Origin: an uncultured Fidelibacterota bacterium
GTDB lineage: Bacteria > Fidelibacterota > Marinisomatia > Marinisomatales > TCS55
Length of the DNA stretch: 64,000 nt
Assembly: GCA_913049685.1 (NCBI GenBank)
Contig: CAJWZD010000001.1
Span: forward strand, 1-64,000
Direction of reading: 5' to 3'
Under the pieces are notes generated by a model. The model was not told the DNA's origin, did no database searches, and saw only the letters and a list, made by a program, of their open reading frames with translations. How positions within the stretch are numbered: position 1 is the stretch's first letter; each line of letters begins with the position of its first letter. The position numbers and the translations under genes are program-made. Below are positions 1 through 64,000 of the stretch, one piece after another.

Positions 1-15
1 TGATTAATTTGGGGG

Positions 16-88
<73 letters not shown>

Positions 89-171
89 ACTAAGTGTGTT
101 TCAATGTTTTGAGGCCAGCAAAGTTAGTCGGGCTAAGTATCAAATTCCAAATATTATTAAAATGCGTTTCT

Positions 172-1539
172 CTAAAATAAATAAGATAAATTAAATAAAA
201 GTTGATTTTTATTTATCTCCTCATCAACATAAGATGGTACATAAGAATCATTTGTTTTCTTTTTTTGGTAGGAAAACATATAGGCCATATCTAAAATAAT
301 TCTATCGTAAATAGGAATTCCCAAACCAAATGACGTAATAGCTTGATCCTCAGATCCACTTGTTTTAGCTGTTGGTATATAGGCTATTCCAAATCGAATG
401 ACGCATCCAAAAGTGCTAGTAATGGGAAACAGATATTCGCCCCCAAATCTAAGTTGAGTAACATTTTTATATTCCTCAATAATTAAATCGTTTTCATTTT
501 TTAAAACAGCATATTCTTCTGAATCTGAAGCAAAATCTTTCAGATTAAATTGCATTTTACTCCAATCTTGAATCCTGAAAGCTATTGAAAGTGTAAGGTT
601 TGATTCTGAAACCAATGCTGCTCCAAAATCAACTGTTGCTGGCATGAATACTATATAATCATAATAACCTAACTGAATAGCATCACTATAGTCTGAGTTA
701 TCAAAAATTAGTCTCTCTTGGGTTCCATGGTTTTCTTCAACAATAATATTATAAGGAAGCGCTATGCTTAATCCAAATCGGAATGGTGACAAATTATATT
801 TAACACCTCCTCGTATATTTATAGCCTTGGTTTTCGTTTCAAGACTCTGAAACAGTTCATAATTTAAAAAATCCGAAGGAAATTCTTGAAAATTATCCGC
901 AATGTCTTGCTGGAGAAATTCAAAATCATAGCTCTCAATTCCCGTCATTCTCGATAATGATAATCCTGCCGATAAGTTGGGCGATAGAGCTATTCCAAAA
1001 GAAAAAGTAATTTGATCACGTGCTCCATTGCTCATTATTTTTTCATATCTACGAACACCTTGATCAAAAGCATAGTTCAATAACTGACCATCAATATCTA
1101 TTGGAAACTCAAGACCATTGTTTGCATTACTATATCCTGAAAAAGACATTAACCCGTCATAGTGGTGAATACGGTTAAATCCAAAACCTAAAACAAGACT
1201 TCCTCTGACAGTAGCAAATGGATAAATAGCACCTATACCATTAAATCTTGACAGATTAAATGGATTAACATGCAACTTTTCTAGATATGAGGTATTGTTT
1301 TTATATCGCAAGAAATATGATTCAAAATAAAACGAGCCATTTTTTATATCAGCAAGTCCAGCTGGATTCCAATACATACCAGCAGGACCATCTCCAAGCG
1401 GCGCGAAAGCACCTGCCATTGCTAAAGACCTAGCGCCATATCCAAGTTCGTTTTCCACAATATGTATTGCTTCAGATGCTGACTGAGATTGCAATTTTAG
1501 AAAGGGCGACATGAAAAGAATGAAAAGATATTTTTTCAT
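172..1539 (-). CDS. PorV/FadL-like outer membrane beta-barrel protein
   Basis: A 455-aa protein with a signal peptide (about residues 1-19) followed by the hallmark N-terminus of the PorV/PorQ/FadL-like family: GYGARSLAMAGAF near residue 33, then GDGPAGMYWNPAGLA. The rest alternates hydrophobic and polar residues and ends in LSYLF, a barrel-type C-terminal aromatic. PorV in type IX secretion is an outer-membrane barrel that binds cargo C-terminal signals; FadL relatives move hydrophobic compounds. Which applies here cannot be told. It is longer (455 aa) than the three trio-linked paralogues (331-348 aa) and lies 23 bp behind a Ser-rich lipoprotein gene instead of a TBDR/CTD-protein pair. Confidence 0.8.
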   Translation of the reverse strand: MKKYLFILFMSPFLKLQSQSASEAIHIVENELGYGARSLAMAGAFAPLGDGPAGMYWNPAGLADIKNGSFYFESYFLRYKNNTSYLEKLHVNPFNLSRFNGIGAIYPFATVRGSLVLGFGFNRIHHYDGLMSFSGYSNANNGLEFPIDIDGQLLNYAFDQGVRRYEKIMSNGARDQITFSFGIALSPNLSAGLSLSRMTGIESYDFEFLQQDIADNFQEFPSDFLNYELFQSLETKTKAINIRGGVKYNLSPFRFGLSIALPYNIIVEENHGTQERLIFDNSDYSDAIQLGYYDYIVFMPATVDFGAALVSESNLTLSIAFRIQDWSKMQFNLKDFASDSEEYAVLKNENDLIIEEYKNVTQLRFGGEYLFPITSTFGCVIRFGIAYIPTAKTSGSEDQAITSFGLGIPIYDRIILDMAYMFSYQKKKTNDSYVPSYVDEEINKNQLLFNLSYLF

Positions 1540-1562
1540 TTTTTCTGAAATGAAAATATAAA

Positions 1563-2207
1563 TTATCTTCTTTTAGTAGCGCGTCTTCCGCCGGATGTTC
1601 TGGAAGATGAGCTTGATCGAGAAGTGCTACCTGAGGAGGAACTGCTTGATGAATAGCTTGATGATGATCGTGATGATGAAATTGAACTACTGTTCGTATA
1701 TGATGAGTTAGTGTTGTTATTGTTTGATGAACTAGAAGATCTTGTTGTTTGAAGTATTGTAGTGGATCCTTGAGACCTGTTTCTGGAAAAATTTCTTTTT
1801 TTTCTGCTACCAGTAGAAATGAGTGAGCCATAGCCTACAGGATCATTTGTATAAAGATATGGCGCATAACCGTAACTATTATATCCATTATAACCGTAAC
1901 CATATCTGTAGCCATTTAATCCGGTATAAAAAGGATCATAGTAACTATTGAAAGCTGAAAAAGATGAATAGGGTGAATAAAATCTGCGTTGCATAGATGA
2001 ATACGATAAGGGCATGCTTGCCCTACCATCCTGAGCATAGGATTCAGCCTTAAGGCTAGGAATAGCCCGATTATATGTATCGTAAAATTGCTCTTCCTCA
2101 TTAATCTCTATTTCAGGATCAGGGTAAAACATAGCCAATTGGGTATAACAACCCTGAAAAAAAAGAGTAAAAAGGACAATTGAGCTGATTGCTAAGGTTT
2201 TTTTCAT
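1563..2207 (-). CDS. Ser-rich low-complexity putative lipoprotein
   Basis: A 214-aa protein of no recognised family. Residues 1-20 form a signal with a lipobox-like FFQGC (Cys20), suggesting outer-membrane lipidation, although the -3 residue is Phe instead of Leu. Residues about 20-75 are acidic, about 75-130 are Tyr/Gly/Asn-rich (YGYGYNGYNSYGYAP), and about 145-205 are almost only Ser with Asn, Thr and Arg, ending in a basic tail (RRATKRR). The composition suggests a disordered surface-exposed or wall-spanning segment. It lies 23 bp upstream of the PorV-like gene and is probably co-transcribed with it. Function unknown; a structural or cell-surface role is a guess. Confidence 0.65.
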   Translation of the reverse strand: MKKTLAISSIVLFTLFFQGCYTQLAMFYPDPEIEINEEEQFYDTYNRAIPSLKAESYAQDGRASMPLSYSSMQRRFYSPYSSFSAFNSYYDPFYTGLNGYRYGYGYNGYNSYGYAPYLYTNDPVGYGSLISTGSRKKRNFSRNRSQGSTTILQTTRSSSSSNNNNTNSSYTNSSSISSSRSSSSYSSSSSSSGSTSRSSSSSRTSGGRRATKRR

Positions 2208-2252
2208 CTCGATTAAAATTACTGCATAAAAGTTGATTTACAAAGTAAATGA

Positions 2253-4382
2253 CTATTTTTTAATTCCACCCAAATCCAATAGAAATGCATACTCAAGCGC
2301 AGATTCTCTATACCTTCTGAACCTACCCGATTTTCCGCTATGCCCAGCTTCCATATTCATATGAAGATATAATTTATTATCCCCTTGCCATGCATCTCTT
2401 AACTTTGCTACATATTTTAAAGGTTCCCAGTACTGTACCTGAGAGTCATAGTAGCCAGATGTTACAAGTAAGTTAGGATATTCAGTGTCCGTAATTTGAT
2501 CGTAAGGCGAATACGATAGTATATAATCGTAATATTTTTTTATTCTTGGATCGCCCCACTCTTTCCACTCACCCGTAGTCAGCGGTATAGTTGGGTCTGC
2601 CATCGTTGTGACTGCATCCACAAAAGGTACTGCAGCGATTGCGCCTTTCCAAAGCGATGGCTCCATATTTACAACAGCTCCAATGAGTAAACCACCTGCG
2701 CTACCACCTAGAGCAAACAACTTATCTGAATTTGTAATTTTTTGATTGACCAGATATTTTCCTGCATCTATAAAATCATAAAACGTATTTTTTTTGTTCA
2801 ACATTTTTCCATCATCATACGACTGCCTGCCAAACACTTGTCCGCCTCGGATATGTGCAATAGCGTAAATGAATCCTCTATCAAGCAAACTAAGTCTAGA
2901 TGATCTAAAAAATGGGTCAATGGTATTTCCATAGGCCCCGTAACCGTACAACAATAGATTCTGAGCTTCTGGCTCCTTAAGGTCTTTTCGATATACGATT
3001 GAAATAGGAACAGAATTACCATCTCGGGCAGTAGCATACATTCGCTTAGACATGTATTTATTTGAATCATATCCTCCAACTACTTCATCTTGTTTTAATA
3101 AACTGCGTTGTCCTGAGTTCATATTATAATCAAATGTGGAGGTTGGCGTCACAAGCGATGAGTAAGAGAACCGTAAAATATCAGTGTCAAACTCTTCATT
3201 TACTGAGACCCAAGATGTGTAAGTCTCCTCGTCAAATTTGATATATTCGTCATTTCCAGTTTGCTGATTTATCATTCGTAACTGTCGTAGTCCATTCTTG
3301 CGCTCATTGATGACAAGATGATCTTTAAACACTTCAAGGCTCAGAAGGTGCACAGTTTCACGATGAGGTAGCACTTCTTTCCAGTTTGAAATTCCAGTCC
3401 TGGTATCAGGTGTTTGCATTAGGCGATTATTTTTAGCTTTCCAGTTAGTGGTGATATAAAACCTGTCTTTATAATGATCTATGCTGTATTCATGATCAAA
3501 ATCTCTTGGAGTAAATCGCTTAAACTCTCCATCAGGATTATTTGCATTAAGAATTTGATAATCCGTTAAAAGTGTGCTTGAATGATAAATGATAATGAAT
3601 TTGCCAGACTTAGACCGATAAACACCATTATAGAATGTTTCATCAGTTTCATGATATACCATTACATCAGAATTCTCTGTGCCTAGCTTATGACGCCATA
3701 TCTTTTCACCAAGCAAGGTTGTTTCGTTCTTACTGGTGTAGAATACAGTTTGGCTATCGTTTGCCCAAGCAACACTTCCGGTACTATTTTCAATTGATGT
3801 TGCTAAAATATCTCCTGTTTTTAAATTCTTGAAGCGTACTTCGTAAACTCGCCTACTTACAGTATCGACACCAAATGCCAGCCATTTGTTATCTGGACTA
3901 ATTGACATACCTCCAATTGAAAAATAGTCGTACCCCTCAGCAAGAGCATTCTCATCAAGTATTATTTCTTCTTCGGCATCTAAAGAGCCTTTTTTTCTAC
4001 AATGAATTCGATACTCTAAATCTTTTTCGAAACGTGAGTAATAATAATAGCCATTCTTAAGATACGGTACCGACTCATCGTCTTTCTTAATACGTGATAC
4101 CATCTCCTCAAAAATAGTATTTTGAAGTTTTTTTGTGTGCGAAAGACTTGACTGAGTATATTTGTTTTCTTGAGAAATATAGTCAACGACCTCCTGGGTT
4201 TGAGAGTCTAAAGCTTTTGCGTTTTTCTGATCGTCTGTTAATCGCATCCAATAATAATTATCTATTCTCGTATCCCCATGCATAGCAAGCTCATGAGGTT
4301 TGGTAATTGCGTTTGGTGGTGATTTAATTTTTGACATACATCCAAATAAAGTTAGTGAAATAACACATAATTTAATTTTCAT
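2253..4382 (-). CDS. S9A prolyl oligopeptidase / oligopeptidase B-like peptidase, putative lipoprotein
   Basis: A 709-aa serine peptidase of the prolyl oligopeptidase family, the usual length. A lipobox LFGC at residues 12-15 indicates an envelope lipoprotein, unlike the cytoplasmic E. coli PtrB. Residues about 25-430 form the beta-propeller gate and about 440-709 the alpha/beta-hydrolase domain. The catalytic triad is visible: Ser561 in GGSAGG, Asp646 in SGYYDSQ and His681 in EAGHSGKSG. The IRGG and EWGDP motifs are typical of the oligopeptidase B branch, which cuts after basic residues; specificity here is inferred. It follows the M28 peptidase gene by 13 bp, so the pair may degrade peptides in the periplasm. 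Its start lies inside one unit of a 24-bp tandem duplication. Confidence 0.92.
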   Translation of the reverse strand: MKIKLCVISLTLFGCMSKIKSPPNAITKPHELAMHGDTRIDNYYWMRLTDDQKNAKALDSQTQEVVDYISQENKYTQSSLSHTKKLQNTIFEEMVSRIKKDDESVPYLKNGYYYYSRFEKDLEYRIHCRKKGSLDAEEEIILDENALAEGYDYFSIGGMSISPDNKWLAFGVDTVSRRVYEVRFKNLKTGDILATSIENSTGSVAWANDSQTVFYTSKNETTLLGEKIWRHKLGTENSDVMVYHETDETFYNGVYRSKSGKFIIIYHSSTLLTDYQILNANNPDGEFKRFTPRDFDHEYSIDHYKDRFYITTNWKAKNNRLMQTPDTRTGISNWKEVLPHRETVHLLSLEVFKDHLVINERKNGLRQLRMINQQTGNDEYIKFDEETYTSWVSVNEEFDTDILRFSYSSLVTPTSTFDYNMNSGQRSLLKQDEVVGGYDSNKYMSKRMYATARDGNSVPISIVYRKDLKEPEAQNLLLYGYGAYGNTIDPFFRSSRLSLLDRGFIYAIAHIRGGQVFGRQSYDDGKMLNKKNTFYDFIDAGKYLVNQKITNSDKLFALGGSAGGLLIGAVVNMEPSLWKGAIAAVPFVDAVTTMADPTIPLTTGEWKEWGDPRIKKYYDYILSYSPYDQITDTEYPNLLVTSGYYDSQVQYWEPLKYVAKLRDAWQGDNKLYLHMNMEAGHSGKSGRFRRYRESALEYAFLLDLGGIKK

Positions 4383-4418
4383 TCATAGTCCTTGTTTAAT
4401 TTTCATTCAAAATCCTTG
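4371..4418. repeat. 24-bp tandem duplication at the M28/S9 gene junction
   Basis: Units 4371-4394 and 4395-4418 are identical except at unit positions 16 and 18. Each contains ATGAAAATTAA on the minus strand. One copy supplies the start of the S9 peptidase; the other holds the stop region of the M28 peptidase plus a decoy ATG that would encode only MKIKQGL before a stop. Confidence 0.9.
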
Positions 4419-6672
4419 ATGCGGAATTAATATTATTACTAGCCCGATCTAAAGCCTTGGCTACTTCATTTATATACAAACGTACTTCATCCCATTTTCT
4501 TTCTTCGAGACCTTCACGAATGCCGGGAAGCGTTTTGACACCGTATCCTGTATAATAACCGGGTGCATATAACATATTCCTAAACCATTCTCTGCGCGGC
4601 AGACCATTGTTATTTGTAAATGCTTGATCTACTTTTCTGAGCAGGGAATTAATCTCAGATTTCTTTTCAGCCGATAGTGATCCTTTTTTGAATTTTAATA
4701 AAACCTCTTCATATTTCCACGCGCTAGATGACAGTCTAGCAAAAGCGTCATCCAATGGTTTAAAGTCAAACTCGGGAACCTGACCTAATCTTTCAGGCTG
4801 CAAATATGTTTTATTGGGATTCCGTGAAATTGTGAAGTCATTGTTGTCCAATAACTTGTTTCGCAATTTGGTGCTTTGTTCTACAGTTTGAGAAAGTTTT
4901 TTATTTTCTTCGATAAATTTTCCAATATTTTCGACCATATTTACAAATCTAAATGGCAAGATGTCAGCCTCAGATAATCGAAGAACCAATCTACCATTTA
5001 CCTTAGAGAGCGTAGTGCCATAAATAAAATCTCCATCACTAAATCTCTTATAATGCTCATAAGTATCATATAGCGAATGATATGCGCCTCCACCGCTCTC
5101 ACCCCCAAAGGCCATATTTAAAGCTGGTACACCAGCATGATGAAGAAATGCTGTATAATCAGATCCTGCCCCCATTGCATAAATTCTTAGATCTGTACGC
5201 TCAGATTCTTCATTAAGCTCAGAAGCTCCGACATTAAATTCGCGGACTCTCATACGCGATCTGAGTCTACTATCCAGAGATACATCATGGACAGGATCCT
5301 TAACGTCTCGAATGACTTCATTAATGAACTTTTCCAATGAATGTGATCCACCCATACTCAAGTAGCCAGCACCTGTTCCATCAGTATTGATGTAGACAAC
5401 CATATTTTCTTTAATGTCTTTAAGATTATGCTCTACCCATTCTGTTGATCCAAGCAATCCTGGTTCTTCCGCATCCCATCCAGCATAAATTAAAGTTCTT
5501 TTAGGTCTCCATCCTGTTTTGGTTAGTTCTCCAATCGCACGTGCTTCCTCCATTAGGGAGACCATACCGCTAATAGGATCTGAAGCACCATGCCCCCATC
5601 CATCATGATGGTTTCCGCGCATAATCCATTCATCAGGATACACTGAACCAATCATTCTACCAACAGGGTTGTAAGCAGTACGAAGGCTCCAATCAAACTC
5701 AAGATGAAGGTTAACTTTTGCAGGTCCTGGACCAATATGATACGTTATGGGAAGTCCACCTTTCCAGCTGTCTGGAACAACTGGGCCTTTAATTGCTTTC
5801 AAAAGAGGAAGTGCATCAGCATATGAAATTGGCATAACAGGAATTTTCATAATGGTTGGCGCGTCATCAATTGAAAGACGTTCGGCATCTTTGGTTGCAG
5901 CATAGCCAGGGGTAAGTGCATCACCCGGGCGTGCTGGCATATCAAGAACAGATCCTCTTTGAATACCGTATTCATTACGATATGGACCTACTGGATATAC
6001 ATCGCCAACAACATAACCATCATCTTTAGGGTCAGAATACATGATACATCCTATTGCTCCATTCTCATGAGCAATTTTAGGCTTGATTCCTCGGAACGAT
6101 CGACCATATTTAGCAATTACAATTTTACCTTTAACGTTAATCCCCATACGTTTTAATTCTTCATAATCTTCGTTTAGACCATAGTTAACAAATACCAATT
6201 CAGCAGTTACGTTACCATCAGCTGAGAATGCATTGTAACCTGGAAGAACATCCTTCGTCATTTCAGATGATTTGTCTCCCTCAACCGCAGGTTCATACAA
6301 TTTCAGCTCAACTTTGTTTGGTGCAACCATAGAAAGCTTTCTAACTTTTGGAAAGGGCACCAAAACCTCGAACGTTTCAACTGCTGATTCAAAGCCCCAC
6401 TCTTTAAACTTGTTAGCGGCATACTCTGCATTTTGCTTGCTCCATGGAGAGCCTACATGGTGAGGTTTTGATGACATATGCTTCATCCACGTATCTAGAT
6501 TTTGCGGATTCAATACTTTGTCAAATTGTAATTCAAGTTCATTTTGCTTTGACTTGTCAAGCGCAATATCGAACGTCGAAACCATTTTAATGCGAGGTAA
6601 TTCTGATTCAATAGCTAACTGTTGAGTGCAGCTAAAAAAAACTGTAATAATAATTAAATAAAATTTCTTCAC
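4396..6672 (-). CDS. M28 family peptidase, glutamate carboxypeptidase II-like
   Basis: A 758-aa di-zinc aminopeptidase/carboxypeptidase with the layout of human GCPII: an N-terminal signal with a lipobox-like FFSC (Cys15), a PA domain (about 150-300), the M28 catalytic core (about 325-560) and a helical transferrin-receptor-like dimerisation domain (about 600-750). Zinc ligands and catalysts align by motif: His355 and Asp365 (HHDGWGHGASDP), Glu402/Glu403 (GWDAEEPGLLGS), Asp431 (INTDG) and His532 (AYHSLYDTYEHY). It probably trims peptides in the periplasm or at the envelope. It overlaps the trhO stop by 4 bp (ATGA), so translation is likely coupled. Substrate unknown. Confidence 0.92.
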   Translation of the reverse strand: MKKFYLIIITVFFSCTQQLAIESELPRIKMVSTFDIALDKSKQNELELQFDKVLNPQNLDTWMKHMSSKPHHVGSPWSKQNAEYAANKFKEWGFESAVETFEVLVPFPKVRKLSMVAPNKVELKLYEPAVEGDKSSEMTKDVLPGYNAFSADGNVTAELVFVNYGLNEDYEELKRMGINVKGKIVIAKYGRSFRGIKPKIAHENGAIGCIMYSDPKDDGYVVGDVYPVGPYRNEYGIQRGSVLDMPARPGDALTPGYAATKDAERLSIDDAPTIMKIPVMPISYADALPLLKAIKGPVVPDSWKGGLPITYHIGPGPAKVNLHLEFDWSLRTAYNPVGRMIGSVYPDEWIMRGNHHDGWGHGASDPISGMVSLMEEARAIGELTKTGWRPKRTLIYAGWDAEEPGLLGSTEWVEHNLKDIKENMVVYINTDGTGAGYLSMGGSHSLEKFINEVIRDVKDPVHDVSLDSRLRSRMRVREFNVGASELNEESERTDLRIYAMGAGSDYTAFLHHAGVPALNMAFGGESGGGAYHSLYDTYEHYKRFSDGDFIYGTTLSKVNGRLVLRLSEADILPFRFVNMVENIGKFIEENKKLSQTVEQSTKLRNKLLDNNDFTISRNPNKTYLQPERLGQVPEFDFKPLDDAFARLSSSAWKYEEVLLKFKKGSLSAEKKSEINSLLRKVDQAFTNNNGLPRREWFRNMLYAPGYYTGYGVKTLPGIREGLEERKWDEVRLYINEVAKALDRASNNINSASRILNEN

Positions 6673-7712
6673 TTTTGTAACTCCCTTAATTTGGGTTTTA
6701 TTCTACTAGAATAGCGTGATTTTGATACTACTTTTTGTGGATCTTTTCTTAAAATTCGTTGCTCTTCAACCGGTAAAGCTGCAAAGTCTTTGCACTCTTT
6801 TGAACAGCACCCGTCAAAGCTAGAATTACATTTCTTGCACTGAATAAAAAGTATATGGCAAGCATCATTACCGCAATCTATATGATTATCAGCAGGAGCG
6901 TTGCATTGATGGCATTTTCCAATAATATCATCAGTGATTGACTCACCCATACGATCATCAAAAACAAAATTTTTGCCAAGGAATTTAGAATCTAAACCTT
7001 TTTCTTGAACGTCGTGAGCATATTGAATAATACCCCCATTAAGCTGACTAACATTTTTGAATCCGCTTTTGATTAAATACGAACTAGCCTTTTCGCATCT
7101 TATTCCACCCGTACAATATAAAAGTATTGGATCGGATTCATGACCATTAAGCATTTTTTTAACTGTTGGTAAAAGCTCTCGCGAAGTGTCAACATCTGGA
7201 ATGATTGCTTCTTTAAACCTTCCAACTTCGCTCTCGTAATAATTGCGCATATCAACTGCGATCGCATTATCATTTTCGAGTTTGTCATTAAACTCTTGAG
7301 CGCTTAAGTGATTACCAACAATGTTCATGTCAAAATCGTTATCCTTCACCTTGTAAGCTACAATTTCATCTTTAACCTTTATTATAAGCTTATAAAATGA
7401 TTTGCCGTCTTTTACTGCACGCTTAACTGGAATATCTTTAAAGGCATTATAGGAGTTGATACTTTGTATGAATGTGTCCCAATTTTGCTCTGGACAACTT
7501 ACTTGAGCATTTATACCCTCTGAGGAAACGTAGACTCTGCCAAAAATGTTTAATTGAACCCATTTTTTATACAGCGAATCCCTTAAAAGAGAAGGATCTT
7601 TGATTGTAACGTATCTATAAAAGGAGCATGTAGCCCTATTAAAGGGTTCAGCTAACAACTCTTCTTTGAGCAGCTTTCTATCTTTTTTGTTGTAGAGTCT
7701 TTCTTTATTCAT
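6669..7712 (-). CDS. trhO: tRNA uridine(34) hydroxylase TrhO (rhodanese family)
   Basis: A 347-aa cytoplasmic protein of the YceA/UPF0176 family, which hydroxylates wobble uridine 34 at C5 in tRNAs, the oxygen-dependent route to 5-hydroxyuridine. Residues 1-125 form the ferredoxin-like N-terminal domain (FYRYVTIKD, SSEGINAQ), about 140-240 the rhodanese domain with active-site Cys200 in CTGGIRCEKA, and about 250-310 a Cys-rich tail (CHQC, then seven further Cys) that probably binds zinc. It overlaps the upstream reductase gene by 8 bp and the downstream M28 gene by 4 bp, so the three are almost certainly one transcript despite unrelated roles. Confidence 0.93.
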   Translation of the reverse strand: MNKERLYNKKDRKLLKEELLAEPFNRATCSFYRYVTIKDPSLLRDSLYKKWVQLNIFGRVYVSSEGINAQVSCPEQNWDTFIQSINSYNAFKDIPVKRAVKDGKSFYKLIIKVKDEIVAYKVKDNDFDMNIVGNHLSAQEFNDKLENDNAIAVDMRNYYESEVGRFKEAIIPDVDTSRELLPTVKKMLNGHESDPILLYCTGGIRCEKASSYLIKSGFKNVSQLNGGIIQYAHDVQEKGLDSKFLGKNFVFDDRMGESITDDIIGKCHQCNAPADNHIDCGNDACHILFIQCKKCNSSFDGCCSKECKDFAALPVEEQRILRKDPQKVVSKSRYSSRIKPKLRELQK

Positions 7713-8772
7713 TTTTTATAATCTCTATACCGGAATATCCTGGTATTTTTTTAACTAATTCCTTACCCATCAATATGCTTGGAGTATAATACCCTTTTTG
7801 ACTGAGATCCTGCAAAAGATATTCCGCAACAACAACAACTCCTGCAGCAGTTACATTGTAGCCGTCTCCGGTGGAAAATCGTGCTGTAACGACCTTCCCA
7901 CTAAGGCCTTTTACTTCGCCCCAAAAAAACGACTTTCCTTTTTTTCGAATTTCTGCTGTTGGTTGTTTCCAGTTTCGTTCGATCCAATTTTGCAGCAATT
8001 TGATAACCCATTTATTGTTAAACAATCCAATAAATCTACGGTACCGTTTTATTTTTTTAACGGATCGTGGAGAACGCGATAGATAGAACTCAATGTTTGG
8101 TATGCCTGTGCTATGATATGCAGTGAAAACATCTCCCCATGGAATTGTCATTGTATTGAATTTACCTATACCAAAATCAATGACTTTCTCCTTGTACGCA
8201 AGAGGTACTTTTTTAATTTTTCCATCTTTACGAACTTTGCCACCTAAAAACAACCCCTGTGTAGCTGTTTTTGCAGTTCCCTTACTTGCTTTTGACCCGG
8301 TATGGTGCCAACCCATTTTTAAGTGGGTAGCATCGGGACATTCATCTTTTAAATATTTTGCAAGGCAATCAGTTGGAATAACATCTGATCCTACTCCTGG
8401 GCAAAGAACTATGCCAGCGGATACAGCTTCTCTGTCACATTGGTTTGCATAATCGTAAACAGAAATTTCGCCAGTAATATCAATATAATGTACCTTGGAT
8501 AGTATGCAGGCCTGTATCATGGTTTCTGCGGTTTCTGAAAAGGGTCCAGCACAATTTGCTAAAACGGCCAATCCTTTTATTTGACTCGCAACCTCATTAA
8601 CACTAGATAATGAGAATATTTGAAAGTCTAAATCAAATTCTTTAGCAATTTTTTCAATTGAAGGGGACCGACCGGCCAAAACTGGTTTTAAGCCGCGCTT
8701 GAGCGATTCTTCAATAGCGAGCATTGCTGAGAATCCGTTAGCGCCATATATCATCCATTTTCTTTCATTCAT
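7705..8772 (-). CDS. Saccharopine dehydrogenase-like / trans-acting enoyl reductase family protein
   Basis: A 355-aa protein with an N-terminal Rossmann fold. The nucleotide loop reads YGANGFSAMLA (residues 9-19), related to the YGATGYTG of the SCCPDH/trans-acting enoyl reductase family, followed by AGRS as the expected NADP-phosphate contact and LANCAGPFSETAE. PGVGSDVIPTDCLA and a hydrophobic C-terminal stretch also fit the family. Members reduce enoyl or ketone groups in lipids or are uncharacterised; the substrate cannot be told from sequence. It is the first gene of the leftward run and overlaps trhO by 8 bp. Confidence 0.8.
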   Translation of the reverse strand: MNERKWMIYGANGFSAMLAIEESLKRGLKPVLAGRSPSIEKIAKEFDLDFQIFSLSSVNEVASQIKGLAVLANCAGPFSETAETMIQACILSKVHYIDITGEISVYDYANQCDREAVSAGIVLCPGVGSDVIPTDCLAKYLKDECPDATHLKMGWHHTGSKASKGTAKTATQGLFLGGKVRKDGKIKKVPLAYKEKVIDFGIGKFNTMTIPWGDVFTAYHSTGIPNIEFYLSRSPRSVKKIKRYRRFIGLFNNKWVIKLLQNWIERNWKQPTAEIRKKGKSFFWGEVKGLSGKVVTARFSTGDGYNVTAAGVVVVAEYLLQDLSQKGYYTPSILMGKELVKKIPGYSGIEIIKNE

Positions 8773-8830
8773 AACAGATGATTATAGAAGGTTAAAGGGT
8801 TAAAAGAAAAGAAAAAGCTACAAAAAATAA

Positions 8831-11338
8831 TTAATCGATTTCGTAGTTCGCATTATCACGGTCCATACCACCCTGTCTGCGCTGTCTGCTATAGCTACTT
8901 TTATCTTCCATCTTACCAAATCGATACTCCAACGTTAGTCTAACGGTTCGGGATGAAAAATTTCGTACTGACTCTTGGCTCCAGGAATCATTTTGGAGGC
9001 TAAAACCGAATCCGGACATTGCAAAAGGATCGGATATATTCAAATTAAGATTAAATCGTTCTTCCATAAACTTTTGCTTAATAGACATACTTGACCATGT
9101 CATTGCGTTAAAAGTTCCTATCGGAATTTCTTTTTTCGGTTGATGCCACATAAAAAACGAAATTTCGGTTTTTGGTGAAACATTATACATGGACGTTATT
9201 CTGAAATTATTCGTACGAGATGTATTATCGTATACATCACCATAAATGTCAGTATTAATATCATCCCAATAGGTATTTCCTCCAAAAATCAGTCTTAATT
9301 TTTTACCCAAAGAGCCAACAATGTTATATTCAAATCCTTTAGTTTCCTTAGTGCCAATATTTCTATAAGAGGCCAGTGAGGTGCCATCATCATTGACTTC
9401 TTTATGTCTCGTGATTTCATCGGTTGTATTCCGATAATATGTGCCAAAACTCAGTGAAAGACCCCTATTGAATCTGGAAAAGTTTAGCTCATATGAGTCC
9501 GTATATTCTGGCTTTAGAAAAGGATTTCCTGAGCGATAATTTCTGTTGTCTTGTCTAGAGATAAAAGGGTTCAGCTGTCTGCTACGTGGGCGCTGAACAC
9601 GTTTTGAGTAACTAGCTTGAAGTTGGATAAATTGAGGGGCCCCTAAGGTAAATGATAAGCTGGGGTATAAACTAGTATAATCATTTTTAAACTTTGTTGG
9701 GTTGCTTTTAAGGTCTGAAAGCATATCTACCGCCTCATAGCGTAGACCCGCATTATAGCCAACGAGCCAGTACGATCCTCCATATTGGATATATGCTGCA
9801 TTGACAGTTTCATTAAAATTGAAATCATTTGAAAACTGGCTATCATTAACAAATCGATTTAATGTGTAATCGTAAATTTCAGCTGTCTGAGAATCATCTC
9901 TATCGTTAGACTTACTTGCAATACCTAGCTCTAGCTTGCTACCACTTTCAAAGGGTCTTGTATAGTCAACCTGAAAATCAAATCCTTTGTTTTTACCATC
10001 CGAACCATTTCTTGCTTCATTTGCATTATCAAAAAATTCCTCGAAATTATCCCACTCGGTATTCTTGTATTCGCTGTCGCCAAGATTATTTCCATCAGAA
10101 AGCCTTAAATAAGATGTGAGTTTATGCTTTGGATTATTAAACTTTTTATCATAGTTAAGATTTAAATTATAACCACCCCTATCACTGTCAGAATCGCTAA
10201 GACGAACATATCTTGAATCACCTGGTCCAGTATCTATTGTATAATTATCAGAATCACGATAATTATTTCCATCGCTTACCGTAAAAGACAGGCCTAGTGA
10301 CTGTGCAGGGTCTATAAAATATTCACCCCCCGTTTTTACAAATAGACTAGGGCCACTGCCTTTAGAATTATAGGACTGATTAAGGATATTATTGAATTGA
10401 CCAAAATCCATTTTTCTGTAACTAGTACCATCTGAAATCCATACTTTATTATTTAAACCTAGATTTATATAAGAATTATATTTTGTATTTCTAAAGTTAA
10501 CTTGACCAGAAAGATTGGTTCCTCCCTGCGTATCTCCTCCAGTATTGACATTACCATTCAATCCTGCAAATCTGTTTTCTTTTAATACAATGTTTATAAT
10601 TCCAGCCATACCTTCAGGATCGTATTTTGCACCAGGATTTGTCATTACTTCAATGTCAGCTATATTTGCTGCGGGAACACTTTGTAATAACGATTTAATA
10701 TCACCTCCAGCAATGCTAGAGGGCTTACCATCGATCATGAGGTTTACTTTCGAATTTCCCCTTAAACTGATGTTGTCGTCTGGATCCACTTCAACACCCG
10801 GAACTTGACGTAAAGCATCAATTGCTGAACCTCCAGTAGTAAGTGAATTTCTTTCAACATTAAATATGCGCTTTTCCGCTGTTTGGACGAAAAGAGGGCG
10901 CTCTCCTTCCACTTCTACTCCAGCCATTTGCAATGAAGTTTGATTTAAGGAAATTTTTTCTAAATTGTATTCTGTTTGATTTTTACCAAACGGAAGAAAG
11001 GTGTATGGACCTAATTCCTTCTTTTCATACCCAATGTATTCAACAACTATCTTGTGTCTTCCTAGTGCAATTTCTTTAACATGAAAAATTCCTCTATCAT
11101 CTGTAATGCCTCCAGTAAGAATAGTATTGCTGCGACTATTAATAACAGATATTGATGCATATGGTATAGGTTCGCTGGTTGCAGAATCAACAACGGTTCC
11201 GTATACTTGCCCAATTTTTGGGGCCTTGCTCGGATCCATTTGACCGCCCTTGCCCATTCCTCCTCGCCAATTGCCACGTTGAGAAAACGCTGTAGATGAT
11301 AAAATAAATAAAATAGTTAAAATGGTATATTTCCGCAT
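8831..11338 (-). CDS. TonB-dependent receptor-like outer membrane protein with carboxypeptidase regulatory domain
   Basis: An 835-aa outer-membrane protein: signal peptide (1-19), a short Gly/Arg/Met-rich stretch, a carboxypeptidase D regulatory-like Ig fold (about 42-125), a plug domain (about 150-260; LRQVPGVEVDPDDNISLRG, MIDGKPSS, then YDPEGMAGIINIVLKEN) and a beta-barrel (about 265-810). This is the outer-membrane beta-barrel type (OMP_b-brl_3-like), different from the three trio receptors, which carry FNAEYGxAMSGIVN. The tail after the barrel is basic and polar (SYSRQRRQGGMDRDN), unusual for a barrel end. It is flanked by non-coding gaps of 58 and 129 bp, so it is probably transcribed alone. 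The substrate is unknown. Confidence 0.85.
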   Translation of the reverse strand: MRKYTILTILFILSSTAFSQRGNWRGGMGKGGQMDPSKAPKIGQVYGTVVDSATSEPIPYASISVINSRSNTILTGGITDDRGIFHVKEIALGRHKIVVEYIGYEKKELGPYTFLPFGKNQTEYNLEKISLNQTSLQMAGVEVEGERPLFVQTAEKRIFNVERNSLTTGGSAIDALRQVPGVEVDPDDNISLRGNSKVNLMIDGKPSSIAGGDIKSLLQSVPAANIADIEVMTNPGAKYDPEGMAGIINIVLKENRFAGLNGNVNTGGDTQGGTNLSGQVNFRNTKYNSYINLGLNNKVWISDGTSYRKMDFGQFNNILNQSYNSKGSGPSLFVKTGGEYFIDPAQSLGLSFTVSDGNNYRDSDNYTIDTGPGDSRYVRLSDSDSDRGGYNLNLNYDKKFNNPKHKLTSYLRLSDGNNLGDSEYKNTEWDNFEEFFDNANEARNGSDGKNKGFDFQVDYTRPFESGSKLELGIASKSNDRDDSQTAEIYDYTLNRFVNDSQFSNDFNFNETVNAAYIQYGGSYWLVGYNAGLRYEAVDMLSDLKSNPTKFKNDYTSLYPSLSFTLGAPQFIQLQASYSKRVQRPRSRQLNPFISRQDNRNYRSGNPFLKPEYTDSYELNFSRFNRGLSLSFGTYYRNTTDEITRHKEVNDDGTSLASYRNIGTKETKGFEYNIVGSLGKKLRLIFGGNTYWDDINTDIYGDVYDNTSRTNNFRITSMYNVSPKTEISFFMWHQPKKEIPIGTFNAMTWSSMSIKQKFMEERFNLNLNISDPFAMSGFGFSLQNDSWSQESVRNFSSRTVRLTLEYRFGKMEDKSSYSRQRRQGGMDRDNANYEID

Positions 11339-11467
11339 TGTATATAACCTTTATTTGTTTTCGTTATGCTGCATCTAAATTAGACTAACAGTATTGGAAT
11401 AAGTTAAATTTGCTCGGAAATATAATACGCTCAAAGTGCGCATGAAATAACATTTATTTTTCATTTT

Positions 11468-11887
11468 TTACTCACCCTGTACAGTTATAATTAGTTTTCT
11501 TCTAGTTGGGTTGTTTCTATGCTCGCAAAGATAAACATCTTGCCATGTCCCCATGTCTGCTTTTCCATTTCTGATTGGAATTGATAACGAAGATCCAAGT
11601 ATTGCTGACTTTATGTGTGCAGGCATATCATCAGGACCTTCATCGTTATGAATAAAATCTGGAGAGTTTTCAGGGACGGATTTATTAAAAAAGGTTTCAA
11701 AGTCGATTCGAACCGCTGGATCGGCTCCTTCATTTATCGCTAAGGACGCCGAGGTATGTTTAATAAAAATATGAATGATACCAACAGATAATTCTTTTAC
11801 TTCAGAAATAGACCTAATGACCTCATCTGTTATGATATGAAACCCTCTGGAATATTGCGGCAAGGTAATATCTTTTTGAATCCACAT
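11468..11887 (-). CDS. YjbQ family protein (UPF0047, secondary thiamine-phosphate synthase type)
   Basis: A 139-aa cytoplasmic protein of the small, very conserved YjbQ/UPF0047 family. The family signatures are all present: HTSASLAINEGADP (residues about 47-60), HNDEGPDDMPAHIKSAILG (about 81-99) and the C-terminal GTWQDVYLCEHR. Some members show weak thiamine-phosphate synthase activity; the physiological role is unsettled. It begins 3 bp after the GH13 amylase stop and is probably co-transcribed with it, with no obvious functional link. Confidence 0.93.
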   Translation of the reverse strand: MWIQKDITLPQYSRGFHIITDEVIRSISEVKELSVGIIHIFIKHTSASLAINEGADPAVRIDFETFFNKSVPENSPDFIHNDEGPDDMPAHIKSAILGSSLSIPIRNGKADMGTWQDVYLCEHRNNPTRRKLIITVQGE

Positions 11888-11890
11888 GGG

Positions 11891-14758
11891 TTATTTTAAA
11901 AGGATAATTTTTTGATTTGACTGATGGTCACCAATTTGAATTTTAAGAAAGTAAATCCCGGGAGAAGATCTATTATTTGAAAAGTCTCTTCCATCCCAAG
12001 TTGTTTTGTGATTACCGCTTTTTTGATAGGAAGACTTTAGCTGTGTAACCTCTCTTCCAAGAATATCATAGATATTTAAAGATACAAACGCCGCTTCAGG
12101 CATTGAATAATTGATGACAAAGGTTGAGTTAGAGGGATTGGGGTATACCTTAGAATCAATATCAATAACGCGATTGTCAGCGTCTAAAACTGAAAGCAGG
12201 GTTATATCTTTTTTTGGTTTTGGCGTTTCAAAATCAGCCAATAAAACAAATCTTCCTGCAGGCAGTTTTAGGGAAATATCTAAACTATCAAATTTTACAG
12301 AATCATTTAGAAAAACATTGAACCAAGTACCTTTGTGAGGCAGCTTGATATTTGTTAGCACCTCTTTTGAATCAAAATTAGCGACTAAAATCGCATTTTT
12401 GTCTTCGTAATTATAGTGAATCTTTTTGACTGCTCCATTCAACCATGTCTGAATATTAGAGTTTGGGTCAGAGAAAATTGGAAATTTGCGTATTTCCATT
12501 AGATATGACCATGCATCATAAACGTTTTTTCTATCCCGGTTTGAATAATATTCCCAGAGTATAGGTTTTTTGCCAAGTCGCCCATTATGGTTGATTGATA
12601 CATCGTACCCAAGCTCCCCAAACTGCCAAATCATTTTTGGACCTGGAAGTAAAAAATATATTGACCCTAAGGTCTTCAAGCGCTCTAAGGCAATTTCTAA
12701 TTGCTTGATATTGTAACTTCCGCTACTATTGCCATAATTCAATGCTTTAAAAATAATCCGCTCTTCATCATGGCTTTCCATGTATACCAAGGCATTTGGT
12801 GCACTCCATCCCCTATTTTTAAAATACGTCCAAGATAGTGAACTATTTGATCCTGAGGCGTAACCCATTAAGTTTTCGGCATAACTATGATTAGCATTTG
12901 ACCACATCAATATTCCATCTTCAGCGAGTTCTTTTTCCTCTCTGTCTTCGCTAAGATGTTCAAATATTACTATTCCATTATTTTTATTATCTCTTACATT
13001 TTTTGCGATTTCTTTTAAGAGCTTTATTCGATCAGGATCATATATGCTTCCCCATGGGTCGCTTAAGGCTTTATAATTATTTCCTATCCCCTTTGTAAAA
13101 TCAAATCTAAACCCATCAATTTTAAATTCATTCATCCAAAATGATATAGCGCGCTTAAATAATTTTTTTGTATACGGGCTTTCATGATTCCAATCATATC
13201 CCCAATGCGCAGCAGTATTTGCAAAATTATGATTTCGGTTAAACCAGGGGTTTTGCTCTGTGGGTTTTCCATCATTATATAACCTATAAAATGGTGAATT
13301 TCCATATGAATGATTGATTACCAAATCCATAATAACTGCAATATTTTTAGCATGGCAAGAATCTATTAGTGATTTTAGTTCGTTTTTTGTTCCATAATAC
13401 TTATCAACTGCAAATAAGAACGAAGGGTTATAACCCCAGCTATCGTTCCCCTGAAACTCAGTTATTGGCATTAGTTGAATAGCATTAATTCCTAGCTTTT
13501 CCAAGTAGCTCAATGAATCAATGACAGATTTAAATCGATGTTCATTACTAAAGTCCCGAACTAAAATTTCGTAGATATTTAATTGTTCCGGCTTTGCTAA
13601 TTCATAGGATTGAGTATTCCATTCGTATTCATCAACATTAAGATCAAGCACAGATACATCGAACTGGGTAAACTGTTTTGGGTATTGTTTTAGATTGGGA
13701 TATACGCTTTGAGGTATTGTCTCGGTATGATCGGGCTCTAAGATTGTTTCTGAATATGGGTCAGCAATTCGAATGTTTCCATCAACAATATATTGAAAAC
13801 GATAGATTTGATCGCTGTTAAGACCATTAAGGGTTATCCACCATTTTTCATCCTCTCCTTCACCGCTACGATTCAAGAGATAGCTATTATCGACCTTCCA
13901 TTGATTGAAATCTCCAATTAAAAACACATTTTTTTTGTAAGGTGCGTGTAAAACAAAAGTTGTAGATTTGTCTGGATTGAATGTAACTCCATCAACTGCA
14001 CCATTAGGAACTGAAAGGATTTGAGGTGATTTTAAATACACCAATCTAAAGCCTAAACTATCAGAATCACCGTCTGGAGTTTCGGCATAAAATCTTATGT
14101 CCCAATAACCTGGAAGATCTGCTGTTAAATCATACAAAAGCGTATCAGTATTTGCAGTTTGAACAAGATCATTGTTTATCCACAATTGAAATTTATTTAT
14201 GTCTTCATTAAATGAATTAGCCACAGCTTGCAAAGTCACCATGGAATCTCTTTCAATAAGAAGTGGGTTTGGAGCAGAGATTAATGGGTTCAGTAAAACA
14301 ATTTTAATTCCATCAGATTTCAAATCGATAAAGATATCTTTTCCTCCATAGTCTTTACCTTCCTTTGATGTATCACCGCTGCGAAAAACAAATGCTAGAC
14401 GCAATACCTCTTCTGATGCACCAATTCCATAATATGATCTAATATTTTCTATCCTTAACTCATATATATCATTTCCAATGCGATTCAATTTTGTTTCGTT
14501 AGTATTCTGGCCCCAGTTAGTCTTTACATATCTCCAATCTGATGGGCTTGTGCTTTTGCTGGTAATTAAACCGGTATGGGCGTACACATCCCCCGTGAAA
14601 CCCATTAACCCTTTTGTACCTCTATCTGCAAAAAAAATAATTCGAATAGGCTTATCTGCGCTAGGGAATAAAGGTTCATGCTCAACGACGCTTTGTGATA
14701 GCAAAGTAGCTAGCGAAAATAGAGATAGAAGGATAGATTTAATAAATTTTGTTTTCAT
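11891..14758 (-). CDS. Secreted GH13 alpha-amylase-type enzyme with C-terminal sorting domain
   Basis: A 955-aa secreted enzyme. After a signal peptide (1-22) come N-terminal beta-sandwich regions, an E-set/CBM48-like domain (about 260-345; NVFLIGDFNQW) and a GH13 catalytic barrel (about 390-770). The four GH13 regions are visible: DLVINH (Asp478), GFRFD (nucleophile Asp553), IVIFE (acid/base Glu600) and ESHD (Asp664). It therefore probably cleaves alpha-1,4-glucans (starch, glycogen) at the surface. Residues about 870-955 form a type IX-like CTD (VYPNPSNSTF, YDILGREV, PGIYFLKI). It is divergent from the GH97 gene across a 129-bp gap, pointing to joint alpha-glucan use; the exact subfamily is not assigned. 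Confidence 0.92.
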   Translation of the reverse strand: MKTKFIKSILLSLFSLATLLSQSVVEHEPLFPSADKPIRIIFFADRGTKGLMGFTGDVYAHTGLITSKSTSPSDWRYVKTNWGQNTNETKLNRIGNDIYELRIENIRSYYGIGASEEVLRLAFVFRSGDTSKEGKDYGGKDIFIDLKSDGIKIVLLNPLISAPNPLLIERDSMVTLQAVANSFNEDINKFQLWINNDLVQTANTDTLLYDLTADLPGYWDIRFYAETPDGDSDSLGFRLVYLKSPQILSVPNGAVDGVTFNPDKSTTFVLHAPYKKNVFLIGDFNQWKVDNSYLLNRSGEGEDEKWWITLNGLNSDQIYRFQYIVDGNIRIADPYSETILEPDHTETIPQSVYPNLKQYPKQFTQFDVSVLDLNVDEYEWNTQSYELAKPEQLNIYEILVRDFSNEHRFKSVIDSLSYLEKLGINAIQLMPITEFQGNDSWGYNPSFLFAVDKYYGTKNELKSLIDSCHAKNIAVIMDLVINHSYGNSPFYRLYNDGKPTEQNPWFNRNHNFANTAAHWGYDWNHESPYTKKLFKRAISFWMNEFKIDGFRFDFTKGIGNNYKALSDPWGSIYDPDRIKLLKEIAKNVRDNKNNGIVIFEHLSEDREEKELAEDGILMWSNANHSYAENLMGYASGSNSSLSWTYFKNRGWSAPNALVYMESHDEERIIFKALNYGNSSGSYNIKQLEIALERLKTLGSIYFLLPGPKMIWQFGELGYDVSINHNGRLGKKPILWEYYSNRDRKNVYDAWSYLMEIRKFPIFSDPNSNIQTWLNGAVKKIHYNYEDKNAILVANFDSKEVLTNIKLPHKGTWFNVFLNDSVKFDSLDISLKLPAGRFVLLADFETPKPKKDITLLSVLDADNRVIDIDSKVYPNPSNSTFVINYSMPEAAFVSLNIYDILGREVTQLKSSYQKSGNHKTTWDGRDFSNNRSSPGIYFLKIQIGDHQSNQKIILLK

Positions 14759-14887
14759 TGCACAATAAAATAGTAATTATGCTCAAATATATATTTTATA
14801 ATTAACTTATGCACCTTATAAATCACTACAAATTTATTATGTAATACTGTATTGGATTGTTTCAATTTTACTTGATAAGGAAATCAA

Positions 14888-17005
14888 ATGAAAAATATGT
14901 TTTTTATTGCTTTGCTATTGGTTCAATATGCCTGCAATGTAAAATTATCTGATGTACACACTCTTTCGTCCCCGGATAATTCGATTGATGTTACAATTGA
15001 ATTAAAGGAAGGAGAACTTTTTTATTCAGTTAATAAAAATAATATCCAAATTATCTCGCCTTCAAAACTTGGCTTAGTTACAAATGCTTTCTCATTTAAT
15101 TCTGATATCAGTTTATTAAGTGTAAAAAGAAAAAAATCACGAAGTTCATGGACTCAGGTATGGGGCGAGCAAGAGATTGTTGATGATCATCATAATGAAA
15201 TATTTTTACAATTCGCTTCTACTGATCGAAGAAAGACAGGGGTACGATTTAAAGCTTTTGACGATGGTATAGGATTTCGATACGAAATACGTAAAGGAAG
15301 TTTGCCAGATTATGAAATTATGGATGAACTTACAGAATTTAATCTTTCTGAAGATTCACCTTCCTGGTGGATACCGGCCTACGCATACAGGCGATATGAA
15401 TTCTTATATGCAAATACGTTAATAAGTGAGATTTCACGAGATACATACTCCGAGTTAATTGAAAACCTTAGCGGTCCTCGTATAGGTCCTGAAGCTGTTC
15501 AAACTCCATTTACAATCGAGCGCAAAGATGGAATTGTATTATCTATTCATGAAGCAAATCTTACTGATTATTCAAGCATGACCCTTAAGGCAAATGGTAC
15601 TCAAAATTTAGAATCCGATTTAGTCCCATGGTCAAACGGTGTAAAAGTATATGTTGATTCTGATTTGCAAACACCATGGAGAACAATAATGATTGCCGAT
15701 AAGGCCTCTGATTTACCATTGTCAACTTTAACTTTGAACTTGAACGAGCCCAACAGGCTAAAAAATACCGAATGGATTAAACCGGGAAAATATATTGGTC
15801 TTTGGTGGGAAATGATTGGAACCAATCAATCCACTTGGGGTTCTGGCCCTAATCATGGGGCTAAAACTGATAAGGTCAAAGAGTACATTGACTTTGGTTC
15901 AAAGTACGGGTTTGACGGTGTTCTTGTTGAGGGTTGGAATCTTGGATGGGACGAAAACTGGTGCTGTACTGGTGATGGTGAAGAATTTAGTTTTTATAAA
16001 TCACATCCAGAGTTTAACAGTGAAGAAATTAACGCATACGCCAAGCTGAAAAATATTCGATTGGTAGGACACCATGAAACTGGTTCCCAGATCTCAAATT
16101 ATGAAAGCCAACTAGAGCAAGCATTTCAATACTGTAAATCAAATGGAATTCGAGTTGTAAAAACGGGCTATGTCAATGATGGCAGTCAGAATATTAAGCG
16201 CCTTGGCAAGGATGGTAAGGTGTATAGAGAATGGCATCATGGTCAATTTATGGTAGAACACTTTAGAAAAGTTTTAGAAACTGCTGCAAGGTATCAAGTG
16301 GGATTGGTGGTACATGAACCTATCAAGGATACTGGTTTAAGAAGAACGTTTCCAAATATGCTTTCGCGCGAAGGAGCCAAAGGCCAAGAATTCAATGGGT
16401 TTATGTCAACTAAGGATAATAATAAACCAAATCACACTACCATCCTTCCCTTTACGCGACTACTTTCCAGCCCGATGGACTATACTCCTGGAATATTTAA
16501 ACTAACAAACTACCGTTACTTTGCTCCGGATAATAGAACAGTAAATCCAAATCACAGAATTCCCAGTACCATTGCAAAGGAACTTGCGCTTTATGTTGTT
16601 ATTTATGCTCCCGTTCAAATGGCTGCAGACCTTCCAACGCATTACGAAGGACATCCCGGTTTTCAGTTTATCTTAGATGTCCCAACGGACTGGTCTAAAA
16701 CAAAAGTTTTGAATGGTGAGATTGGAAAATTCATAACAGTTGTACGAAAAGACCGATCAAGTTCAGACTGGTTTTTGGGTAGCATTACCAATGAAAAAGA
16801 TAGGACTGTAAACGTATCCTTATCTTTTTTAGATAAAAATCAAAACTACAAAGCAATAATCTACACAGATCCAGAAGATGGTGGGTGGCTAAAGAACCCT
16901 GAAAAACTAGTTATTAAAGAGACCAATGTTACTTATGTGGATGAACTTGATATTAATCTTGCACCTGGCGGCGGTCAAGCGATTCACTTCAAAACAATAA
17001 AATAA
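14888..17005 (+). CDS. GH97 alpha-glucosidase, inverting (SusB-like) type
   Basis: A 705-aa enzyme matching SusB-type GH97 over its full length: N-terminal beta-sandwich (about 20-280), a (beta/alpha)8 barrel (about 300-570) and a C-terminal beta domain. The inverting set is visible: Glu397 (HHETG), base Glu477 (VVHEPIKDTGLRRT) and acid Glu501 (GQEFNG). Gly427 in VKTGYV sits where retaining GH97 enzymes have their Asp nucleophile. It should release glucose from alpha-glucan oligosaccharides in the periplasm. The signal peptide ends near a Cys16 with a poor lipobox, so lipidation is doubtful. An AAGGA ribosome site precedes ATG. Trio-1 TBDR follows 6 bp later, so uptake and cleavage are in one operon. 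Confidence 0.93.
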   Translation: MKNMFFIALLLVQYACNVKLSDVHTLSSPDNSIDVTIELKEGELFYSVNKNNIQIISPSKLGLVTNAFSFNSDISLLSVKRKKSRSSWTQVWGEQEIVDDHHNEIFLQFASTDRRKTGVRFKAFDDGIGFRYEIRKGSLPDYEIMDELTEFNLSEDSPSWWIPAYAYRRYEFLYANTLISEISRDTYSELIENLSGPRIGPEAVQTPFTIERKDGIVLSIHEANLTDYSSMTLKANGTQNLESDLVPWSNGVKVYVDSDLQTPWRTIMIADKASDLPLSTLTLNLNEPNRLKNTEWIKPGKYIGLWWEMIGTNQSTWGSGPNHGAKTDKVKEYIDFGSKYGFDGVLVEGWNLGWDENWCCTGDGEEFSFYKSHPEFNSEEINAYAKLKNIRLVGHHETGSQISNYESQLEQAFQYCKSNGIRVVKTGYVNDGSQNIKRLGKDGKVYREWHHGQFMVEHFRKVLETAARYQVGLVVHEPIKDTGLRRTFPNMLSREGAKGQEFNGFMSTKDNNKPNHTTILPFTRLLSSPMDYTPGIFKLTNYRYFAPDNRTVNPNHRIPSTIAKELALYVVIYAPVQMAADLPTHYEGHPGFQFILDVPTDWSKTKVLNGEIGKFITVVRKDRSSSDWFLGSITNEKDRTVNVSLSFLDKNQNYKAIIYTDPEDGGWLKNPEKLVIKETNVTYVDELDINLAPGGGQAIHFKTIK

Positions 17006-17011
17006 TATTAC

Positions 17012-19789
17012 ATGCTCAAAAGTTTTTTAACATATGCTACTTTATTCTATTGCACTTTTCTTCAAGCAGGGATTACAGGTAGTCTTAAAGGAAAGATAAT
17101 TGACAAAGAAACTGGAGATCCTTTAATAGGTTGTAATGTCATTATACTTGGCACTGAACTTGGGGCAGCAACAGATCTAGATGGTAATTATAAAATTATT
17201 AAAATACCCCCAGGAAATTATAAAATTCAGGTAATTATGATTGGATACGCCAAAACAAATATATCCAATGTGATTATTCAATCTGACTTAACAACTACAA
17301 TCAATGCCTCAATGGTTCAAAGTGTGATCTCAGCCGAGGAAGTTAATGTTGTTGCCACCAGACCTCTAATTACTAAAGACTTAACCGCGTCTACAGCTAT
17401 TATTAATTCAGATATGATCTCCAACTTACCCGTAACTGAGGTCTCCGAAATTCTTGAACTTCAAGCTGGTTTTGTTCAAGGACATTTAAGAGGTGGGCGC
17501 ACTGGTGAGGTTGCCTATTGGGTGGACGGTATTCCAATGACAGATGTCTTCGATGGTGGGACTATAGTTGATGTGAACACCAATGCAATAGCTGAAATGC
17601 AAGTAATATCAGGTGCATTTAACGCAGAATATGGTCAAGCCATGAGCGGTATCGTAAATATTGTTACAAAAGATGGATCTAAGTCTTTTAAAGGAAATGC
17701 GACTTTTTATAGCGGGGATTTTCTATCTGACAAAAAAAGTGTTTTCTTGAACGTAGACCAATTTGATCCAATTACCACCCGTAATTTTGAGATAAATGTT
17801 GAAGGTCCAATTTTTAGGGATAAACTATTTTACAATCTCACTCTTAGAGACATTTATTATCAAGGAGTCCATGAAGGTCAAAGACGTTTTAAACCAAATA
17901 ATATTTCTTATTTTGATCAAAATGATGATTTCAACCTACATCGATTGGATATTGCTGATGGAGATACGTTAAATCCTGGAAAAGGAGATGATACATTTGT
18001 TCCTATGGATTGGAATCACAAGACCTACACTCAGGGCAAGCTTATATACAGCATCTCTCCCTTGACAAAATTGAAATACACTATAATCAATGATCAAGTT
18101 GATTATCAAGACTACGATAGAATGTATCGCTATAATCCTGATGGAAATTTAAATCGGTTCAGAAATGGAATGACACATTTGCTTCAGCTAAACCATAGTT
18201 TTTCAAATAACACATTCATTGCTTTGGGTATTACCAATTTTAATAAATCATATAATCATATGACGTATGATAAGGAGGAATGGAATAAATATGTTCACCC
18301 AAAACTTTTAAATTCCCAGCCTTATAGTTTTCTAACTGGCGGCACAAATTTATCAGTGTTCTCACGGTCTACAGGTACTACGACTTTTAAATCAGATCTC
18401 ACTTCGCAATGGAATAAGCAAAATAAAATTAAAACTGGTTTTGAGATGCGGTTTCATCGTTTATACTATGATAATTACGCGTTGCGACCTTCAGATGAAA
18501 AAGCCAGCTTCAATGAGCTTGCTGATGACCCCTATTTGTTGAATCCTCAACGCTTTGCTGATTCAACCATTTATTCAAGCACTTATTCTTTTGAGCCATT
18601 TGAAATGAGCGCATACCTTCAAGACAAGATCGAATTAGATGAGCTAATTATAAACATAGGCTTTAGGGTAGATTATTTTGACCCAAATGGCAACACGCTG
18701 AATGACCCTTCTGACCCTTCGATCTATAATCCAATTAAGCCTCAAAACATTTATAGAGACAACAATGAAAATGGCGTATGGGATGCAGATGAGCCTTCTG
18801 TATCTTACCTTGAACGATCACAGTATTGGTATAAGAAGACTACGCCTAAATGGAAAATAAGTCCAAGATTTGGCGCATCATTCCCTTTCTCTCCAACCGG
18901 CGTTATACATTTTTCATATGGTCATTTCTTCCAGGTGCCCCGCTTTGAAATGTTGTACATGAATCCAGATTTCGATCTAAGTCAAGGTACTGGAAATATT
19001 GGTGTTGTTGGAAATGCAGATTTAAGACCGGAGAAAACAGTCCAGGGTGAGCTTGGACTGCAGCAGCAGATCACCAACAATATGGCTATTGATATAACAG
19101 CATACTTTAGAGATATTCGTGATTTAGCTGGTACACGGTCGGAAGAGATTTCTCTATTTGGAGGTTCTGCTTCATACAATAAACTTGAAAATTCTGATTT
19201 TGCATACGTTAGAGGTCTAGTGCTTTCCTTGCAAATGCTAGGGTACAAAGGATTTTCTGGTAACTTAGATTATACGTTTCAGATTGCCAAAGGGTCCGCC
19301 TCCGATCCTCAGCAAGCTAGGAACGCTATAGCGGGTGGCTCACTTCCAGAAATTCAAATGATACCATTGGATTGGGATCAAAGAAATACCGTCAATCTAT
19401 CTCTAGCTTATGATAAAAAAAGGTGGGGTGTTTCTGGTATTTATCAATTAGGATCTGGACTTCCATATACACCTTTAAGCACTGAGGATATTTCCTCTTT
19501 TGTTCAAAATTCTGGAAAAAAGCCATTTACTTGGAATGTGGATTTAAAAGGATATTTTCTGTTGCAAGATCAAATGAACTTATTCATAAAAGCTAACAAT
19601 GTTTTTGATGTTTTAAACCAATACACCGTTTATGATGACTCTGGTTCTGCTGATTATACTCGTTGGCAAAAGATTGCTGAAATGCAAAATACTGGTGAAC
19701 CTGTTAATTCTATATCTGATTGGTTTCAAAATGAGACTTTCTTTTCAAACCCACGAAGAGTTGAAATTGGAATTACGTATGCCTTTTAA
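17012..19789 (+). CDS. Trio 1 TonB-dependent receptor (SusC-like role)
   Basis: A 925-aa outer-membrane receptor: signal peptide (1-19), carboxypeptidase D regulatory-like domain (about 24-105; DLDGNYKIIKIPPGNYK), a TonB-box-like EEVNVVA, a plug domain (about 120-225; LRGGRTGEVAYWVDGIP, then FNAEYGQAMSGIVNIVTKDG) and a 22-strand-type barrel ending in the aromatic TYAF. Such receptors import oligosaccharides with TonB energy. The GH97 gene just upstream suggests maltooligosaccharide-like cargo (inference). No SusD gene follows; instead comes a giant CTD protein whose start overlaps this stop by 11 bases. Homologous to the receptors at 32018 and 53723. Confidence 0.92.
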   Translation: MLKSFLTYATLFYCTFLQAGITGSLKGKIIDKETGDPLIGCNVIILGTELGAATDLDGNYKIIKIPPGNYKIQVIMIGYAKTNISNVIIQSDLTTTINASMVQSVISAEEVNVVATRPLITKDLTASTAIINSDMISNLPVTEVSEILELQAGFVQGHLRGGRTGEVAYWVDGIPMTDVFDGGTIVDVNTNAIAEMQVISGAFNAEYGQAMSGIVNIVTKDGSKSFKGNATFYSGDFLSDKKSVFLNVDQFDPITTRNFEINVEGPIFRDKLFYNLTLRDIYYQGVHEGQRRFKPNNISYFDQNDDFNLHRLDIADGDTLNPGKGDDTFVPMDWNHKTYTQGKLIYSISPLTKLKYTIINDQVDYQDYDRMYRYNPDGNLNRFRNGMTHLLQLNHSFSNNTFIALGITNFNKSYNHMTYDKEEWNKYVHPKLLNSQPYSFLTGGTNLSVFSRSTGTTTFKSDLTSQWNKQNKIKTGFEMRFHRLYYDNYALRPSDEKASFNELADDPYLLNPQRFADSTIYSSTYSFEPFEMSAYLQDKIELDELIINIGFRVDYFDPNGNTLNDPSDPSIYNPIKPQNIYRDNNENGVWDADEPSVSYLERSQYWYKKTTPKWKISPRFGASFPFSPTGVIHFSYGHFFQVPRFEMLYMNPDFDLSQGTGNIGVVGNADLRPEKTVQGELGLQQQITNNMAIDITAYFRDIRDLAGTRSEEISLFGGSASYNKLENSDFAYVRGLVLSLQMLGYKGFSGNLDYTFQIAKGSASDPQQARNAIAGGSLPEIQMIPLDWDQRNTVNLSLAYDKKRWGVSGIYQLGSGLPYTPLSTEDISSFVQNSGKKPFTWNVDLKGYFLLQDQMNLFIKANNVFDVLNQYTVYDDSGSADYTRWQKIAEMQNTGEPVNSISDWFQNETFFSNPRRVEIGITYAF

Positions 19790-22700
19790 GCTGAAGCATC
19801 TCACTTTGATTCTAATTATAAGTATCAACGTAGCGCAGGAATCTTCAGGAAGACAGTTTAGAAGAACGGGTATACATAATGGAAATCTTGTGCGAACTGT
19901 CTTTGGAAATTGGGGTGTTATTGGTCAACCCTCTAATAAGGGTCCAAGAGGTGCGTGGCTCAATGATAACAACGGTTATATTGGTGACGTATCACCAATG
20001 GTTGGAGCGGAAATCACTACTCTCGACACTTCTGGCAATCCAGTAAAATTTAGATCTGTAGTAATTGCCCCAGCAAACCGTCCCACATCAACAGGGTTCG
20101 AAGAATCACCTGGGGGGAAATCCTGGGGGTTTGAACCTCAATCTGGATTCTTTAACCAAAATCAGGAAAGTGTTGCAATCAGTACAAATTCAACCACATG
20201 GCCTTCGTATTGGCCAAATAAATTAAATGATGGAAATGATCCTGGTTGGAGAGGATCATGGAATGGATATTTTGGAAAGGATATTCAAAATATTCAGCAA
20301 GAAAGCTTTTTTGTGATGGATGACAATAACGATGAAGAATTCAATTATCCGCAGTACAATAAATGGAATGTAGAATTCAAGCCTGACTCTACAAATCCAA
20401 CTAGAAATGGACTTGGGCTTGAAGTGAAAGTTAGAGGAATGCAGTGGCAACAGTTTCTTGCTCAAGATGTACTTTTCTGGGTTTATGAGGTTACCAATAC
20501 CAGCACTGTTGATTATACCAATGTTGTATTTGGGATGCTAGTAGGTACATATGTAGGTATTACAGGAACAGATGATAGACCTCAGGAATACGATGATGAT
20601 TGGTCATTTTTCGACGTCCAAAACGATATTACCTATACTGGAGATTACGGAAATAATGTTGATAGAAACCCGCGTTGGGTTGGAGATGTTGGTATGGTTG
20701 GGTATGCGTTTTTAGAGAGTCCTGGAAACGGATATGATGGTATCGACAATGATGGAGATTACGATTCTGCTGGTGATGCATCTGCCCCTCTTTTTCAAAA
20801 ATCAAGCTTTGACTCGTCTTTGGTCCAAGCAGGAGATCAGATTATTCTGATCGATGATAAGTTCAATCGAACACGGTATACTGTTCCCGATCAAGATAGT
20901 GTAAAGGTTAAAACTAGAGGACTAACTAAAACAATCTTTCCTGGAAAAACATATTTGGTCGAAGGCAATATAGTTCTAGATGAAAAAGGCAAGGAGCTTA
21001 CCAATGAGAATGCATTTGATGGTGTGGATAATGATTTTGATGGTCTGATCGATGAAAATTATTTCCTGCATTACAATCAACGTCGCATTGAACCTGATGG
21101 CACAGTTCTTTTTGATACCATCAACCCAAAAGCATATATTGATTACATAACGGAATATGGTATGTTAAACAATCTTATCGATGAAAAAAGAGACGATGGC
21201 ATAGACAATGATAATGACTGGAATCCATTGTATGATGATCTAGGTGCTGATGGCGTTGCTGAAACTGGAGATTATGGAGAGCTTGATGGAATCCCAACTG
21301 CAGGTGAACCTAATTTTGATCAAACGGATGTTGACGAATCAGATCAAATTGGGTTAACAAGCTTTAATTATTTTTCTCCAGCAAATCTCTACCCTGCTAG
21401 AGAAGATGAAGAATTGTGGGAGCAGTTAAAACCGGGTTATTTTGATGTACCCTCCTCTATTTCAAATGGCGAACCTATTGCTGGTGAAGATGGAGATTTT
21501 ATTTATGGCGCAGGGTACTTCCCACTGCGCGCCGGTCAAACAGAGCGTTTTTCTGTAGCATTGGTTTATGGAAATGATTTAAAAGATTTAATAAATAATA
21601 AAAAAACGGTTCAAGATATTTACAATAGCAACTATCGCTTTCCGCCTCCACCAAAAAAACCCACATTAACGGCTGTACCAGGTGACGGAAAAGTTACGCT
21701 CTACTGGGACCGCGTAGCGGAGGAAAGTCTTGATCCCGTAACGAAAAAAAAGGATTTCCAAGGCTACAAGATATATAGAGCGACAGATCCTAATTTTAAT
21801 GATGTTAGAAATATTACGGATGCCAATGGTCTAATTCAGGGCTATTCTACGCTACAGCAATTTGATAAAAAGGATGATATAAGTGGTTACTTTTATCCAT
21901 CAAAAAATTTATTTCAGGATACTAAAGGTTATACTTATTTCCTCGGTGATAATACTGGGCTAGTACATTCCTATATTGATAGAGATGTTCAAAATGGTAG
22001 AACATATTATTATGCCTTGGTAGCCTACGATCATGGTGAGGAAGAGAAAGATATTTTCCCTTCTGAGAATTCTAAATTTATTTCCGTTCTGCCTACAGGT
22101 GAAATAATCACTGATCAAAATACAGCATACGTGATACCATCATCAACTTCTGCAGGTTATAGCTTAAATGATACTATTCCTTTGGTGCATACCGGACCTG
22201 GAACTGGCTCAATCAAGGTAAACGTGGTAGATCAAAAAGCGTTAACCGGTCACCGCTATCAAGTTGAATTCTATGACACGTCCTCAGATGGGATCGATAA
22301 TGACATGGACTGGGATATATTAACAGATGATATTGGAAGCGATGGTATTGCAGGGAGCAACGATGTCGATGGGAGTGAAGGGAACGGTTTGCCGGATAAT
22401 GGGGAGCCGAATTTTGATCGCCTTGATAATGATGAATTTATGCCCGTTACCACTCTTTATAGCGTTAGGAATCTTGAAAAGATAACCGAGATATTTGTTC
22501 CAAATGATACCTTCACCGTTCAGTTAAAACATAAGAACATAATTGAAGGTTCGGTTGAAGTAAAAAACAGTATTGGCAACACAGTCTCAGCCTCAGATTA
22601 TATCATTAATTACGATTTGGGACGCATTAAGGGAAGTATGTCGGGCTCGCTAGGATCGGACAATCATACCATTATATTTAATTACTACCCGATCTTTAAA

Positions 22701-23696
22701 AATCCATATATGCAGCTGTCTGTTTGGAATGATGCAACGAAATTGCCTTTTGTAACAGAGCGAGAGGATTCAGATATCTTTGATGGTCTCACTATTGATT
22801 TTAACAACGATTGGTTTATTACTTCAGATGAAAATAACTCATACTGGTGGACAACTGAAGATGGAAGCAGTTGGCAAAAAAACGATGGTGAGTCGACCCA
22901 TTTTTTTATTGTTAGTGCAACGGATCTTGATGTCAATTTTGACGGTACAATCGACTTAAAAGCGATTCGTGTTCCGAATAAATATGGAGTGATATTTTCA
23001 GATCAGAAAGATTTTGGGCAATCATATGCTTCTCTAGAAAATTTCAATCCTGGAACAAAGACCAACTTTAAAATCATTAATCTTACAGATAATATTGATG
23101 TCCCCTTTTTCTTATTTGACTATCCTTTAGGTCCCACTGGAAAAATTAATGGTGGTGATTACATTTATTTTTATGATCAAGATTCTTCAGGTATTAATCG
23201 GTACACTTGGAACGTAACCTTTACAAATCGCCAGTCTCAAGGAACTTCAACAAATATCGAGTACGGTAGTGGAGATACTCTCTTCATTGATTTTTCAAAA
23301 CCATTTAGATCTAATGATAGCTTTGCGTTTAAGTCACCGCTCCCCAGCATAGAATCTCAAAAAGTGACATCAGAAATGAATGATATTAAAGTTGTTCCTA
23401 ATCCCTATGTTGTTGGCCATCGTTTTGAATCCCCTCTCCCGCCAGGGATAACTAGCGGCAGAGGAAGCCGAAAGGTAGAGTTTCAAAATCTGCCGTCAGA
23501 CGGGATGGTTCATATTTTCTCATCAAGAGGACAGCACATTAGAACATTAAATCATTCTGGAAATATGTTTAGTGGCACTATAGCTTGGGATCTTAAATCA
23601 AAAGAGAACCTTGATATTGCATTTGGAGTCTACTATTACATTGTTGAGTCTAAAATAGGCGGTAAGACATCAGGTAAACTGGCGATTATAAAATGA
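19779..23696 (+). CDS. Trio 1 giant CTD surface protein, family of unknown function
   Basis: A protein of 1,305 aa. I start it at ATG 19779 because MPFKLKHLTLILIISINVAQ is a good signal peptide, while the longer in-frame reading lies inside the TBDR gene. Visible parts: an N-terminal region with ESFFVMDD and GLGLEVKVRGMQW motifs; acidic Ca-binding-like repeats (DGIDNDGDYD, DGVDNDFDGLIDENY); the family signature EPNF-TD-ESD-IGLTSF; a fibronectin III-like domain (PTLTAVPGDGKVTLYWD) with GYKIYRATDPNF; and a C-terminal domain starting KVVPNPYVV and ending GKLAIIK. It is homologous along its length to the proteins at 34786 and 50276. A role as surface glycan-binding partner of the receptor is inference only. 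Confidence 0.85.
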   Translation: MPFKLKHLTLILIISINVAQESSGRQFRRTGIHNGNLVRTVFGNWGVIGQPSNKGPRGAWLNDNNGYIGDVSPMVGAEITTLDTSGNPVKFRSVVIAPANRPTSTGFEESPGGKSWGFEPQSGFFNQNQESVAISTNSTTWPSYWPNKLNDGNDPGWRGSWNGYFGKDIQNIQQESFFVMDDNNDEEFNYPQYNKWNVEFKPDSTNPTRNGLGLEVKVRGMQWQQFLAQDVLFWVYEVTNTSTVDYTNVVFGMLVGTYVGITGTDDRPQEYDDDWSFFDVQNDITYTGDYGNNVDRNPRWVGDVGMVGYAFLESPGNGYDGIDNDGDYDSAGDASAPLFQKSSFDSSLVQAGDQIILIDDKFNRTRYTVPDQDSVKVKTRGLTKTIFPGKTYLVEGNIVLDEKGKELTNENAFDGVDNDFDGLIDENYFLHYNQRRIEPDGTVLFDTINPKAYIDYITEYGMLNNLIDEKRDDGIDNDNDWNPLYDDLGADGVAETGDYGELDGIPTAGEPNFDQTDVDESDQIGLTSFNYFSPANLYPAREDEELWEQLKPGYFDVPSSISNGEPIAGEDGDFIYGAGYFPLRAGQTERFSVALVYGNDLKDLINNKKTVQDIYNSNYRFPPPPKKPTLTAVPGDGKVTLYWDRVAEESLDPVTKKKDFQGYKIYRATDPNFNDVRNITDANGLIQGYSTLQQFDKKDDISGYFYPSKNLFQDTKGYTYFLGDNTGLVHSYIDRDVQNGRTYYYALVAYDHGEEEKDIFPSENSKFISVLPTGEIITDQNTAYVIPSSTSAGYSLNDTIPLVHTGPGTGSIKVNVVDQKALTGHRYQVEFYDTSSDGIDNDMDWDILTDDIGSDGIAGSNDVDGSEGNGLPDNGEPNFDRLDNDEFMPVTTLYSVRNLEKITEIFVPNDTFTVQLKHKNIIEGSVEVKNSIGNTVSASDYIINYDLGRIKGSMSGSLGSDNHTIIFNYYPIFKNPYMQLSVWNDATKLPFVTEREDSDIFDGLTIDFNNDWFITSDENNSYWWTTEDGSSWQKNDGESTHFFIVSATDLDVNFDGTIDLKAIRVPNKYGVIFSDQKDFGQSYASLENFNPGTKTNFKIINLTDNIDVPFFLFDYPLGPTGKINGGDYIYFYDQDSSGINRYTWNVTFTNRQSQGTSTNIEYGSGDTLFIDFSKPFRSNDSFAFKSPLPSIESQKVTSEMNDIKVVPNPYVVGHRFESPLPPGITSGRGSRKVEFQNLPSDGMVHIFSSRGQHIRTLNHSGNMFSGTIAWDLKSKENLDIAFGVYYYIVESKIGGKTSGKLAIIK

Positions 23697-24688
23697 AACG
23701 GGCTCTTATTATGACCATCTTTACTGCCGCTGCGATGTGTCAATCCAAAGTAGGAAGTTCAGCAGCTTCTTTTTTAGGGGCTGGTGTTGGGTCTAGAGCG
23801 ATAGGAATGGGAGGTGCTTTTTCAGCGGTGGGCGGAGATGCTTCTGTACTATACTGGAATCCAGGTGCAATGTCAGAATTGAAACGATCTGAAACATTAA
23901 TTTCTAAAGCTAATTGGCTTGTAGAGAGCGACCTGAACTATTTAGCTTCCATTCTTAAGCTGTCAAAAGGGAAAAGCATAGGCCTGTACTTGTTGCAGCT
24001 GGATTACGGACAAGAAGAGATTACCACGCTTGATGATCAAAATGGTACCGGACAATTTTGGAGTGCAATGGACTATGTTCTTGGCCTATCGTATGGAAGC
24101 AAACTATCTAATCGTTTTTCTTTTGGTGGGACCGGTAAGTTTATTTCTCAAAGAATTCACCACACATCCGCAACATCTTTTGCTGTTGATTTGGGCTTAA
24201 TCTACAAAACGCAGTCTGACAAAGTTCGAATAGGGATGTCGATTTCTAATTTTGGTTCTGATATGACTATGGATGGCAAAGATCTTTATAAAAAAATTGA
24301 TATTGATCCCGATTATTCTGGACACAATGAATCCCTTGTGTCAAAACTTAAGACAGACCCATGGCCTTTACCGCTTTTCTTTAGAGCAGGAACATCGATT
24401 CAATTAATAAGTCTAAATAATGCAACAGGCTATCTAGCGCTTGATACCTTTATTCCAAGCGATGATGTAGAGATAATTAATGTTGGCTACGAACTGGTTT
24501 TGTTTGAAAAATCTCAAATTCAAATTGGGTATAGTGGAATAGGAAACCCTAACAGTGAAGAAGGGTTCACAATGGGAGGAGGAACCTCATTTTATGCCGG
24601 TGGATTTGATCTAAGGCTTGATTATTCGTTTAGATCATTCGGTCTTTTTGGAGATATTCATTATTTCTCCGTCGCTTTTTTGTATTAA
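23693..24688 (+). CDS. Trio 1 PorV-like outer membrane protein
   Basis: A 331-aa barrel of the PorV/PorQ family: signal peptide (1-16), then ASFLGAGVGSRAIGMGGAFSAVGGDASVLYWNPGA and later NFGSDMTMDG, PLPLFFRAGTS and GFTMGGGTSFYAGG, shared with the other trio members. PorV in Bacteroidetes binds the CTD of secreted proteins and hands them to the PorU sortase. Its start overlaps the stop of the giant CTD gene by 4 bases (ATGA), as in trios 2 and 3, so the two are made together. I infer that it may serve that one cargo. The type IX translocon genes themselves are not in this window. Confidence 0.85.
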   Translation: MKRALIMTIFTAAAMCQSKVGSSAASFLGAGVGSRAIGMGGAFSAVGGDASVLYWNPGAMSELKRSETLISKANWLVESDLNYLASILKLSKGKSIGLYLLQLDYGQEEITTLDDQNGTGQFWSAMDYVLGLSYGSKLSNRFSFGGTGKFISQRIHHTSATSFAVDLGLIYKTQSDKVRIGMSISNFGSDMTMDGKDLYKKIDIDPDYSGHNESLVSKLKTDPWPLPLFFRAGTSIQLISLNNATGYLALDTFIPSDDVEIINVGYELVLFEKSQIQIGYSGIGNPNSEEGFTMGGGTSFYAGGFDLRLDYSFRSFGLFGDIHYFSVAFLY

Positions 24689-24728
24689 AAGAGTTAAGAC
24701 ATTTTGTTTTTATTTTGGATATAAATTC

Positions 24729-24756
24729 GATAGTTTCCGGGAGTTTTAAAACTATC
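24729..24756. promoter_or_regulatory. Inverted repeat between trio 1 and the next CTD gene
   Basis: Perfect 8-base arms GATAGTTT (24729-24736) and AAACTATC (24749-24756) flank a 12-nt spacer. It sits 40 bases after the PorV-like stop and 32 bases before the next start. There is no clean T-run after it, so it could be an operator, an mRNA processing hairpin or a weak terminator. Confidence 0.45.
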
Positions 24757-24773
24757 AAATTTGTTTGATTATT

Positions 24774-24785
24774 AAAAGGAGAGAG
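24774..24785 (+). promoter_or_regulatory. Strong purine-rich ribosome binding site
   Basis: AAAAGGAGAGAG lies 3 bases before ATG 24789. Similar GAGAGAG leaders precede the CTD genes starting at 31790 and 59739 and suggest strong translation. Confidence 0.7.
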
Positions 24786-24788
24786 TAA

Positions 24789-27536
24789 ATGAAAAAATCG
24801 ATATCGATATTTCTACTACTATTTGTTTCGTATCTACCCGCTCAAACCTACCAAGGAAACGTTCTTGAAAATTCAGGTTTTGACTGTGTAACAGACGACT
24901 GCAAGGCAAAATGGGAAGTATATCCTAGCGAGTATAGTAGTTTTGATTATGAAGAAGAAGGAGCTACAATGTACGGCTCCTCAAGAAAGTATCCATCCTA
25001 TTGGGGAAGCCATGGATTTAAGCTTTGGGGTAGGTATAATAATGAAGAAAATGAAAACAGCGTTTTTCAAACCTTCACAGATGTCCCTGCTGGAAAGCGC
25101 ATTATTGTTCACGGTATGGCAATGACATACAATGAGGACAGGATACGTGGGGAAAACAAAGCATTTCTATTCATCAAAACATATGATGAAAACTGGGGTA
25201 GCTATAATGGGTTCTTTTCCGATTCTATGGATGTGAATTCCCCTGCTGATGTATGGACTACACTGTTTACCTCAGCTCAGGTACCTGCTGGAACTAAATA
25301 CGTTCAAATTGGTATCGGATATTATCAAAAGAGCAACAACGATCACGGCGGTCTCTATTTTGATGATCTTCAAGCCTATATTGGTGATGTGATTGTGGAT
25401 ATCGCGGTTAACACTTCGCATATCAAAGACCTGACCCAAAGAAAGCGCAAAATGATGGTTGACCTTCGCGGAGGGTCTGTGGGTGAAGGTACAGGTGTTA
25501 TCGCAAATCCATCATGGGGTCCTGGAACTAATTTGAGACCAGCGACTTCTTTTCATTGGACTGCTGAAGACTCAGCAGATGAGGCTTTCAGTAAACATTT
25601 GGAACATGATCAATGGTATACGGCAATAGTTCTTGATAAAGGATTATCTTATGATTATAAGTTTGGCGGACACATTGCAAACCTCGATGGAACCGTATCC
25701 GGTTATTGGGAAAATGATCTACCCGGTGCTGACTATAAAGGTAATAATAGAAACCTTACCATCAGTGCAGATGGAAGTTCATCAACAGCTAGTGGAGCTT
25801 TCGGGCATGAACACGAAAGCGAAAGCAGCGATGAGTATGTAGTGGTATTGGACCATTTCCTTGGCAGAGGAACAGAGAATGACGCACCACCTTATACGGA
25901 TAACCCTGATTCAGTGGACGTATACTTTGTGGTAAATATGTCAAATAATCTTGATTTTGATCCCAAAACCCAAAAAGTCTATATGGCAGGAGATCTAGAA
26001 TCAGAGGTTACTGGTGGCAACGACTGGTCTCATGGTATCGTAATGACTGATATGGGAGATGGGTATTGGAGCTACCACTGGAGAGGTGCTTCATCTAACG
26101 AAACACCACTTACTCTAAATTATAAATTTACATTAGGAGACTGGAGCGGAACGCATGAGGATGGATTAACTGGTGAAGGTATTTCTGGTGGAAACAGACA
26201 AATTATCATTGATAATCATATGATCAGTGAAGAGGGAGATGTTACGGTCCCATGGGTTTGGTACAACAACAACGCACCGTCGCCATTTACCGCATCTTCA
26301 AAAGTTCCTTCCCTTACATTTAGAACAAATGTTGGTCAAGCAATTGCCAACAATGGCTGGAAAGATGGAGATTTATTAGTTGTAAAATGGGGCTACGGAA
26401 GAACTGCTGACAAAGTCTATGTTGATACTCTTATTGCTGGTGTTGGTGGTGATTATCAAAAAACGATTGCACCATCCGATAGTCTCCCTGTTGATGCAAC
26501 GTTAGGAATGTTTTATCAGTACTATCGTTCAAGCGGTGGTTCTGAGTCACGCGAAACCTTTTTTAATTTTGACACTACTTGGGCAGATGTTTCGCTTCAA
26601 GAGCGTAGATGGACACCAATTGTTGCAGGTGCTACGTCTACAGTAACGGACTATCTTCCTTCCAAGATCAGTGGTCGCAGATTGCCAATATTCAGAAATT
26701 CAAATAAGCTTGATGCTTCTGCAGCAGACAGCGATAGTTTACTTGTAACATGGACTGCTGACCTCAGACCAATCTATTATCAATTACTTTCGTTTGGAAG
26801 CGATGATGCTGATTCATTGGCTGGTATTCAGGGAGCAAGAACCTTATACTATAGTGATAGAGATAGTATATTAGACTGGGGCGTTTGGATGAATGGACCA
26901 GCCATAGGTGGATGGAATGCTCGTGGAGCATGGGGCGCAGGACTACGCACAGATAGCTTAGCTAAAATGCATGATGATGGAACGCATGGAGATGCAACTG
27001 CGGGTGACTCTATATATACTGTTCAGTTCAAATATCAAAAGAACTCAACAGATATTGGTATGGAATTCAAGTTTGGTGTTAATGCAGAAGATAACGAATC
27101 AGGGTTTGGATTAAACCATATCGAAAATATCGATGTCAACAGCCCTACAGTTGCTTCACAATTCGGATCAATCAATCCTAACCGCTACAACGCATGGAAC
27201 TTTGACACGGGTAGACCAGGATTGCTTGCCATTGAAGAACTAGCGGGAATTCCAGATGAATTCAAGTTGTCAAATAATTATCCAAATCCATTCAACCCAA
27301 CAACAAGCATTGAGTTCAATATTCCAATTGCATCTCAAGTAACACTGACCATTTATAATATAACTGGACAGGAGATTGCTAAGATACATAACGACTTTGC
27401 AGAAGTTGGAAAATACAAAGCAACATGGAATGGTATGGACAGGAATGGTATTAAAGCTCCTAGTGGAGTTTATTTCTATGAACTTAGAGCAGAAAATCAT
27501 TTTCAAAAAGTAAAGAAAATGACCTTACTGAAATAA
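24789..27536 (+). CDS. Multidomain putative carbohydrate-binding surface protein with CTD
   Basis: A 915-aa secreted protein with no catalytic domain that I recognise. Signal peptide (1-18); a jelly-roll module (about 22-200; LENSGFD, LYFDDLQAYIGD) related to the two modules of the protein at 28992; a region about 200-355 of unknown fold; a starch-binding/SusE-like beta region (about 360-490; VYMAGDLESEV, YWSYHWRG, LNYKFTLGDWSG); further beta-rich parts; and a type IX-like CTD (about 825-915; NNYPNPFNPTTSIEF, GVYFYELRAE). It follows trio 1 by 100 bp and is closed by a strong terminator, so it may be the glucan-capturing surface protein of this locus (inference). Confidence 0.8.
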   Translation: MKKSISIFLLLFVSYLPAQTYQGNVLENSGFDCVTDDCKAKWEVYPSEYSSFDYEEEGATMYGSSRKYPSYWGSHGFKLWGRYNNEENENSVFQTFTDVPAGKRIIVHGMAMTYNEDRIRGENKAFLFIKTYDENWGSYNGFFSDSMDVNSPADVWTTLFTSAQVPAGTKYVQIGIGYYQKSNNDHGGLYFDDLQAYIGDVIVDIAVNTSHIKDLTQRKRKMMVDLRGGSVGEGTGVIANPSWGPGTNLRPATSFHWTAEDSADEAFSKHLEHDQWYTAIVLDKGLSYDYKFGGHIANLDGTVSGYWENDLPGADYKGNNRNLTISADGSSSTASGAFGHEHESESSDEYVVVLDHFLGRGTENDAPPYTDNPDSVDVYFVVNMSNNLDFDPKTQKVYMAGDLESEVTGGNDWSHGIVMTDMGDGYWSYHWRGASSNETPLTLNYKFTLGDWSGTHEDGLTGEGISGGNRQIIIDNHMISEEGDVTVPWVWYNNNAPSPFTASSKVPSLTFRTNVGQAIANNGWKDGDLLVVKWGYGRTADKVYVDTLIAGVGGDYQKTIAPSDSLPVDATLGMFYQYYRSSGGSESRETFFNFDTTWADVSLQERRWTPIVAGATSTVTDYLPSKISGRRLPIFRNSNKLDASAADSDSLLVTWTADLRPIYYQLLSFGSDDADSLAGIQGARTLYYSDRDSILDWGVWMNGPAIGGWNARGAWGAGLRTDSLAKMHDDGTHGDATAGDSIYTVQFKYQKNSTDIGMEFKFGVNAEDNESGFGLNHIENIDVNSPTVASQFGSINPNRYNAWNFDTGRPGLLAIEELAGIPDEFKLSNNYPNPFNPTTSIEFNIPIASQVTLTIYNITGQEIAKIHNDFAEVGKYKATWNGMDRNGIKAPSGVYFYELRAENHFQKVKKMTLLK

Positions 27537-27561
27537 GTTCATAATTACAATTAATGTAAAT

Positions 27562-27590
27562 AAAAAAGGCCTGATCTTCAGGCCTTTTTT
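27562..27590. terminator. Bidirectional rho-independent terminator
   Basis: A perfect 13-bp stem with A-run, core GGCCTGA/TCAGGCC, 3-nt loop TCT and T-run. It lies between two convergent genes and its A/T flanks let it work on both strands. The last two bases lie in the stop codon of the amidase gene. Confidence 0.92.
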
Positions 27591-28887
27591 ATTTGATTAA
27601 AATCATCTTTTTAGTTTCCGTTAATTGGCCAAGTTCGGCTCTATAAAAATACACTCCGGGTGACACTAAAACTCCTTGAGCGTTTTTTCCATTCCATACT
27701 ATTTTTTTGTAGCCATAATGCTGATCTGAATTAATTAGCTGAACAACTTCATTGCCCAGTACGTCATAGATTGAAATAGATACTTTACTTGGTTCTGGAA
27801 GATCATAATGAAGCGTAGTCGATGCATTAAATGGATTGGGATAGTTTTGAAATAAAGCGAACCTTGTGGGCTGGAATCCATATAGGATAAATAAAGAAAT
27901 TTCTGATTTAAGCTGAGGAATCATTGACCATACATTGTTTCCAGGGCACGATGTTGTACCAAAATAGTCTCGGTGACCTTTTAACAGTTTGGGTTCGACT
28001 CCATAAGCATCAGAAATCCAAGCGTAAAGCTTTATAAGCGATTGTTCAGAATTGTATGTCATCTCATCATAGCAAGGAATGCTTGTTTCTGGGGGATGAT
28101 AGCATCCCAATAAACATACACCGATGTTTCCAGTATTTGCTCCTCCTACATGAGCTCCTAATACTGTCTCGGGTCTCCCCTGGTAAATGTTTCCAGCCAT
28201 ATCAACTAAAAAATGGTAACCAATATCACTCCACCCTCTTCCATCTTGGTGAAAATCTTGAATAGATTTTACAGCAGCCTTGCCTTCATCAAGAGTTCTA
28301 GCTCCCCAACCAGCAGCATGGTGCAAAGTCATTTTATTAAAATAAGGATGGTTTGAATAATCATACTTAGGGCTTCGTGCACCCCATTCAGCGCGGCTTA
28401 TTATTTTAGGCTTTTCAACTGAAAGTTTTTTGGGAATCATAGGGTTATTATTATCGTTAAGAATTTCTTCATTGTCATAATCAGTGTAAATGCCGCCACT
28501 TATTAGATTGAGCGGTTCATTTGCTTCTGCTGTATATCTAATTCGAATTACTTCGCTTTGCGATTTTTGAAGTACAGATGCAATGAACCTATCAGAACCT
28601 GGTTCATCAAATAATTTTGCTAGATATTTTTCTGAAAGGCTGTCACCATTAAAAACATACTGAATCCAAACCGAAGCGCTAATATCTCCACTAAACCTCA
28701 GCGCTACTCCTTCAATTGGAGAAAAGACATTTAACTTAAGAGAGCTTCCTTTGAGTAGGTAGCCAGAGCTCGTCTTGGAAAGACCGGGATTGCGATCAAA
28801 GTCTATTGGCGATGCTGTATCCAGCAATTGACCGTTTAACTCTGAAAGCAAAACGGTCGTAAGTAAAGTAATAATATAAGTCTTCAA
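27589..28887 (-). CDS. Secreted PGRP/amidase_2 N-acetylmuramoyl-L-alanine amidase with CTD
   Basis: A 432-aa protein: signal peptide (1-20), an N-terminal beta domain (about 30-150), a peptidoglycan-recognition/amidase_2 domain (about 160-325) and a type IX-like CTD (about 343-432; QNYPNPFNASTTLHY, GVYFYRAELG). Zinc ligands expected of active amidases are present: His189 (LHHAAG), His305 (GHRDYFG) and Cys314 (TSCPG), with Tyr224 (GYHFLV). It should cut the bond between muramic acid and L-alanine. The CTD predicts export to the surface or medium, so the target may be other bacteria's wall instead of its own (inference). It stands alone between two terminators. Confidence 0.9.
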   Translation of the reverse strand: MKTYIITLLTTVLLSELNGQLLDTASPIDFDRNPGLSKTSSGYLLKGSSLKLNVFSPIEGVALRFSGDISASVWIQYVFNGDSLSEKYLAKLFDEPGSDRFIASVLQKSQSEVIRIRYTAEANEPLNLISGGIYTDYDNEEILNDNNNPMIPKKLSVEKPKIISRAEWGARSPKYDYSNHPYFNKMTLHHAAGWGARTLDEGKAAVKSIQDFHQDGRGWSDIGYHFLVDMAGNIYQGRPETVLGAHVGGANTGNIGVCLLGCYHPPETSIPCYDEMTYNSEQSLIKLYAWISDAYGVEPKLLKGHRDYFGTTSCPGNNVWSMIPQLKSEISLFILYGFQPTRFALFQNYPNPFNASTTLHYDLPEPSKVSISIYDVLGNEVVQLINSDQHYGYKKIVWNGKNAQGVLVSPGVYFYRAELGQLTETKKMILIK

Positions 28888-28941
28888 AACGTTTATAATA
28901 TATAGCTCTATTCAAAATCACGCTAGAGCGTAAATACAAAA

Positions 28942-28972
28942 AAAAAGGCTCCCTTTATAAGGGAGCCTTTTT
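28942..28972. terminator. Rho-independent terminator after the FG-GAP CTD gene
   Basis: A 14-bp stem with core GGCTCCC/GGGAGCC and a 3-nt loop, flanked by A and T runs. It lies 19 bases past the stop of the leftward gene at 28992, with a long U-tract on the minus strand, just upstream of the amidase gene. Confidence 0.92.
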
Positions 28973-28991
28973 AAACTAAGAAGTTTGCTTC

Positions 28992-31790
28992 TTACTTCAA
29001 GAATGTCATGCGCATTGTTTTTTGCATATGAGGTGAACTCATAGTGTAAAAATACATGCCACTTGATACTTGAACTCCATTCTTGTCCATACCATTCCAA
29101 GAAAGCTGATATGTACCAGCTGGTTTTTCTTCATTATTCATTAATCGAACAATTTCTTGGCCAAGCATATTATACACTGTAACAGTAATCTTGTCTCTCA
29201 TAGGAAGAGTATACTGTATCGTAGTTGTAGGGTTGAATGGGTTAGGGTAGTTTTGGTTAAGCTTATAATCATCAGGTGTGATAATAGTCAGCTCTCTTTC
29301 GACTGAAAGCTTCACGGATGTTTTACTGTATTCCATGATCTGAATATAAGTACCGCCATCATCTACTCCCTGATAAGCAAGAACAACCTCACCATATCCA
29401 TCGCGATCAAAATCTACACCTGCAACTGGCTTATTGTTAAAGCCGCCTCCAGCGCCTGTGTTGTACTTAACAACATCCCAAGAAGAAACACCGCCTAATA
29501 CACTTGAATCAGCTTTAAGTGTGATCTTCGCAAGCTCAGAACCAGAATTACCGCCAGCAAAAAGAGTTGGTACGCCACCATATGGACTCATGTTAAAGTA
29601 ACCTGCTCCATGGTCTTTTACGGAATTAACAGCTGCTAATCCAAAGCGATGACCTCTAGCAACTAGAGAAACTTCATCTGCTCCAATTTTCATTGCGTCA
29701 CCATCTTTATCAGCATACACGTATAGGTTCTGGGTGTAGTAACCGGTTGCATAGATTTCATCTTTTCCGTCACCATCCATATCTATAGCGGTTGGATTGA
29801 ATGAAAAATCATCTTTACCAGCAGTATTGCCAGGGAAAGATGAAGAGCCAAATCGTACGTATTCTCCACTATCAGGTGCAGCATAAGTATCTGCTCCAGT
29901 AGCTTCAGCTACGAACATGTTTCCGCTATTCCATGAGAAGAACGCAATTTCTTTTTTACCGTCTCCATCCGTATCCGCTATCGCCATACTCATTGCGCTT
30001 CCACCACCATGATCGTTTCCTCTTACACCGTCTTTATTGCGATCACGAGGTGCAATAACAAATTCCTCTACTGCTTTTGGAAGAACACCGATATCACCTT
30101 GAACACCTACCACAAAGAAACGGTCTTCAGAGAAAGTGCTATATCCTGATGTTGGATTAGATCCTCCGTTAAAAGCAAATATAACTTCATCAAGTCCATC
30201 TCCATCAACGTCTTCTACTACTAAGTTTTCAGTATAACCACCGTAAACACTATCGGTTGCAAATGCATTAATATTGACGTGCCATGGAGCTGAGAAACCA
30301 TTATCGGTACCATCAGCCTCATACACCCATAGTCCAGATTGCGGATCATCAGTATAACGCCCTTTTAGGAAAATAACTTCACCTTTTCCATCTCCGTCAA
30401 GGTCACCTGTTGCAACATTTCGAACACCTGTTCCATAGTTTGATTTTGGACCAACAACCATACTCAAATTCATATCGTCCCAATACACTGCTCCTCCAGA
30501 GTAGCCTTTTTGACTATGAACAATAACTGCCTGTACTTTAGCAGCTCCCGCTGGTGCAGTAGCAGCGGTTCTTAAAAAATGCCATTTGTTTGGCTCGGAT
30601 GTGCCGCTTAAGGTGTCTGACGTTCCGCCAGCAAGTTCACCATAGCTTGCATCAAAGAATTTTATTTGGAGCCAAGCTTGTGAACCGTCTTTTAGTGAAT
30701 CAGGAGACATAGTGTTTCCATACCCACCAAATGTATAGCTCATTCCAGGACTGGTATCACCTTCATAGTAACTAGGGGTAGTATTATCGGATCCATTATT
30801 TTGACCCCATGTCTTAAGCATGCTAGTTCCAGTTCTTGCCATAGCAGTGTCTACCCCTGATACACCTCCGTAAATATCGTTACCGGTTTTTTCTATTGAT
30901 CTATTTGTTAGATCAGTCGGATAAATATTCCAACCGGTGTAATCTCCAGCTTCAAAACCAGAATTAGATAGCACATTATTTGGTGTGAACGGTGAGGTTT
31001 CATCAAAGATTTGAACTAACGTATCTGACCCAACGTATTCAAAACCGTAGACACCATCACCACCTAGGCCATTTTTATAATTTGGAACGTTATAATGCGT
31101 GGTCCATACCTCTTGCTTACCGTCACCATCAAGGTCAGTACCAGCAGCGATACCTCTAATGTCGCCGCCAGATCCAGCCCAAAGAGTTTTGCTGGTTACA
31201 ACGCCAATTTGCGTAAAGCTGTTTGTCGTGAAGTAAGCATCATCCCAATAAACGCTTCCACCAGACCAACCTTTCTGAAAATAGATTATAGCTGCTTGAA
31301 CCATAGCCGCATTATCAGGCGCAACAGCTTGAGCGCTTAAATAACGCCAGGTTGAATCTGCGTTGGAATCGACCGTATCAGAGGAAGCTCCAGGGAGCTC
31401 TGCCCAGCTAGAATCAAAGAATTTGATTTTAATATACGCTTTTCCACCGTCCCTGATTGCATCATCAGGATGCGTAGATGCATATATTGAAAAATTGTAA
31501 GACGCGCCTGGCGTAGCAGCGGCTTCATAGTAGTGAGGGGTTTCGTTATCGTTTCCGCCATCATACTGTCCCCAGGTTTTAAGCATTTTTGATCCACTTC
31601 GCGCAGTAACCGTTGCACTACTTTCATGGACGTTATTACCAGTACTTTCGATGGAACGATTTGTTTTATCGTTTGGATAAATATTCCATGCGGAAAGTGA
31701 ATCTTCGAAACTTGGATTGGTCAATAAATTTTGTGAAAAAAGAAATGTTCCCATACTAAGAAACATAAAACCTTTAACAATTTTATTCAT
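28992..31790 (-). CDS. Surface protein with two jelly-roll modules, FG-GAP/VCBS repeats and CTD
   Basis: A 932-aa secreted protein. Signal peptide (1-20); jelly-roll module A (about 21-195; LTNPSFEDSLSAWNIYP, GGSVYWDDAYF); a calcium-type FG-GAP motif DLDGDGKQEVW; jelly-roll module B (about 275-445; LSNSGFEAGDYTGWNIYP, GGAVYWDDMNL); then about five more FG-GAP/VCBS motifs (DLDGDGKGEV, DVDGDGLDEV, DTDGDGKKEI, DMDGDGKDEI, DFDRDGYGEV) that should build a Ca-binding propeller; and a type IX-like CTD (about 845-932; NYPNPFNPTTTIQY). The first FG-GAP motif lies before module B, as if the module were inserted in the propeller. No enzyme domain is seen; adhesion or glycan binding is likely. Divergent from trio 2. 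Confidence 0.82.
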   Translation of the reverse strand: MNKIVKGFMFLSMGTFLFSQNLLTNPSFEDSLSAWNIYPNDKTNRSIESTGNNVHESSATVTARSGSKMLKTWGQYDGGNDNETPHYYEAAATPGASYNFSIYASTHPDDAIRDGGKAYIKIKFFDSSWAELPGASSDTVDSNADSTWRYLSAQAVAPDNAAMVQAAIIYFQKGWSGGSVYWDDAYFTTNSFTQIGVVTSKTLWAGSGGDIRGIAAGTDLDGDGKQEVWTTHYNVPNYKNGLGGDGVYGFEYVGSDTLVQIFDETSPFTPNNVLSNSGFEAGDYTGWNIYPTDLTNRSIEKTGNDIYGGVSGVDTAMARTGTSMLKTWGQNNGSDNTTPSYYEGDTSPGMSYTFGGYGNTMSPDSLKDGSQAWLQIKFFDASYGELAGGTSDTLSGTSEPNKWHFLRTAATAPAGAAKVQAVIVHSQKGYSGGAVYWDDMNLSMVVGPKSNYGTGVRNVATGDLDGDGKGEVIFLKGRYTDDPQSGLWVYEADGTDNGFSAPWHVNINAFATDSVYGGYTENLVVEDVDGDGLDEVIFAFNGGSNPTSGYSTFSEDRFFVVGVQGDIGVLPKAVEEFVIAPRDRNKDGVRGNDHGGGSAMSMAIADTDGDGKKEIAFFSWNSGNMFVAEATGADTYAAPDSGEYVRFGSSSFPGNTAGKDDFSFNPTAIDMDGDGKDEIYATGYYTQNLYVYADKDGDAMKIGADEVSLVARGHRFGLAAVNSVKDHGAGYFNMSPYGGVPTLFAGGNSGSELAKITLKADSSVLGGVSSWDVVKYNTGAGGGFNNKPVAGVDFDRDGYGEVVLAYQGVDDGGTYIQIMEYSKTSVKLSVERELTIITPDDYKLNQNYPNPFNPTTTIQYTLPMRDKITVTVYNMLGQEIVRLMNNEEKPAGTYQLSWNGMDKNGVQVSSGMYFYTMSSPHMQKTMRMTFLK

Positions 31791-31791
31791 A

Positions 31792-31802
31792 CCTCTCTCC
31801 TT
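31792..31802 (-). promoter_or_regulatory. Strong ribosome binding site for the FG-GAP CTD gene
   Basis: On the minus strand AAGGAGAGAGG ends one base before ATG 31790; the same purine block as before the gene at 24789. Confidence 0.65.
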
Positions 31803-31863
31803 ATTTTAGTGTATTGAATTAAATATTATCGTTATATAAAGATTGAATAGATTCTAACAACAA

Positions 31864-31881
31864 ATTGTGTGTAAACACAAT
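31864..31881. promoter_or_regulatory. Candidate operator, inverted repeat ATTGTGT-N4-ACACAAT
   Basis: Perfect 7-base arms around GTAA in the 227-bp gap between the divergent FG-GAP gene and trio 2. Size and symmetry suit a dimeric regulator of LacI or CRP type. The rest of this gap is very AT-rich with nothing else I can support. Confidence 0.45.
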
Positions 31882-32017
31882 CAAAAATTGATATAAAATT
31901 TTTAACTCACAAAAATAGTAAAAATATTATTAATATTGAATGTTCCAATCAAAAAAATATAAGTTTTGATAGGCAATATTTCAATCTTATGAAAAAGACT
32001 ATTTTTATATCATTTTG

Positions 32018-34786
32018 ATGAGTTTTAAAGCTTTATATACTTTATTAATAACCTTGTCCTTTGCCTTCGCAAACTCAGGCAAGATATCGGGTAAAGTAAC
32101 AGACTCAAAGACCGGTGGAGCTTTAGCAGGAGTGAACGTTTTTCTTGAAGGTACATCCTATGGAGCAGCTACGGATGAATTTGGAGAATATATCATAATT
32201 AATATTCCCCCTGGAAACTATACTGTTAAAGCTAGCTATATTGGATATACCTCCTATAAAATAACAAATGTACGGGTAAGTCTTGATCGCACTACCACGC
32301 AAAACTTTGAACTCTCTGAAGCAGTGATTGAAGGAGAGGAAGTTGTAGTTTTAGCTGAACGACCTCTAGTTTATAAAGATTTAACCGCCTCACAAAAAAT
32401 TACCACATCAGATGAAATCAAAATAATGCCTGTAGAAACATTTCTTGGTGTACTAACAACGCAAGCTGGAGTAAATCAGGGTGCTGGAGGTGAGTTACAT
32501 ATTCGCGGTGGAAGGTCAAATGAGGTAGGCTACTATATAGATGGTGTATCGGTAGCCAACCCATTCTTCACAAACGGTCTAGCTGTAAACATTTCAAACA
32601 AAGCTTTAGAGGAAATGAAAGTAGTATCGGGGGCATTCAACGCAGAATACGGCAATGCTATGAGTGGCATTGTAAATCTTCAAGTAAAAGATGGTGGTAA
32701 AGATTACCATGGAAGTCTGTCTTATCAATCCGGAGACCACCAGTCAAACGACTCTCAAATTTTTACAAATATTGATCAATTTAATCTTTTTACAAATAAG
32801 GTACTTGAGGGGACTATAAATGGACCTATGCCATTTATGAAGAAGAAAGAACAATTCACATTTAATTTGAGCGCAAGGCTTAGTGATAGTGAAGGGTATT
32901 ATTATGGAGTAAGAGAGCATACAGTAGGAGATTCTGCTGATTTTAGAGATAATGATAATTGGTATATTGAAATGAATGGTGACAGCAGCTTTGTTCCAAT
33001 GTCTCCTAGCAACAATCTCAACCTTATGGGAAAGTTCACCTATAAAGTAAGTCCTCTGATGAAATTATCTGTTCAGCTTCTGCACTCGGGTGGAAAATCA
33101 AAATCCTATTCTCATGTTTATAAATATAATCCCGATGGTACCTCTACATCTTTGTCATCGAATAACAATTATTCAATTAAATTAAATCACGCGCTAAGTG
33201 CTCGTAATTTCTACGAAGCTAATCTATCTCTGTCCAGTACAAATTTTATGGGGTATCAATTTAAACCGATAGATCTTAGCTCTTCAGTTCATGAAGATGA
33301 GGCTGGACGATTTGGGTTAAATAATTATGTTTTTCACAATCAATTTGAAGATTCTTCAAAATATTGGATACTCAATGGGTCAGATTATGCGCCTACATCT
33401 AGAATCAAAGGATCTCCTGCATCATCAACATTCTTATTTGGGGGTTCTAACAGAGGACATTCGTACCGAAAATCTAATTCAATGTCTTTCAAGTTTGATT
33501 TTACCAGTCAAGTCAACAACAGGCATGAGATTAAGACAGGAATAAATTATCGGTCAGACAAACTCGACGAACGCAATTTCTCTGTATTGTATGATAATCA
33601 AGAATACAGAGTACCAACAATTTTACCGGAAAATGATTCTCCTTCGCATAGCCACTATAATAATGTTGCAACATTTTTCTCTGGCTATCTACAAGATAAA
33701 ATTGAATATGACAATTTTATCACAAATATTGGGGTTAGATATGATCAGTTTAATCCTGATGAAAACTATATAATTGACTTTCTTGATCCGGAAGGTGAAA
33801 GTAAAAAGGCAAAGAATAAAGTTATGGTTTCACCGCGTGCTGGGGTTGCGTTCCCTATTACAGATCAGGGCATACTACACTTCTCTTACGGACATTTCTA
33901 TCAAATGCCCACACTTCGACGTTTGTACAAAAGAAGTATTTTTGGAGCAGGCTTGTCCCCCTCGATTGGATTTGCTGATTTAAAACCAGAAAAAACCGTA
34001 CTCTATGAATTCGGCCTGCAGCAACAAATTGGAAAAATTACCGCAATTGAGATGAGTGCTTTTTATAAAGATATCAGAGATTTATTGGCGCTCCAATCTA
34101 TTAGATATGAATCAGAAAAATACGGTCCATCCAATTATTCAATTTATATGAATAAGGATTATGGAAATGTTAAAGGATATACTTTTAGCTTTACAAAAAG
34201 GTACGATCCTGTATCAAAAACCTCTGCTTTTGTTGATTACACCTACCAGGTGACGGAAGGTAATAGCGTTAATTCTGGCTCATTTTACTACAATGCACTT
34301 TCTGGGGAGCAGGAAGAAAAGCGCATTGTGCCCTTAGCATGGGATCAGCGACACATATTAAATACAAATCTATCAATAGGAGATCCACGCAATTGGAATG
34401 TTGGCATTATTAGCAAACTATCAAGCGGCTGGCCCTACACTCCAAATATTCCCGATGCAAATTATGTTCCCCAACCAAATAGTGGAAGAAAGCCATGGCA
34501 ATGGCGCATTGATATGCGAGTTCATAAGAACTTTAAAGTTGGTAACCTAAATTATCTATTTTTTATGAAAATTTACAATCTACTTGATCGACGAAATGAA
34601 AGATATGTCTTCAATGATACGGGTCGTGCAGGATATACATATGTATATCAATCAACGCAAGAAACCCAAGGCTTTAAAAATCACTATGGTGAATCGGGTG
34701 TTCATGAATGGTCAGAGTACCAAATAAGACCTCATTACTACACCTCACCACGTTCAATTAATATAGGTTTTTCAGTAGACTTTTAA
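32018..34786 (+). CDS. Trio 2 TonB-dependent receptor
   Basis: A 922-aa receptor with start at ATG 32018; a TTG codon directly before it would add one residue. Signal peptide (1-19), carboxypeptidase regulatory-like domain (about 22-105; DEFGEYIIINIPPGNYT), TonB-box-like EEVVVLA, plug (about 120-225; LHIRGGRSNEVGYYIDGVS, FNAEYGNAMSGIVNLQVKDG) and a barrel ending NIGFSVDF. Same family and layout as the trio 1 and 3 receptors. No enzyme gene is linked to it, so the substrate is open. A nine-codon reading MKKTIFISF (31989-32018) ends in TGATG on this start. Confidence 0.9.
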   Translation: MSFKALYTLLITLSFAFANSGKISGKVTDSKTGGALAGVNVFLEGTSYGAATDEFGEYIIINIPPGNYTVKASYIGYTSYKITNVRVSLDRTTTQNFELSEAVIEGEEVVVLAERPLVYKDLTASQKITTSDEIKIMPVETFLGVLTTQAGVNQGAGGELHIRGGRSNEVGYYIDGVSVANPFFTNGLAVNISNKALEEMKVVSGAFNAEYGNAMSGIVNLQVKDGGKDYHGSLSYQSGDHQSNDSQIFTNIDQFNLFTNKVLEGTINGPMPFMKKKEQFTFNLSARLSDSEGYYYGVREHTVGDSADFRDNDNWYIEMNGDSSFVPMSPSNNLNLMGKFTYKVSPLMKLSVQLLHSGGKSKSYSHVYKYNPDGTSTSLSSNNNYSIKLNHALSARNFYEANLSLSSTNFMGYQFKPIDLSSSVHEDEAGRFGLNNYVFHNQFEDSSKYWILNGSDYAPTSRIKGSPASSTFLFGGSNRGHSYRKSNSMSFKFDFTSQVNNRHEIKTGINYRSDKLDERNFSVLYDNQEYRVPTILPENDSPSHSHYNNVATFFSGYLQDKIEYDNFITNIGVRYDQFNPDENYIIDFLDPEGESKKAKNKVMVSPRAGVAFPITDQGILHFSYGHFYQMPTLRRLYKRSIFGAGLSPSIGFADLKPEKTVLYEFGLQQQIGKITAIEMSAFYKDIRDLLALQSIRYESEKYGPSNYSIYMNKDYGNVKGYTFSFTKRYDPVSKTSAFVDYTYQVTEGNSVNSGSFYYNALSGEQEEKRIVPLAWDQRHILNTNLSIGDPRNWNVGIISKLSSGWPYTPNIPDANYVPQPNSGRKPWQWRIDMRVHKNFKVGNLNYLFFMKIYNLLDRRNERYVFNDTGRAGYTYVYQSTQETQGFKNHYGESGVHEWSEYQIRPHYYTSPRSINIGFSVDF

Positions 34787-37700
34787 TGAAGAAATTGGAA
34801 ATATTTAGATTAGTATTCCTTGCAATGGTTATTGTTTGCATGACTAATGCGCAATCGAAAAAAGCTACGCGTTTTTCAAATGATTGGAAGAAAGCTGGTC
34901 CTGAAAAGTCATGGAATTCTACTGAACATGAATACTTTTATAAATGGCGTAATGATTTAATGGAAAAAAGGGCCAGATTAAATGATCAAATACTTAGACG
35001 TCAAAAAGCAATTTTGAATGGAAATAAAATTACGACTGAGATTTGGAATTATGGTTCAATCTCTAGCCCCGGGAATAGAGTTACAGATATTGTATGGGAA
35101 GGGCTAGGCTATGGCTACGAATTTGGACCTTTTATTGGAGCCGTTGTCCCCGTTCCAGCTGGAAGCCATCAAGACGCTTACCAAAAAATTGGTTCAGATG
35201 GCAACCCAGTACTCGATGATGATGGCAATCCTATTTGGCTAGCTCGCGTAATTAGCGATGGTTTGGTGTCTCTTGGTGGAGAAATTTCACCAGATGGAAA
35301 AACGTTCTATGGGTGGGAACCGTTAGCATTCAATGAGCAAGGCGTACCTTACGGCGATCCGAATAGTTCACGCATACCCACTTCTAATGACGTAGATCGC
35401 AGTGGAGATGGTAAGCCCGATAGCTGGCCTGAAGGCTGGTATAACCCAAACTTAAAAAGATATGTATGGCCAGGCGCGTTAAGACAAGGCTCTTCAAACT
35501 CTGATCTTGAATCTTTTTTTGTTGTGGATGATCGATCAAATAAAGAGTTTAAATACTATCCCTTTCCAAATGATTCAACTAGAATGGGATTAGGGATTGA
35601 AATTGAGTGCAGGTATTATCAATGGTCGAATCCGCTAGCTGAAGATGTCATTTTTCTAATTTATAAAGTGACAAATAAAAGTGAAAAAGATTTAAATGAG
35701 GTCATTTTTGGAATGTGGGGTGATCCTCATATTGGTGGCCCATCAAACTGGCAAGACGATTTATCATACTTTGATCGAGATTTAAATATGGTATATGCTT
35801 GGGATGAAGATAATAGATCTGATGTAGCAGGTAGAGACCCTGGATATTTTGGCTATATTTTTCTTGAGAGTCCAGGAAATCCTTATGATCAGATCGATAA
35901 TGACGGAGATGGAATTGTAGATGAAAGCAGAAATAACGGCATAGATGATGATGGAGACTGGGACGTGAACAAGCATGATGTTGGAGTTGATGGTATTCCA
36001 AATACGGGCGACTCTGGTGAAAATGATGGATTTCCCACAGCTGGAAACGCTTTTGATATTCGACAACCTGGTGAGCCAAATTTTGAATGGACAGATCTTG
36101 ATGAATCTGATATGATAGGATTAACGAGCTTTGCTGCACCAAATTTTGGAGGGAACAACAGAATTTCAAAAGATGACTTTATATATACAAGCTATATGAA
36201 TCCAGGAGAGTTTGATTCTCTCAATTCAGATGTTGCTGGAGATAATATTTTTCTATACGGTTCCGGAAGATTTACTCTAAAAGCTGGAGAGGCGAGGAGA
36301 TTTTCTATCGCGTTATTAGTAGGTGATAGTTACGATGACCTTACGTTAAATGCTAAAACGGCAAGACAGATATACGAAACGAATTATCAATTTGCCAAAC
36401 CGCCTGAGAAGCCAAATCTTACCGTGGTGCCTGGTGATGAGAAAGTGACCTTGTTCTGGGATGACATTGCTGAATCATCCTATGATCCAATTTCAGAGGA
36501 ATATGATTTTGAAGGATATGTTATTTATAGAAGCACTGACCCGAGCTTTCTTGATCAGCAAAACATTACTGATGTTAACGGGTCTCGATTCCTATTTGAA
36601 CCTTTAAAAACTTCTACAGGGGGATGGGCAAAATTTGATCTCATAAATGAATATCAAGGTCCCAGTGATATAGCATATACGGGTAGAGGCGTTTCTTACC
36701 ATCTAGGAAACAATACTGGCCTAGTCCACTCCTTTATTGATTCTAATAATGTCGTGAATGGACAACGGTATTTCTACGCAATTTCAGCTTATGATCATGG
36801 AACAAGGGTTATGAATATTGGTCCTAGCGAATCATCAAAAACCATCACTTTAAATCCAGAAACAAATGAAATATTTTTGGACATCAATACTGCCAGTGTT
36901 ATCCCAAGCCTACCAGCTGCTGGATATACAACAGGAAGTTGGGAGATGATAGATTCGGTAGCATTTATTGATCATGTTGAAGGGTCTGGTACTGGAAGTT
37001 TTGACCTAGAGCTCCTCGATCCAAGAGCGCTTGAAGATACAAATACTTTTCAAATTACATTTAAAACTAACCCAACACGCTATTCAATTGAAGACTTGAA
37101 ACCAATTACTGAAAAACGAAAAGTAAAAACAGATGTTTATATTACGTTGAAAAAAAACAGAATAAATGCAAATAACTTCGTAGTAACACGCGATAGTGAG
37201 ATAATGCAAGAAGGAAAAGATTTCAAGCTTTTTGCTGAATCAGGTCAAATTGTTGTTTCTTCTGATTTAACAAGCCTGATTTCCAATGGAGATGAAATCG
37301 AAATATCTTACACCTTTTTTCCCCTTTGGGACAGTCAAAAACTCAACCTTGAGGAGTCAAATCCTGTTATTGATGGTATAAAGCTTTACGCCAAAGATAA
37401 TATTCTTGAGTTAAATAGGGACAAAACTCGCTGGCAAATGGGAAGTACAGGAAATTATCGAGCATCAGTTATGCCTTATAATGGTTCAGAAAGCAATATG
37501 AAAGATTCTGATTATGAAATACGCTGGTTCAATACCATCGCAGATACAAGTGTTTTAGGAAATGCAACTGCTCCTTTTGAAATATGGGATGTTACCCCAG
37601 GAAGACTTCCATTTAAGAAAGATATTGCGGTATTAGACTATAAGGTTAGGAACAATACATGGGATTTAGATGAAGACATTGTTATCGTTGAACCCGGAGA

Positions 37701-38193
37701 AGGTTTAAATGTTTCCTGGCAAATTACTTTTGAACAAGCATCATCAGGTGAAACAGTTGACCCAATTGAAGGCGATATATTTTATATTGCAACAAACAGG
37801 CCATTTAATGAAAAAGATGTTTTTAGATATAGAACTTTCGCTTCAAAAATAGATGATGAAAAGGCAAAAAATAGCCTTGAAGATATTAGAGTAGTTCCTA
37901 ACCCATATGTTGTTACAAATCGACTAGAGCCATTAGATAGACAAAATCCTCGTGACCGTGGACCACGTCGAGTTTATTTTGATAAACTTCCTAGGTCTTG
38001 TAAAATTACAATTTATACAATCACGGGTGAGCTGGTTAAGGAAATTTCGCACGAATCGTCTATTGAAAATGGACAAGAATTCTGGGATCTAACAACAAAA
38101 GATAATTTTCCTATATCTTACGGAATCTACATATATCATGTTGATGCTGGAAACTTAGGTGAGAAAATTGGGAGAATTGCGGTAATAAAATGA
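34786..38193 (+). CDS. Trio 2 giant CTD surface protein, family of unknown function
   Basis: An 1,135-aa protein homologous to those at 19779 and 50276. Signal peptide (1-22); a charged segment; ESFFVVDD and GLGIEIECRYYQW motifs near residues 240-280; acidic Ca-binding-like repeats (DQIDNDGDGIVDES, NGIDDDGDWD) at about 365-390; signature EPNFEWTD-ESDMIGLTSF (about 428-448); FLYGSGRFTLKAGEARRFS; a fibronectin III-like domain (about 545-580; NLTVVPGDEKVTLFWD) with GYVIYRSTDPSF; and a CTD beginning RVVPNPYVV, ending GRIAVIK. Its ATG shares one base with the receptor stop (TAATG), and its stop overlaps the PorV-like start by 4. Function unknown; surface binding partner of the receptor is inferred. 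Confidence 0.85.
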   Translation: MKKLEIFRLVFLAMVIVCMTNAQSKKATRFSNDWKKAGPEKSWNSTEHEYFYKWRNDLMEKRARLNDQILRRQKAILNGNKITTEIWNYGSISSPGNRVTDIVWEGLGYGYEFGPFIGAVVPVPAGSHQDAYQKIGSDGNPVLDDDGNPIWLARVISDGLVSLGGEISPDGKTFYGWEPLAFNEQGVPYGDPNSSRIPTSNDVDRSGDGKPDSWPEGWYNPNLKRYVWPGALRQGSSNSDLESFFVVDDRSNKEFKYYPFPNDSTRMGLGIEIECRYYQWSNPLAEDVIFLIYKVTNKSEKDLNEVIFGMWGDPHIGGPSNWQDDLSYFDRDLNMVYAWDEDNRSDVAGRDPGYFGYIFLESPGNPYDQIDNDGDGIVDESRNNGIDDDGDWDVNKHDVGVDGIPNTGDSGENDGFPTAGNAFDIRQPGEPNFEWTDLDESDMIGLTSFAAPNFGGNNRISKDDFIYTSYMNPGEFDSLNSDVAGDNIFLYGSGRFTLKAGEARRFSIALLVGDSYDDLTLNAKTARQIYETNYQFAKPPEKPNLTVVPGDEKVTLFWDDIAESSYDPISEEYDFEGYVIYRSTDPSFLDQQNITDVNGSRFLFEPLKTSTGGWAKFDLINEYQGPSDIAYTGRGVSYHLGNNTGLVHSFIDSNNVVNGQRYFYAISAYDHGTRVMNIGPSESSKTITLNPETNEIFLDINTASVIPSLPAAGYTTGSWEMIDSVAFIDHVEGSGTGSFDLELLDPRALEDTNTFQITFKTNPTRYSIEDLKPITEKRKVKTDVYITLKKNRINANNFVVTRDSEIMQEGKDFKLFAESGQIVVSSDLTSLISNGDEIEISYTFFPLWDSQKLNLEESNPVIDGIKLYAKDNILELNRDKTRWQMGSTGNYRASVMPYNGSESNMKDSDYEIRWFNTIADTSVLGNATAPFEIWDVTPGRLPFKKDIAVLDYKVRNNTWDLDEDIVIVEPGEGLNVSWQITFEQASSGETVDPIEGDIFYIATNRPFNEKDVFRYRTFASKIDDEKAKNSLEDIRVVPNPYVVTNRLEPLDRQNPRDRGPRRVYFDKLPRSCKITIYTITGELVKEISHESSIENGQEFWDLTTKDNFPISYGIYIYHVDAGNLGEKIGRIAVIK

Positions 38194-39215
38194 AACAGAT
38201 TACTTTGTATATCCTCTTTATTTCTAGCATCTGTTTCTCACAGTTAGATAATACAGAAAGCATATCTAAAACCGGAACCACGTCAGCACAATTTCTGAAA
38301 ATTGGGGCTGATGCTCGTGGTGCTTCGATGGGAAATGCTTTTACTGCTATGTCAGGGGGTATTTCTTCGATGTACTGGAATCCTGCTGGAATGACATCCA
38401 TTAGAAAAATGGAAGCAGTTTTTCTAAGTTCAGATTGGATTGCAGGTATTACATATAATTATGCTGCTTTTGGTTTGAATTTAGGAAATAGCGGAATTAT
38501 TGGTTTCAGCATGACCAGCCTTTCTACCCCTGAAGACGTGGTGCGTACTGTTGAAAAACCAAATGGAACCGGAGAATATTTTGATGCGAACGACCTAGCT
38601 CTTAATATTAGTTATGCCAGAAGACTCACAAATAAATTTTCTTTAGGTGGAAATATTAAATATATACGACAAAGCATTTGGCATGCCAATGCAAATTCTG
38701 TTGCTGCTGACCTTGGCGCACTTTTCATAACACCATTTAATAATATAAGACTGGGTGCTAGTTTATCAAACTACGGATCAGATATGCAAATGTCAGGCAG
38801 GAACCAGAAGTTTAGCGTGGATCCAGACCCCATAAATGAAGGAAATGTTGAGTTTGTGAACGCCATGTACGAAACTGATAAGTTTCCTTTACCATTAATT
38901 TTTAGAGTAGGTTTATCTGGTGAAATCATTAATACCGATTTTACTCGACTTACGTTTGCAGTTGACGCACTTCATCCAAATGATAACCTTGAATGGGTCA
39001 ATCTAGGTTTTGAGTTTGCATCTAGAGATATGTTTTTTTTACGGGGTGGTTTTAGCACTTTGTTTAGGCAAGATACTGAGGAAGGATTAACCCTTGGATC
39101 TGGTTTTAATTATAGATTGCCCGGTTCATCTACACAAATAAAATTGGATTATTCTTATTCAGAATTTGGAAAGCTCAGAGACGTTCAACGTCTTTCAATT
39201 GGTATTCATTTTTAA
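38190..39215 (+). CDS. Trio 2 PorV-like outer membrane protein
   Basis: A 341-aa PorV/PorQ-type barrel: signal peptide (1-17), FLKIGADARGASMGNAF, SSMYWNPAGM, then SNYGSDMQMSG, PLPLIFRVGLS and AVDALHPNDNLEWVN, nearly matching the trio 3 protein (AVDAVHPNNNSEFVN). It starts in an ATGA overlap with the giant CTD gene. The 3' end overlaps the convergent DUF2834-like gene by 21 bases and no terminator is visible between the two operons. Confidence 0.85.
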   Translation: MKQITLYILFISSICFSQLDNTESISKTGTTSAQFLKIGADARGASMGNAFTAMSGGISSMYWNPAGMTSIRKMEAVFLSSDWIAGITYNYAAFGLNLGNSGIIGFSMTSLSTPEDVVRTVEKPNGTGEYFDANDLALNISYARRLTNKFSLGGNIKYIRQSIWHANANSVAADLGALFITPFNNIRLGASLSNYGSDMQMSGRNQKFSVDPDPINEGNVEFVNAMYETDKFPLPLIFRVGLSGEIINTDFTRLTFAVDALHPNDNLEWVNLGFEFASRDMFFLRGGFSTLFRQDTEEGLTLGSGFNYRLPGSSTQIKLDYSYSEFGKLRDVQRLSIGIHF

Positions 39216-39506
39216 GTTATTTAAAAAATACATTGGCATAGCCAACGATAAACCAACACCAAACATCATGAGAAAATATCTCAATGGGTGCGGTCCTCTT
39301 CCCATTTTAAAACTATAAATAATATATGCAGAAAAAGTAGTGCCTGCTACCCCAAGATCTGCTGCTATCATTCTTACTGCATTATTCTCAAACCAGGCGG
39401 AAAAAAATTGGCTTACGGTATATTGATCAACTAAAATTGACGAAAACATTGCCCAGTATGGTAATACTATTCCCATAATTGCTAAAACGATGTAAAAAAT
39501 TTTCAT
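39195..39506 (-). CDS. Small membrane protein, DUF2834-like
   Basis: A 103-aa protein with three predicted membrane segments (about residues 4-24, 45-66 and 75-95). The pattern of an N-terminal helix followed by a Pro/Tyr turn, FFSAWFENNAVRMIAADLG and a polar stretch before the last helix resembles the DUF2834 family, which has no known function. It is the last gene of the leftward run, 14 bp after the SRPBCC gene, and overlaps the convergent PorV-like gene end by 21 bases. Family call from memory of the pattern only. Confidence 0.6.
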   Translation of the reverse strand: MKIFYIVLAIMGIVLPYWAMFSSILVDQYTVSQFFSAWFENNAVRMIAADLGVAGTTFSAYIIYSFKMGRGPHPLRYFLMMFGVGLSLAMPMYFLNNLKMNTN

Positions 39507-39520
39507 TTACCCCTCCGTAT

Positions 39521-40042
39521 TTATTTTGAGAACCACTTGTGTGTACCAAAGTGATTTTTTGGTGTTGGTTTGTTATTTTCCATATGCCATTTAAGGCCAC
39601 CCAGAACTGAATCAAGATAAGAAGATAGCTGGGGCCTTATATACAATTCAAAAGGAATTCTATCATAAAACTTTAATCTCATATTAAAAATATAAGGATA
39701 TACTGATATAGAGAGACTGCAGCCTACAGGAGTCCTCTCATTTATTCTCCAGGACACAAAAGATTGTTTGTGTTTTTGATTTCCAATAACTAAATCATAT
39801 CCTGTATTTTTTTCCCATGCTACAAACTTTCTCTTTAGAATAAAACCTCTAATATAATGAATTTCGTCCTCGTGACGATTTTCTTCCCATGCGATCGTTG
39901 GATTTTTTTTACAAAACGGGTGGAAGAGTTCAAGATTTGACTCTTTAGAAATGGTTTCCCAGATTTTTTCTTTTGGGAGATCAAATTCTTTTGTTACAGT
40001 AACTGATCGTAAATAATTATTTGCTATGCTAGATACTTGCAT
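39521..40042 (-). CDS. SRPBCC (START/Bet v1-like) family protein
   Basis: A 173-aa protein with the SRPBCC opening: TVTKEFDLPKEKIWETISKESNLELFHPFCKKN, where a strand and the helix pair lead into the hydrophobic-pocket sheet, followed by the long C-terminal helix (about 130-160; IRPQLSSYLDSVLGGLKWHME). Such folds bind lipids or hydrophobic ligands or act as cyclases. No signal peptide, so probably cytoplasmic. It lies 5 bp after the CotH gene and 14 bp before the DUF2834-like gene at the tail of the beta-glucan run, with no clear link to glucan use. Confidence 0.78.
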   Translation of the reverse strand: MQVSSIANNYLRSVTVTKEFDLPKEKIWETISKESNLELFHPFCKKNPTIAWEENRHEDEIHYIRGFILKRKFVAWEKNTGYDLVIGNQKHKQSFVSWRINERTPVGCSLSISVYPYIFNMRLKFYDRIPFELYIRPQLSSYLDSVLGGLKWHMENNKPTPKNHFGTHKWFSK

Positions 40043-40047
40043 TTTTA

Positions 40048-43000
40048 CTATTTCAATAATACTATTTTTTTATAGTCAATGAAAGAGTCTGTTTTCAACG
40101 TGACTAAATATACACCACCTGAAACAGATACGTTCCGATCATTAATTCCGTTCCACAAAATTTTGTAATTACCGGGTGGTTTATTTTGGTAATGATATGA
40201 TAATATTTTTTGGCCTAACACATTTGAAATAATTATAGTCACATTGCTTTTCGTATGAATATTGTATGGTATTGTAACAGAATTATTAAAAGGATTTGGA
40301 TATGCTGATAAAAGCTTTGATGAGGTTGGGATTAATTTTTCTTCATCAGTACTCAAGTCAGTATCAAATACCGCTTCAAACGATGTAAAGTTTTCCACAT
40401 CTACATTCATTGATGCTAATGAGTCAGGAATACCTTTCCATTCCTTAAACTTATAGCCCGATCTTGGAACTGCGGTAACAGAAATTGGTGCTCCAGGGAA
40501 ATAATCACCTGACCATTGGTTGTCGATCACCAAAGTATTTAGCTTCACTTGCCCAGCGCCAATAGGGGTTACAGATACGCTAACTTGTTCATGTCTCGAT
40601 AATTGAAAAGTGCTTCTAATATGTCTTTTTGCATAATAGGTTCTTGAATCTGCAAACTGCTTTATTCTTGCTATTTCTGAATTCCAATTGATGTAACCCT
40701 GTCCCCATCGCTGGTGATGCTGATTGATATATTTACTAATACCGTTTTTTGTACTCTCGAGCTTGTCATTTAGATTTTTTGGTAAAAATATTGTATTTAA
40801 ATAGTCGCTGTAGGAGTTAATAAACTGATTTTTAAATGAACCATTTTCCATAAGTTTTCGAAATAAAAATGTGCTCCATGGTGGATTTGGCCATCCTGGG
40901 CCATTTGTCTCAAGCGCAAAATCTAAGGTGTTAAATCGTTCATGATCGCTCATCCATTTAGGAAATGCAAATCCATAATCAGTATCATATAGAATCCAGC
41001 GCCATTTTCCGCCTTCTCTTTCATCTCTCCAAAGTTTTACATTATTTCCTGGCCAATCTCTGTTGTCAACAAAAATTTGGATAATTTGATATTTAATATA
41101 CTCGTCAATGTCAATCCACTCTGAAACTATTTCATAAACCTCAGAATTAGAAATATCATTAGTTGATATATACTGAATTAACTCTAAAAAGTCGTTCTTT
41201 GATCCATGTATTAATTCGATATTATCTTCAAATCCCCCGTTATATGCTAAAAGATTAATGTTTTCTGTTGGTACATTATGATGAGAGGAAATAAAGTGTT
41301 CGTTAATTTTTTCTCTCATATTGTATATGCCCCAGTATTCCCCATTAATAAACCCAATTGCAGGTCTATATTGCTGATAATCAACTCCAGTTAGTTGAAT
41401 TACACTATTAATATAGCCATCACGGAGCATGGTCTGCTCCCAATCATTACCAGAATTTCTAAGAATAAAAGACTCATAATCTTCAACATCGCTATTAGGA
41501 AAAATTTGATAGTCAAATTTGCTGTCACCGTATTTTTTTCTGGCAAATAAAGAGAATGATTTTTGTGCATTACCTCTGCTCCACCCTCCAAAAATTTTAA
41601 TTCCAGCATTCGCTTTATAGCTTTGACCATCCGTTTCAAGAATTTCAAATTGTGCAGGCTTTTCCCAATCTTGCCAAAAATTTGCTCCAAAGTATGGAAA
41701 GTTAGGAGAAGCTGATAACCCTAAAGCATAGATACCAGAATTGGAATCAAACAGGTCTTTTGGATCTGCATTTAAAGTAATAACGGGAATATCAGGTTTC
41801 ACGCCAAACAAATAAGTTGCAGCCTCTACAGTGGAAGACATCCAGCCGGTTTGAATCGACCTTGCTCTAATGGGAGTATTGGAGCTAACTGTTAAAGGGC
41901 TTGTGTATACAAAGGAGTTTTCATTAGGAATAGAACCATTGAAAGTGAGATAAATTTTCGCATCAGCATTATTATGTGTAAGGGCAATTGTTTGTGGATT
42001 ATCGAAAAAGCCAGACTTAATCGAAAAAGCTGGAGAAGTTAAAAAGCCGTTGTAACCAGTTTCAGGATTTGGCTTTCCTGGAGACGGAACATCAAAAAGC
42101 TTCCAGTCTCGCCCTTGATGTGTCCTCCCTTTAGATTTGTCTGTAGGGATTGGTCCCGTAAAAATGGAGTCAATTATAGCGCCGTTATTATCTGACAAAA
42201 CTATATTTTCCCCAGATGACTTTATTTTAAAATTTGTATGGAGATATGTTGATGGCAAATTAATTCGCGCATCAGGTTTACGCATACTTTCATAGGTTGA
42301 AGTGTAGCCAATAGTTAAAAAGGGAATGCATGAAAGATCGGAAGAAGTATTTGAAAAATTATGTACTTCAATAGCTATAATATTTTGTCCGTTTTGAAAA
42401 GGAATCTGGTTTGGATCAACAATAATTTCTTCAGGAAATCCACCCTGGTAAATCTCAGCCTCATGTAGACCTGCAGCTGTCTGATTAAATGTAGTTGCAG
42501 AATTTTCGGGACCAAGATTACTTCGAGAAAATTCTTTTCCATTGATGTAGGCAACATATCCGTCATCGTAGTCTAGATGAAAAAGTATTTTTCCGATTTC
42601 TTCAGCGTTTTCTACAGTGAACGACTTCCTTATATAGACAGAAACAATTTGATTTAATATCGTATTATCATCATTGTCTCCGTATCCAAATCCACTTGGA
42701 CCTTCATTCCAATTTACAGCATTAAAGTTAATTGCATTCCAATTTGATGGCGGTTCGCTTGTACCAGGCCAATATTTCCAATTGTCTCCTACTGTAATTT
42801 CACCATCCCATGCAGTAACAATATTATTTTTATCTTTATCAGAAGCTAAAACCAAAAGATATTCGTTTGGCTCAATGATAATATCAGGAAATTTCCACTT
42901 AAATTTTTCAGAAATGTCGTCGCTTAATCCATATCCTCCTAAATTAACAGCGTTAGTATTTGCATTATAAATTTCAACCCAGTCTGGAGTGTCGCCATCT

Positions 43001-43101
43001 TCATCATAGAAAATTGAGCTATTGCTTGAAACGATTTCATTTATAACAAGGGATTGAGACAGAGCGAATGTGTTTAAAATTAGGAATAAGTAAAATTTCA
43101 T
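40048..43101 (-). CDS. CotH-kinase-domain secreted protein with lamin-tail domain and CTD
   Basis: A 1,017-aa secreted protein. Signal peptide (1-16); first half of a lamin-tail domain (about 18-110; LVINEIVSSNSS, DWVEIYNA); a jelly-roll-like segment (about 125-285; FHLDYDDGYVAYINGKEF); the apparent second half of the lamin-tail domain (about 295-345; LHTNFKIKSSGENIVLSD); a chitobiase C-terminal-like strand region (about 355-430); a CotH kinase-like domain (about 450-790; MREKINEHFISSHH, RWILYDTDYGFAFP); a divergent InlB-like beta repeat (about 850-920); and a type IX-like CTD (SAYPNPFNNSVTIPY). CotH proteins are atypical protein kinases in spore coats and elsewhere. It follows the GH5 gene by 15 bp. 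Its role is unknown. Confidence 0.85.
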   Translation of the reverse strand: MKFYLFLILNTFALSQSLVINEIVSSNSSIFYDEDGDTPDWVEIYNANTNAVNLGGYGLSDDISEKFKWKFPDIIIEPNEYLLVLASDKDKNNIVTAWDGEITVGDNWKYWPGTSEPPSNWNAINFNAVNWNEGPSGFGYGDNDDNTILNQIVSVYIRKSFTVENAEEIGKILFHLDYDDGYVAYINGKEFSRSNLGPENSATTFNQTAAGLHEAEIYQGGFPEEIIVDPNQIPFQNGQNIIAIEVHNFSNTSSDLSCIPFLTIGYTSTYESMRKPDARINLPSTYLHTNFKIKSSGENIVLSDNNGAIIDSIFTGPIPTDKSKGRTHQGRDWKLFDVPSPGKPNPETGYNGFLTSPAFSIKSGFFDNPQTIALTHNNADAKIYLTFNGSIPNENSFVYTSPLTVSSNTPIRARSIQTGWMSSTVEAATYLFGVKPDIPVITLNADPKDLFDSNSGIYALGLSASPNFPYFGANFWQDWEKPAQFEILETDGQSYKANAGIKIFGGWSRGNAQKSFSLFARKKYGDSKFDYQIFPNSDVEDYESFILRNSGNDWEQTMLRDGYINSVIQLTGVDYQQYRPAIGFINGEYWGIYNMREKINEHFISSHHNVPTENINLLAYNGGFEDNIELIHGSKNDFLELIQYISTNDISNSEVYEIVSEWIDIDEYIKYQIIQIFVDNRDWPGNNVKLWRDEREGGKWRWILYDTDYGFAFPKWMSDHERFNTLDFALETNGPGWPNPPWSTFLFRKLMENGSFKNQFINSYSDYLNTIFLPKNLNDKLESTKNGISKYINQHHQRWGQGYINWNSEIARIKQFADSRTYYAKRHIRSTFQLSRHEQVSVSVTPIGAGQVKLNTLVIDNQWSGDYFPGAPISVTAVPRSGYKFKEWKGIPDSLASMNVDVENFTSFEAVFDTDLSTDEEKLIPTSSKLLSAYPNPFNNSVTIPYNIHTKSNVTIIISNVLGQKILSYHYQNKPPGNYKILWNGINDRNVSVSGGVYLVTLKTDSFIDYKKIVLLK

Positions 43102-43116
43102 TCTGATATTCGAGCC

Positions 43117-45105
43117 TTACTTAACAAGAGTAATTTTTTCTTTAATCATTTTTTTTCCATCATCTATCGTTAGAAAATAGATACCATTAGATAGTTTTTT
43201 TCCAAATCTGTCCATATAGTTGAATTGGTAAATATTGTTTCCAACGGATGCCCTTGCATTATCACTCCACACCAATTGACCTTTTAAATTATAAACTCTT
43301 ACTTTGATATAATTTTCAGATAAAGACTCAAATGCTACATTTGAAGTGCTTGATGTTGGATTTGGATAAACCTTATGAGAAAATATTATCTCTCCATTTC
43401 TTGAGGAGTTTGAGGATATTTTTAGCAACTTTAAGTTAGCTCCTCCTCGAATTATGGAAAGCCTTATTTCCTTAATTCCTTTTTCAAGCTCAGCTTCACC
43501 TAATGGCGTCTCCACCCAAAGATCATAATCTTGTGTTATTGGTAATTTTTTTTCAGATATAATGAGTTGATTTTGCTTATTATACAAAGCGATTGAGGCC
43601 TCTGCTTGCTCTGAAGAAGAAATTATGCTAAAGTCATAAGTGTCATTTTTTAATACGTTAATAGTATACTTTAAAAACTCGCCTGATTCCGTGTGGCTTA
43701 CATGGTATTTTGATAATTTTGAGTCGCTTGAAACTTGAATATCAACTCCATCATTTCTATATGCCCATCCATTGTTCCATGTTTTGAGACCTCCTCCATT
43801 GGGTCTATTATCTATATAATCAAAATCAAAATAAGCCAATCCATTTGCACCCAAATCATAGTCAACTATATCTATTTTACCTGGTATAAACAATTCTTTA
43901 AATGGCAAGTTTTTCATTCCGTAGTTATCATCTAACAACGAGGCAATGACCCCTTTTTTGATCTCACAGTTTTCAAGCTTAAGGTTTTCAACCATATTAT
44001 TGAGTCCTAATTGAGCAGTCTCAGTAGAAGGTTTACCCCCGTCACCGTTCCAATATCTAGTAATTTCTTGATATACTGAATCAGAGGGTGATGATACAGG
44101 TCCTGTAATTGTGCCAATTTTTTTATAATTCCACCAGGCCCATCCTATATCATTTTTTTCCATAAGATTTGTTACTTCCATAAACCACTCGTTTGAGTTT
44201 TCACCAGCCTCGCCCAGCCACAATGGTCTGTTGGTTAGATTTCTAAAGTTGATTAAATACTGAATAGTGTTTTGATTTACTCTATTAAATACCATCCATG
44301 AATAATAATGGAAAGCCCAAACCATATTTTCATCTAAAGCAGGACCTAATCCCTCAAATGCCCGTGACCACATATTCCCATTTACGAATAAAGTATGATT
44401 TAGATCATATTTTCGAATGCGGTTTCTCATTCTTCTTTGCAGATTTCTAACTTGCCTGCCTCCATTAAATAAGACAGGTTCATTAAGCAAATCGTATCCA
44501 CCCATCCATCTTTCGGATGAATATCTGCGTGCAATTTCACCCCAAATATCTACAGCCCACTCCTGATTTTCTTCGCTATCCCATAATTTGGCTCCTTCAT
44601 CGCCATCAGCATTTTCATCGCCACTCTGTGATCCTGGAGCAACATGCATATCTAGTATGAGATAAATATTGCTTCGACTACACCAAGAAAGAACACTATC
44701 TATTATAGTAAAACCTTTTTCATCATAGCTGCCATAAACTGGGCTAAGGGTTTTATAATGGAATGGTAGCCTAACGGAATTAAAACCCCACTCAGCTAAT
44801 TGGACAATATCCTCCTCAGCAACATAGTTTTTTTCAAATTTTTCATAAAAAATTTTGGTAGAGTCTTCACCAATAAGCTCAACGATACGGTTCCGAATTG
44901 AAGTTGGCGAACCCCACGTACCAAGCATATATCCCTCTGGAACCAGCCAACCACCAAGACCCATTCCTTTTAATATTATTTTTTTTCCATCATTGCCGAA
45001 TACGTCTTTACCAACTACGTGTAAATACTGAGCATTTATAATTGAAGCTAGAAAAACAATGGATACAAATAATTTATAATTCGATCTTTTGATATACTCT
45101 AACAT
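43117..45105 (-). CDS. GH5 glucanase with CBM6-like domain and CTD
   Basis: A 662-aa secreted enzyme. Signal peptide (about 1-25); GH5 barrel (about 28-355) with NSVRLPFHY, catalytic acid/base Glu209 in YDLLNEPV and nucleophile Glu299 in WLGEAG; a spacer; a CBM6-like beta-sandwich (about 408-570; IDIVDYDLGANGLAYFD, WNNGWAYRNDGVDI), a family that often binds beta-1,3-glucan; and a type IX-like CTD (about 577-662; VYPNPTSSTSNVAF). The sequence near the nucleophile looks like exo-beta-1,3-glucanase-type GH5; exact specificity is inferred from the two GH16 neighbours. Its start overlaps the upstream GH16 stop by 32 bases; no later start leaves a signal peptide. Confidence 0.9.
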   Translation of the reverse strand: MLEYIKRSNYKLFVSIVFLASIINAQYLHVVGKDVFGNDGKKIILKGMGLGGWLVPEGYMLGTWGSPTSIRNRIVELIGEDSTKIFYEKFEKNYVAEEDIVQLAEWGFNSVRLPFHYKTLSPVYGSYDEKGFTIIDSVLSWCSRSNIYLILDMHVAPGSQSGDENADGDEGAKLWDSEENQEWAVDIWGEIARRYSSERWMGGYDLLNEPVLFNGGRQVRNLQRRMRNRIRKYDLNHTLFVNGNMWSRAFEGLGPALDENMVWAFHYYSWMVFNRVNQNTIQYLINFRNLTNRPLWLGEAGENSNEWFMEVTNLMEKNDIGWAWWNYKKIGTITGPVSSPSDSVYQEITRYWNGDGGKPSTETAQLGLNNMVENLKLENCEIKKGVIASLLDDNYGMKNLPFKELFIPGKIDIVDYDLGANGLAYFDFDYIDNRPNGGGLKTWNNGWAYRNDGVDIQVSSDSKLSKYHVSHTESGEFLKYTINVLKNDTYDFSIISSSEQAEASIALYNKQNQLIISEKKLPITQDYDLWVETPLGEAELEKGIKEIRLSIIRGGANLKLLKISSNSSRNGEIIFSHKVYPNPTSSTSNVAFESLSENYIKVRVYNLKGQLVWSDNARASVGNNIYQFNYMDRFGKKLSNGIYFLTIDDGKKMIKEKITLVK

Positions 45106-45913
45106 AATCTATTTTCATTTCGGTAGGAAAACTTGTTGTCTCATCAGGGCTTCCAGGCCAATCACCCCCGACAGCTATATTAATTAAAAGGTGAAATCTT
45201 TGGTTAAAAGGCCATGTTTTAAAATTATTGTTATTATCATTTTGAAAAGAATAATACTTATCATCATTGATAAAAAAATCTATTCTGTCTTCAAACCATT
45301 CGATCGCATAGACATAGAACGCTGTATCAACACTATCAAGTTTTAATGAGCCGCCTTTTTGGGTGTTTATTTTATGATTATATGACTCAGTATGAATACT
45401 GCCATGCACATGACCGGGGTCATAACCTACATGCTCCATGATATCAATCTCTCCGCTTTGAGGCCAACCGCCGTACATCCAATCAGTTGGCAACATCCAA
45501 ATCGCTGGCCAAATACCTTGACCCAGCGCTAATTTTGCTTTGACCTCTATTCTTCCATAACGCCAATCCCCTTTTCCGGACGTACGTAGACGAGCTGAGG
45601 TAAAATACCTTAGATTATTCGGAGAGCCCGTTCCTTGAGGAACTACTTTTGCACGGAGTACCAAGTTGCCATCTTCGATAAATGCTGTTGAATCGTTATC
45701 CGTATAAAATTGCAACTCATTATTTCCCCATCCATGTCCACCTATTTCATAGGACCATTTATCTAAATTCAATTCTGGATTTTTGAACTCATCGTTCCAT
45801 ATAAGCTCCCAGCCCTCTAGGTCCCATTCGTTACCAGCAGGTGTTTCGACTTTTTTCTTAGAATCTTCACATGCAACTAACGTAGCAATGATAAGTAATA
45901 TAAATCTTTTCAT
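45074..45913 (-). CDS. GH16 laminarinase-type beta-glucanase lipoprotein
   Basis: A 279-aa single-domain enzyme with a canonical lipobox LVAC (Cys15), so an envelope lipoprotein, probably in the outer membrane. The GH16 domain spans about 35-277: WNDEFKN, ELQFYT, GRIEVKAKL, WPAIWMLP and the catalytic GEIDIMEHVG with Glu155, Asp157 and Glu160. The extra Met between Asp and the second Glu is the beta-bulge form (ExDxxE) of laminarinases and related endo-beta-1,3-glucanases. It has no CTD, unlike its two enzyme neighbours, so it stays cell-attached by lipid. Start overlaps the upstream GH16 stop by 4 bases (ATGA). Confidence 0.93.
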   Translation of the reverse strand: MKRFILLIIATLVACEDSKKKVETPAGNEWDLEGWELIWNDEFKNPELNLDKWSYEIGGHGWGNNELQFYTDNDSTAFIEDGNLVLRAKVVPQGTGSPNNLRYFTSARLRTSGKGDWRYGRIEVKAKLALGQGIWPAIWMLPTDWMYGGWPQSGEIDIMEHVGYDPGHVHGSIHTESYNHKINTQKGGSLKLDSVDTAFYVYAIEWFEDRIDFFINDDKYYSFQNDNNNNFKTWPFNQRFHLLINIAVGGDWPGSPDETTSFPTEMKIDYVRVYQKIEL

Positions 45914-47739
45914 TTTACTAACGATATTTTTTGGATTTGAATATGCTGATCACTTGCCGCTCGAATGAAGTAGGTACCTGTTGGGGTATTTGTTGCATTC
46001 CACTGTAATGAGAATTTACCTTTAATTGTTCGATTGGCGACTAATAATTCGACCTGTTTTCCCAAAATATCTATGATGTCAATAGTTAAACTCTGGCCGG
46101 TCTCTGCTGCAATGGGTATTGTAAGGTTATTATTGAATGGATTTGGAAACGCTTTACCTAATTTAAAAATTGATGGCTTATTTCTATCGCTTTTGGTGTC
46201 TAAGCCAGAAGTTTTATTAATCATTAGTCCATTAAGAAATGGTCCAGCTGCTGCATAACCCTGTCCGTATAAGTTCAAGTCAAAATGAATATCTAAAACT
46301 CCGTCCGTTACAGGAACATATTTTATTTTCTTTTCTAGCGCGCTATGTTTTCCAACCTCTTGAGATACGTCTAAGTTTGTTATTTTTAAATCACCTTCAA
46401 CTAGAATATCAAATGATCGTTGATTTGGGGAATAGTGATTATCAGAGAACATCAAGGTAATATCGTAAACGCCCGGATCAATACGCACTTTATAGACTGC
46501 AATACGCTCAGCTGAAGATGAATAAATCCTATCTAAAGATGTATTTTTAATATTTACATTATCAACTCTTTGATGATTCCCGTTTAAATGACCGTAATCT
46601 TCGTATTCGTACCACCAAAACTTATCTGCCAAGAACCCGTCTGAGCTTTCTCCCCCAACGTTTACTTTTAATGGAAGGTTAACGGATTTTGTGTTAGAAA
46701 TAATTAGTATTTGACCGTTAATTGTATTCCCAAAGAGGTCATTTATTCCAGATAGAGAAATGCGGTGGGTTTTATTGTCTGCCATTCCTACAGTTGAAAG
46801 ATCAATTGTTCTTAAATCATAGTTTAGATCTATTTCGGCAATCTGTACATTATTTATTCGGTAATTTTGCTTATTCATTATTGATGTTGAATCAAGCTCT
46901 TCTGAAAATCGTATTGTAACCTTATTATCTCTTTTGTATCCGTATAGAGCTTTTGGTTCAATTTTATCCTGATATCCAAATGCATTGCCATAAGTTAAGC
47001 AAAGGATCATTTTACCATCTTTGAAAATGACATTCTCAGGTTGAAATTTTACTCTGTTTCCCGAAAAGGTATGGGTCGCTTTTTCCCATCTATCCGAATT
47101 AAAAGAATCAAAGTCATCTTTCCATTTTAATGTAAAATTATTCCCTGATCCATACGAACCAGTTCCAGGAGTATATTCATAATACGCTACGTTATCATAA
47201 TACGCGAATCGTGGGATAATTTCTTCATTCCATTTTCCAACCCAATCCTCATAAACGGGCACCCATAAATTCATCATTATTTTTTGAGGATACCTAAGAG
47301 TTGAAATATAGTTGTGAATTGGAAGATCTTGCCTGTAGAACTCTTTTCCATCAATAAACCATGCGACGTAGTTTGGAGTCCATTCAAATGCATAATCATG
47401 AAATTCACTATGAGCATTCAGATTGTTAATAAAGCTTTCTCTTAAGTGGCTTGATTGGCCTGGGGTTATTGTGTTCATATTGACAATGTTATCCCACCTA
47501 CCTAATACCTCAATATCGATCTCATTCCATATATGTGCGCCATTAATTAATTCATCCTGATACGTAAAAAAAGACGATACGAGCCCGTCACCTTGCGCAG
47601 ATTTCAATCTAGCTTCAAATCTACCATAGAGATATGATTCTTTTGTCCGTAGCTCTCCACCAAAATATTTTTGACTCACAATAAAGTTTGTCAAAAAATA
47701 TATTACGAAAAAGTATTTTAATGATTTATCCGAAGACAT
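45910..47739 (-). CDS. Circularly permuted GH16 beta-glucanase with malectin-like domain and CTD
   Basis: A 609-aa secreted enzyme; I start at ATG 47739 because a signal peptide follows (KYFFVIYFLTNFIVS) and the longer reading overlaps the previous gene. The GH16 domain begins in mid-fold (YFGGELRTKESYLYGRFEARL, 25-45), holds the catalytic NEIDIEVLG (Glu73, Asp75, Glu77; the regular ExDxE form of licheninases), and only then gives the strands normally found at the N-terminus (about 202-250; WKDDFDSFNSDRWEK, then DGKMILCLT). This order matches the natural circular permutant from Fibrobacter succinogenes. Then come an Ig-like domain (about 265-345), a malectin-like domain (about 350-515) and a CTD (AFPNPFNNNLTIPI). 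Likely an endo-beta-1,3-1,4-glucanase. Confidence 0.9.
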   Translation of the reverse strand: MSSDKSLKYFFVIYFLTNFIVSQKYFGGELRTKESYLYGRFEARLKSAQGDGLVSSFFTYQDELINGAHIWNEIDIEVLGRWDNIVNMNTITPGQSSHLRESFINNLNAHSEFHDYAFEWTPNYVAWFIDGKEFYRQDLPIHNYISTLRYPQKIMMNLWVPVYEDWVGKWNEEIIPRFAYYDNVAYYEYTPGTGSYGSGNNFTLKWKDDFDSFNSDRWEKATHTFSGNRVKFQPENVIFKDGKMILCLTYGNAFGYQDKIEPKALYGYKRDNKVTIRFSEELDSTSIMNKQNYRINNVQIAEIDLNYDLRTIDLSTVGMADNKTHRISLSGINDLFGNTINGQILIISNTKSVNLPLKVNVGGESSDGFLADKFWWYEYEDYGHLNGNHQRVDNVNIKNTSLDRIYSSSAERIAVYKVRIDPGVYDITLMFSDNHYSPNQRSFDILVEGDLKITNLDVSQEVGKHSALEKKIKYVPVTDGVLDIHFDLNLYGQGYAAAGPFLNGLMINKTSGLDTKSDRNKPSIFKLGKAFPNPFNNNLTIPIAAETGQSLTIDIIDILGKQVELLVANRTIKGKFSLQWNATNTPTGTYFIRAASDQHIQIQKISLVK

Positions 47740-47758
47740 GTTAGTTAGTTTCTTTATT

Positions 47759-49246
47759 TTAATCCATATCAAGCTTAGAGCCATAGTTAAGGTAACTATC
47801 ATCTGTATAAGACGGAAAGTTTGGCACAACAACAGGGTATGGAACATTGTTTTGGGTTACAAACATATCAACTTTTGAAATTTTAATTTTCTCAAACAAA
47901 TCTGTATTTATAAAAATACTATTATCATATTCATCCTGTAATTTATCAATAATTGGCTTCATTTTAATATGACGATTATCACTAGTTGCACTTTGATCAA
48001 ATAAAAGGGAGGATTGATAAGCAAGAAAACTATCCTTCCAAATGCTGGCACTTTGGGTAACTTCAAATGACTTATCCAATGACATACTATAAGCTTTTTC
48101 TGTTAAAAATTTATCTTGAATAAAATCAATAATAGCTAGCCTGAATTGTTCAGAAAATTCAGCAGCGTTCATTTTTTTCTTTCTGAAAACTAGGGGATGA
48201 GACATTATTTGTTTTTCAAAATCTCTAATTTTCCATTCTTTACCGTTCAAGCTAAAAAGTGGAAGGTTAGAAAAATCATCACTAACAGGTTTTATATCTT
48301 CAAGCGTTAAGAATTCTCCACTATTGAAGAGTGCGTTAGAAATAGCCGACTCTTTCTCCTCTTTTGATCTAAAATATCTCTCACTTATTGCATCAGCATA
48401 AGGAACTAGAACTTCAAGGTTAAATTTAATTTCTTGACCCTTCATTACTTCAGCGATGAATTTTTTGTATAACTCAATACCCTTTCTTTCTTTAAGGGTA
48501 TTTATAACGTCTGTGCTGCGCTCTTGGATTGCCTTATCCGTCATTGCCATTTGATCTGTCCAGCCATTGATTTTCGCGATAACATAGGATCCATCATCCA
48601 TCATTAAGGGTCCAATTATTTGATTTTTTGAAACGGGTTGGTTGAATAATATATCATCTATAATAGGATGATTTGGGTCTTGCCATTTAACAGAGCGAGT
48701 AGGAATGTTATCGTCAAAATTTGAGGTATAAATATCTTCAAAAGGGATATTTGCTTTCAGCGCGCTATTTATGGAATCTAAAAAAGCTCCGCTAGGAAAC
48801 GAAAAGTGGCTAATATCATATACTCTTCCAGCCATTTTAAAATAATGTGTTTTTTCTTTATCATAAATGACCGATTTAGAATATCCTTCTTTGAAATACA
48901 AAAGTTGTCTCATTGATTGTTCTTTACGTCCCTTTAGAAACGCTGCAGCACCAACGTTAATTGTCTCAAGCCCAGATTTTTCAATTTCTAAAGCTAATAG
49001 TTTTTCTGCGATAAGATTGTTCAAAATGATCTTTTTATGCTGATACAAATCACCCTTACAGTAGATTGGTCGTATAGTATACTCTGCGCGTTGAAGAAAA
49101 TCCTTAGATGTAATTATCCGATCTCCTACTTTTGCCAAAATATCATTTATAGGTTGTTGCGCATCATCATTTGTGCAAGCTGAAATAAGAAATATAAATA
49201 AAAAGAAGCGTTTAAGCGGCAAGGGAGAGAAGTTAAAATCCAACAC
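47759..49246 (-). CDS. SurA/PpiC-like lipoprotein, putative periplasmic chaperone
   Basis: A 495-aa protein with lipobox ISAC (Cys24). Residues about 35-110 resemble the SurA N-terminal segment (ILAKVGDRIITSKDFLQRAE, then LNNLIAEKLLALEIEKSGL). Residues about 130-230 look like a degenerate parvulin domain (YDISHFSF, ANIPFEDIYTSNFDD, QIIGPLMMDDGSYVIAKINGW), and a second N-domain-like helix region follows (about 310-400). SurA-type proteins escort outer-membrane barrels through the periplasm. It overlaps the PorV-like stop by 14 bases and sits between trio 3 and the glucanases, so it may be a dedicated helper for their export or insertion (inference). Isomerase activity is uncertain. Confidence 0.72.
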   Translation of the reverse strand: MLDFNFSPLPLKRFFLFIFLISACTNDDAQQPINDILAKVGDRIITSKDFLQRAEYTIRPIYCKGDLYQHKKIILNNLIAEKLLALEIEKSGLETINVGAAAFLKGRKEQSMRQLLYFKEGYSKSVIYDKEKTHYFKMAGRVYDISHFSFPSGAFLDSINSALKANIPFEDIYTSNFDDNIPTRSVKWQDPNHPIIDDILFNQPVSKNQIIGPLMMDDGSYVIAKINGWTDQMAMTDKAIQERSTDVINTLKERKGIELYKKFIAEVMKGQEIKFNLEVLVPYADAISERYFRSKEEKESAISNALFNSGEFLTLEDIKPVSDDFSNLPLFSLNGKEWKIRDFEKQIMSHPLVFRKKKMNAAEFSEQFRLAIIDFIQDKFLTEKAYSMSLDKSFEVTQSASIWKDSFLAYQSSLLFDQSATSDNRHIKMKPIIDKLQDEYDNSIFINTDLFEKIKISKVDMFVTQNNVPYPVVVPNFPSYTDDSYLNYGSKLDMD

Positions 49247-50279
49247 TAATAGTGTAAGAACTTAAGTCGCCTAAAAGACCAGCAGTTCGCCTAGAATAGT
49301 CTAACTGGACAACTTGATTATTCATCAAATTTATTTTTAATCCTCCACCAAAAGTAAGACCATATTCGGAATCAGTCATAAACAGAGACTTGTAGCCTGA
49401 CCTAAGATACAAACTACCTTGTCCCGCCATTCTAAGTTCATACTGAGCACCAACATTAACGAACTCAGAATTATTATTTGGGTGAACAGCGTCAATTGCA
49501 AGAATCAAACGATGTAAATCTGTATAGACTGGTTTTATACCAATCCCAATTCTAAACAATAAAGGAAGCTCCCAACCTTGAGGTCTGAACTGCCCAGGAA
49601 CGTCAGCAAAATTTCCATCTTCATAAGGTGCAATATCTATAGGGTTCAATAAATCAATTCCATCATATTTCATTCGGGTACCATAATTTGAAATACTCAT
49701 GCCTATGCGCATACCATCTTCTTTTTTGTCTGTTGGTGAGAAAAATTCAGTACTAACTATCGCTCCGACATCAAGCGCGAAAGCACTTGCAGTTGAATGC
49801 CATATTTTAGATGAAATAACTTTAGCTGTTGCTCCAAAAGAAAACCATTTAACAATTTTCCTTGAATACGTTATGCCAGCGCTATATTCGTTTGCAGAAA
49901 AATTTTCACCAGTGCCTTCTTGCTGGGTCATGGATGTTACTTCCATATCACCGTATCCCATATGCGTTAGACTTAAAGCAAAAGTTCCTACTCTATTTAC
50001 ATGAATAGTTGAGCCGACGTACATCATATTAATGTCCAAGACCCATGGCTGAATCATAAAGGCATTTTCATTTCTTTGGATAAATGCAACCGCAGCAGGG
50101 TTCCAATAAGCAGCTGTTGGACCTTCAGCAAATGTAACTCCAGCATCTCCCATAGCAGTAGTACCGCTTCCTGCACCAATCTCCAAAAAATTTGCCGCAG
50201 TAGATCCATAGCGGTTAATGGTTTGAGAAAAACCCATCGTCGTTACAATTGAAAGAGTCAGTAAAATTATTCTGATCAT
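49233..50279 (-). CDS. Trio 3 PorV-like outer membrane protein
   Basis: A 348-aa PorV/PorQ-type barrel: signal peptide (1-18), FLEIGAGSGTTAMGDAGVTFAEGPTAAYWNPAAVA, then SNYGTRMKYDG, ELPLLFRIGIG, AVDAVHPNNNSEFVN and GLTFGGGLKI, all shared with the other trio members. Its start lies in an ATGA overlap with the giant CTD gene and its end overlaps the SurA-like start by 14 bases. In this run it would be made together with surface glucanases that carry CTDs. Confidence 0.85.
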   Translation of the reverse strand: MIRIILLTLSIVTTMGFSQTINRYGSTAANFLEIGAGSGTTAMGDAGVTFAEGPTAAYWNPAAVAFIQRNENAFMIQPWVLDINMMYVGSTIHVNRVGTFALSLTHMGYGDMEVTSMTQQEGTGENFSANEYSAGITYSRKIVKWFSFGATAKVISSKIWHSTASAFALDVGAIVSTEFFSPTDKKEDGMRIGMSISNYGTRMKYDGIDLLNPIDIAPYEDGNFADVPGQFRPQGWELPLLFRIGIGIKPVYTDLHRLILAIDAVHPNNNSEFVNVGAQYELRMAGQGSLYLRSGYKSLFMTDSEYGLTFGGGLKINLMNNQVVQLDYSRRTAGLLGDLSSYTISVGF

Positions 50280-53200
50280 TTAATTACCGCAAACTTTCCA
50301 AGTTTTTTGTCACCTGTAACAATTGATTCTACATGATACAAATACATTCCAGCGGCTATTTCTAGCCCTTCTCTGGTCAGCATATCCCAATGTATCGTGC
50401 CATCTTGAGGTGAATTATTTACTGAAATAACATCAACTAAGATTCCGCTAACGGTAAAAATTTTAATTGTTGCCTCTGAGGGTATATTGGTAAACAATAA
50501 GCGTCTTCGCTGGTTTAAAAATTCATTAGAAACTGAGGGTTCCATAACATTAGTTGCAACATACGGATTAGGGACTACGCGTATATCCTTCATCGTATTT
50601 TTTAAAGAGTCTGTATTTATCTCATCATACGAGTTAACGGTAAATGAAAAACTATCTGTCTTCCAAAAAGGCCTAAGAAACTTTACCCGAAACACATCAT
50701 CGCTTCTTGGAAAAGTAGCTTCAGAAGCTAAAGAAAAATCAATAACAAATACGGTACCACCCCATTTTTTATCGCTGCTTGTTCCACCAACAATGATTCT
50801 GTCTTCGAATTTATCAAATTGACCATTTTTATTTAAATCATCAACCACCATATCCATAATTACGTAAGAACCGTCATCGTTTTGTATAGTATTGTTTTTT
50901 ACATAAAAACTAAAATTTTGACCGATTAAGATTTGGTTACTTGCGATTCTAGAATCCGTTTCGTCTCTAATATTTAATTTTGAAGTTGCTACCGTTGTGT
51001 AGCGATCGGGATTCGAAGTAAAAATAATATCATAGTCCCATGGCATGTACATTGACTCTCTTGGGGTTGGAAAAATTCGCATTATTCCATTACCTTTCAC
51101 CCAGCCTGAATTAGCATAATCATAAGAGGGTTCAGTAAATGGCTGATCAACGCTTAACTGAATTCCGTCAAATACATCCGTCTGAACTATAATATCAGGG
51201 TTTAAAGTCCATACATTTAAAGAATCAAGATATAGTAAATTACTTCCTACAAATTTTTGAGGATTTTCAGTATATATTATCTCGGATGATGCTGTGTTCA
51301 CAACACTTATCTCATTGGTGGTATATAATAATCCATGCTCATACGAAGGCAGTTGAGCTACTGTATCTATATCAAATTTTACTGTATATTGATTTTTTGG
51401 AACTATACTCGCTTGAGCTAAGATAGCCGGCTCAATCATACCCCCACCGCTTAGGTTGTCTTCATTGATCGTTAAATCTGGTGATTGATATCCCGCTGCA
51501 GGTTTAGTAGGTGTAACAATAGCAACATTTTTCCCGATGGATCTAACTTCCTCAGCTTCATTAAGTTCTACTACAACATTATTTTCAGATGGGGCAATTC
51601 CAGGTCCAATATTTGGAGCGCCATAATCATACGCCACTAAACCATAATAGTATGTACGTCCATTGATTACGGTGTTATCAACAAATACATGCGATATTCC
51701 GTTATCAGTTCCCAGGTTATATGCCGCGCCATTTATTAGTCCAAAATCTGTAAAGCCAAGTTTTCCATCTTTTAGATCGCATTGAAAAATAGGCTTCATA
51801 AAAGTTGGTGTTCCATAACCATCCGTAATTACCTCAGCATCGGAAAAATATTTATCTGTTGCCCTAAATAGTTTATATCCCTCAAAGTCATTTACATTAC
51901 CTAAGAACGGGTCACGGGTTTTTGTATCTGATATGTTGTCCCAGGTTAGAATAACTTTTCCATCAGCAGGTGTAGCGGTAAGCGTAGGCATTTTTGGTGG
52001 TTGAGCAAACCTGTAGTCTTTCTCATAGATTACCTGAACAATCTTTTTTAGCTGATAAAGGGAGGGGGCAGTATGACTAGATGAATTTAGTCCTTCAAGT
52101 GGGTCAAAAGAGTGGAGTTCCGCCATTGAAATTCTTTCAGATCTTCCACGGTATAGCGGGAAAGGGCCTGATGCAAATATTTCAATTAAATTTGAAATAT
52201 TTTCAATGTATTCTTCTAGTACATTTTCTCCAATCAAATTCCACATAGCTTGATCATTTTTAAACCACCAGGTTTGATTGGATTGTGAGTGACTTGGAAC
52301 AGGAAATAGACGAAATGAAGTCAGTCCAATCATATCGGACTCTGAAACATCCGTTTCTGCAAAGTTTGGTTCGCATCCAACACCCTCAACAAAATCAGGT
52401 CGATGATTGCCTTCACCTTGATCAGGTCCAGTATAATTGAGCTCTCCTGGCGCAACACCATCTAGCCCAATGTCGTCTCCAAAAAATTCAGACTCAGAAT
52501 AAATTCCATCATTATTTAAATCCTCACCATCTTCCCAATCTTGATCTTCATCAGCATCCCAGTGCTCTTTCAGATCGTCTTCTGTTAAACGGTAAAATGA
52601 TAGAAAATCCTGCAGGTTGTGAATTCCATCTGTGGGTCCAATTTTATTGACAGCCACGTTATCTCTCTTTTCGTTCAACAGACCATCTTTATCATTATCT
52701 ATATTATCGTAGGGAACACCGGGACTCTCTAAATAGGCAAACCCCATTGTTCCAGTAGGAAGACCACCTTTACCTATTCCATTGATATCCCATGAATAGG
52801 ACATATCTAAATCTGTGTCAAAATATGCTAATTCATCACTTCCATCATCACCTATAGCGTTATCAACCCAATATCCAAAGGCAACTTCTGTTAAGTCGTA
52901 GTCAGATATGTTTGCAATATTATATTCCCAAAAAATCGCATCTCGAGCTTGAGGGTTGTTCCATTGAAAACCGCGCGCCTCAACACGCAATCCGAGCCCA
53001 CCCCATGGATTTCCAGAACCAATTGTTACCTCTTCATTAATATCGCCAATCGCTTTTCCTTTTCTCGGATAGTATCGGACTCGATCTGGTAATTCAAGGT
53101 ATTCCTGATCCTGTGCATCGTTAACTACAAAATATGTTTCCATATCGGCATAAATGACTCCACGGCCGAATCTACCATCCCATTCTCCAGGCCACTTTGT

Positions 53201-53722
53201 TTCACGACCGACTGATGGCCAACCATTCGAAGGCCATGAACTAGGCCTATTACTCATTGCTGGATACTCACCAGTTTCATTAAAATATCCGAACGCGGGG
53301 TAAAATCCGTATTCAAATGTACCTGCAGGATTCACATCCATCTCCTCGCGATAACTGGTTTGGAGATAATACAGCTCATGAAGACCATCGCCGCTTTCAA
53401 TTGTTGCTTTATCAGTTACAACTGTGCTATCTATTCGAGTAGTTGGGTCATCTTTAATATAAACTTTTGCCCCCACCAATAAACCAATTCCATCAACCAT
53501 TTTTAGACCGTTTAAGTTATTGGGCCACCGAGATACATTTGATTTTGGCCAATCAGATAGTTCAGTGGTATTGCGAAAATATAGAAATACTCTGTTTCCT
53601 GTCATGTAGCCTTCGCGCTCTGCAGCAATATCCCCTGCTGGATCTTCAGGTCCTTCATACTTTTTACTTTGAGCAAGAACTAAAGGAAGGGTGATTAAGA
53701 ATACATATAAATATTTGGACAT
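50276..53722 (-). CDS. Trio 3 giant CTD surface protein, family of unknown function
   Basis: A 1,148-aa protein homologous to those at 19779 and 34786. Signal peptide (1-17); METYFVVND and GLGLRVEARGFQW motifs (about 190-255); acidic Ca-binding-like repeats (DNIDNDKDGLLNEK, WDADEDQDWEDGEDLNNDGIY); signature EPNFAETD-ESDMIGLTSF; FASGPFPLYRGRSERIS; a fibronectin III-like region (PTLTATPADGKVILTWD) with GYKLFRATDKYF; and a CTD beginning RVVPNPYVA, ending GKFAVIK. It begins directly after the receptor stop with no gap. Its place at the head of a beta-glucanase run makes glucan binding at the receptor a sensible but untested idea. Confidence 0.85.
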   Translation of the reverse strand: MSKYLYVFLITLPLVLAQSKKYEGPEDPAGDIAAEREGYMTGNRVFLYFRNTTELSDWPKSNVSRWPNNLNGLKMVDGIGLLVGAKVYIKDDPTTRIDSTVVTDKATIESGDGLHELYYLQTSYREEMDVNPAGTFEYGFYPAFGYFNETGEYPAMSNRPSSWPSNGWPSVGRETKWPGEWDGRFGRGVIYADMETYFVVNDAQDQEYLELPDRVRYYPRKGKAIGDINEEVTIGSGNPWGGLGLRVEARGFQWNNPQARDAIFWEYNIANISDYDLTEVAFGYWVDNAIGDDGSDELAYFDTDLDMSYSWDINGIGKGGLPTGTMGFAYLESPGVPYDNIDNDKDGLLNEKRDNVAVNKIGPTDGIHNLQDFLSFYRLTEDDLKEHWDADEDQDWEDGEDLNNDGIYSESEFFGDDIGLDGVAPGELNYTGPDQGEGNHRPDFVEGVGCEPNFAETDVSESDMIGLTSFRLFPVPSHSQSNQTWWFKNDQAMWNLIGENVLEEYIENISNLIEIFASGPFPLYRGRSERISMAELHSFDPLEGLNSSSHTAPSLYQLKKIVQVIYEKDYRFAQPPKMPTLTATPADGKVILTWDNISDTKTRDPFLGNVNDFEGYKLFRATDKYFSDAEVITDGYGTPTFMKPIFQCDLKDGKLGFTDFGLINGAAYNLGTDNGISHVFVDNTVINGRTYYYGLVAYDYGAPNIGPGIAPSENNVVVELNEAEEVRSIGKNVAIVTPTKPAAGYQSPDLTINEDNLSGGGMIEPAILAQASIVPKNQYTVKFDIDTVAQLPSYEHGLLYTTNEISVVNTASSEIIYTENPQKFVGSNLLYLDSLNVWTLNPDIIVQTDVFDGIQLSVDQPFTEPSYDYANSGWVKGNGIMRIFPTPRESMYMPWDYDIIFTSNPDRYTTVATSKLNIRDETDSRIASNQILIGQNFSFYVKNNTIQNDDGSYVIMDMVVDDLNKNGQFDKFEDRIIVGGTSSDKKWGGTVFVIDFSLASEATFPRSDDVFRVKFLRPFWKTDSFSFTVNSYDEINTDSLKNTMKDIRVVPNPYVATNVMEPSVSNEFLNQRRRLLFTNIPSEATIKIFTVSGILVDVISVNNSPQDGTIHWDMLTREGLEIAAGMYLYHVESIVTGDKKLGKFAVIK

Positions 53723-56389
53723 CTAAAAATTAACCCCCATAGATAGCTTGACCATGCGTGGGGTTGAAAACATTGATGGATTTTGCACTCTGTCTTCATA
53801 CTCATTAAAATCACTTCTGTGTCCTGCTAAATCCGTTTCTTTAATAACGGCCGTGTACGCTCTACCAGTGCCATCATTTACCGAATTCTCATTTAATCTA
53901 TCAAAGAGATTGTAAACTGCTAAGCGCAAATTAACTTTGTAATCTTTGTATACGGGCAGATTATAATATGCCACAAGGTCGGCATGATATTTCGCAGGGC
54001 GATAATCATTGTTTGGATAAAGATTAATTCTTGAAAGCCTACTCTCTTCAATGGGGGAGAATGTATATGGTGATCCAGAGTTATAGTACCCTGTAACAGA
54101 TGCTCCATAATTTGCGGTATTGTAAGCAACAGTGGCATTAAATGTGTGTCTTTGATCCCAGCTCATTGGTATGAGCCTATTAACCGGATCCATGCTAGCT
54201 CCTGAGCGTGAGAAAGTTTGCTGCGGGTTATCTGCATTGCCTCTGGTGTATTGTAATGTATAATTTAACCATGCAGAAATGGGTCCAGTTGCCAGATCAA
54301 ATTTTATTTCAAGCCCTCTAGCATTTCCATAATCTTTGTTGCTGTATAATCCATATTCAATTTGATTGTATGTGCTAAAAATTCTGGTACTTAATAAATT
54401 ATAAATATCGCGGTAGAATAATGAGACCTCTAAGCCAGCACCTGGAAAGAGCTGTTGCCATAAGCCAATCTCATAGGTTACCGTCTTTTCGGCTTTTAAT
54501 TCGGCATTGCCCATGACCGTTGAGTAGTCATTCGGAGCAATTAAAAACGAATGATTTTGAAAAAGAGAATACATTGGAGGCATTTGAAAAAAGTGACCAT
54601 AGCTAAAATGGAGAACTGCGGCGTCCCCAAGCTGGTAGGCTAGACCAAATCTTGGACTTATCTGAGTTTGGGCTTTTGCTTTTGGGTAGCTTGAGGTCAT
54701 GCTATCCGGAAGCGACAACTGGTTTGCTGGATTTCGCCGATCCGATGGAACAGGGGAATTCGGATTAAAGTTATCGTACCTTAAACCAATATTAATGACC
54801 ATTTCATCAAATTCCATTTTGTCCTGAATAAAGGCAGACATTTCGATAGGATCAACCTTGTAGACGTCAGCATATAAGGTTGAATCACCCAATATGTTAG
54901 GCTCGTATAAGTCTGCTTCTTCTGCAGTACCAAAATATTTATTTCGAATCTCATGCCAAGCATTATCGATTTTGTAGTTGGTAAAATTAAGACCGGTTTT
55001 AATGTTATGATTTTTATTTACAATCCAGTTTAGGTCAAATTTTGCATTTGAACTATTCACAGTTCGTTCGTCATGATATTTTTGTTGACCACCAGTGAAA
55101 AAGCCTGGACCAAAGTTTTCAAGATATCTATCATGCACATAATTACTATCGAGAGGGTCTTTATACAAGTATCCACCCGAATAGTTTTTTGTGGTAGAAA
55201 GTTTTAAGTCATAAAATAAATTTTTTGATAGGAGATGATTCCATTGAAAAGAAAAGAAATCGGTTTTGCCATGCCCAGCGGCCATACCATCCGGATTATA
55301 TTTAAATCCGTGGTCGTATCCATATCCCTCATCAAGATCGGTGGAATAAAGCGTAGAGAATCTAACGCCGTCAATTGCTTGAAAGGAAAGTTTGCCAAGA
55401 ATACTGCTTCCAGACCACCTATTCATACTTACGTAACTAGAATCTCCGGTATTTTGGGTAAACCATAATAGGGGGTTGTCGCTGTAGTAATTGCTTATGT
55501 CTGTCACATTGAATCTGCGAATTCCATTTAAATGGTTTCTGTTGTTTTGATCTCGAACGTTAAAAAAGAAGAATACCCTATCTTTTAGAACAGGTCCACT
55601 TAATTGAAATTTATAATCTTGATTTCTGTTGAAAATAAACTTGTCTAATCCTATGAATATATTGGAATTACCTGTGATATATTCACTAAATCCAGTAGAG
55701 AACGAACCGCTAAATTTATTAGAACCATCTTTCGTAACGGCGTTTACAACCCCGCTCATAGCATTTCCGTATTCCGCGTTAAATGTTCCGGTTATTACCT
55801 CGAGATCCTGGATAACATCTGGCTCAATACTAAGCATAGAAGATGAACCGCCAAAAACTTCATCGATCTGTATTCCATCAACAAGATAGGTAACCTCAGT
55901 TCTTCTTCCACCTCTAAAGTGACCTTCTACAACACCCGCCTGCATACCAACAATCGCACCAAGATCTTCAACGGCAAGCTTTTCTATCTGATCTGTTGAT
56001 ATATTTTTAATAGTCGACGTTTGATCTTTCTTTGTCGTAATGGCATCAACTTCAACAACTACGGTTTCACCTTGAATAACGGTTGGCGATAGAGATGCAT
56101 CAATCGTAGTAGTTCTATTAACAGAAACTCTTACATTTTCCAAAACAAGCTGTTTGTAACCTATCATATCAACAACGAGTGTATACAGTCCAGGTTTAAT
56201 GTTCACAATAGAGTAATAGCCTTCAACATCAGTTGCTGCTCCGAGATTGGTATCTCTAACAATTACATTTGCAGCAATTAAAGGGTCATTAGTGTCAGCG
56301 TCTATTATGCTACCAGAAATTTTACCCGTAGTTTGAGACTGAAGCGATATTACAAAAAATAGACTTAAGAAGAGTAATTTAGATTTCAT
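53723..56389 (-). CDS. Trio 3 TonB-dependent receptor
   Basis: An 888-aa receptor: signal peptide (1-19), carboxypeptidase regulatory-like domain (about 22-105; DVEGYYSIVNIKPGLYT), TonB-box-like ETVVVEV, plug (about 120-225; FRGGRRTEVTYLVDGIQ, FNAEYGNAMSGVVNAVTKDG) and a barrel ending KLSMGVNF. It heads the leftward ten-gene run with three beta-glucanases, so it probably imports beta-gluco-oligosaccharides (inference from context). The upstream gap (56390-56478) holds the terminator of the previous gene, so its promoter must lie in the short space after that hairpin or transcription reads through. Confidence 0.92.
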   Translation of the reverse strand: MKSKLLFLSLFFVISLQSQTTGKISGSIIDADTNDPLIAANVIVRDTNLGAATDVEGYYSIVNIKPGLYTLVVDMIGYKQLVLENVRVSVNRTTTIDASLSPTVIQGETVVVEVDAITTKKDQTSTIKNISTDQIEKLAVEDLGAIVGMQAGVVEGHFRGGRRTEVTYLVDGIQIDEVFGGSSSMLSIEPDVIQDLEVITGTFNAEYGNAMSGVVNAVTKDGSNKFSGSFSTGFSEYITGNSNIFIGLDKFIFNRNQDYKFQLSGPVLKDRVFFFFNVRDQNNRNHLNGIRRFNVTDISNYYSDNPLLWFTQNTGDSSYVSMNRWSGSSILGKLSFQAIDGVRFSTLYSTDLDEGYGYDHGFKYNPDGMAAGHGKTDFFSFQWNHLLSKNLFYDLKLSTTKNYSGGYLYKDPLDSNYVHDRYLENFGPGFFTGGQQKYHDERTVNSSNAKFDLNWIVNKNHNIKTGLNFTNYKIDNAWHEIRNKYFGTAEEADLYEPNILGDSTLYADVYKVDPIEMSAFIQDKMEFDEMVINIGLRYDNFNPNSPVPSDRRNPANQLSLPDSMTSSYPKAKAQTQISPRFGLAYQLGDAAVLHFSYGHFFQMPPMYSLFQNHSFLIAPNDYSTVMGNAELKAEKTVTYEIGLWQQLFPGAGLEVSLFYRDIYNLLSTRIFSTYNQIEYGLYSNKDYGNARGLEIKFDLATGPISAWLNYTLQYTRGNADNPQQTFSRSGASMDPVNRLIPMSWDQRHTFNATVAYNTANYGASVTGYYNSGSPYTFSPIEESRLSRINLYPNNDYRPAKYHADLVAYYNLPVYKDYKVNLRLAVYNLFDRLNENSVNDGTGRAYTAVIKETDLAGHRSDFNEYEDRVQNPSMFSTPRMVKLSMGVNF

Positions 56390-56426
56390 TGTTGACTTGG
56401 TTTTTAGTATTATTAGTTTTAACGAA

Positions 56427-56459
56427 AAAAATAGGGGCGAGTTCCTCGCCCCTATTTTT
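56427..56459 (-). terminator. Rho-independent terminator between the LTD/CBM gene and trio 3
   Basis: A 14-bp stem with core AGGGGCGA/TCGCCCCT, 5-nt loop and flanking A/T runs, placed 19 bases past the stop of the leftward gene at 56479 and 37 bases before the trio 3 receptor start. Confidence 0.9.
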
Positions 56460-56478
56460 ATAAGTTAATAGGTAAACC

Positions 56479-59400
56479 CTACTTCATCAGTATCATTTTT
56501 TGAGTACGAGTAAAGTTCGCTGACTCAAGTCTGTAGAAGTATACACCAGAAGGCATGTTGGATGCGTTCCATGTTACTTTATGGACTCCTGCAGGTCTGT
56601 ACTCATCAACTAGCTTAACCAGTTCGCGGCCAAGTACGTCATAAATCATAAGCTTAGTTGGCCCAGCTAATCCCAACGAATACTGAATTGTCGTAGTTGG
56701 GTTAAATGGATTAGGATAGTTTCTTTCTAAAGCAAAGGTCGAAGCAACAATGTCCTCTTCTGTACTTAAGACATTACCATCGTATTTTCCAATGTATGTA
56801 TGCGACCAAACGCCAGGTGTTTGCCAAGCATTGTCATTGTTATTCTTTGACATTACAAGGTTACCTTCATAAGCACCGTCATTATCGTGCCATGTAGGCT
56901 CAATTGGTATTCGCATACCTTCTTTCGCAACAAACACAGAGTCTGTATTGATTTTAGCCAGTGAGTCAAGGTCAATGCTGAATTCAAAAGCAGCATTTGG
57001 AGACCCATTTACTGCTGATGTAGCGTATGTTACATAGCTTTGATGGCTTAATCCAGTTGTGGTTCCAAACTCTACAAAAGCGCTATCACCAAAGAAAACG
57101 AATTTATAGTCTGGTTCAGCTCCTCGCTGAGCACCACCATGTTTTGCGCCTCTTTGATCATATAAACCTATGAATACTTCCAAAGCATCCTGCTCAAACC
57201 ATGTCCCGGTTTTGTCTAAGTTGAAAACATCATCCGTAACATCAGCTGCTATGTATAGACTATCAGCATCAACAGCTAAATAAAGCTTAACAAAAGCATC
57301 ATCATCATTATCAATAGTGTTGATAACTTTTGGAGTACCCATGGAATTCATTGAAACTCCCATTTCAATTGGATGTATACCGCTACTTACCCACTCTGCA
57401 ATATCTCCATCAGCCTTGAAGCTGGAAGGAGCAGCAACTGCAATCGTAGGAATACCGCGAGCCATATTACTAACCGAGGAGGTCATTGCAGCAACTTTAC
57501 TTTTATTTCCTGCAGCATCCGTAGCAACTACAGCATAGTACCATTTTGTGTTGCGATCTGATAAGGGCATTGTAAGGTCGTGATATGCCTCTTGTGTGCC
57601 TTCAGCAACACTCAGGGCAACAACATCAGCGCCAACTAATGAGTCAGCACTAGCAGTACTGAAAGGAGTGCGACTTGCATAAACGTCGTATGTTTCACCA
57701 AATTCTCCAGTTACATCATCCCATACCACAGCATTGGTATAACTCCCAGGAATAGCATCAACATTTCCAGCAACTGCTGGTGATACAAAATCAAAGGAAG
57801 GTTTACCAGTCCATGCCTCTGTTATCATCATTGTTTCGCCTTCGTAACCTGAGCCCTGAGCAATGAATTGAAACACCTTAACCTTTGTGGTATCAAAACC
57901 TGAAGTTGTGTTGTCACCATAAACAAAATCCTTTAAGGCTAGTTTAACATGGTGCCATTTATCGTCTGCTGTAATATCAACTTCTTTTACAAGTTTACCG
58001 CTACCAGCTTCGTACTGAAGACGAATATTGTTACCAGAAAATTTAGCGGTCTTGTATTTAAATTGGATACTGTCTTTCATCCATTCATAGCTCATGTCAT
58101 GGTTTGGATCGATATTCCAACCGGCACCGGTAACACTCCACCCGTCACCGCCCATGGTCCATTTAAGTGCATTCGTCTCAGAAGATGTTCCAGCTCCATT
58201 CACTACTTCTAAAGTAGAAGCGGATCCAGCTCCCCATCCAAATGGATTGCCTAAGTCAGCTGGCGATGCCTTACCGTTGAAATAAACGTAAGGTTGCGTT
58301 TTTCTACCTTTGAGGGTCATATTATCGAAATAAACAGTTGCGGTCGCAACAGATCGATCGGTTGCGTTTCCAGAAAACTCAAACGCATACCCTTTGATTC
58401 TATCTGTATCAAATGTTGTATTACCAGAAATGCCTGCCCAACCGGTTCTATTAAATCCGTTTTTGTTATCCCAATTGTTTGGATCTTCAACAAGTGGAAT
58501 ATCGACGGTTGCCCAACCAGACATCGCAGCGCCTAATCGTGGAGCTGTGAACGAGTAGTAATATTCCCCTAGAGTAGCTCCACCATCACCGTCAGCTGGA
58601 ATATATGATGGGTTAGCAACGTTACTGTACTCAATAACGTTAAAACGTATTTCTATCACTTGATCATGGCTCGCTGCTTCTGGCATATAATATTGGAAAG
58701 AGACCGTATCATACTTTGACCAGTCATAGAAACCGTTAGCAGTATCAGGATGCATGTGTTGTAGTTTAGCATAGCCGCCCCAACCTTCAGTACCATGAAC
58801 AGCAACATCTAGCTTCATAGATCCAGAGCCCTCATTTTTTATATCGGTTGAATACGAAACATTAACATATCCAGTATCTGTGCCTGCACCCTCATTTACC
58901 TCATAATGACCAGGAAATGAGTCATTCACCGCTCCACTTCCCGCTACACCCCATTCAAAATATTGCCAATAATTTGTGTCAGTTGACGCAGCATTAAACA
59001 TATTAATTTTTGGAGTCGTGTCTCCTGTCCAAGTTCCAGCAGCGTGAGTACGAACAGGTCCGGTTCCAGCTGTTGATCCGCCGCCGCCGCCAGTTGATCC
59101 GCCGCCGCCAGTTGATGTCCATGCTGTTCCACTAAAATTGCCATTCACAGCGCCAGGAGTACCTTTTTTCCCAGTTACAATTCCCCAGCTCGCTGGTAAG
59201 GAATTATCCGCAGCAAAATCTGTTAATTCCAATGATGGTCCAAGGCCATCAGCGCTAGCTGCAGCTGCAGTTGGGGGAGATCCAGATGATTTTGCACCCC
59301 AATCACCCTCATCATCATAATCAACAATGTCAACCGTGTCTCCGGAAGCAGTTACAATCACAATGTCTTCACCGCTATTTGATAAAGCTCCATTTCCTGA

Positions 59401-59739
59401 ACCAGGTCCCCATTCTAAGTCAGCATCAGTACCGTGATCAGCTTTAAATCTTTCTTTACTTCTTGCAACAACAAGATACTTACCAGCCCCAATTGTTGTT
59501 CCACTTGGAAATGTAAAGTCAAATCCTTGTACAAATTGATAGCCAGACATATCAACATCGGATTGCCCAGCATTAAATAATTCTACAAACTCACCATCGT
59601 CATCAGTACTGTACGTACTCACATCACCTGGTGTAGTCTCGTAGTATGGATTAAACATAATCTCATTGATTACTACCTGTGAAAATGCTGTAGATAGTAA
59701 TAATAAACTTGAAAAGAAAAACGTTATCGTTTTTTGCAT
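56479..59739 (-). CDS. Surface protein with lamin-tail, CBM11-like and CBM9-like modules and CTD
   Basis: A 1,086-aa secreted protein. Signal peptide (1-20); lamin-tail domain (about 22-195; VVINEIMFNP, EFVELFNAG); a Gly/Ser/Thr linker (about 207-225); a CBM11-like jelly-roll (about 240-480; DWSKYDTVSFQYYMPE, AYFDNMTL-type end); a second jelly-roll (about 485-650); a fibronectin-like region (about 665-760); a CBM9/DOMON-like module (about 785-920; LYLAVDADSLYIAADVTDD, DALEVFIGLYD); and a type IX-like CTD (about 1000-1086; NYPNPFNPTTTIQY). No catalytic motif seen. CBM11 relatives bind beta-1,3-1,4-glucans, matching the neighbouring enzymes. Divergent from the LacI gene and closed by its own terminator. 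Confidence 0.82.
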   Translation of the reverse strand: MQKTITFFFSSLLLLSTAFSQVVINEIMFNPYYETTPGDVSTYSTDDDGEFVELFNAGQSDVDMSGYQFVQGFDFTFPSGTTIGAGKYLVVARSKERFKADHGTDADLEWGPGSGNGALSNSGEDIVIVTASGDTVDIVDYDDEGDWGAKSSGSPPTAAAASADGLGPSLELTDFAADNSLPASWGIVTGKKGTPGAVNGNFSGTAWTSTGGGGSTGGGGGSTAGTGPVRTHAAGTWTGDTTPKINMFNAASTDTNYWQYFEWGVAGSGAVNDSFPGHYEVNEGAGTDTGYVNVSYSTDIKNEGSGSMKLDVAVHGTEGWGGYAKLQHMHPDTANGFYDWSKYDTVSFQYYMPEAASHDQVIEIRFNVIEYSNVANPSYIPADGDGGATLGEYYYSFTAPRLGAAMSGWATVDIPLVEDPNNWDNKNGFNRTGWAGISGNTTFDTDRIKGYAFEFSGNATDRSVATATVYFDNMTLKGRKTQPYVYFNGKASPADLGNPFGWGAGSASTLEVVNGAGTSSETNALKWTMGGDGWSVTGAGWNIDPNHDMSYEWMKDSIQFKYKTAKFSGNNIRLQYEAGSGKLVKEVDITADDKWHHVKLALKDFVYGDNTTSGFDTTKVKVFQFIAQGSGYEGETMMITEAWTGKPSFDFVSPAVAGNVDAIPGSYTNAVVWDDVTGEFGETYDVYASRTPFSTASADSLVGADVVALSVAEGTQEAYHDLTMPLSDRNTKWYYAVVATDAAGNKSKVAAMTSSVSNMARGIPTIAVAAPSSFKADGDIAEWVSSGIHPIEMGVSMNSMGTPKVINTIDNDDDAFVKLYLAVDADSLYIAADVTDDVFNLDKTGTWFEQDALEVFIGLYDQRGAKHGGAQRGAEPDYKFVFFGDSAFVEFGTTTGLSHQSYVTYATSAVNGSPNAAFEFSIDLDSLAKINTDSVFVAKEGMRIPIEPTWHDNDGAYEGNLVMSKNNNDNAWQTPGVWSHTYIGKYDGNVLSTEEDIVASTFALERNYPNPFNPTTTIQYSLGLAGPTKLMIYDVLGRELVKLVDEYRPAGVHKVTWNASNMPSGVYFYRLESANFTRTQKMILMK
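59072..59110. repeat. Short in-frame GC-rich repeat coding a Gly-Ser linker
   Basis: Two units opening GTTGATCCGCCGCCGCC (59072-59092 and 59093-59110) differ by one triplet and encode GGGGST-type linker on the minus strand, a local GC spike in an AT-rich region. Length changes by triplets would keep frame. Confidence 0.75.
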
Positions 59740-59745
59740 GTTAAA

Positions 59746-59753
59746 CCTCTCTC
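59746..59753 (-). promoter_or_regulatory. Purine-rich ribosome binding site of the LTD/CBM gene
   Basis: GAGAGAGG on the minus strand, six bases before ATG 59739; the same block precedes the CTD genes starting at 24789 and 31790. Confidence 0.55.
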
Positions 59754-59829
59754 AAATAATTTAGTCTGCTGAAATAGCTCCATAAAGTATTAAATAATTA
59801 TAAATTACGCAAATAACATTCTTTCAAAG

Positions 59830-59844
59830 TGCAAATTTTTTGCA
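59830..59844. promoter_or_regulatory. Candidate LacI operator, TGCAAA-N3-TTTGCA
   Basis: Perfect 6-base arms around TTT, 30 bases before the LacI start, in the gap shared with the divergent LTD/CBM gene. Position suits autoregulation plus control of the divergent gene. Confidence 0.5.
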
Positions 59845-59874
59845 TAATATCGATTAAGAATTTTCCCAATCAAA

Positions 59875-60891
59875 ATGGCTTCAGGATTAAAAGACATATC
59901 AAGCTTGACGGGTTATTCGCTTTCAACAGTTTCAAGGGTGCTTGCAAACAAAATAAGTGGTGACTCACAAAGTGCAAAAGAAATATTATCTGCTGCTCGA
60001 GAAATTGGCTACAGTAAGTATCGGGATGCGTCACCATCATCTAACAGGATACTCGATATTGCGTTGATAACGCAGCACTTCTCAGAAGAATTTTATGCCT
60101 ATCTTTACGCAAGTTTTGACCGAATTTGTGCAAAGGAAGGACACTGCCTAACAATACACTCTCTTCGATATAATAAATCAATTAAGGAGCAGCTTTTATA
60201 CCTTTCACAAAATCACGATGGTTTTATACTTTTTTTACCAACACTAGATTCTTATGGATACCGAATAATTAAAAATTCATTGGCAGGGTACCCCATTATA
60301 TCAATTGCACCAGTTTTCGAGCCAGTATTTGATACATTTACTTTTGATTCATATCAAGGAGGGGTGCTTGCTGCTAAACAGCTCATTGAATCTGGCTGTA
60401 AAAGATTTGGAGTCATACATGGGCCTCCTGAAAAATGGGAAGCAGAATTACGCAAAAATGGCTTTAAAGATACCATTGAAAAAGAGGGTAAAAAAATAGA
60501 CTGGGATTATCGCGGAGATTATTCTTTCGAATCTGGTGAAAAAGCATTTCATGATATCAATAATAAAGAAATATCAGAAGTTGGGATATTTGCTAGCAAT
60601 GATCAAATGGCAGTTGGCTTCATTCATGCTGCTCTTGAAAAAAAGGTAAAGATACCAGGTGATTATTTTATTATTGGATATGATAACATATTATTTAGTA
60701 AAATTTTCTTTCCAAAACTCACAACAATCAACACAAACGTAGATCAATTATCATCTGAGGCGCTTGATTATCTAATGCGGATGATCAAAGGTCAGGTTCA
60801 AATAGGTGCATCTGCTAAGAAAACACTAATTCCCGTTGAATTGGTTGTGAGAGACACAGATAAAAGAGGTAAAAATGATAAACATACTTAA
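59875..60891 (+). CDS. LacI family transcriptional regulator
   Basis: A 338-aa repressor. Residues 4-24 form the helix-turn-helix (LKDISSLTGYSLSTVSRVLAN), followed by the hinge region (AAREIGYSKY), and about 57-330 the periplasmic-binding-protein-like sensor domain (FDSYQGGVLAAKQLIESG, GIFASNDQMAVGF, FIIGYDN, TTINTNVDQLSSEALDYL). It should respond to a sugar. It is the first gene of an operon with GH3 and ROK kinase, so a glucose- or beta-glucoside-derived inducer is likely. Its 3' end overlaps the GH3 start by 17 bases. No clear ribosome site precedes the ATG. Confidence 0.93.
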   Translation: MASGLKDISSLTGYSLSTVSRVLANKISGDSQSAKEILSAAREIGYSKYRDASPSSNRILDIALITQHFSEEFYAYLYASFDRICAKEGHCLTIHSLRYNKSIKEQLLYLSQNHDGFILFLPTLDSYGYRIIKNSLAGYPIISIAPVFEPVFDTFTFDSYQGGVLAAKQLIESGCKRFGVIHGPPEKWEAELRKNGFKDTIEKEGKKIDWDYRGDYSFESGEKAFHDINNKEISEVGIFASNDQMAVGFIHAALEKKVKIPGDYFIIGYDNILFSKIFFPKLTTINTNVDQLSSEALDYLMRMIKGQVQIGASAKKTLIPVELVVRDTDKRGKNDKHT

Positions 60892-62695
60892 ATCATCGAT
60901 AATCCCAATATTTCTTCTTTCGTTTTTTGGGTGCTCTGACACTAAAAGCAAAGAGCTGGCTTCGGACATGGCATTTGTCGATTCATTGATGGCGAGAATG
61001 ACGCTTGAAGAGAAGCTGGGGCAAATGACGCAGGTTGATCGTCAATTTTTGAGCGATATTTCAGATATATCCAAATACGGACTTGGATCCTTATTGAGTG
61101 GTGGAGGCAGTACTCCAGAGGTTAATGAGCCAAAGGCCTGGGCGGATATGTATGATAGCTATCAAAGAGAAGCGTTGAAATCTAGACTGAAAATACCTCT
61201 TATTTATGGAATAGATGCTGTGCATGGGCATAACAATGTTGTTGGGGCTACAATTTTTCCCCATAACATTGGTTTGGGGGCTACACGTGATCCACAAATC
61301 GTAGAGGCTGTTGCACGAGCTACAGCTCTTGAGGTTGCAGCCACAGGAATAGACTGGGATTTTGCACCGTGCCTCGCAGTTCCAGATGATTTTCGCTGGG
61401 GAAGAACCTATGAAGGGTTTTCTGAAAACACTGAACTGGTTTCGGAGCTTGGTGGTGCTGCAGTTAGAGGATATCAATCTGCAGAAATCAATAATCCCAA
61501 TGGTGTATTAGCCTGCGCGAAGCATTTTATTGGTGATGGCGGTGTAGCATTCGGTACAGGTATAAATAGTTTAATTGATCAAGGTGATCTACAGATCGAT
61601 GAGGAAGAGCTTAGAAGAGTTCATTTACCTCCTTTTAAAAAGGCAATTGACGAAGGTGTTGCAACTTTTATGGCTGCATACAACAGTTGGAATGATTTGA
61701 GATGTCATGCAAGTAAATATCTGTTAACCGATTTGCTCAAAGATGAACTGGGATTTGAAGGTTTTGTTGTTTCAGATTGGGCTGCAATAGAAAATATACC
61801 AGGTGATTATAAATCTGATATAATTATTTCAATTAATGCAGGAATAGACATGGTTATGGTGCCTGGTGCAGTAAGAGACGGTAAAGAGTCTTTTCAAAAT
61901 TTTCTAAAACTCTTTAAGGAGTCTGTTGAGGAAGGGTCTATACCTATGGAACGGGTAGATGATGCAGTAAAAAGAATCCTTCTCATAAAGAAACAATCTG
62001 GATTGTTTGAAAGACCATTCAGTGACCAAAGTCTGCTTTCTAATATTGGCTCTCAAAGTCATAGAGACATTGCAAGGGAAGCAGTTAAAAAAAGTATGGT
62101 CCTTTTGAAAAATAATAATAACGTACTACCTCTTCCAAAGTCTGGAAAAACAATTGTGGTAGCGGGCAAAGGAGCAAACGACATAGGCATGCAATCTGGT
62201 GGATGGACAATAAGCTGGCAAGGTGGAATGGGTCAAACAACAGATGGTACAACAATTTTAGATGCAATAAAATCGAGTGTTGACCCGGGAACAGTTGTTG
62301 AATATAGTGCTGATGGTAAAGGATATACTGGAGACCTTGCTGTAGTTGTAATTGGTGAAAAACCCTACGCAGAGATGATGGGCGATCGTACAGATCTTAA
62401 GCTTGATAAGGAAGATCGTGATGTTATTGCTAGGTTTACTGAAAACGATGTACCGGTTGTTGTTGTATTGCTTTCAGGAAGACCCATGATAGTGACTGAA
62501 GAAGTAGATAAATGGGATGGTTTCATTGCAGCATGGCTTCCTGGAACAGAGGGCTCTGGTGTTGCAGACGTGCTCTTTGGTGACTACAAACCTACCGGCA
62601 AACTTTCATTTAGCTGGCCAAAGAGTATGGATCAATTTCCAATAGATCCGAACGATGACCACCTATATAAATTTGGATATGGCTTAACTTACTAA
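60875..62695 (+). CDS. GH3 beta-glucosidase / exo-beta-glucanase, putative lipoprotein
   Basis: A 606-aa two-domain GH3 enzyme. Signal with lipobox-like FFGC (Cys20); barrel domain (about 30-375) with nucleophile Asp301 in VVSDWAAI; alpha/beta sandwich (about 395-606) with acid/base Glu495 in VIGEKPYAEMMGD, the arrangement of the barley exohydrolase branch. It ends at FGYGLTY with no fibronectin III domain. It should release glucose from beta-1,3 or mixed-linkage oligosaccharides in the periplasm. A ribosome site (AGAGG) lies within the end of the LacI gene; the ROK gene follows by 15 bp. Confidence 0.94.
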   Translation: MINILKSSIIPIFLLSFFGCSDTKSKELASDMAFVDSLMARMTLEEKLGQMTQVDRQFLSDISDISKYGLGSLLSGGGSTPEVNEPKAWADMYDSYQREALKSRLKIPLIYGIDAVHGHNNVVGATIFPHNIGLGATRDPQIVEAVARATALEVAATGIDWDFAPCLAVPDDFRWGRTYEGFSENTELVSELGGAAVRGYQSAEINNPNGVLACAKHFIGDGGVAFGTGINSLIDQGDLQIDEEELRRVHLPPFKKAIDEGVATFMAAYNSWNDLRCHASKYLLTDLLKDELGFEGFVVSDWAAIENIPGDYKSDIIISINAGIDMVMVPGAVRDGKESFQNFLKLFKESVEEGSIPMERVDDAVKRILLIKKQSGLFERPFSDQSLLSNIGSQSHRDIAREAVKKSMVLLKNNNNVLPLPKSGKTIVVAGKGANDIGMQSGGWTISWQGGMGQTTDGTTILDAIKSSVDPGTVVEYSADGKGYTGDLAVVVIGEKPYAEMMGDRTDLKLDKEDRDVIARFTENDVPVVVVLLSGRPMIVTEEVDKWDGFIAAWLPGTEGSGVADVLFGDYKPTGKLSFSWPKSMDQFPIDPNDDHLYKFGYGLTY

Positions 62696-62710
62696 GAGCG
62701 CAAAAGCAAA

Positions 62711-63598
62711 ATGTCTTACAGGTTAGGTATTGATCTTGGTGGCACAAAAATTGAAGCTGTGATTATTGATGAACAGTTCCAAGTTGTAAAAAGAGAACGT
62801 GTGCCAACAAATAGAGATGACGGCTATGAAGCAATCATTGAAAGAATAATTACATTGTCCAAATCAATGATTGTTGGCTACGAGGAGTTTGAAGGACCTA
62901 TAGGGATTTGCACACCTGGGACCATAGAAGCAGAAACCGGCTTATTAAAAAACAGCAATACGGTTTGTTTGATTGGAAAGCCAATTCAAAAGGATATGGA
63001 GTCTCAATTAGGGATACCTGTTCTAATGGAAAACGATGCAAACTGCTTTGCATTGGCTGAAGCGACTTTAGGCGCCGGTAAGAAATATAATGTAGTTTTT
63101 GGCGTGATACTTGGAACTGGATGCGGCGGTGGCGTTACCATGCTTAAAAATATTCACCGTGGAGCTAACAGAATTGCGGGAGAATGGGGACATCATTGTT
63201 TGCACCCAGACGGTCGTGAATGCTATTGCGGTAATAGAGGGTGTCTTGAGGCATATATTTCTGGAACCGCTCTTGAGAAAGAGTGGTATGAGCTAACCGG
63301 TGAAAAGCATAGAGTTACGGACATTATTGATACCGGGATGCATGAAAAGCACCCTGAATGGAAAGCAAATTTTTTAAAGAATTTTGGCAGAGGACTCGCA
63401 AACGTTATTGATATTCTTGACCCCCATGCCATAGTTTTGGGTGGTGGATTATCTAAGATAGATTTTCTATATACAGAGGGCAAAGACTCTGTATATAAAG
63501 AAACATTCAGTAAGATTGTGCGCACACCTATTTTAAAAAATAAATTGGGCGATTCTGCTGGAGTTTTTGGCGCTGCTATGCTATCGGACTACATGTGA
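62711..63598 (+). CDS. ROK family sugar kinase (glucokinase-like)
   Basis: A 295-aa cytoplasmic kinase. ATP-binding LGIDLGGTKIEAVI (5-18), sugar-binding MENDANCFALAEA, GTGCGGGV, GEWGHHCLHPDG and the ROK zinc motif CYCGNRGCLEAY, then VLGGGLSK. It probably phosphorylates glucose released by GH3, feeding glycolysis; fructose or N-acetylmannosamine kinases share these motifs, so specificity is inferred from context. It has no N-terminal DNA-binding domain, so it is a kinase rather than a ROK repressor. Its stop overlaps the next start by 4 bases. Confidence 0.92.
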   Translation: MSYRLGIDLGGTKIEAVIIDEQFQVVKRERVPTNRDDGYEAIIERIITLSKSMIVGYEEFEGPIGICTPGTIEAETGLLKNSNTVCLIGKPIQKDMESQLGIPVLMENDANCFALAEATLGAGKKYNVVFGVILGTGCGGGVTMLKNIHRGANRIAGEWGHHCLHPDGRECYCGNRGCLEAYISGTALEKEWYELTGEKHRVTDIIDTGMHEKHPEWKANFLKNFGRGLANVIDILDPHAIVLGGGLSKIDFLYTEGKDSVYKETFSKIVRTPILKNKLGDSAGVFGAAMLSDYM

Positions 63599-63852
63599 GG
63601 TTTGCAAAATGGCTGTATCATTTGGATGGCATAGATCAACTGATTATAGTTGGTTTTTTTCTTTTTAGCATTGGTCTTTCATATTTATCTATAAATATTT
63701 TTCGTTTTTGGTACGACAGAATGCATCAAAAAGGGTACTCATATGAATTTAGAATCACTCCTTTTTTTCTCCTTATTTTAGCCATGTTTTATTCAACTAT
63801 TTTGTATATCTCAATGGGAGAAAATATTACAAAATGGATAAGAGACTTTTAG
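63595..63852 (+). CDS. Small two-helix membrane protein of unknown function
   Basis: An 85-aa protein with two predicted membrane segments (about residues 15-36 and 53-72) joined by a basic loop (FRFWYDRMHQKGYSYEFR). The start is GTG in a GTGA overlap with the ROK kinase stop, which supports translation by coupling. I do not recognise the family. It may be the last gene of the LacI-GH3-ROK operon. Confidence 0.6.
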   Translation: MRFAKWLYHLDGIDQLIIVGFFLFSIGLSYLSINIFRFWYDRMHQKGYSYEFRITPFFLLILAMFYSTILYISMGENITKWIRDF

Positions 63853-63867
63853 AGCTTTTTACGATAA

Positions 63868-64000
63868 ATGACTACTCTAACTTTATTTAATTATAATAAA
63901 AATAAATGGTGGGCATTTAAACAAATGGGCTTACACAGACCCCATTTTTTGAATATTAAGGGTCTTCATTTTTTTAAGATGCTAGGAACTGGAAGCAGCC
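63868..64000 (+). CDS. Start of a gene cut by the window edge, possibly spheroidene monooxygenase (CrtA)-like
   Basis: An open frame from ATG 63868 runs off the window (44 codons). The visible part has WWAFKQMGLHRPHFLN and GLHFFKMLGTGSS. The pattern of an aromatic-rich start, WAFKQM and a GL-F-K-LGTG stretch recalls the N-terminus of CrtA-like monooxygenases, but too little is present to be firm. It begins 15 bases after the previous stop. Confidence 0.4.
   Translation, partial: MTTLTLFNYNKNKWWAFKQMGLHRPHFLNIKGLHFFKMLGTGSS

Follow-up and report, generated by a model that had tools for sequence, protein, structure and literature searches.

In the SusC/SusD (RagA/RagB) systems, a gene for a TonB-dependent receptor (TBDR) is followed by a gene for a putative surface partner, in loci that also contain glycoside hydrolases (GH). 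SusD is a helical lipoprotein, the Sus locus contains GH97 and GH13, and PUL annotation relies on SusC/SusD pairs. BtuB/BtuG and XusA/XusB of Bacteroides also combine a TBDR with a surface partner that is not SusD. BtuG is a beta-propeller lipoprotein and, in the available part of the same source, lipoprotein-capped TBDRs seem to be exclusive to Bacteroidetes (PMC10404256).

In type IX secretion (T9SS), type B cargo (SprB/SprF) has a PorP/SprF barrel gene directly downstream that is needed for secretion of that cargo; for type A C-terminal domains (CTDs), PorV is the shuttle that recognizes them all, in place of dedicated shuttles (PMC12618676, excerpt). The alginate locus of Rhodothermus marinus is drawn with a TonB receptor, a T9SS type A protein and a PorV/PorQ family protein, in that order, beside alginate lyases (PMC9530828, figure legend). 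This is the gene order of the cassettes described here, but the middle gene is 2,181 nt, and the locus is known to us from annotation, not from sequence; we found no role for the trio discussed in the accessible part of that paper. In a xylan locus, three hypothetical proteins come after a TBDR, and sorting domains are given for 1071 and 1073 among them (PMC6987092, excerpt). In the excerpt of PMC10994853 we found no mention of TonB, SusC, paralog, PorV homolog, shuttle or FadL. No published interpretation of the order TBDR, giant protein, PorV was found in the literature searched, including PMC11652737 (among the matches listed, with partial coverage). A first-pass annotation of the DNA analyzed here knew of no described system with this composition. 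The gene order had in fact already been drawn for R. marinus, and it is an interpretation that we did not find in the accessible part of that paper.

Three cassettes with the same gene order

We analyzed a 64,000-nucleotide stretch of DNA (the window) from an uncultured Fidelibacterota bacterium. It contains three cassettes, each with genes for a TBDR, a giant protein and a PorV-like barrel in that order. The first-pass annotation had reported them, with TBDR/giant overlaps of 11, 1 and 0 bases and an ATGA at each giant/PorV junction; inspection of the ORFs and translations confirmed the positions, the overlaps and the ATGA in all three.

Cassette 1, on the forward strand, encodes a 925-aa TBDR (17012..19789; CarbopepD_reg_2, 5e-19; Plug, 1e-6; barrel PF00593, 2e-25), a 1305-aa giant (19779..23696; 11-base overlap with the TBDR gene; no Pfam family over cut-off) and a 331-aa PorV-family barrel (23693..24688; ATGA overlap; 162 bits with NF033709 PorV_fam, cut-off 90). 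The longest frame of this giant begins at 19632. Cassette 2, also on the forward strand, encodes a 922-aa TBDR (32018..34786; CarbopepD_reg_2, 3e-21; Plug, 1e-10), a 1135-aa giant (34786..38193; 1-base overlap; AlphaFold2 model with mean pLDDT 85.7) and a 341-aa barrel (38190..39215; ATGA overlap; NF033709, 210 bits; solved PorV 6h3i_F, 5e-8). There is an in-frame TTG at 32015, just before this TBDR gene. Cassette 3, on the reverse strand, encodes an 888-aa TBDR (53723..56389; PF00593, 2e-29; Plug, 6e-8; AlphaFold2 model with pLDDT 86.4), a 1148-aa giant whose gene abuts that of the TBDR (50276..53722) and a 348-aa barrel (49233..50279; ATGA overlap; NF033709, 202 bits).

We propose that the cassette is probably a nutrient-uptake module, in which the giant, exported by the T9SS, is the surface partner of the TBDR and the PorV-like barrel is the giant's own shuttle or anchor.

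Receptor and giant are unlike SusC and SusD

All three TBDRs of the window have Plug and an N-terminal CarbopepD_reg_2 domain, as expected of a SusCD-like receptor, and two have the PF00593 barrel. With the SusC/RagA model TIGR04056, two of them scored 63.1 and 51.3 bits (cut-off 368) and the third was not listed. The best fold matches of the modeled cassette 3 TBDR were siderophore and B12 receptors. Its matches also included XusA-XusB, BtuB3G3 and a B12 transporter of Bacteroides, and no SusC was among the 50 listed. We count this receptor fold, without a listed SusC, against the uptake module.

The three window giants belong to one family, the other two being 39 and 33% identical to the 1135-aa giant. 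Giants are 977-1569 aa long (longest frames, 89 triples). By hydropathy, 89/89 have a Sec-type hydrophobic N-terminus, and searches of the first 45 and of the first 120 residues found no lipobox-like motif in any of the 89. No Pfam or NCBIfam model was over cut-off in the three window giants, and the SusD family was absent from their Pfam matches up to E 0.1. The one giant modeled (cassette 2, AlphaFold2) is mostly beta, with few helices; no SusD fold was among the 50 fold matches listed for it.

We therefore rejected the notion of an ordinary SusCD pair with a divergent SusD: no SusD family was found, the partner is a 977-1569 aa protein without a lipobox and mostly beta in the one model, in contrast to SusD, and the TBDRs score far below the SusC cut-off. 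The cassette shares with SusCD a TBDR gene with that of a putative surface partner directly behind it, but also differs in its third gene, of the PorV family. The first-pass annotation had assigned the giant the role of SusD. The giant may play such a role, which fits the locus context, but it has neither a SusD-like fold (one giant modeled) nor a lipobox. From BtuG the giant differs in the missing lipobox, a T9SS-like CTD and a PorV-family partner.

Foldseek matched the giant model to GH94, GH116 and GH149 chains with probabilities up to 1.00 (at 1.00, chains of the GH94/GH116 type). Such matches to a predicted structure might indicate that the giant is an enzyme, related to hydrolases or phosphorylases, instead of a binding partner. 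However, among the best 50 matches listed, TM on the query was 0.12-0.18 for these chains, so the fold corresponds only in part. GH94, GH116 and GH149 enzymes have a helical catalytic barrel, which seems to be missing from a model with so few helices, and no Pfam catalytic family was over cut-off. We regard an enzyme as extremely improbable. The match with the best E-value was PorZ, with a TM of only 0.09; PorZ contains beta-propellers.

Giant genes are paired with genes for a PorV-family barrel

The C-terminal domains of two window giants scored 14.7 and 15.5 bits with TIGR04183 (cut-off 23), and none was listed for the 1305-aa giant. These scores below the T9SS tail cut-off count against the uptake module. 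FlgD_ig was detected in one window giant at 15.9 bits, below its cut-off of 27. The motif PNPY lies within the last 130 residues of 85/89 giants. All giants scored better with a giant-tail model (117/117) and all ordinary T9SS cargos with an ordinary-tail model (145/145), a split that is partly circular because each of the two models had been trained on some of these proteins. The contrast in PorV adjacency is free of this circularity: a PorV gene follows 111/114 giants, versus 1/138 ordinary T9SS cargos. Based on the tail split and this adjacency, we rejected the possibility that the giants are generic T9SS cargo present by accident.

The window barrels are below the cut-off of the housekeeping T9SS PorV equivalog NF033710 (57.0, 76.9 and 99.5 bits versus 250), and no PorP/SprF family was among their Pfam matches up to E 0.1. 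PorV belongs to the FadL superfamily, and the barrels gave weak Toluene_X/FadL matches below cut-off. These matches would fit a FadL-type diffusion channel for products, in place of a shuttle or anchor. We consider this very unlikely, given PorV-family scores far over cut-off, the relationship to a solved T9SS PorV (6h3i_F) and the near-exclusive coupling of the barrel to the giant's C-terminal class. That coupling fits the first-pass suggestion that each barrel serves its own cargo, a function the barrel would thus plausibly have. As for type B cargo and PorP/SprF, the barrel gene is directly downstream of the cargo gene; the cassettes differ from those pairs in that the barrel is of the PorV family and a TBDR gene belongs to the unit.

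The triple is widespread and its genes descend together

We found complete triples for 68/68 giants with both flanks visible in the window and 79 named loci (fetched with patterns from the window giants and kept from 265 confirmed stretches), as scored with TBDR, giant and PorV family models grown from window seeds on the ORFs of these same loci. Because 65/65 non-window giants with both flanks visible were also in full triples, chance is excluded. A TBDR gene was directly upstream of 81/83 giants with a visible upstream flank, and a PorV-family gene directly downstream of 77/77 with a visible downstream flank. In loci hand-picked for distant giants, a TBDR was directly upstream in 15/16. Co-occurrence is therefore wide, which the first-pass annotation had named as support for its reading, and giants do not occur mostly apart from TBDR and PorV genes, which it had named as a refutation. 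Two observations support the triple independently of our models: NCBIfam PorV matches right after giants in relatives (e.g., G034:C144, G003:C7, G022:C52), and the annotation of R. marinus in the database. Of 120 genomes sampled from the phylum, at least 104 had one or more giant matches at E 1e-40 or better, with at most six candidates scored per genome, such that "no match" is weaker than absence.

The 4-base giant/PorV overlap, which the first-pass annotation had put forward for counting across genomes, was not universal. It occurred in 32/77 junctions by the longest PorV frame and in 44/77 if an internal start was allowed, and we rejected ATGA as a hallmark.

Judged from their sequences, the TBDR, giant and PorV-like genes descend together. 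Pairwise distances in 89 triples gave Mantel r values of 0.89 (TBDR and giant), 0.83 and 0.91, with 0/1000 permutations as high; these values, like the Fisher values for neighbor genes, ignore shared ancestry. For each window cassette, the nearest relative was identical for all three genes.

Some loci depart from the triple. No TBDR was found in the 7.7 kb visible upstream of the L117 giant, L090 has a PorV gene upstream of the giant instead of a TBDR, neither partner was recognizable in L133, and in both L131 and L132 no PorV gene was found after the second giant. We count these loci against the uptake module. In L130, two giant/PorV gene pairs lie behind a single TBDR gene. Both L130 and L117, together with the giant/PorV pairing being the tightest link in the cassette, might also indicate that giant and PorV form a self-contained surface-display pair (an adhesin or polymer-binding scaffold), with the TBDR importing the same nutrient and sharing the operon through the substrate, not through physical partnership. 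The near-constant position of giants directly behind a TBDR, where 0/125 ordinary T9SS cargos were found, and the correlated TBDR/giant distances argue against such a pair, although both indicate linkage, not contact; we consider it unlikely. Among 3466 ORFs compared, there were no natural fusions of cassette genes that would prove contact.

Neighboring genes point to different substrates

The three window cassette types keep their own neighbors in other genomes. Six bases before the cassette 1 TBDR gene is a GH97 alpha-glucosidase-type hydrolase (14888..17005, forward strand; 3/6 cassette-1 relatives, 0/67 others). Divergent from the cassette is a GH13 alpha-amylase with CBM48 and a T9SS CTD (11891..14758, reverse; 3/6 relatives with enough flank). 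The cassette is followed by a 915-aa T9SS-tailed protein, possibly a surface glycan binder, of which only the tail was recognized (24789..27536, forward; 6/6 relatives, 1/67 others). GH97 and GH13 occur together as in the Sus locus, and these conserved neighbors hint at an alpha-glucan substrate.

Cassette 2 has as companion a T9SS-tailed N-acetylmuramoyl-L-alanine amidase (Amidase_2; 27589..28887, reverse; 15/24 cassette-2 relatives, 1/49 others); in the other 9/24 no amidase was found within 6 kb. A T9SS-tailed FG-GAP repeat protein is divergent from it (28992..31790, reverse; 19/24 relatives, 11/49 others). Cultured R. marinus has, in one row on plasmid pRMAR01, genes for FG-GAP protein, TBDR, giant, PorV, Amidase_2 and a beta-lactamase-like hydrolase. 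From such neighbors, the substrate of cassette 2 is most likely peptidoglycan fragments.

Around cassette 3, all on the reverse strand, are a SurA_N-like putative periplasmic chaperone directly after the PorV gene (47759..49246; PF13623, 21 bits, cut-off 28.5; 8/8 cassette-3 relatives, 0/65 others), a GH16 protein with malectin and a T9SS tail (45910..47847) and a second GH16 hydrolase (45074..45913), each with a homologue in 7/8 relatives, and a GH5 cellulase-family hydrolase with CBM35 and a T9SS tail (43117..45105; 4/8). A T9SS-tailed lamin-tail and CBM9 protein precedes the cassette (56479..59739; 8/8 relatives, 6/65 others). These hint at a beta-glucan of the laminarin kind.

We scanned singly 25 of 58 listed next-downstream genes, mostly from cassettes outside the window's three types. 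Eight were glycoside hydrolases (GH30, GH3, GH2, GH94, and GH9 and GH16 twice each); no GH family was counted in the remaining 17, which included a glutamine synthetase, a helicase and MurB. The 17 genes, and the cassette-2 relatives without an amidase, count against the uptake module. The recurrence of these three genes side by side, often near polymer enzymes, suggests an uptake machine unlike the textbook one.

A model for the cassette

The uptake module is supported by the complete triples, their joint descent, the PorV pairing, L130, the type-specific neighbors, the downstream GH genes, the R. marinus gene row and homologues of SprA and PorU, both over cut-off, in the host genome (G000). 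The available parts of PMC12618676, PMC9143113 and PMC10404256 provide precedents. According to this model, the TBDR, assigned by family, would be the energized gate. The giant would leave the cytoplasm by its Sec-type signal and cross the outer membrane through the T9SS by means of its own class of CTD. On the surface it would bind substrate and contact the TBDR, next to which its gene lies, in the place of SusD in SusCD or BtuG in BtuBG. The PorV-family barrel encoded next to it would be a dedicated shuttle or a permanent anchor, as PorP/SprF is for type B cargo. Taken as a whole, the interpretation in the first-pass annotation is partly supported; for export by the whole unit, the other role it had offered, we found nothing in favor.

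More tentatively, and with some doubt, the cassettes could represent a further architecture of energized outer-membrane import, in which the surface partner of a TBDR is a giant that arrives by type IX secretion and that a PorV-family barrel of its own holds in place. Many FCB phyla outside classical Bacteroidia might use it as a general core for nutrient import, with alpha-glucan, beta-glucan and peptidoglycan-fragment versions. If so, the fields of T9SS cargo delivery and TonB-dependent import, which are separate, would be joined, and the peptidoglycan-fragment version could provide the route by which scavenged muropeptides enter Fidelibacterota. PUL annotation based on SusC/SusD would miss such cassettes, although giants are present in most genomes sampled from the phylum. 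The cassettes could also mark substrate specificity in uncultured marine bacteria. They would be a non-lipoprotein solution outside Bacteroidetes, compared with the lipoprotein-capped TBDRs in the available part of PMC10404256. R. marinus carries the amidase-linked type, which makes the model testable in culture.

SusC and SusD in the host genome

The first-pass annotation had called the unit SusCD-independent. This holds for the cassettes but not for the organism, which has one true SusC/SusD pair. Its SusC, on contig C17, scored 548.5 bits with TIGR04056, and its SusD-like protein carries a lipobox. A PF13568 profile, a mis-aimed probe, had no match in the host genome. SusD genes are few across the phylum: PF07980 was found in 24 of the 41 genomes searched, with one to three copies in each.

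The cassette is a conserved three-gene unit

We found that the three genes of the cassette form a conserved unit, which includes a PorV-family gene dedicated to it and has neighbours specific to each cassette type. Open reading frames, translations and junction sequences confirmed the coordinates, lengths and overlaps that the first-pass annotation reported for the three window cassettes. The window receptors have an N-terminal CarboxypepD-like domain and a plug. The small barrels scored above the NCBIfam PorV/PorQ-family cut-off and below those of the housekeeping PorV, PorQ and PorV2 models; the cassette 2 barrel matched a solved PorV (6h3i_F) by sequence. No Pfam or NCBIfam family passed its cut-off in the window giants.

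The cassette recurs outside the window. A genome-contig search gave 79 named loci (labelled Marinimicrobia, KSB1, Calditrichota, Ignavibacteria, Kryptonia, WOR-3, Stahlbacteria, Cloacimonetes, Bacteroidetes or plain "bacterium"), which with the window hold 92 giants. A TonB-dependent receptor (TBDR) gene lay upstream of 81/83 giants with at least 600 bases visible upstream, and a PorV-family gene downstream of all those with a visible downstream side (77/77). Where both sides were visible, every giant was in a full triple (68/68, from 66 sources, the window's three included). The two upstream misses, both in loci that end downstream at a contig end, had another PorV gene (L090) or 7.7 kb of other genes (L117) upstream.

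More distant giants were hand-picked from relatives' genomes. A TBDR gene was directly upstream in 15 of the 16 loci fetched (exception, L133). Counted per giant, and with the own-genome locus L120 added (20 giants, 17 loci), the figures were 15/19 for the TBDR and 15/18 for PorV. One distant locus, L130 (2476-13180), reads TBDR (about 1150 aa), giant, PorV, shorter giant, PorV, so that each giant has its own PorV. L131 and L132 are likewise extended operons, in which two giants share a single TBDR of about 1150 aa; the stretches visible after the shorter giant, 0.6 and 1.4 kb, showed no PorV gene.

In a tree of 60 giants, rows of eight named phyla were spread out and the window's three lay far apart; the branch that places the cassette 3 giant is long and unsure. 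Scoring of up to six candidates per genome gave one or more giant matches at 1e-40 in at least 104 of 120 genomes sampled from the phylum, and 16/120 had none at that threshold. Eight of the 16 (G038, G064, G072, G097, G118, G126, G130, G137) are one genus of the same order, with genomes of 0.8-1.0 Mb; their lack of a giant match may reflect loss by streamlining.

The three genes appear to descend together

Distance matrices of 89 distinct full triples were strongly correlated (TBDR-giant, 0.89; giant-PorV, 0.83; TBDR-PorV, 0.91; best of 1000 permutations, 0.17-0.23), values that are inflated by shared species history. The window cassettes are mutually distant, and for each one the nearest relative of all three genes is the same foreign cassette (in L143, L043 and L140). 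This pattern is more telling than the correlations. Among triples assigned to a window type, 44/45 were concordant across all three genes (exception, L119). Across all 89, 63 agreed on the nearest window cassette, and the nearest neighbour was the same in only 59 to 64, depending on the gene pair.

The giant is paired with its own barrel gene

A PorV-family gene followed 111/114 giants. Among ordinary T9SS-tailed proteins encoded on those stretches, it did so in 1/138 visible cases, and a TBDR came before none (0/125). This contrast fits the earlier proposal that each PorV-like barrel serves its own cargo. The giant tail is distinct: it has a PNPY motif in 85/89 and does not reach the cut-off of the general T9SS tail model. 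The same cargo-barrel arrangement is described in F. johnsoniae, where type B cargo is matched with PorP/SprF shuttles (PMC12618676), and PorP/SprF-type barrels anchor type B cargo according to the conclusion of PMC9143113. The cassette barrels belong to a different family (PorV).

Predicted structures

SusD has a helical fold. The 1135-aa giant of cassette 2, modelled from an 86-sequence alignment (mean pLDDT 85.7), has a signal, a helix at residues 45-65, then mostly strands with few helices, and so does not show the SusD fold. Its fold matches were partial: PorZ was best by E-value (TM 0.09), and a group of GH94/GH116/GH149 chains also matched (probability up to 1.00, TM 0.12-0.18). The latter resemblance would correspond to a carbohydrate-binding super-sandwich minus the catalytic barrel.

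The cassette 3 TBDR model (pLDDT 86.4) matched siderophore, haem, PQQ and B12 receptors, including the lidded BtuB3G3 and XusA-XusB; no SusC was among the best 50 matches listed. We infer that one surface machine is built from the products of the three genes, with the giant as its substrate-catching partner. The annotation knew of no described system of this composition; the same gene order is, however, already drawn in a figure of the R. marinus alginate locus (PMC9530828), and we therefore class the cassettes as a variant among lidded TBDRs.

Host genome

The host genome (1.63 Mb, 52 contigs, 79% complete) encodes SprA and PorU homologues, so the T9SS that the proposed uptake module would require is available. 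It has 16 plug-domain matches, three being the window cassettes' own. Of nine PorV-family matches, four score above the cut-off: the window's three and one at the end of contig C13, where a giant-like C-terminal fragment precedes the PorV-family gene (L120, 5703-8045). This is probably a fourth unit, truncated where the contig stops. Contig C17 holds one SusC/SusD pair, a TBDR above the SusC cut-off followed after 12 bases by a protein that matches PF07980 at 9e-8. The organism is thus not free of SusCD, and the description "SusCD-independent" fails at that level.

Neighbours are type-specific

Neighbour retention was counted in those relatives whose visible flank reached at least 4 kb. The neighbours of cassette 1, GH13 and GH97 genes on its upstream side and the gene of a T9SS-tailed protein on its downstream side, were kept to different extents (T9SS-tailed 915-aa protein, 6/6; GH97, 3/6; GH13, 3/6). 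Cassette 3 has a lamin-tail/CBM9 protein upstream (8/8) and a SurA-like gene (8/8), two GH16 (each 7/8) and one GH5 (4/8) downstream. The SurA-like gene (47759-49246, minus strand) lies within the cassette 3 operon, as if the locus had its own outer-membrane chaperone.

Of 58 next-downstream genes, mostly from cassettes outside the window's three types, 25 were scanned singly: eight encode glycoside hydrolases, one a NamZ muramidase and one a ROK-family protein, while 15 encode proteins that were T9SS-tailed, transport-related, housekeeping, assigned to some other family or without a match. Nearest-neighbour alignments gave a T9SS tail in 36/50 upstream and 15/55 downstream proteins, FG-GAP repeats in 27/50 upstream and Amidase_2 in 7/55 downstream.

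The window cassette types lie close together, and several related genomes hold two on one contig (L140-L147); window 17012-56389 and these loci make up an array of uptake units with partial synteny. Between cassettes 2 and 3 lies a CotH-kinase protein with a lamin-tail domain and T9SS tail (40048-43101, minus strand).

A possible link of cassette 2 to peptidoglycan

Among named relatives, the one closest to cassette 2 is in a Marinimicrobia (now Fidelibacterota) MAG (L043; giant 91% identical). A T9SS-tailed amidase accompanied 15/24 cassette 2 relatives, compared to 1/49 other cassettes, and an FG-GAP protein 19/24 compared to 11/49. In the single outside case (L143), the amidase and FG-GAP genes adjoin a cassette 1, as in the window. 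The gene row on R. marinus pRMAR01 is FG-GAP, TBDR, giant (49% identical), PorV-family, Amidase_2, beta-lactamase-like hydrolase. Based on these neighbours, our best guess is that cassette 2 would take up peptidoglycan fragments. Fidelibacter multiformis, a cultured member of the phylum, is of interest here: muropeptides of other bacteria supply its energy, its carbon and its own wall (PMC11652737; TonB is unmentioned there). The R. marinus cassette (L160, 3506-21411) is plasmid-borne, and type I-U CRISPR genes lie a few kilobases away.
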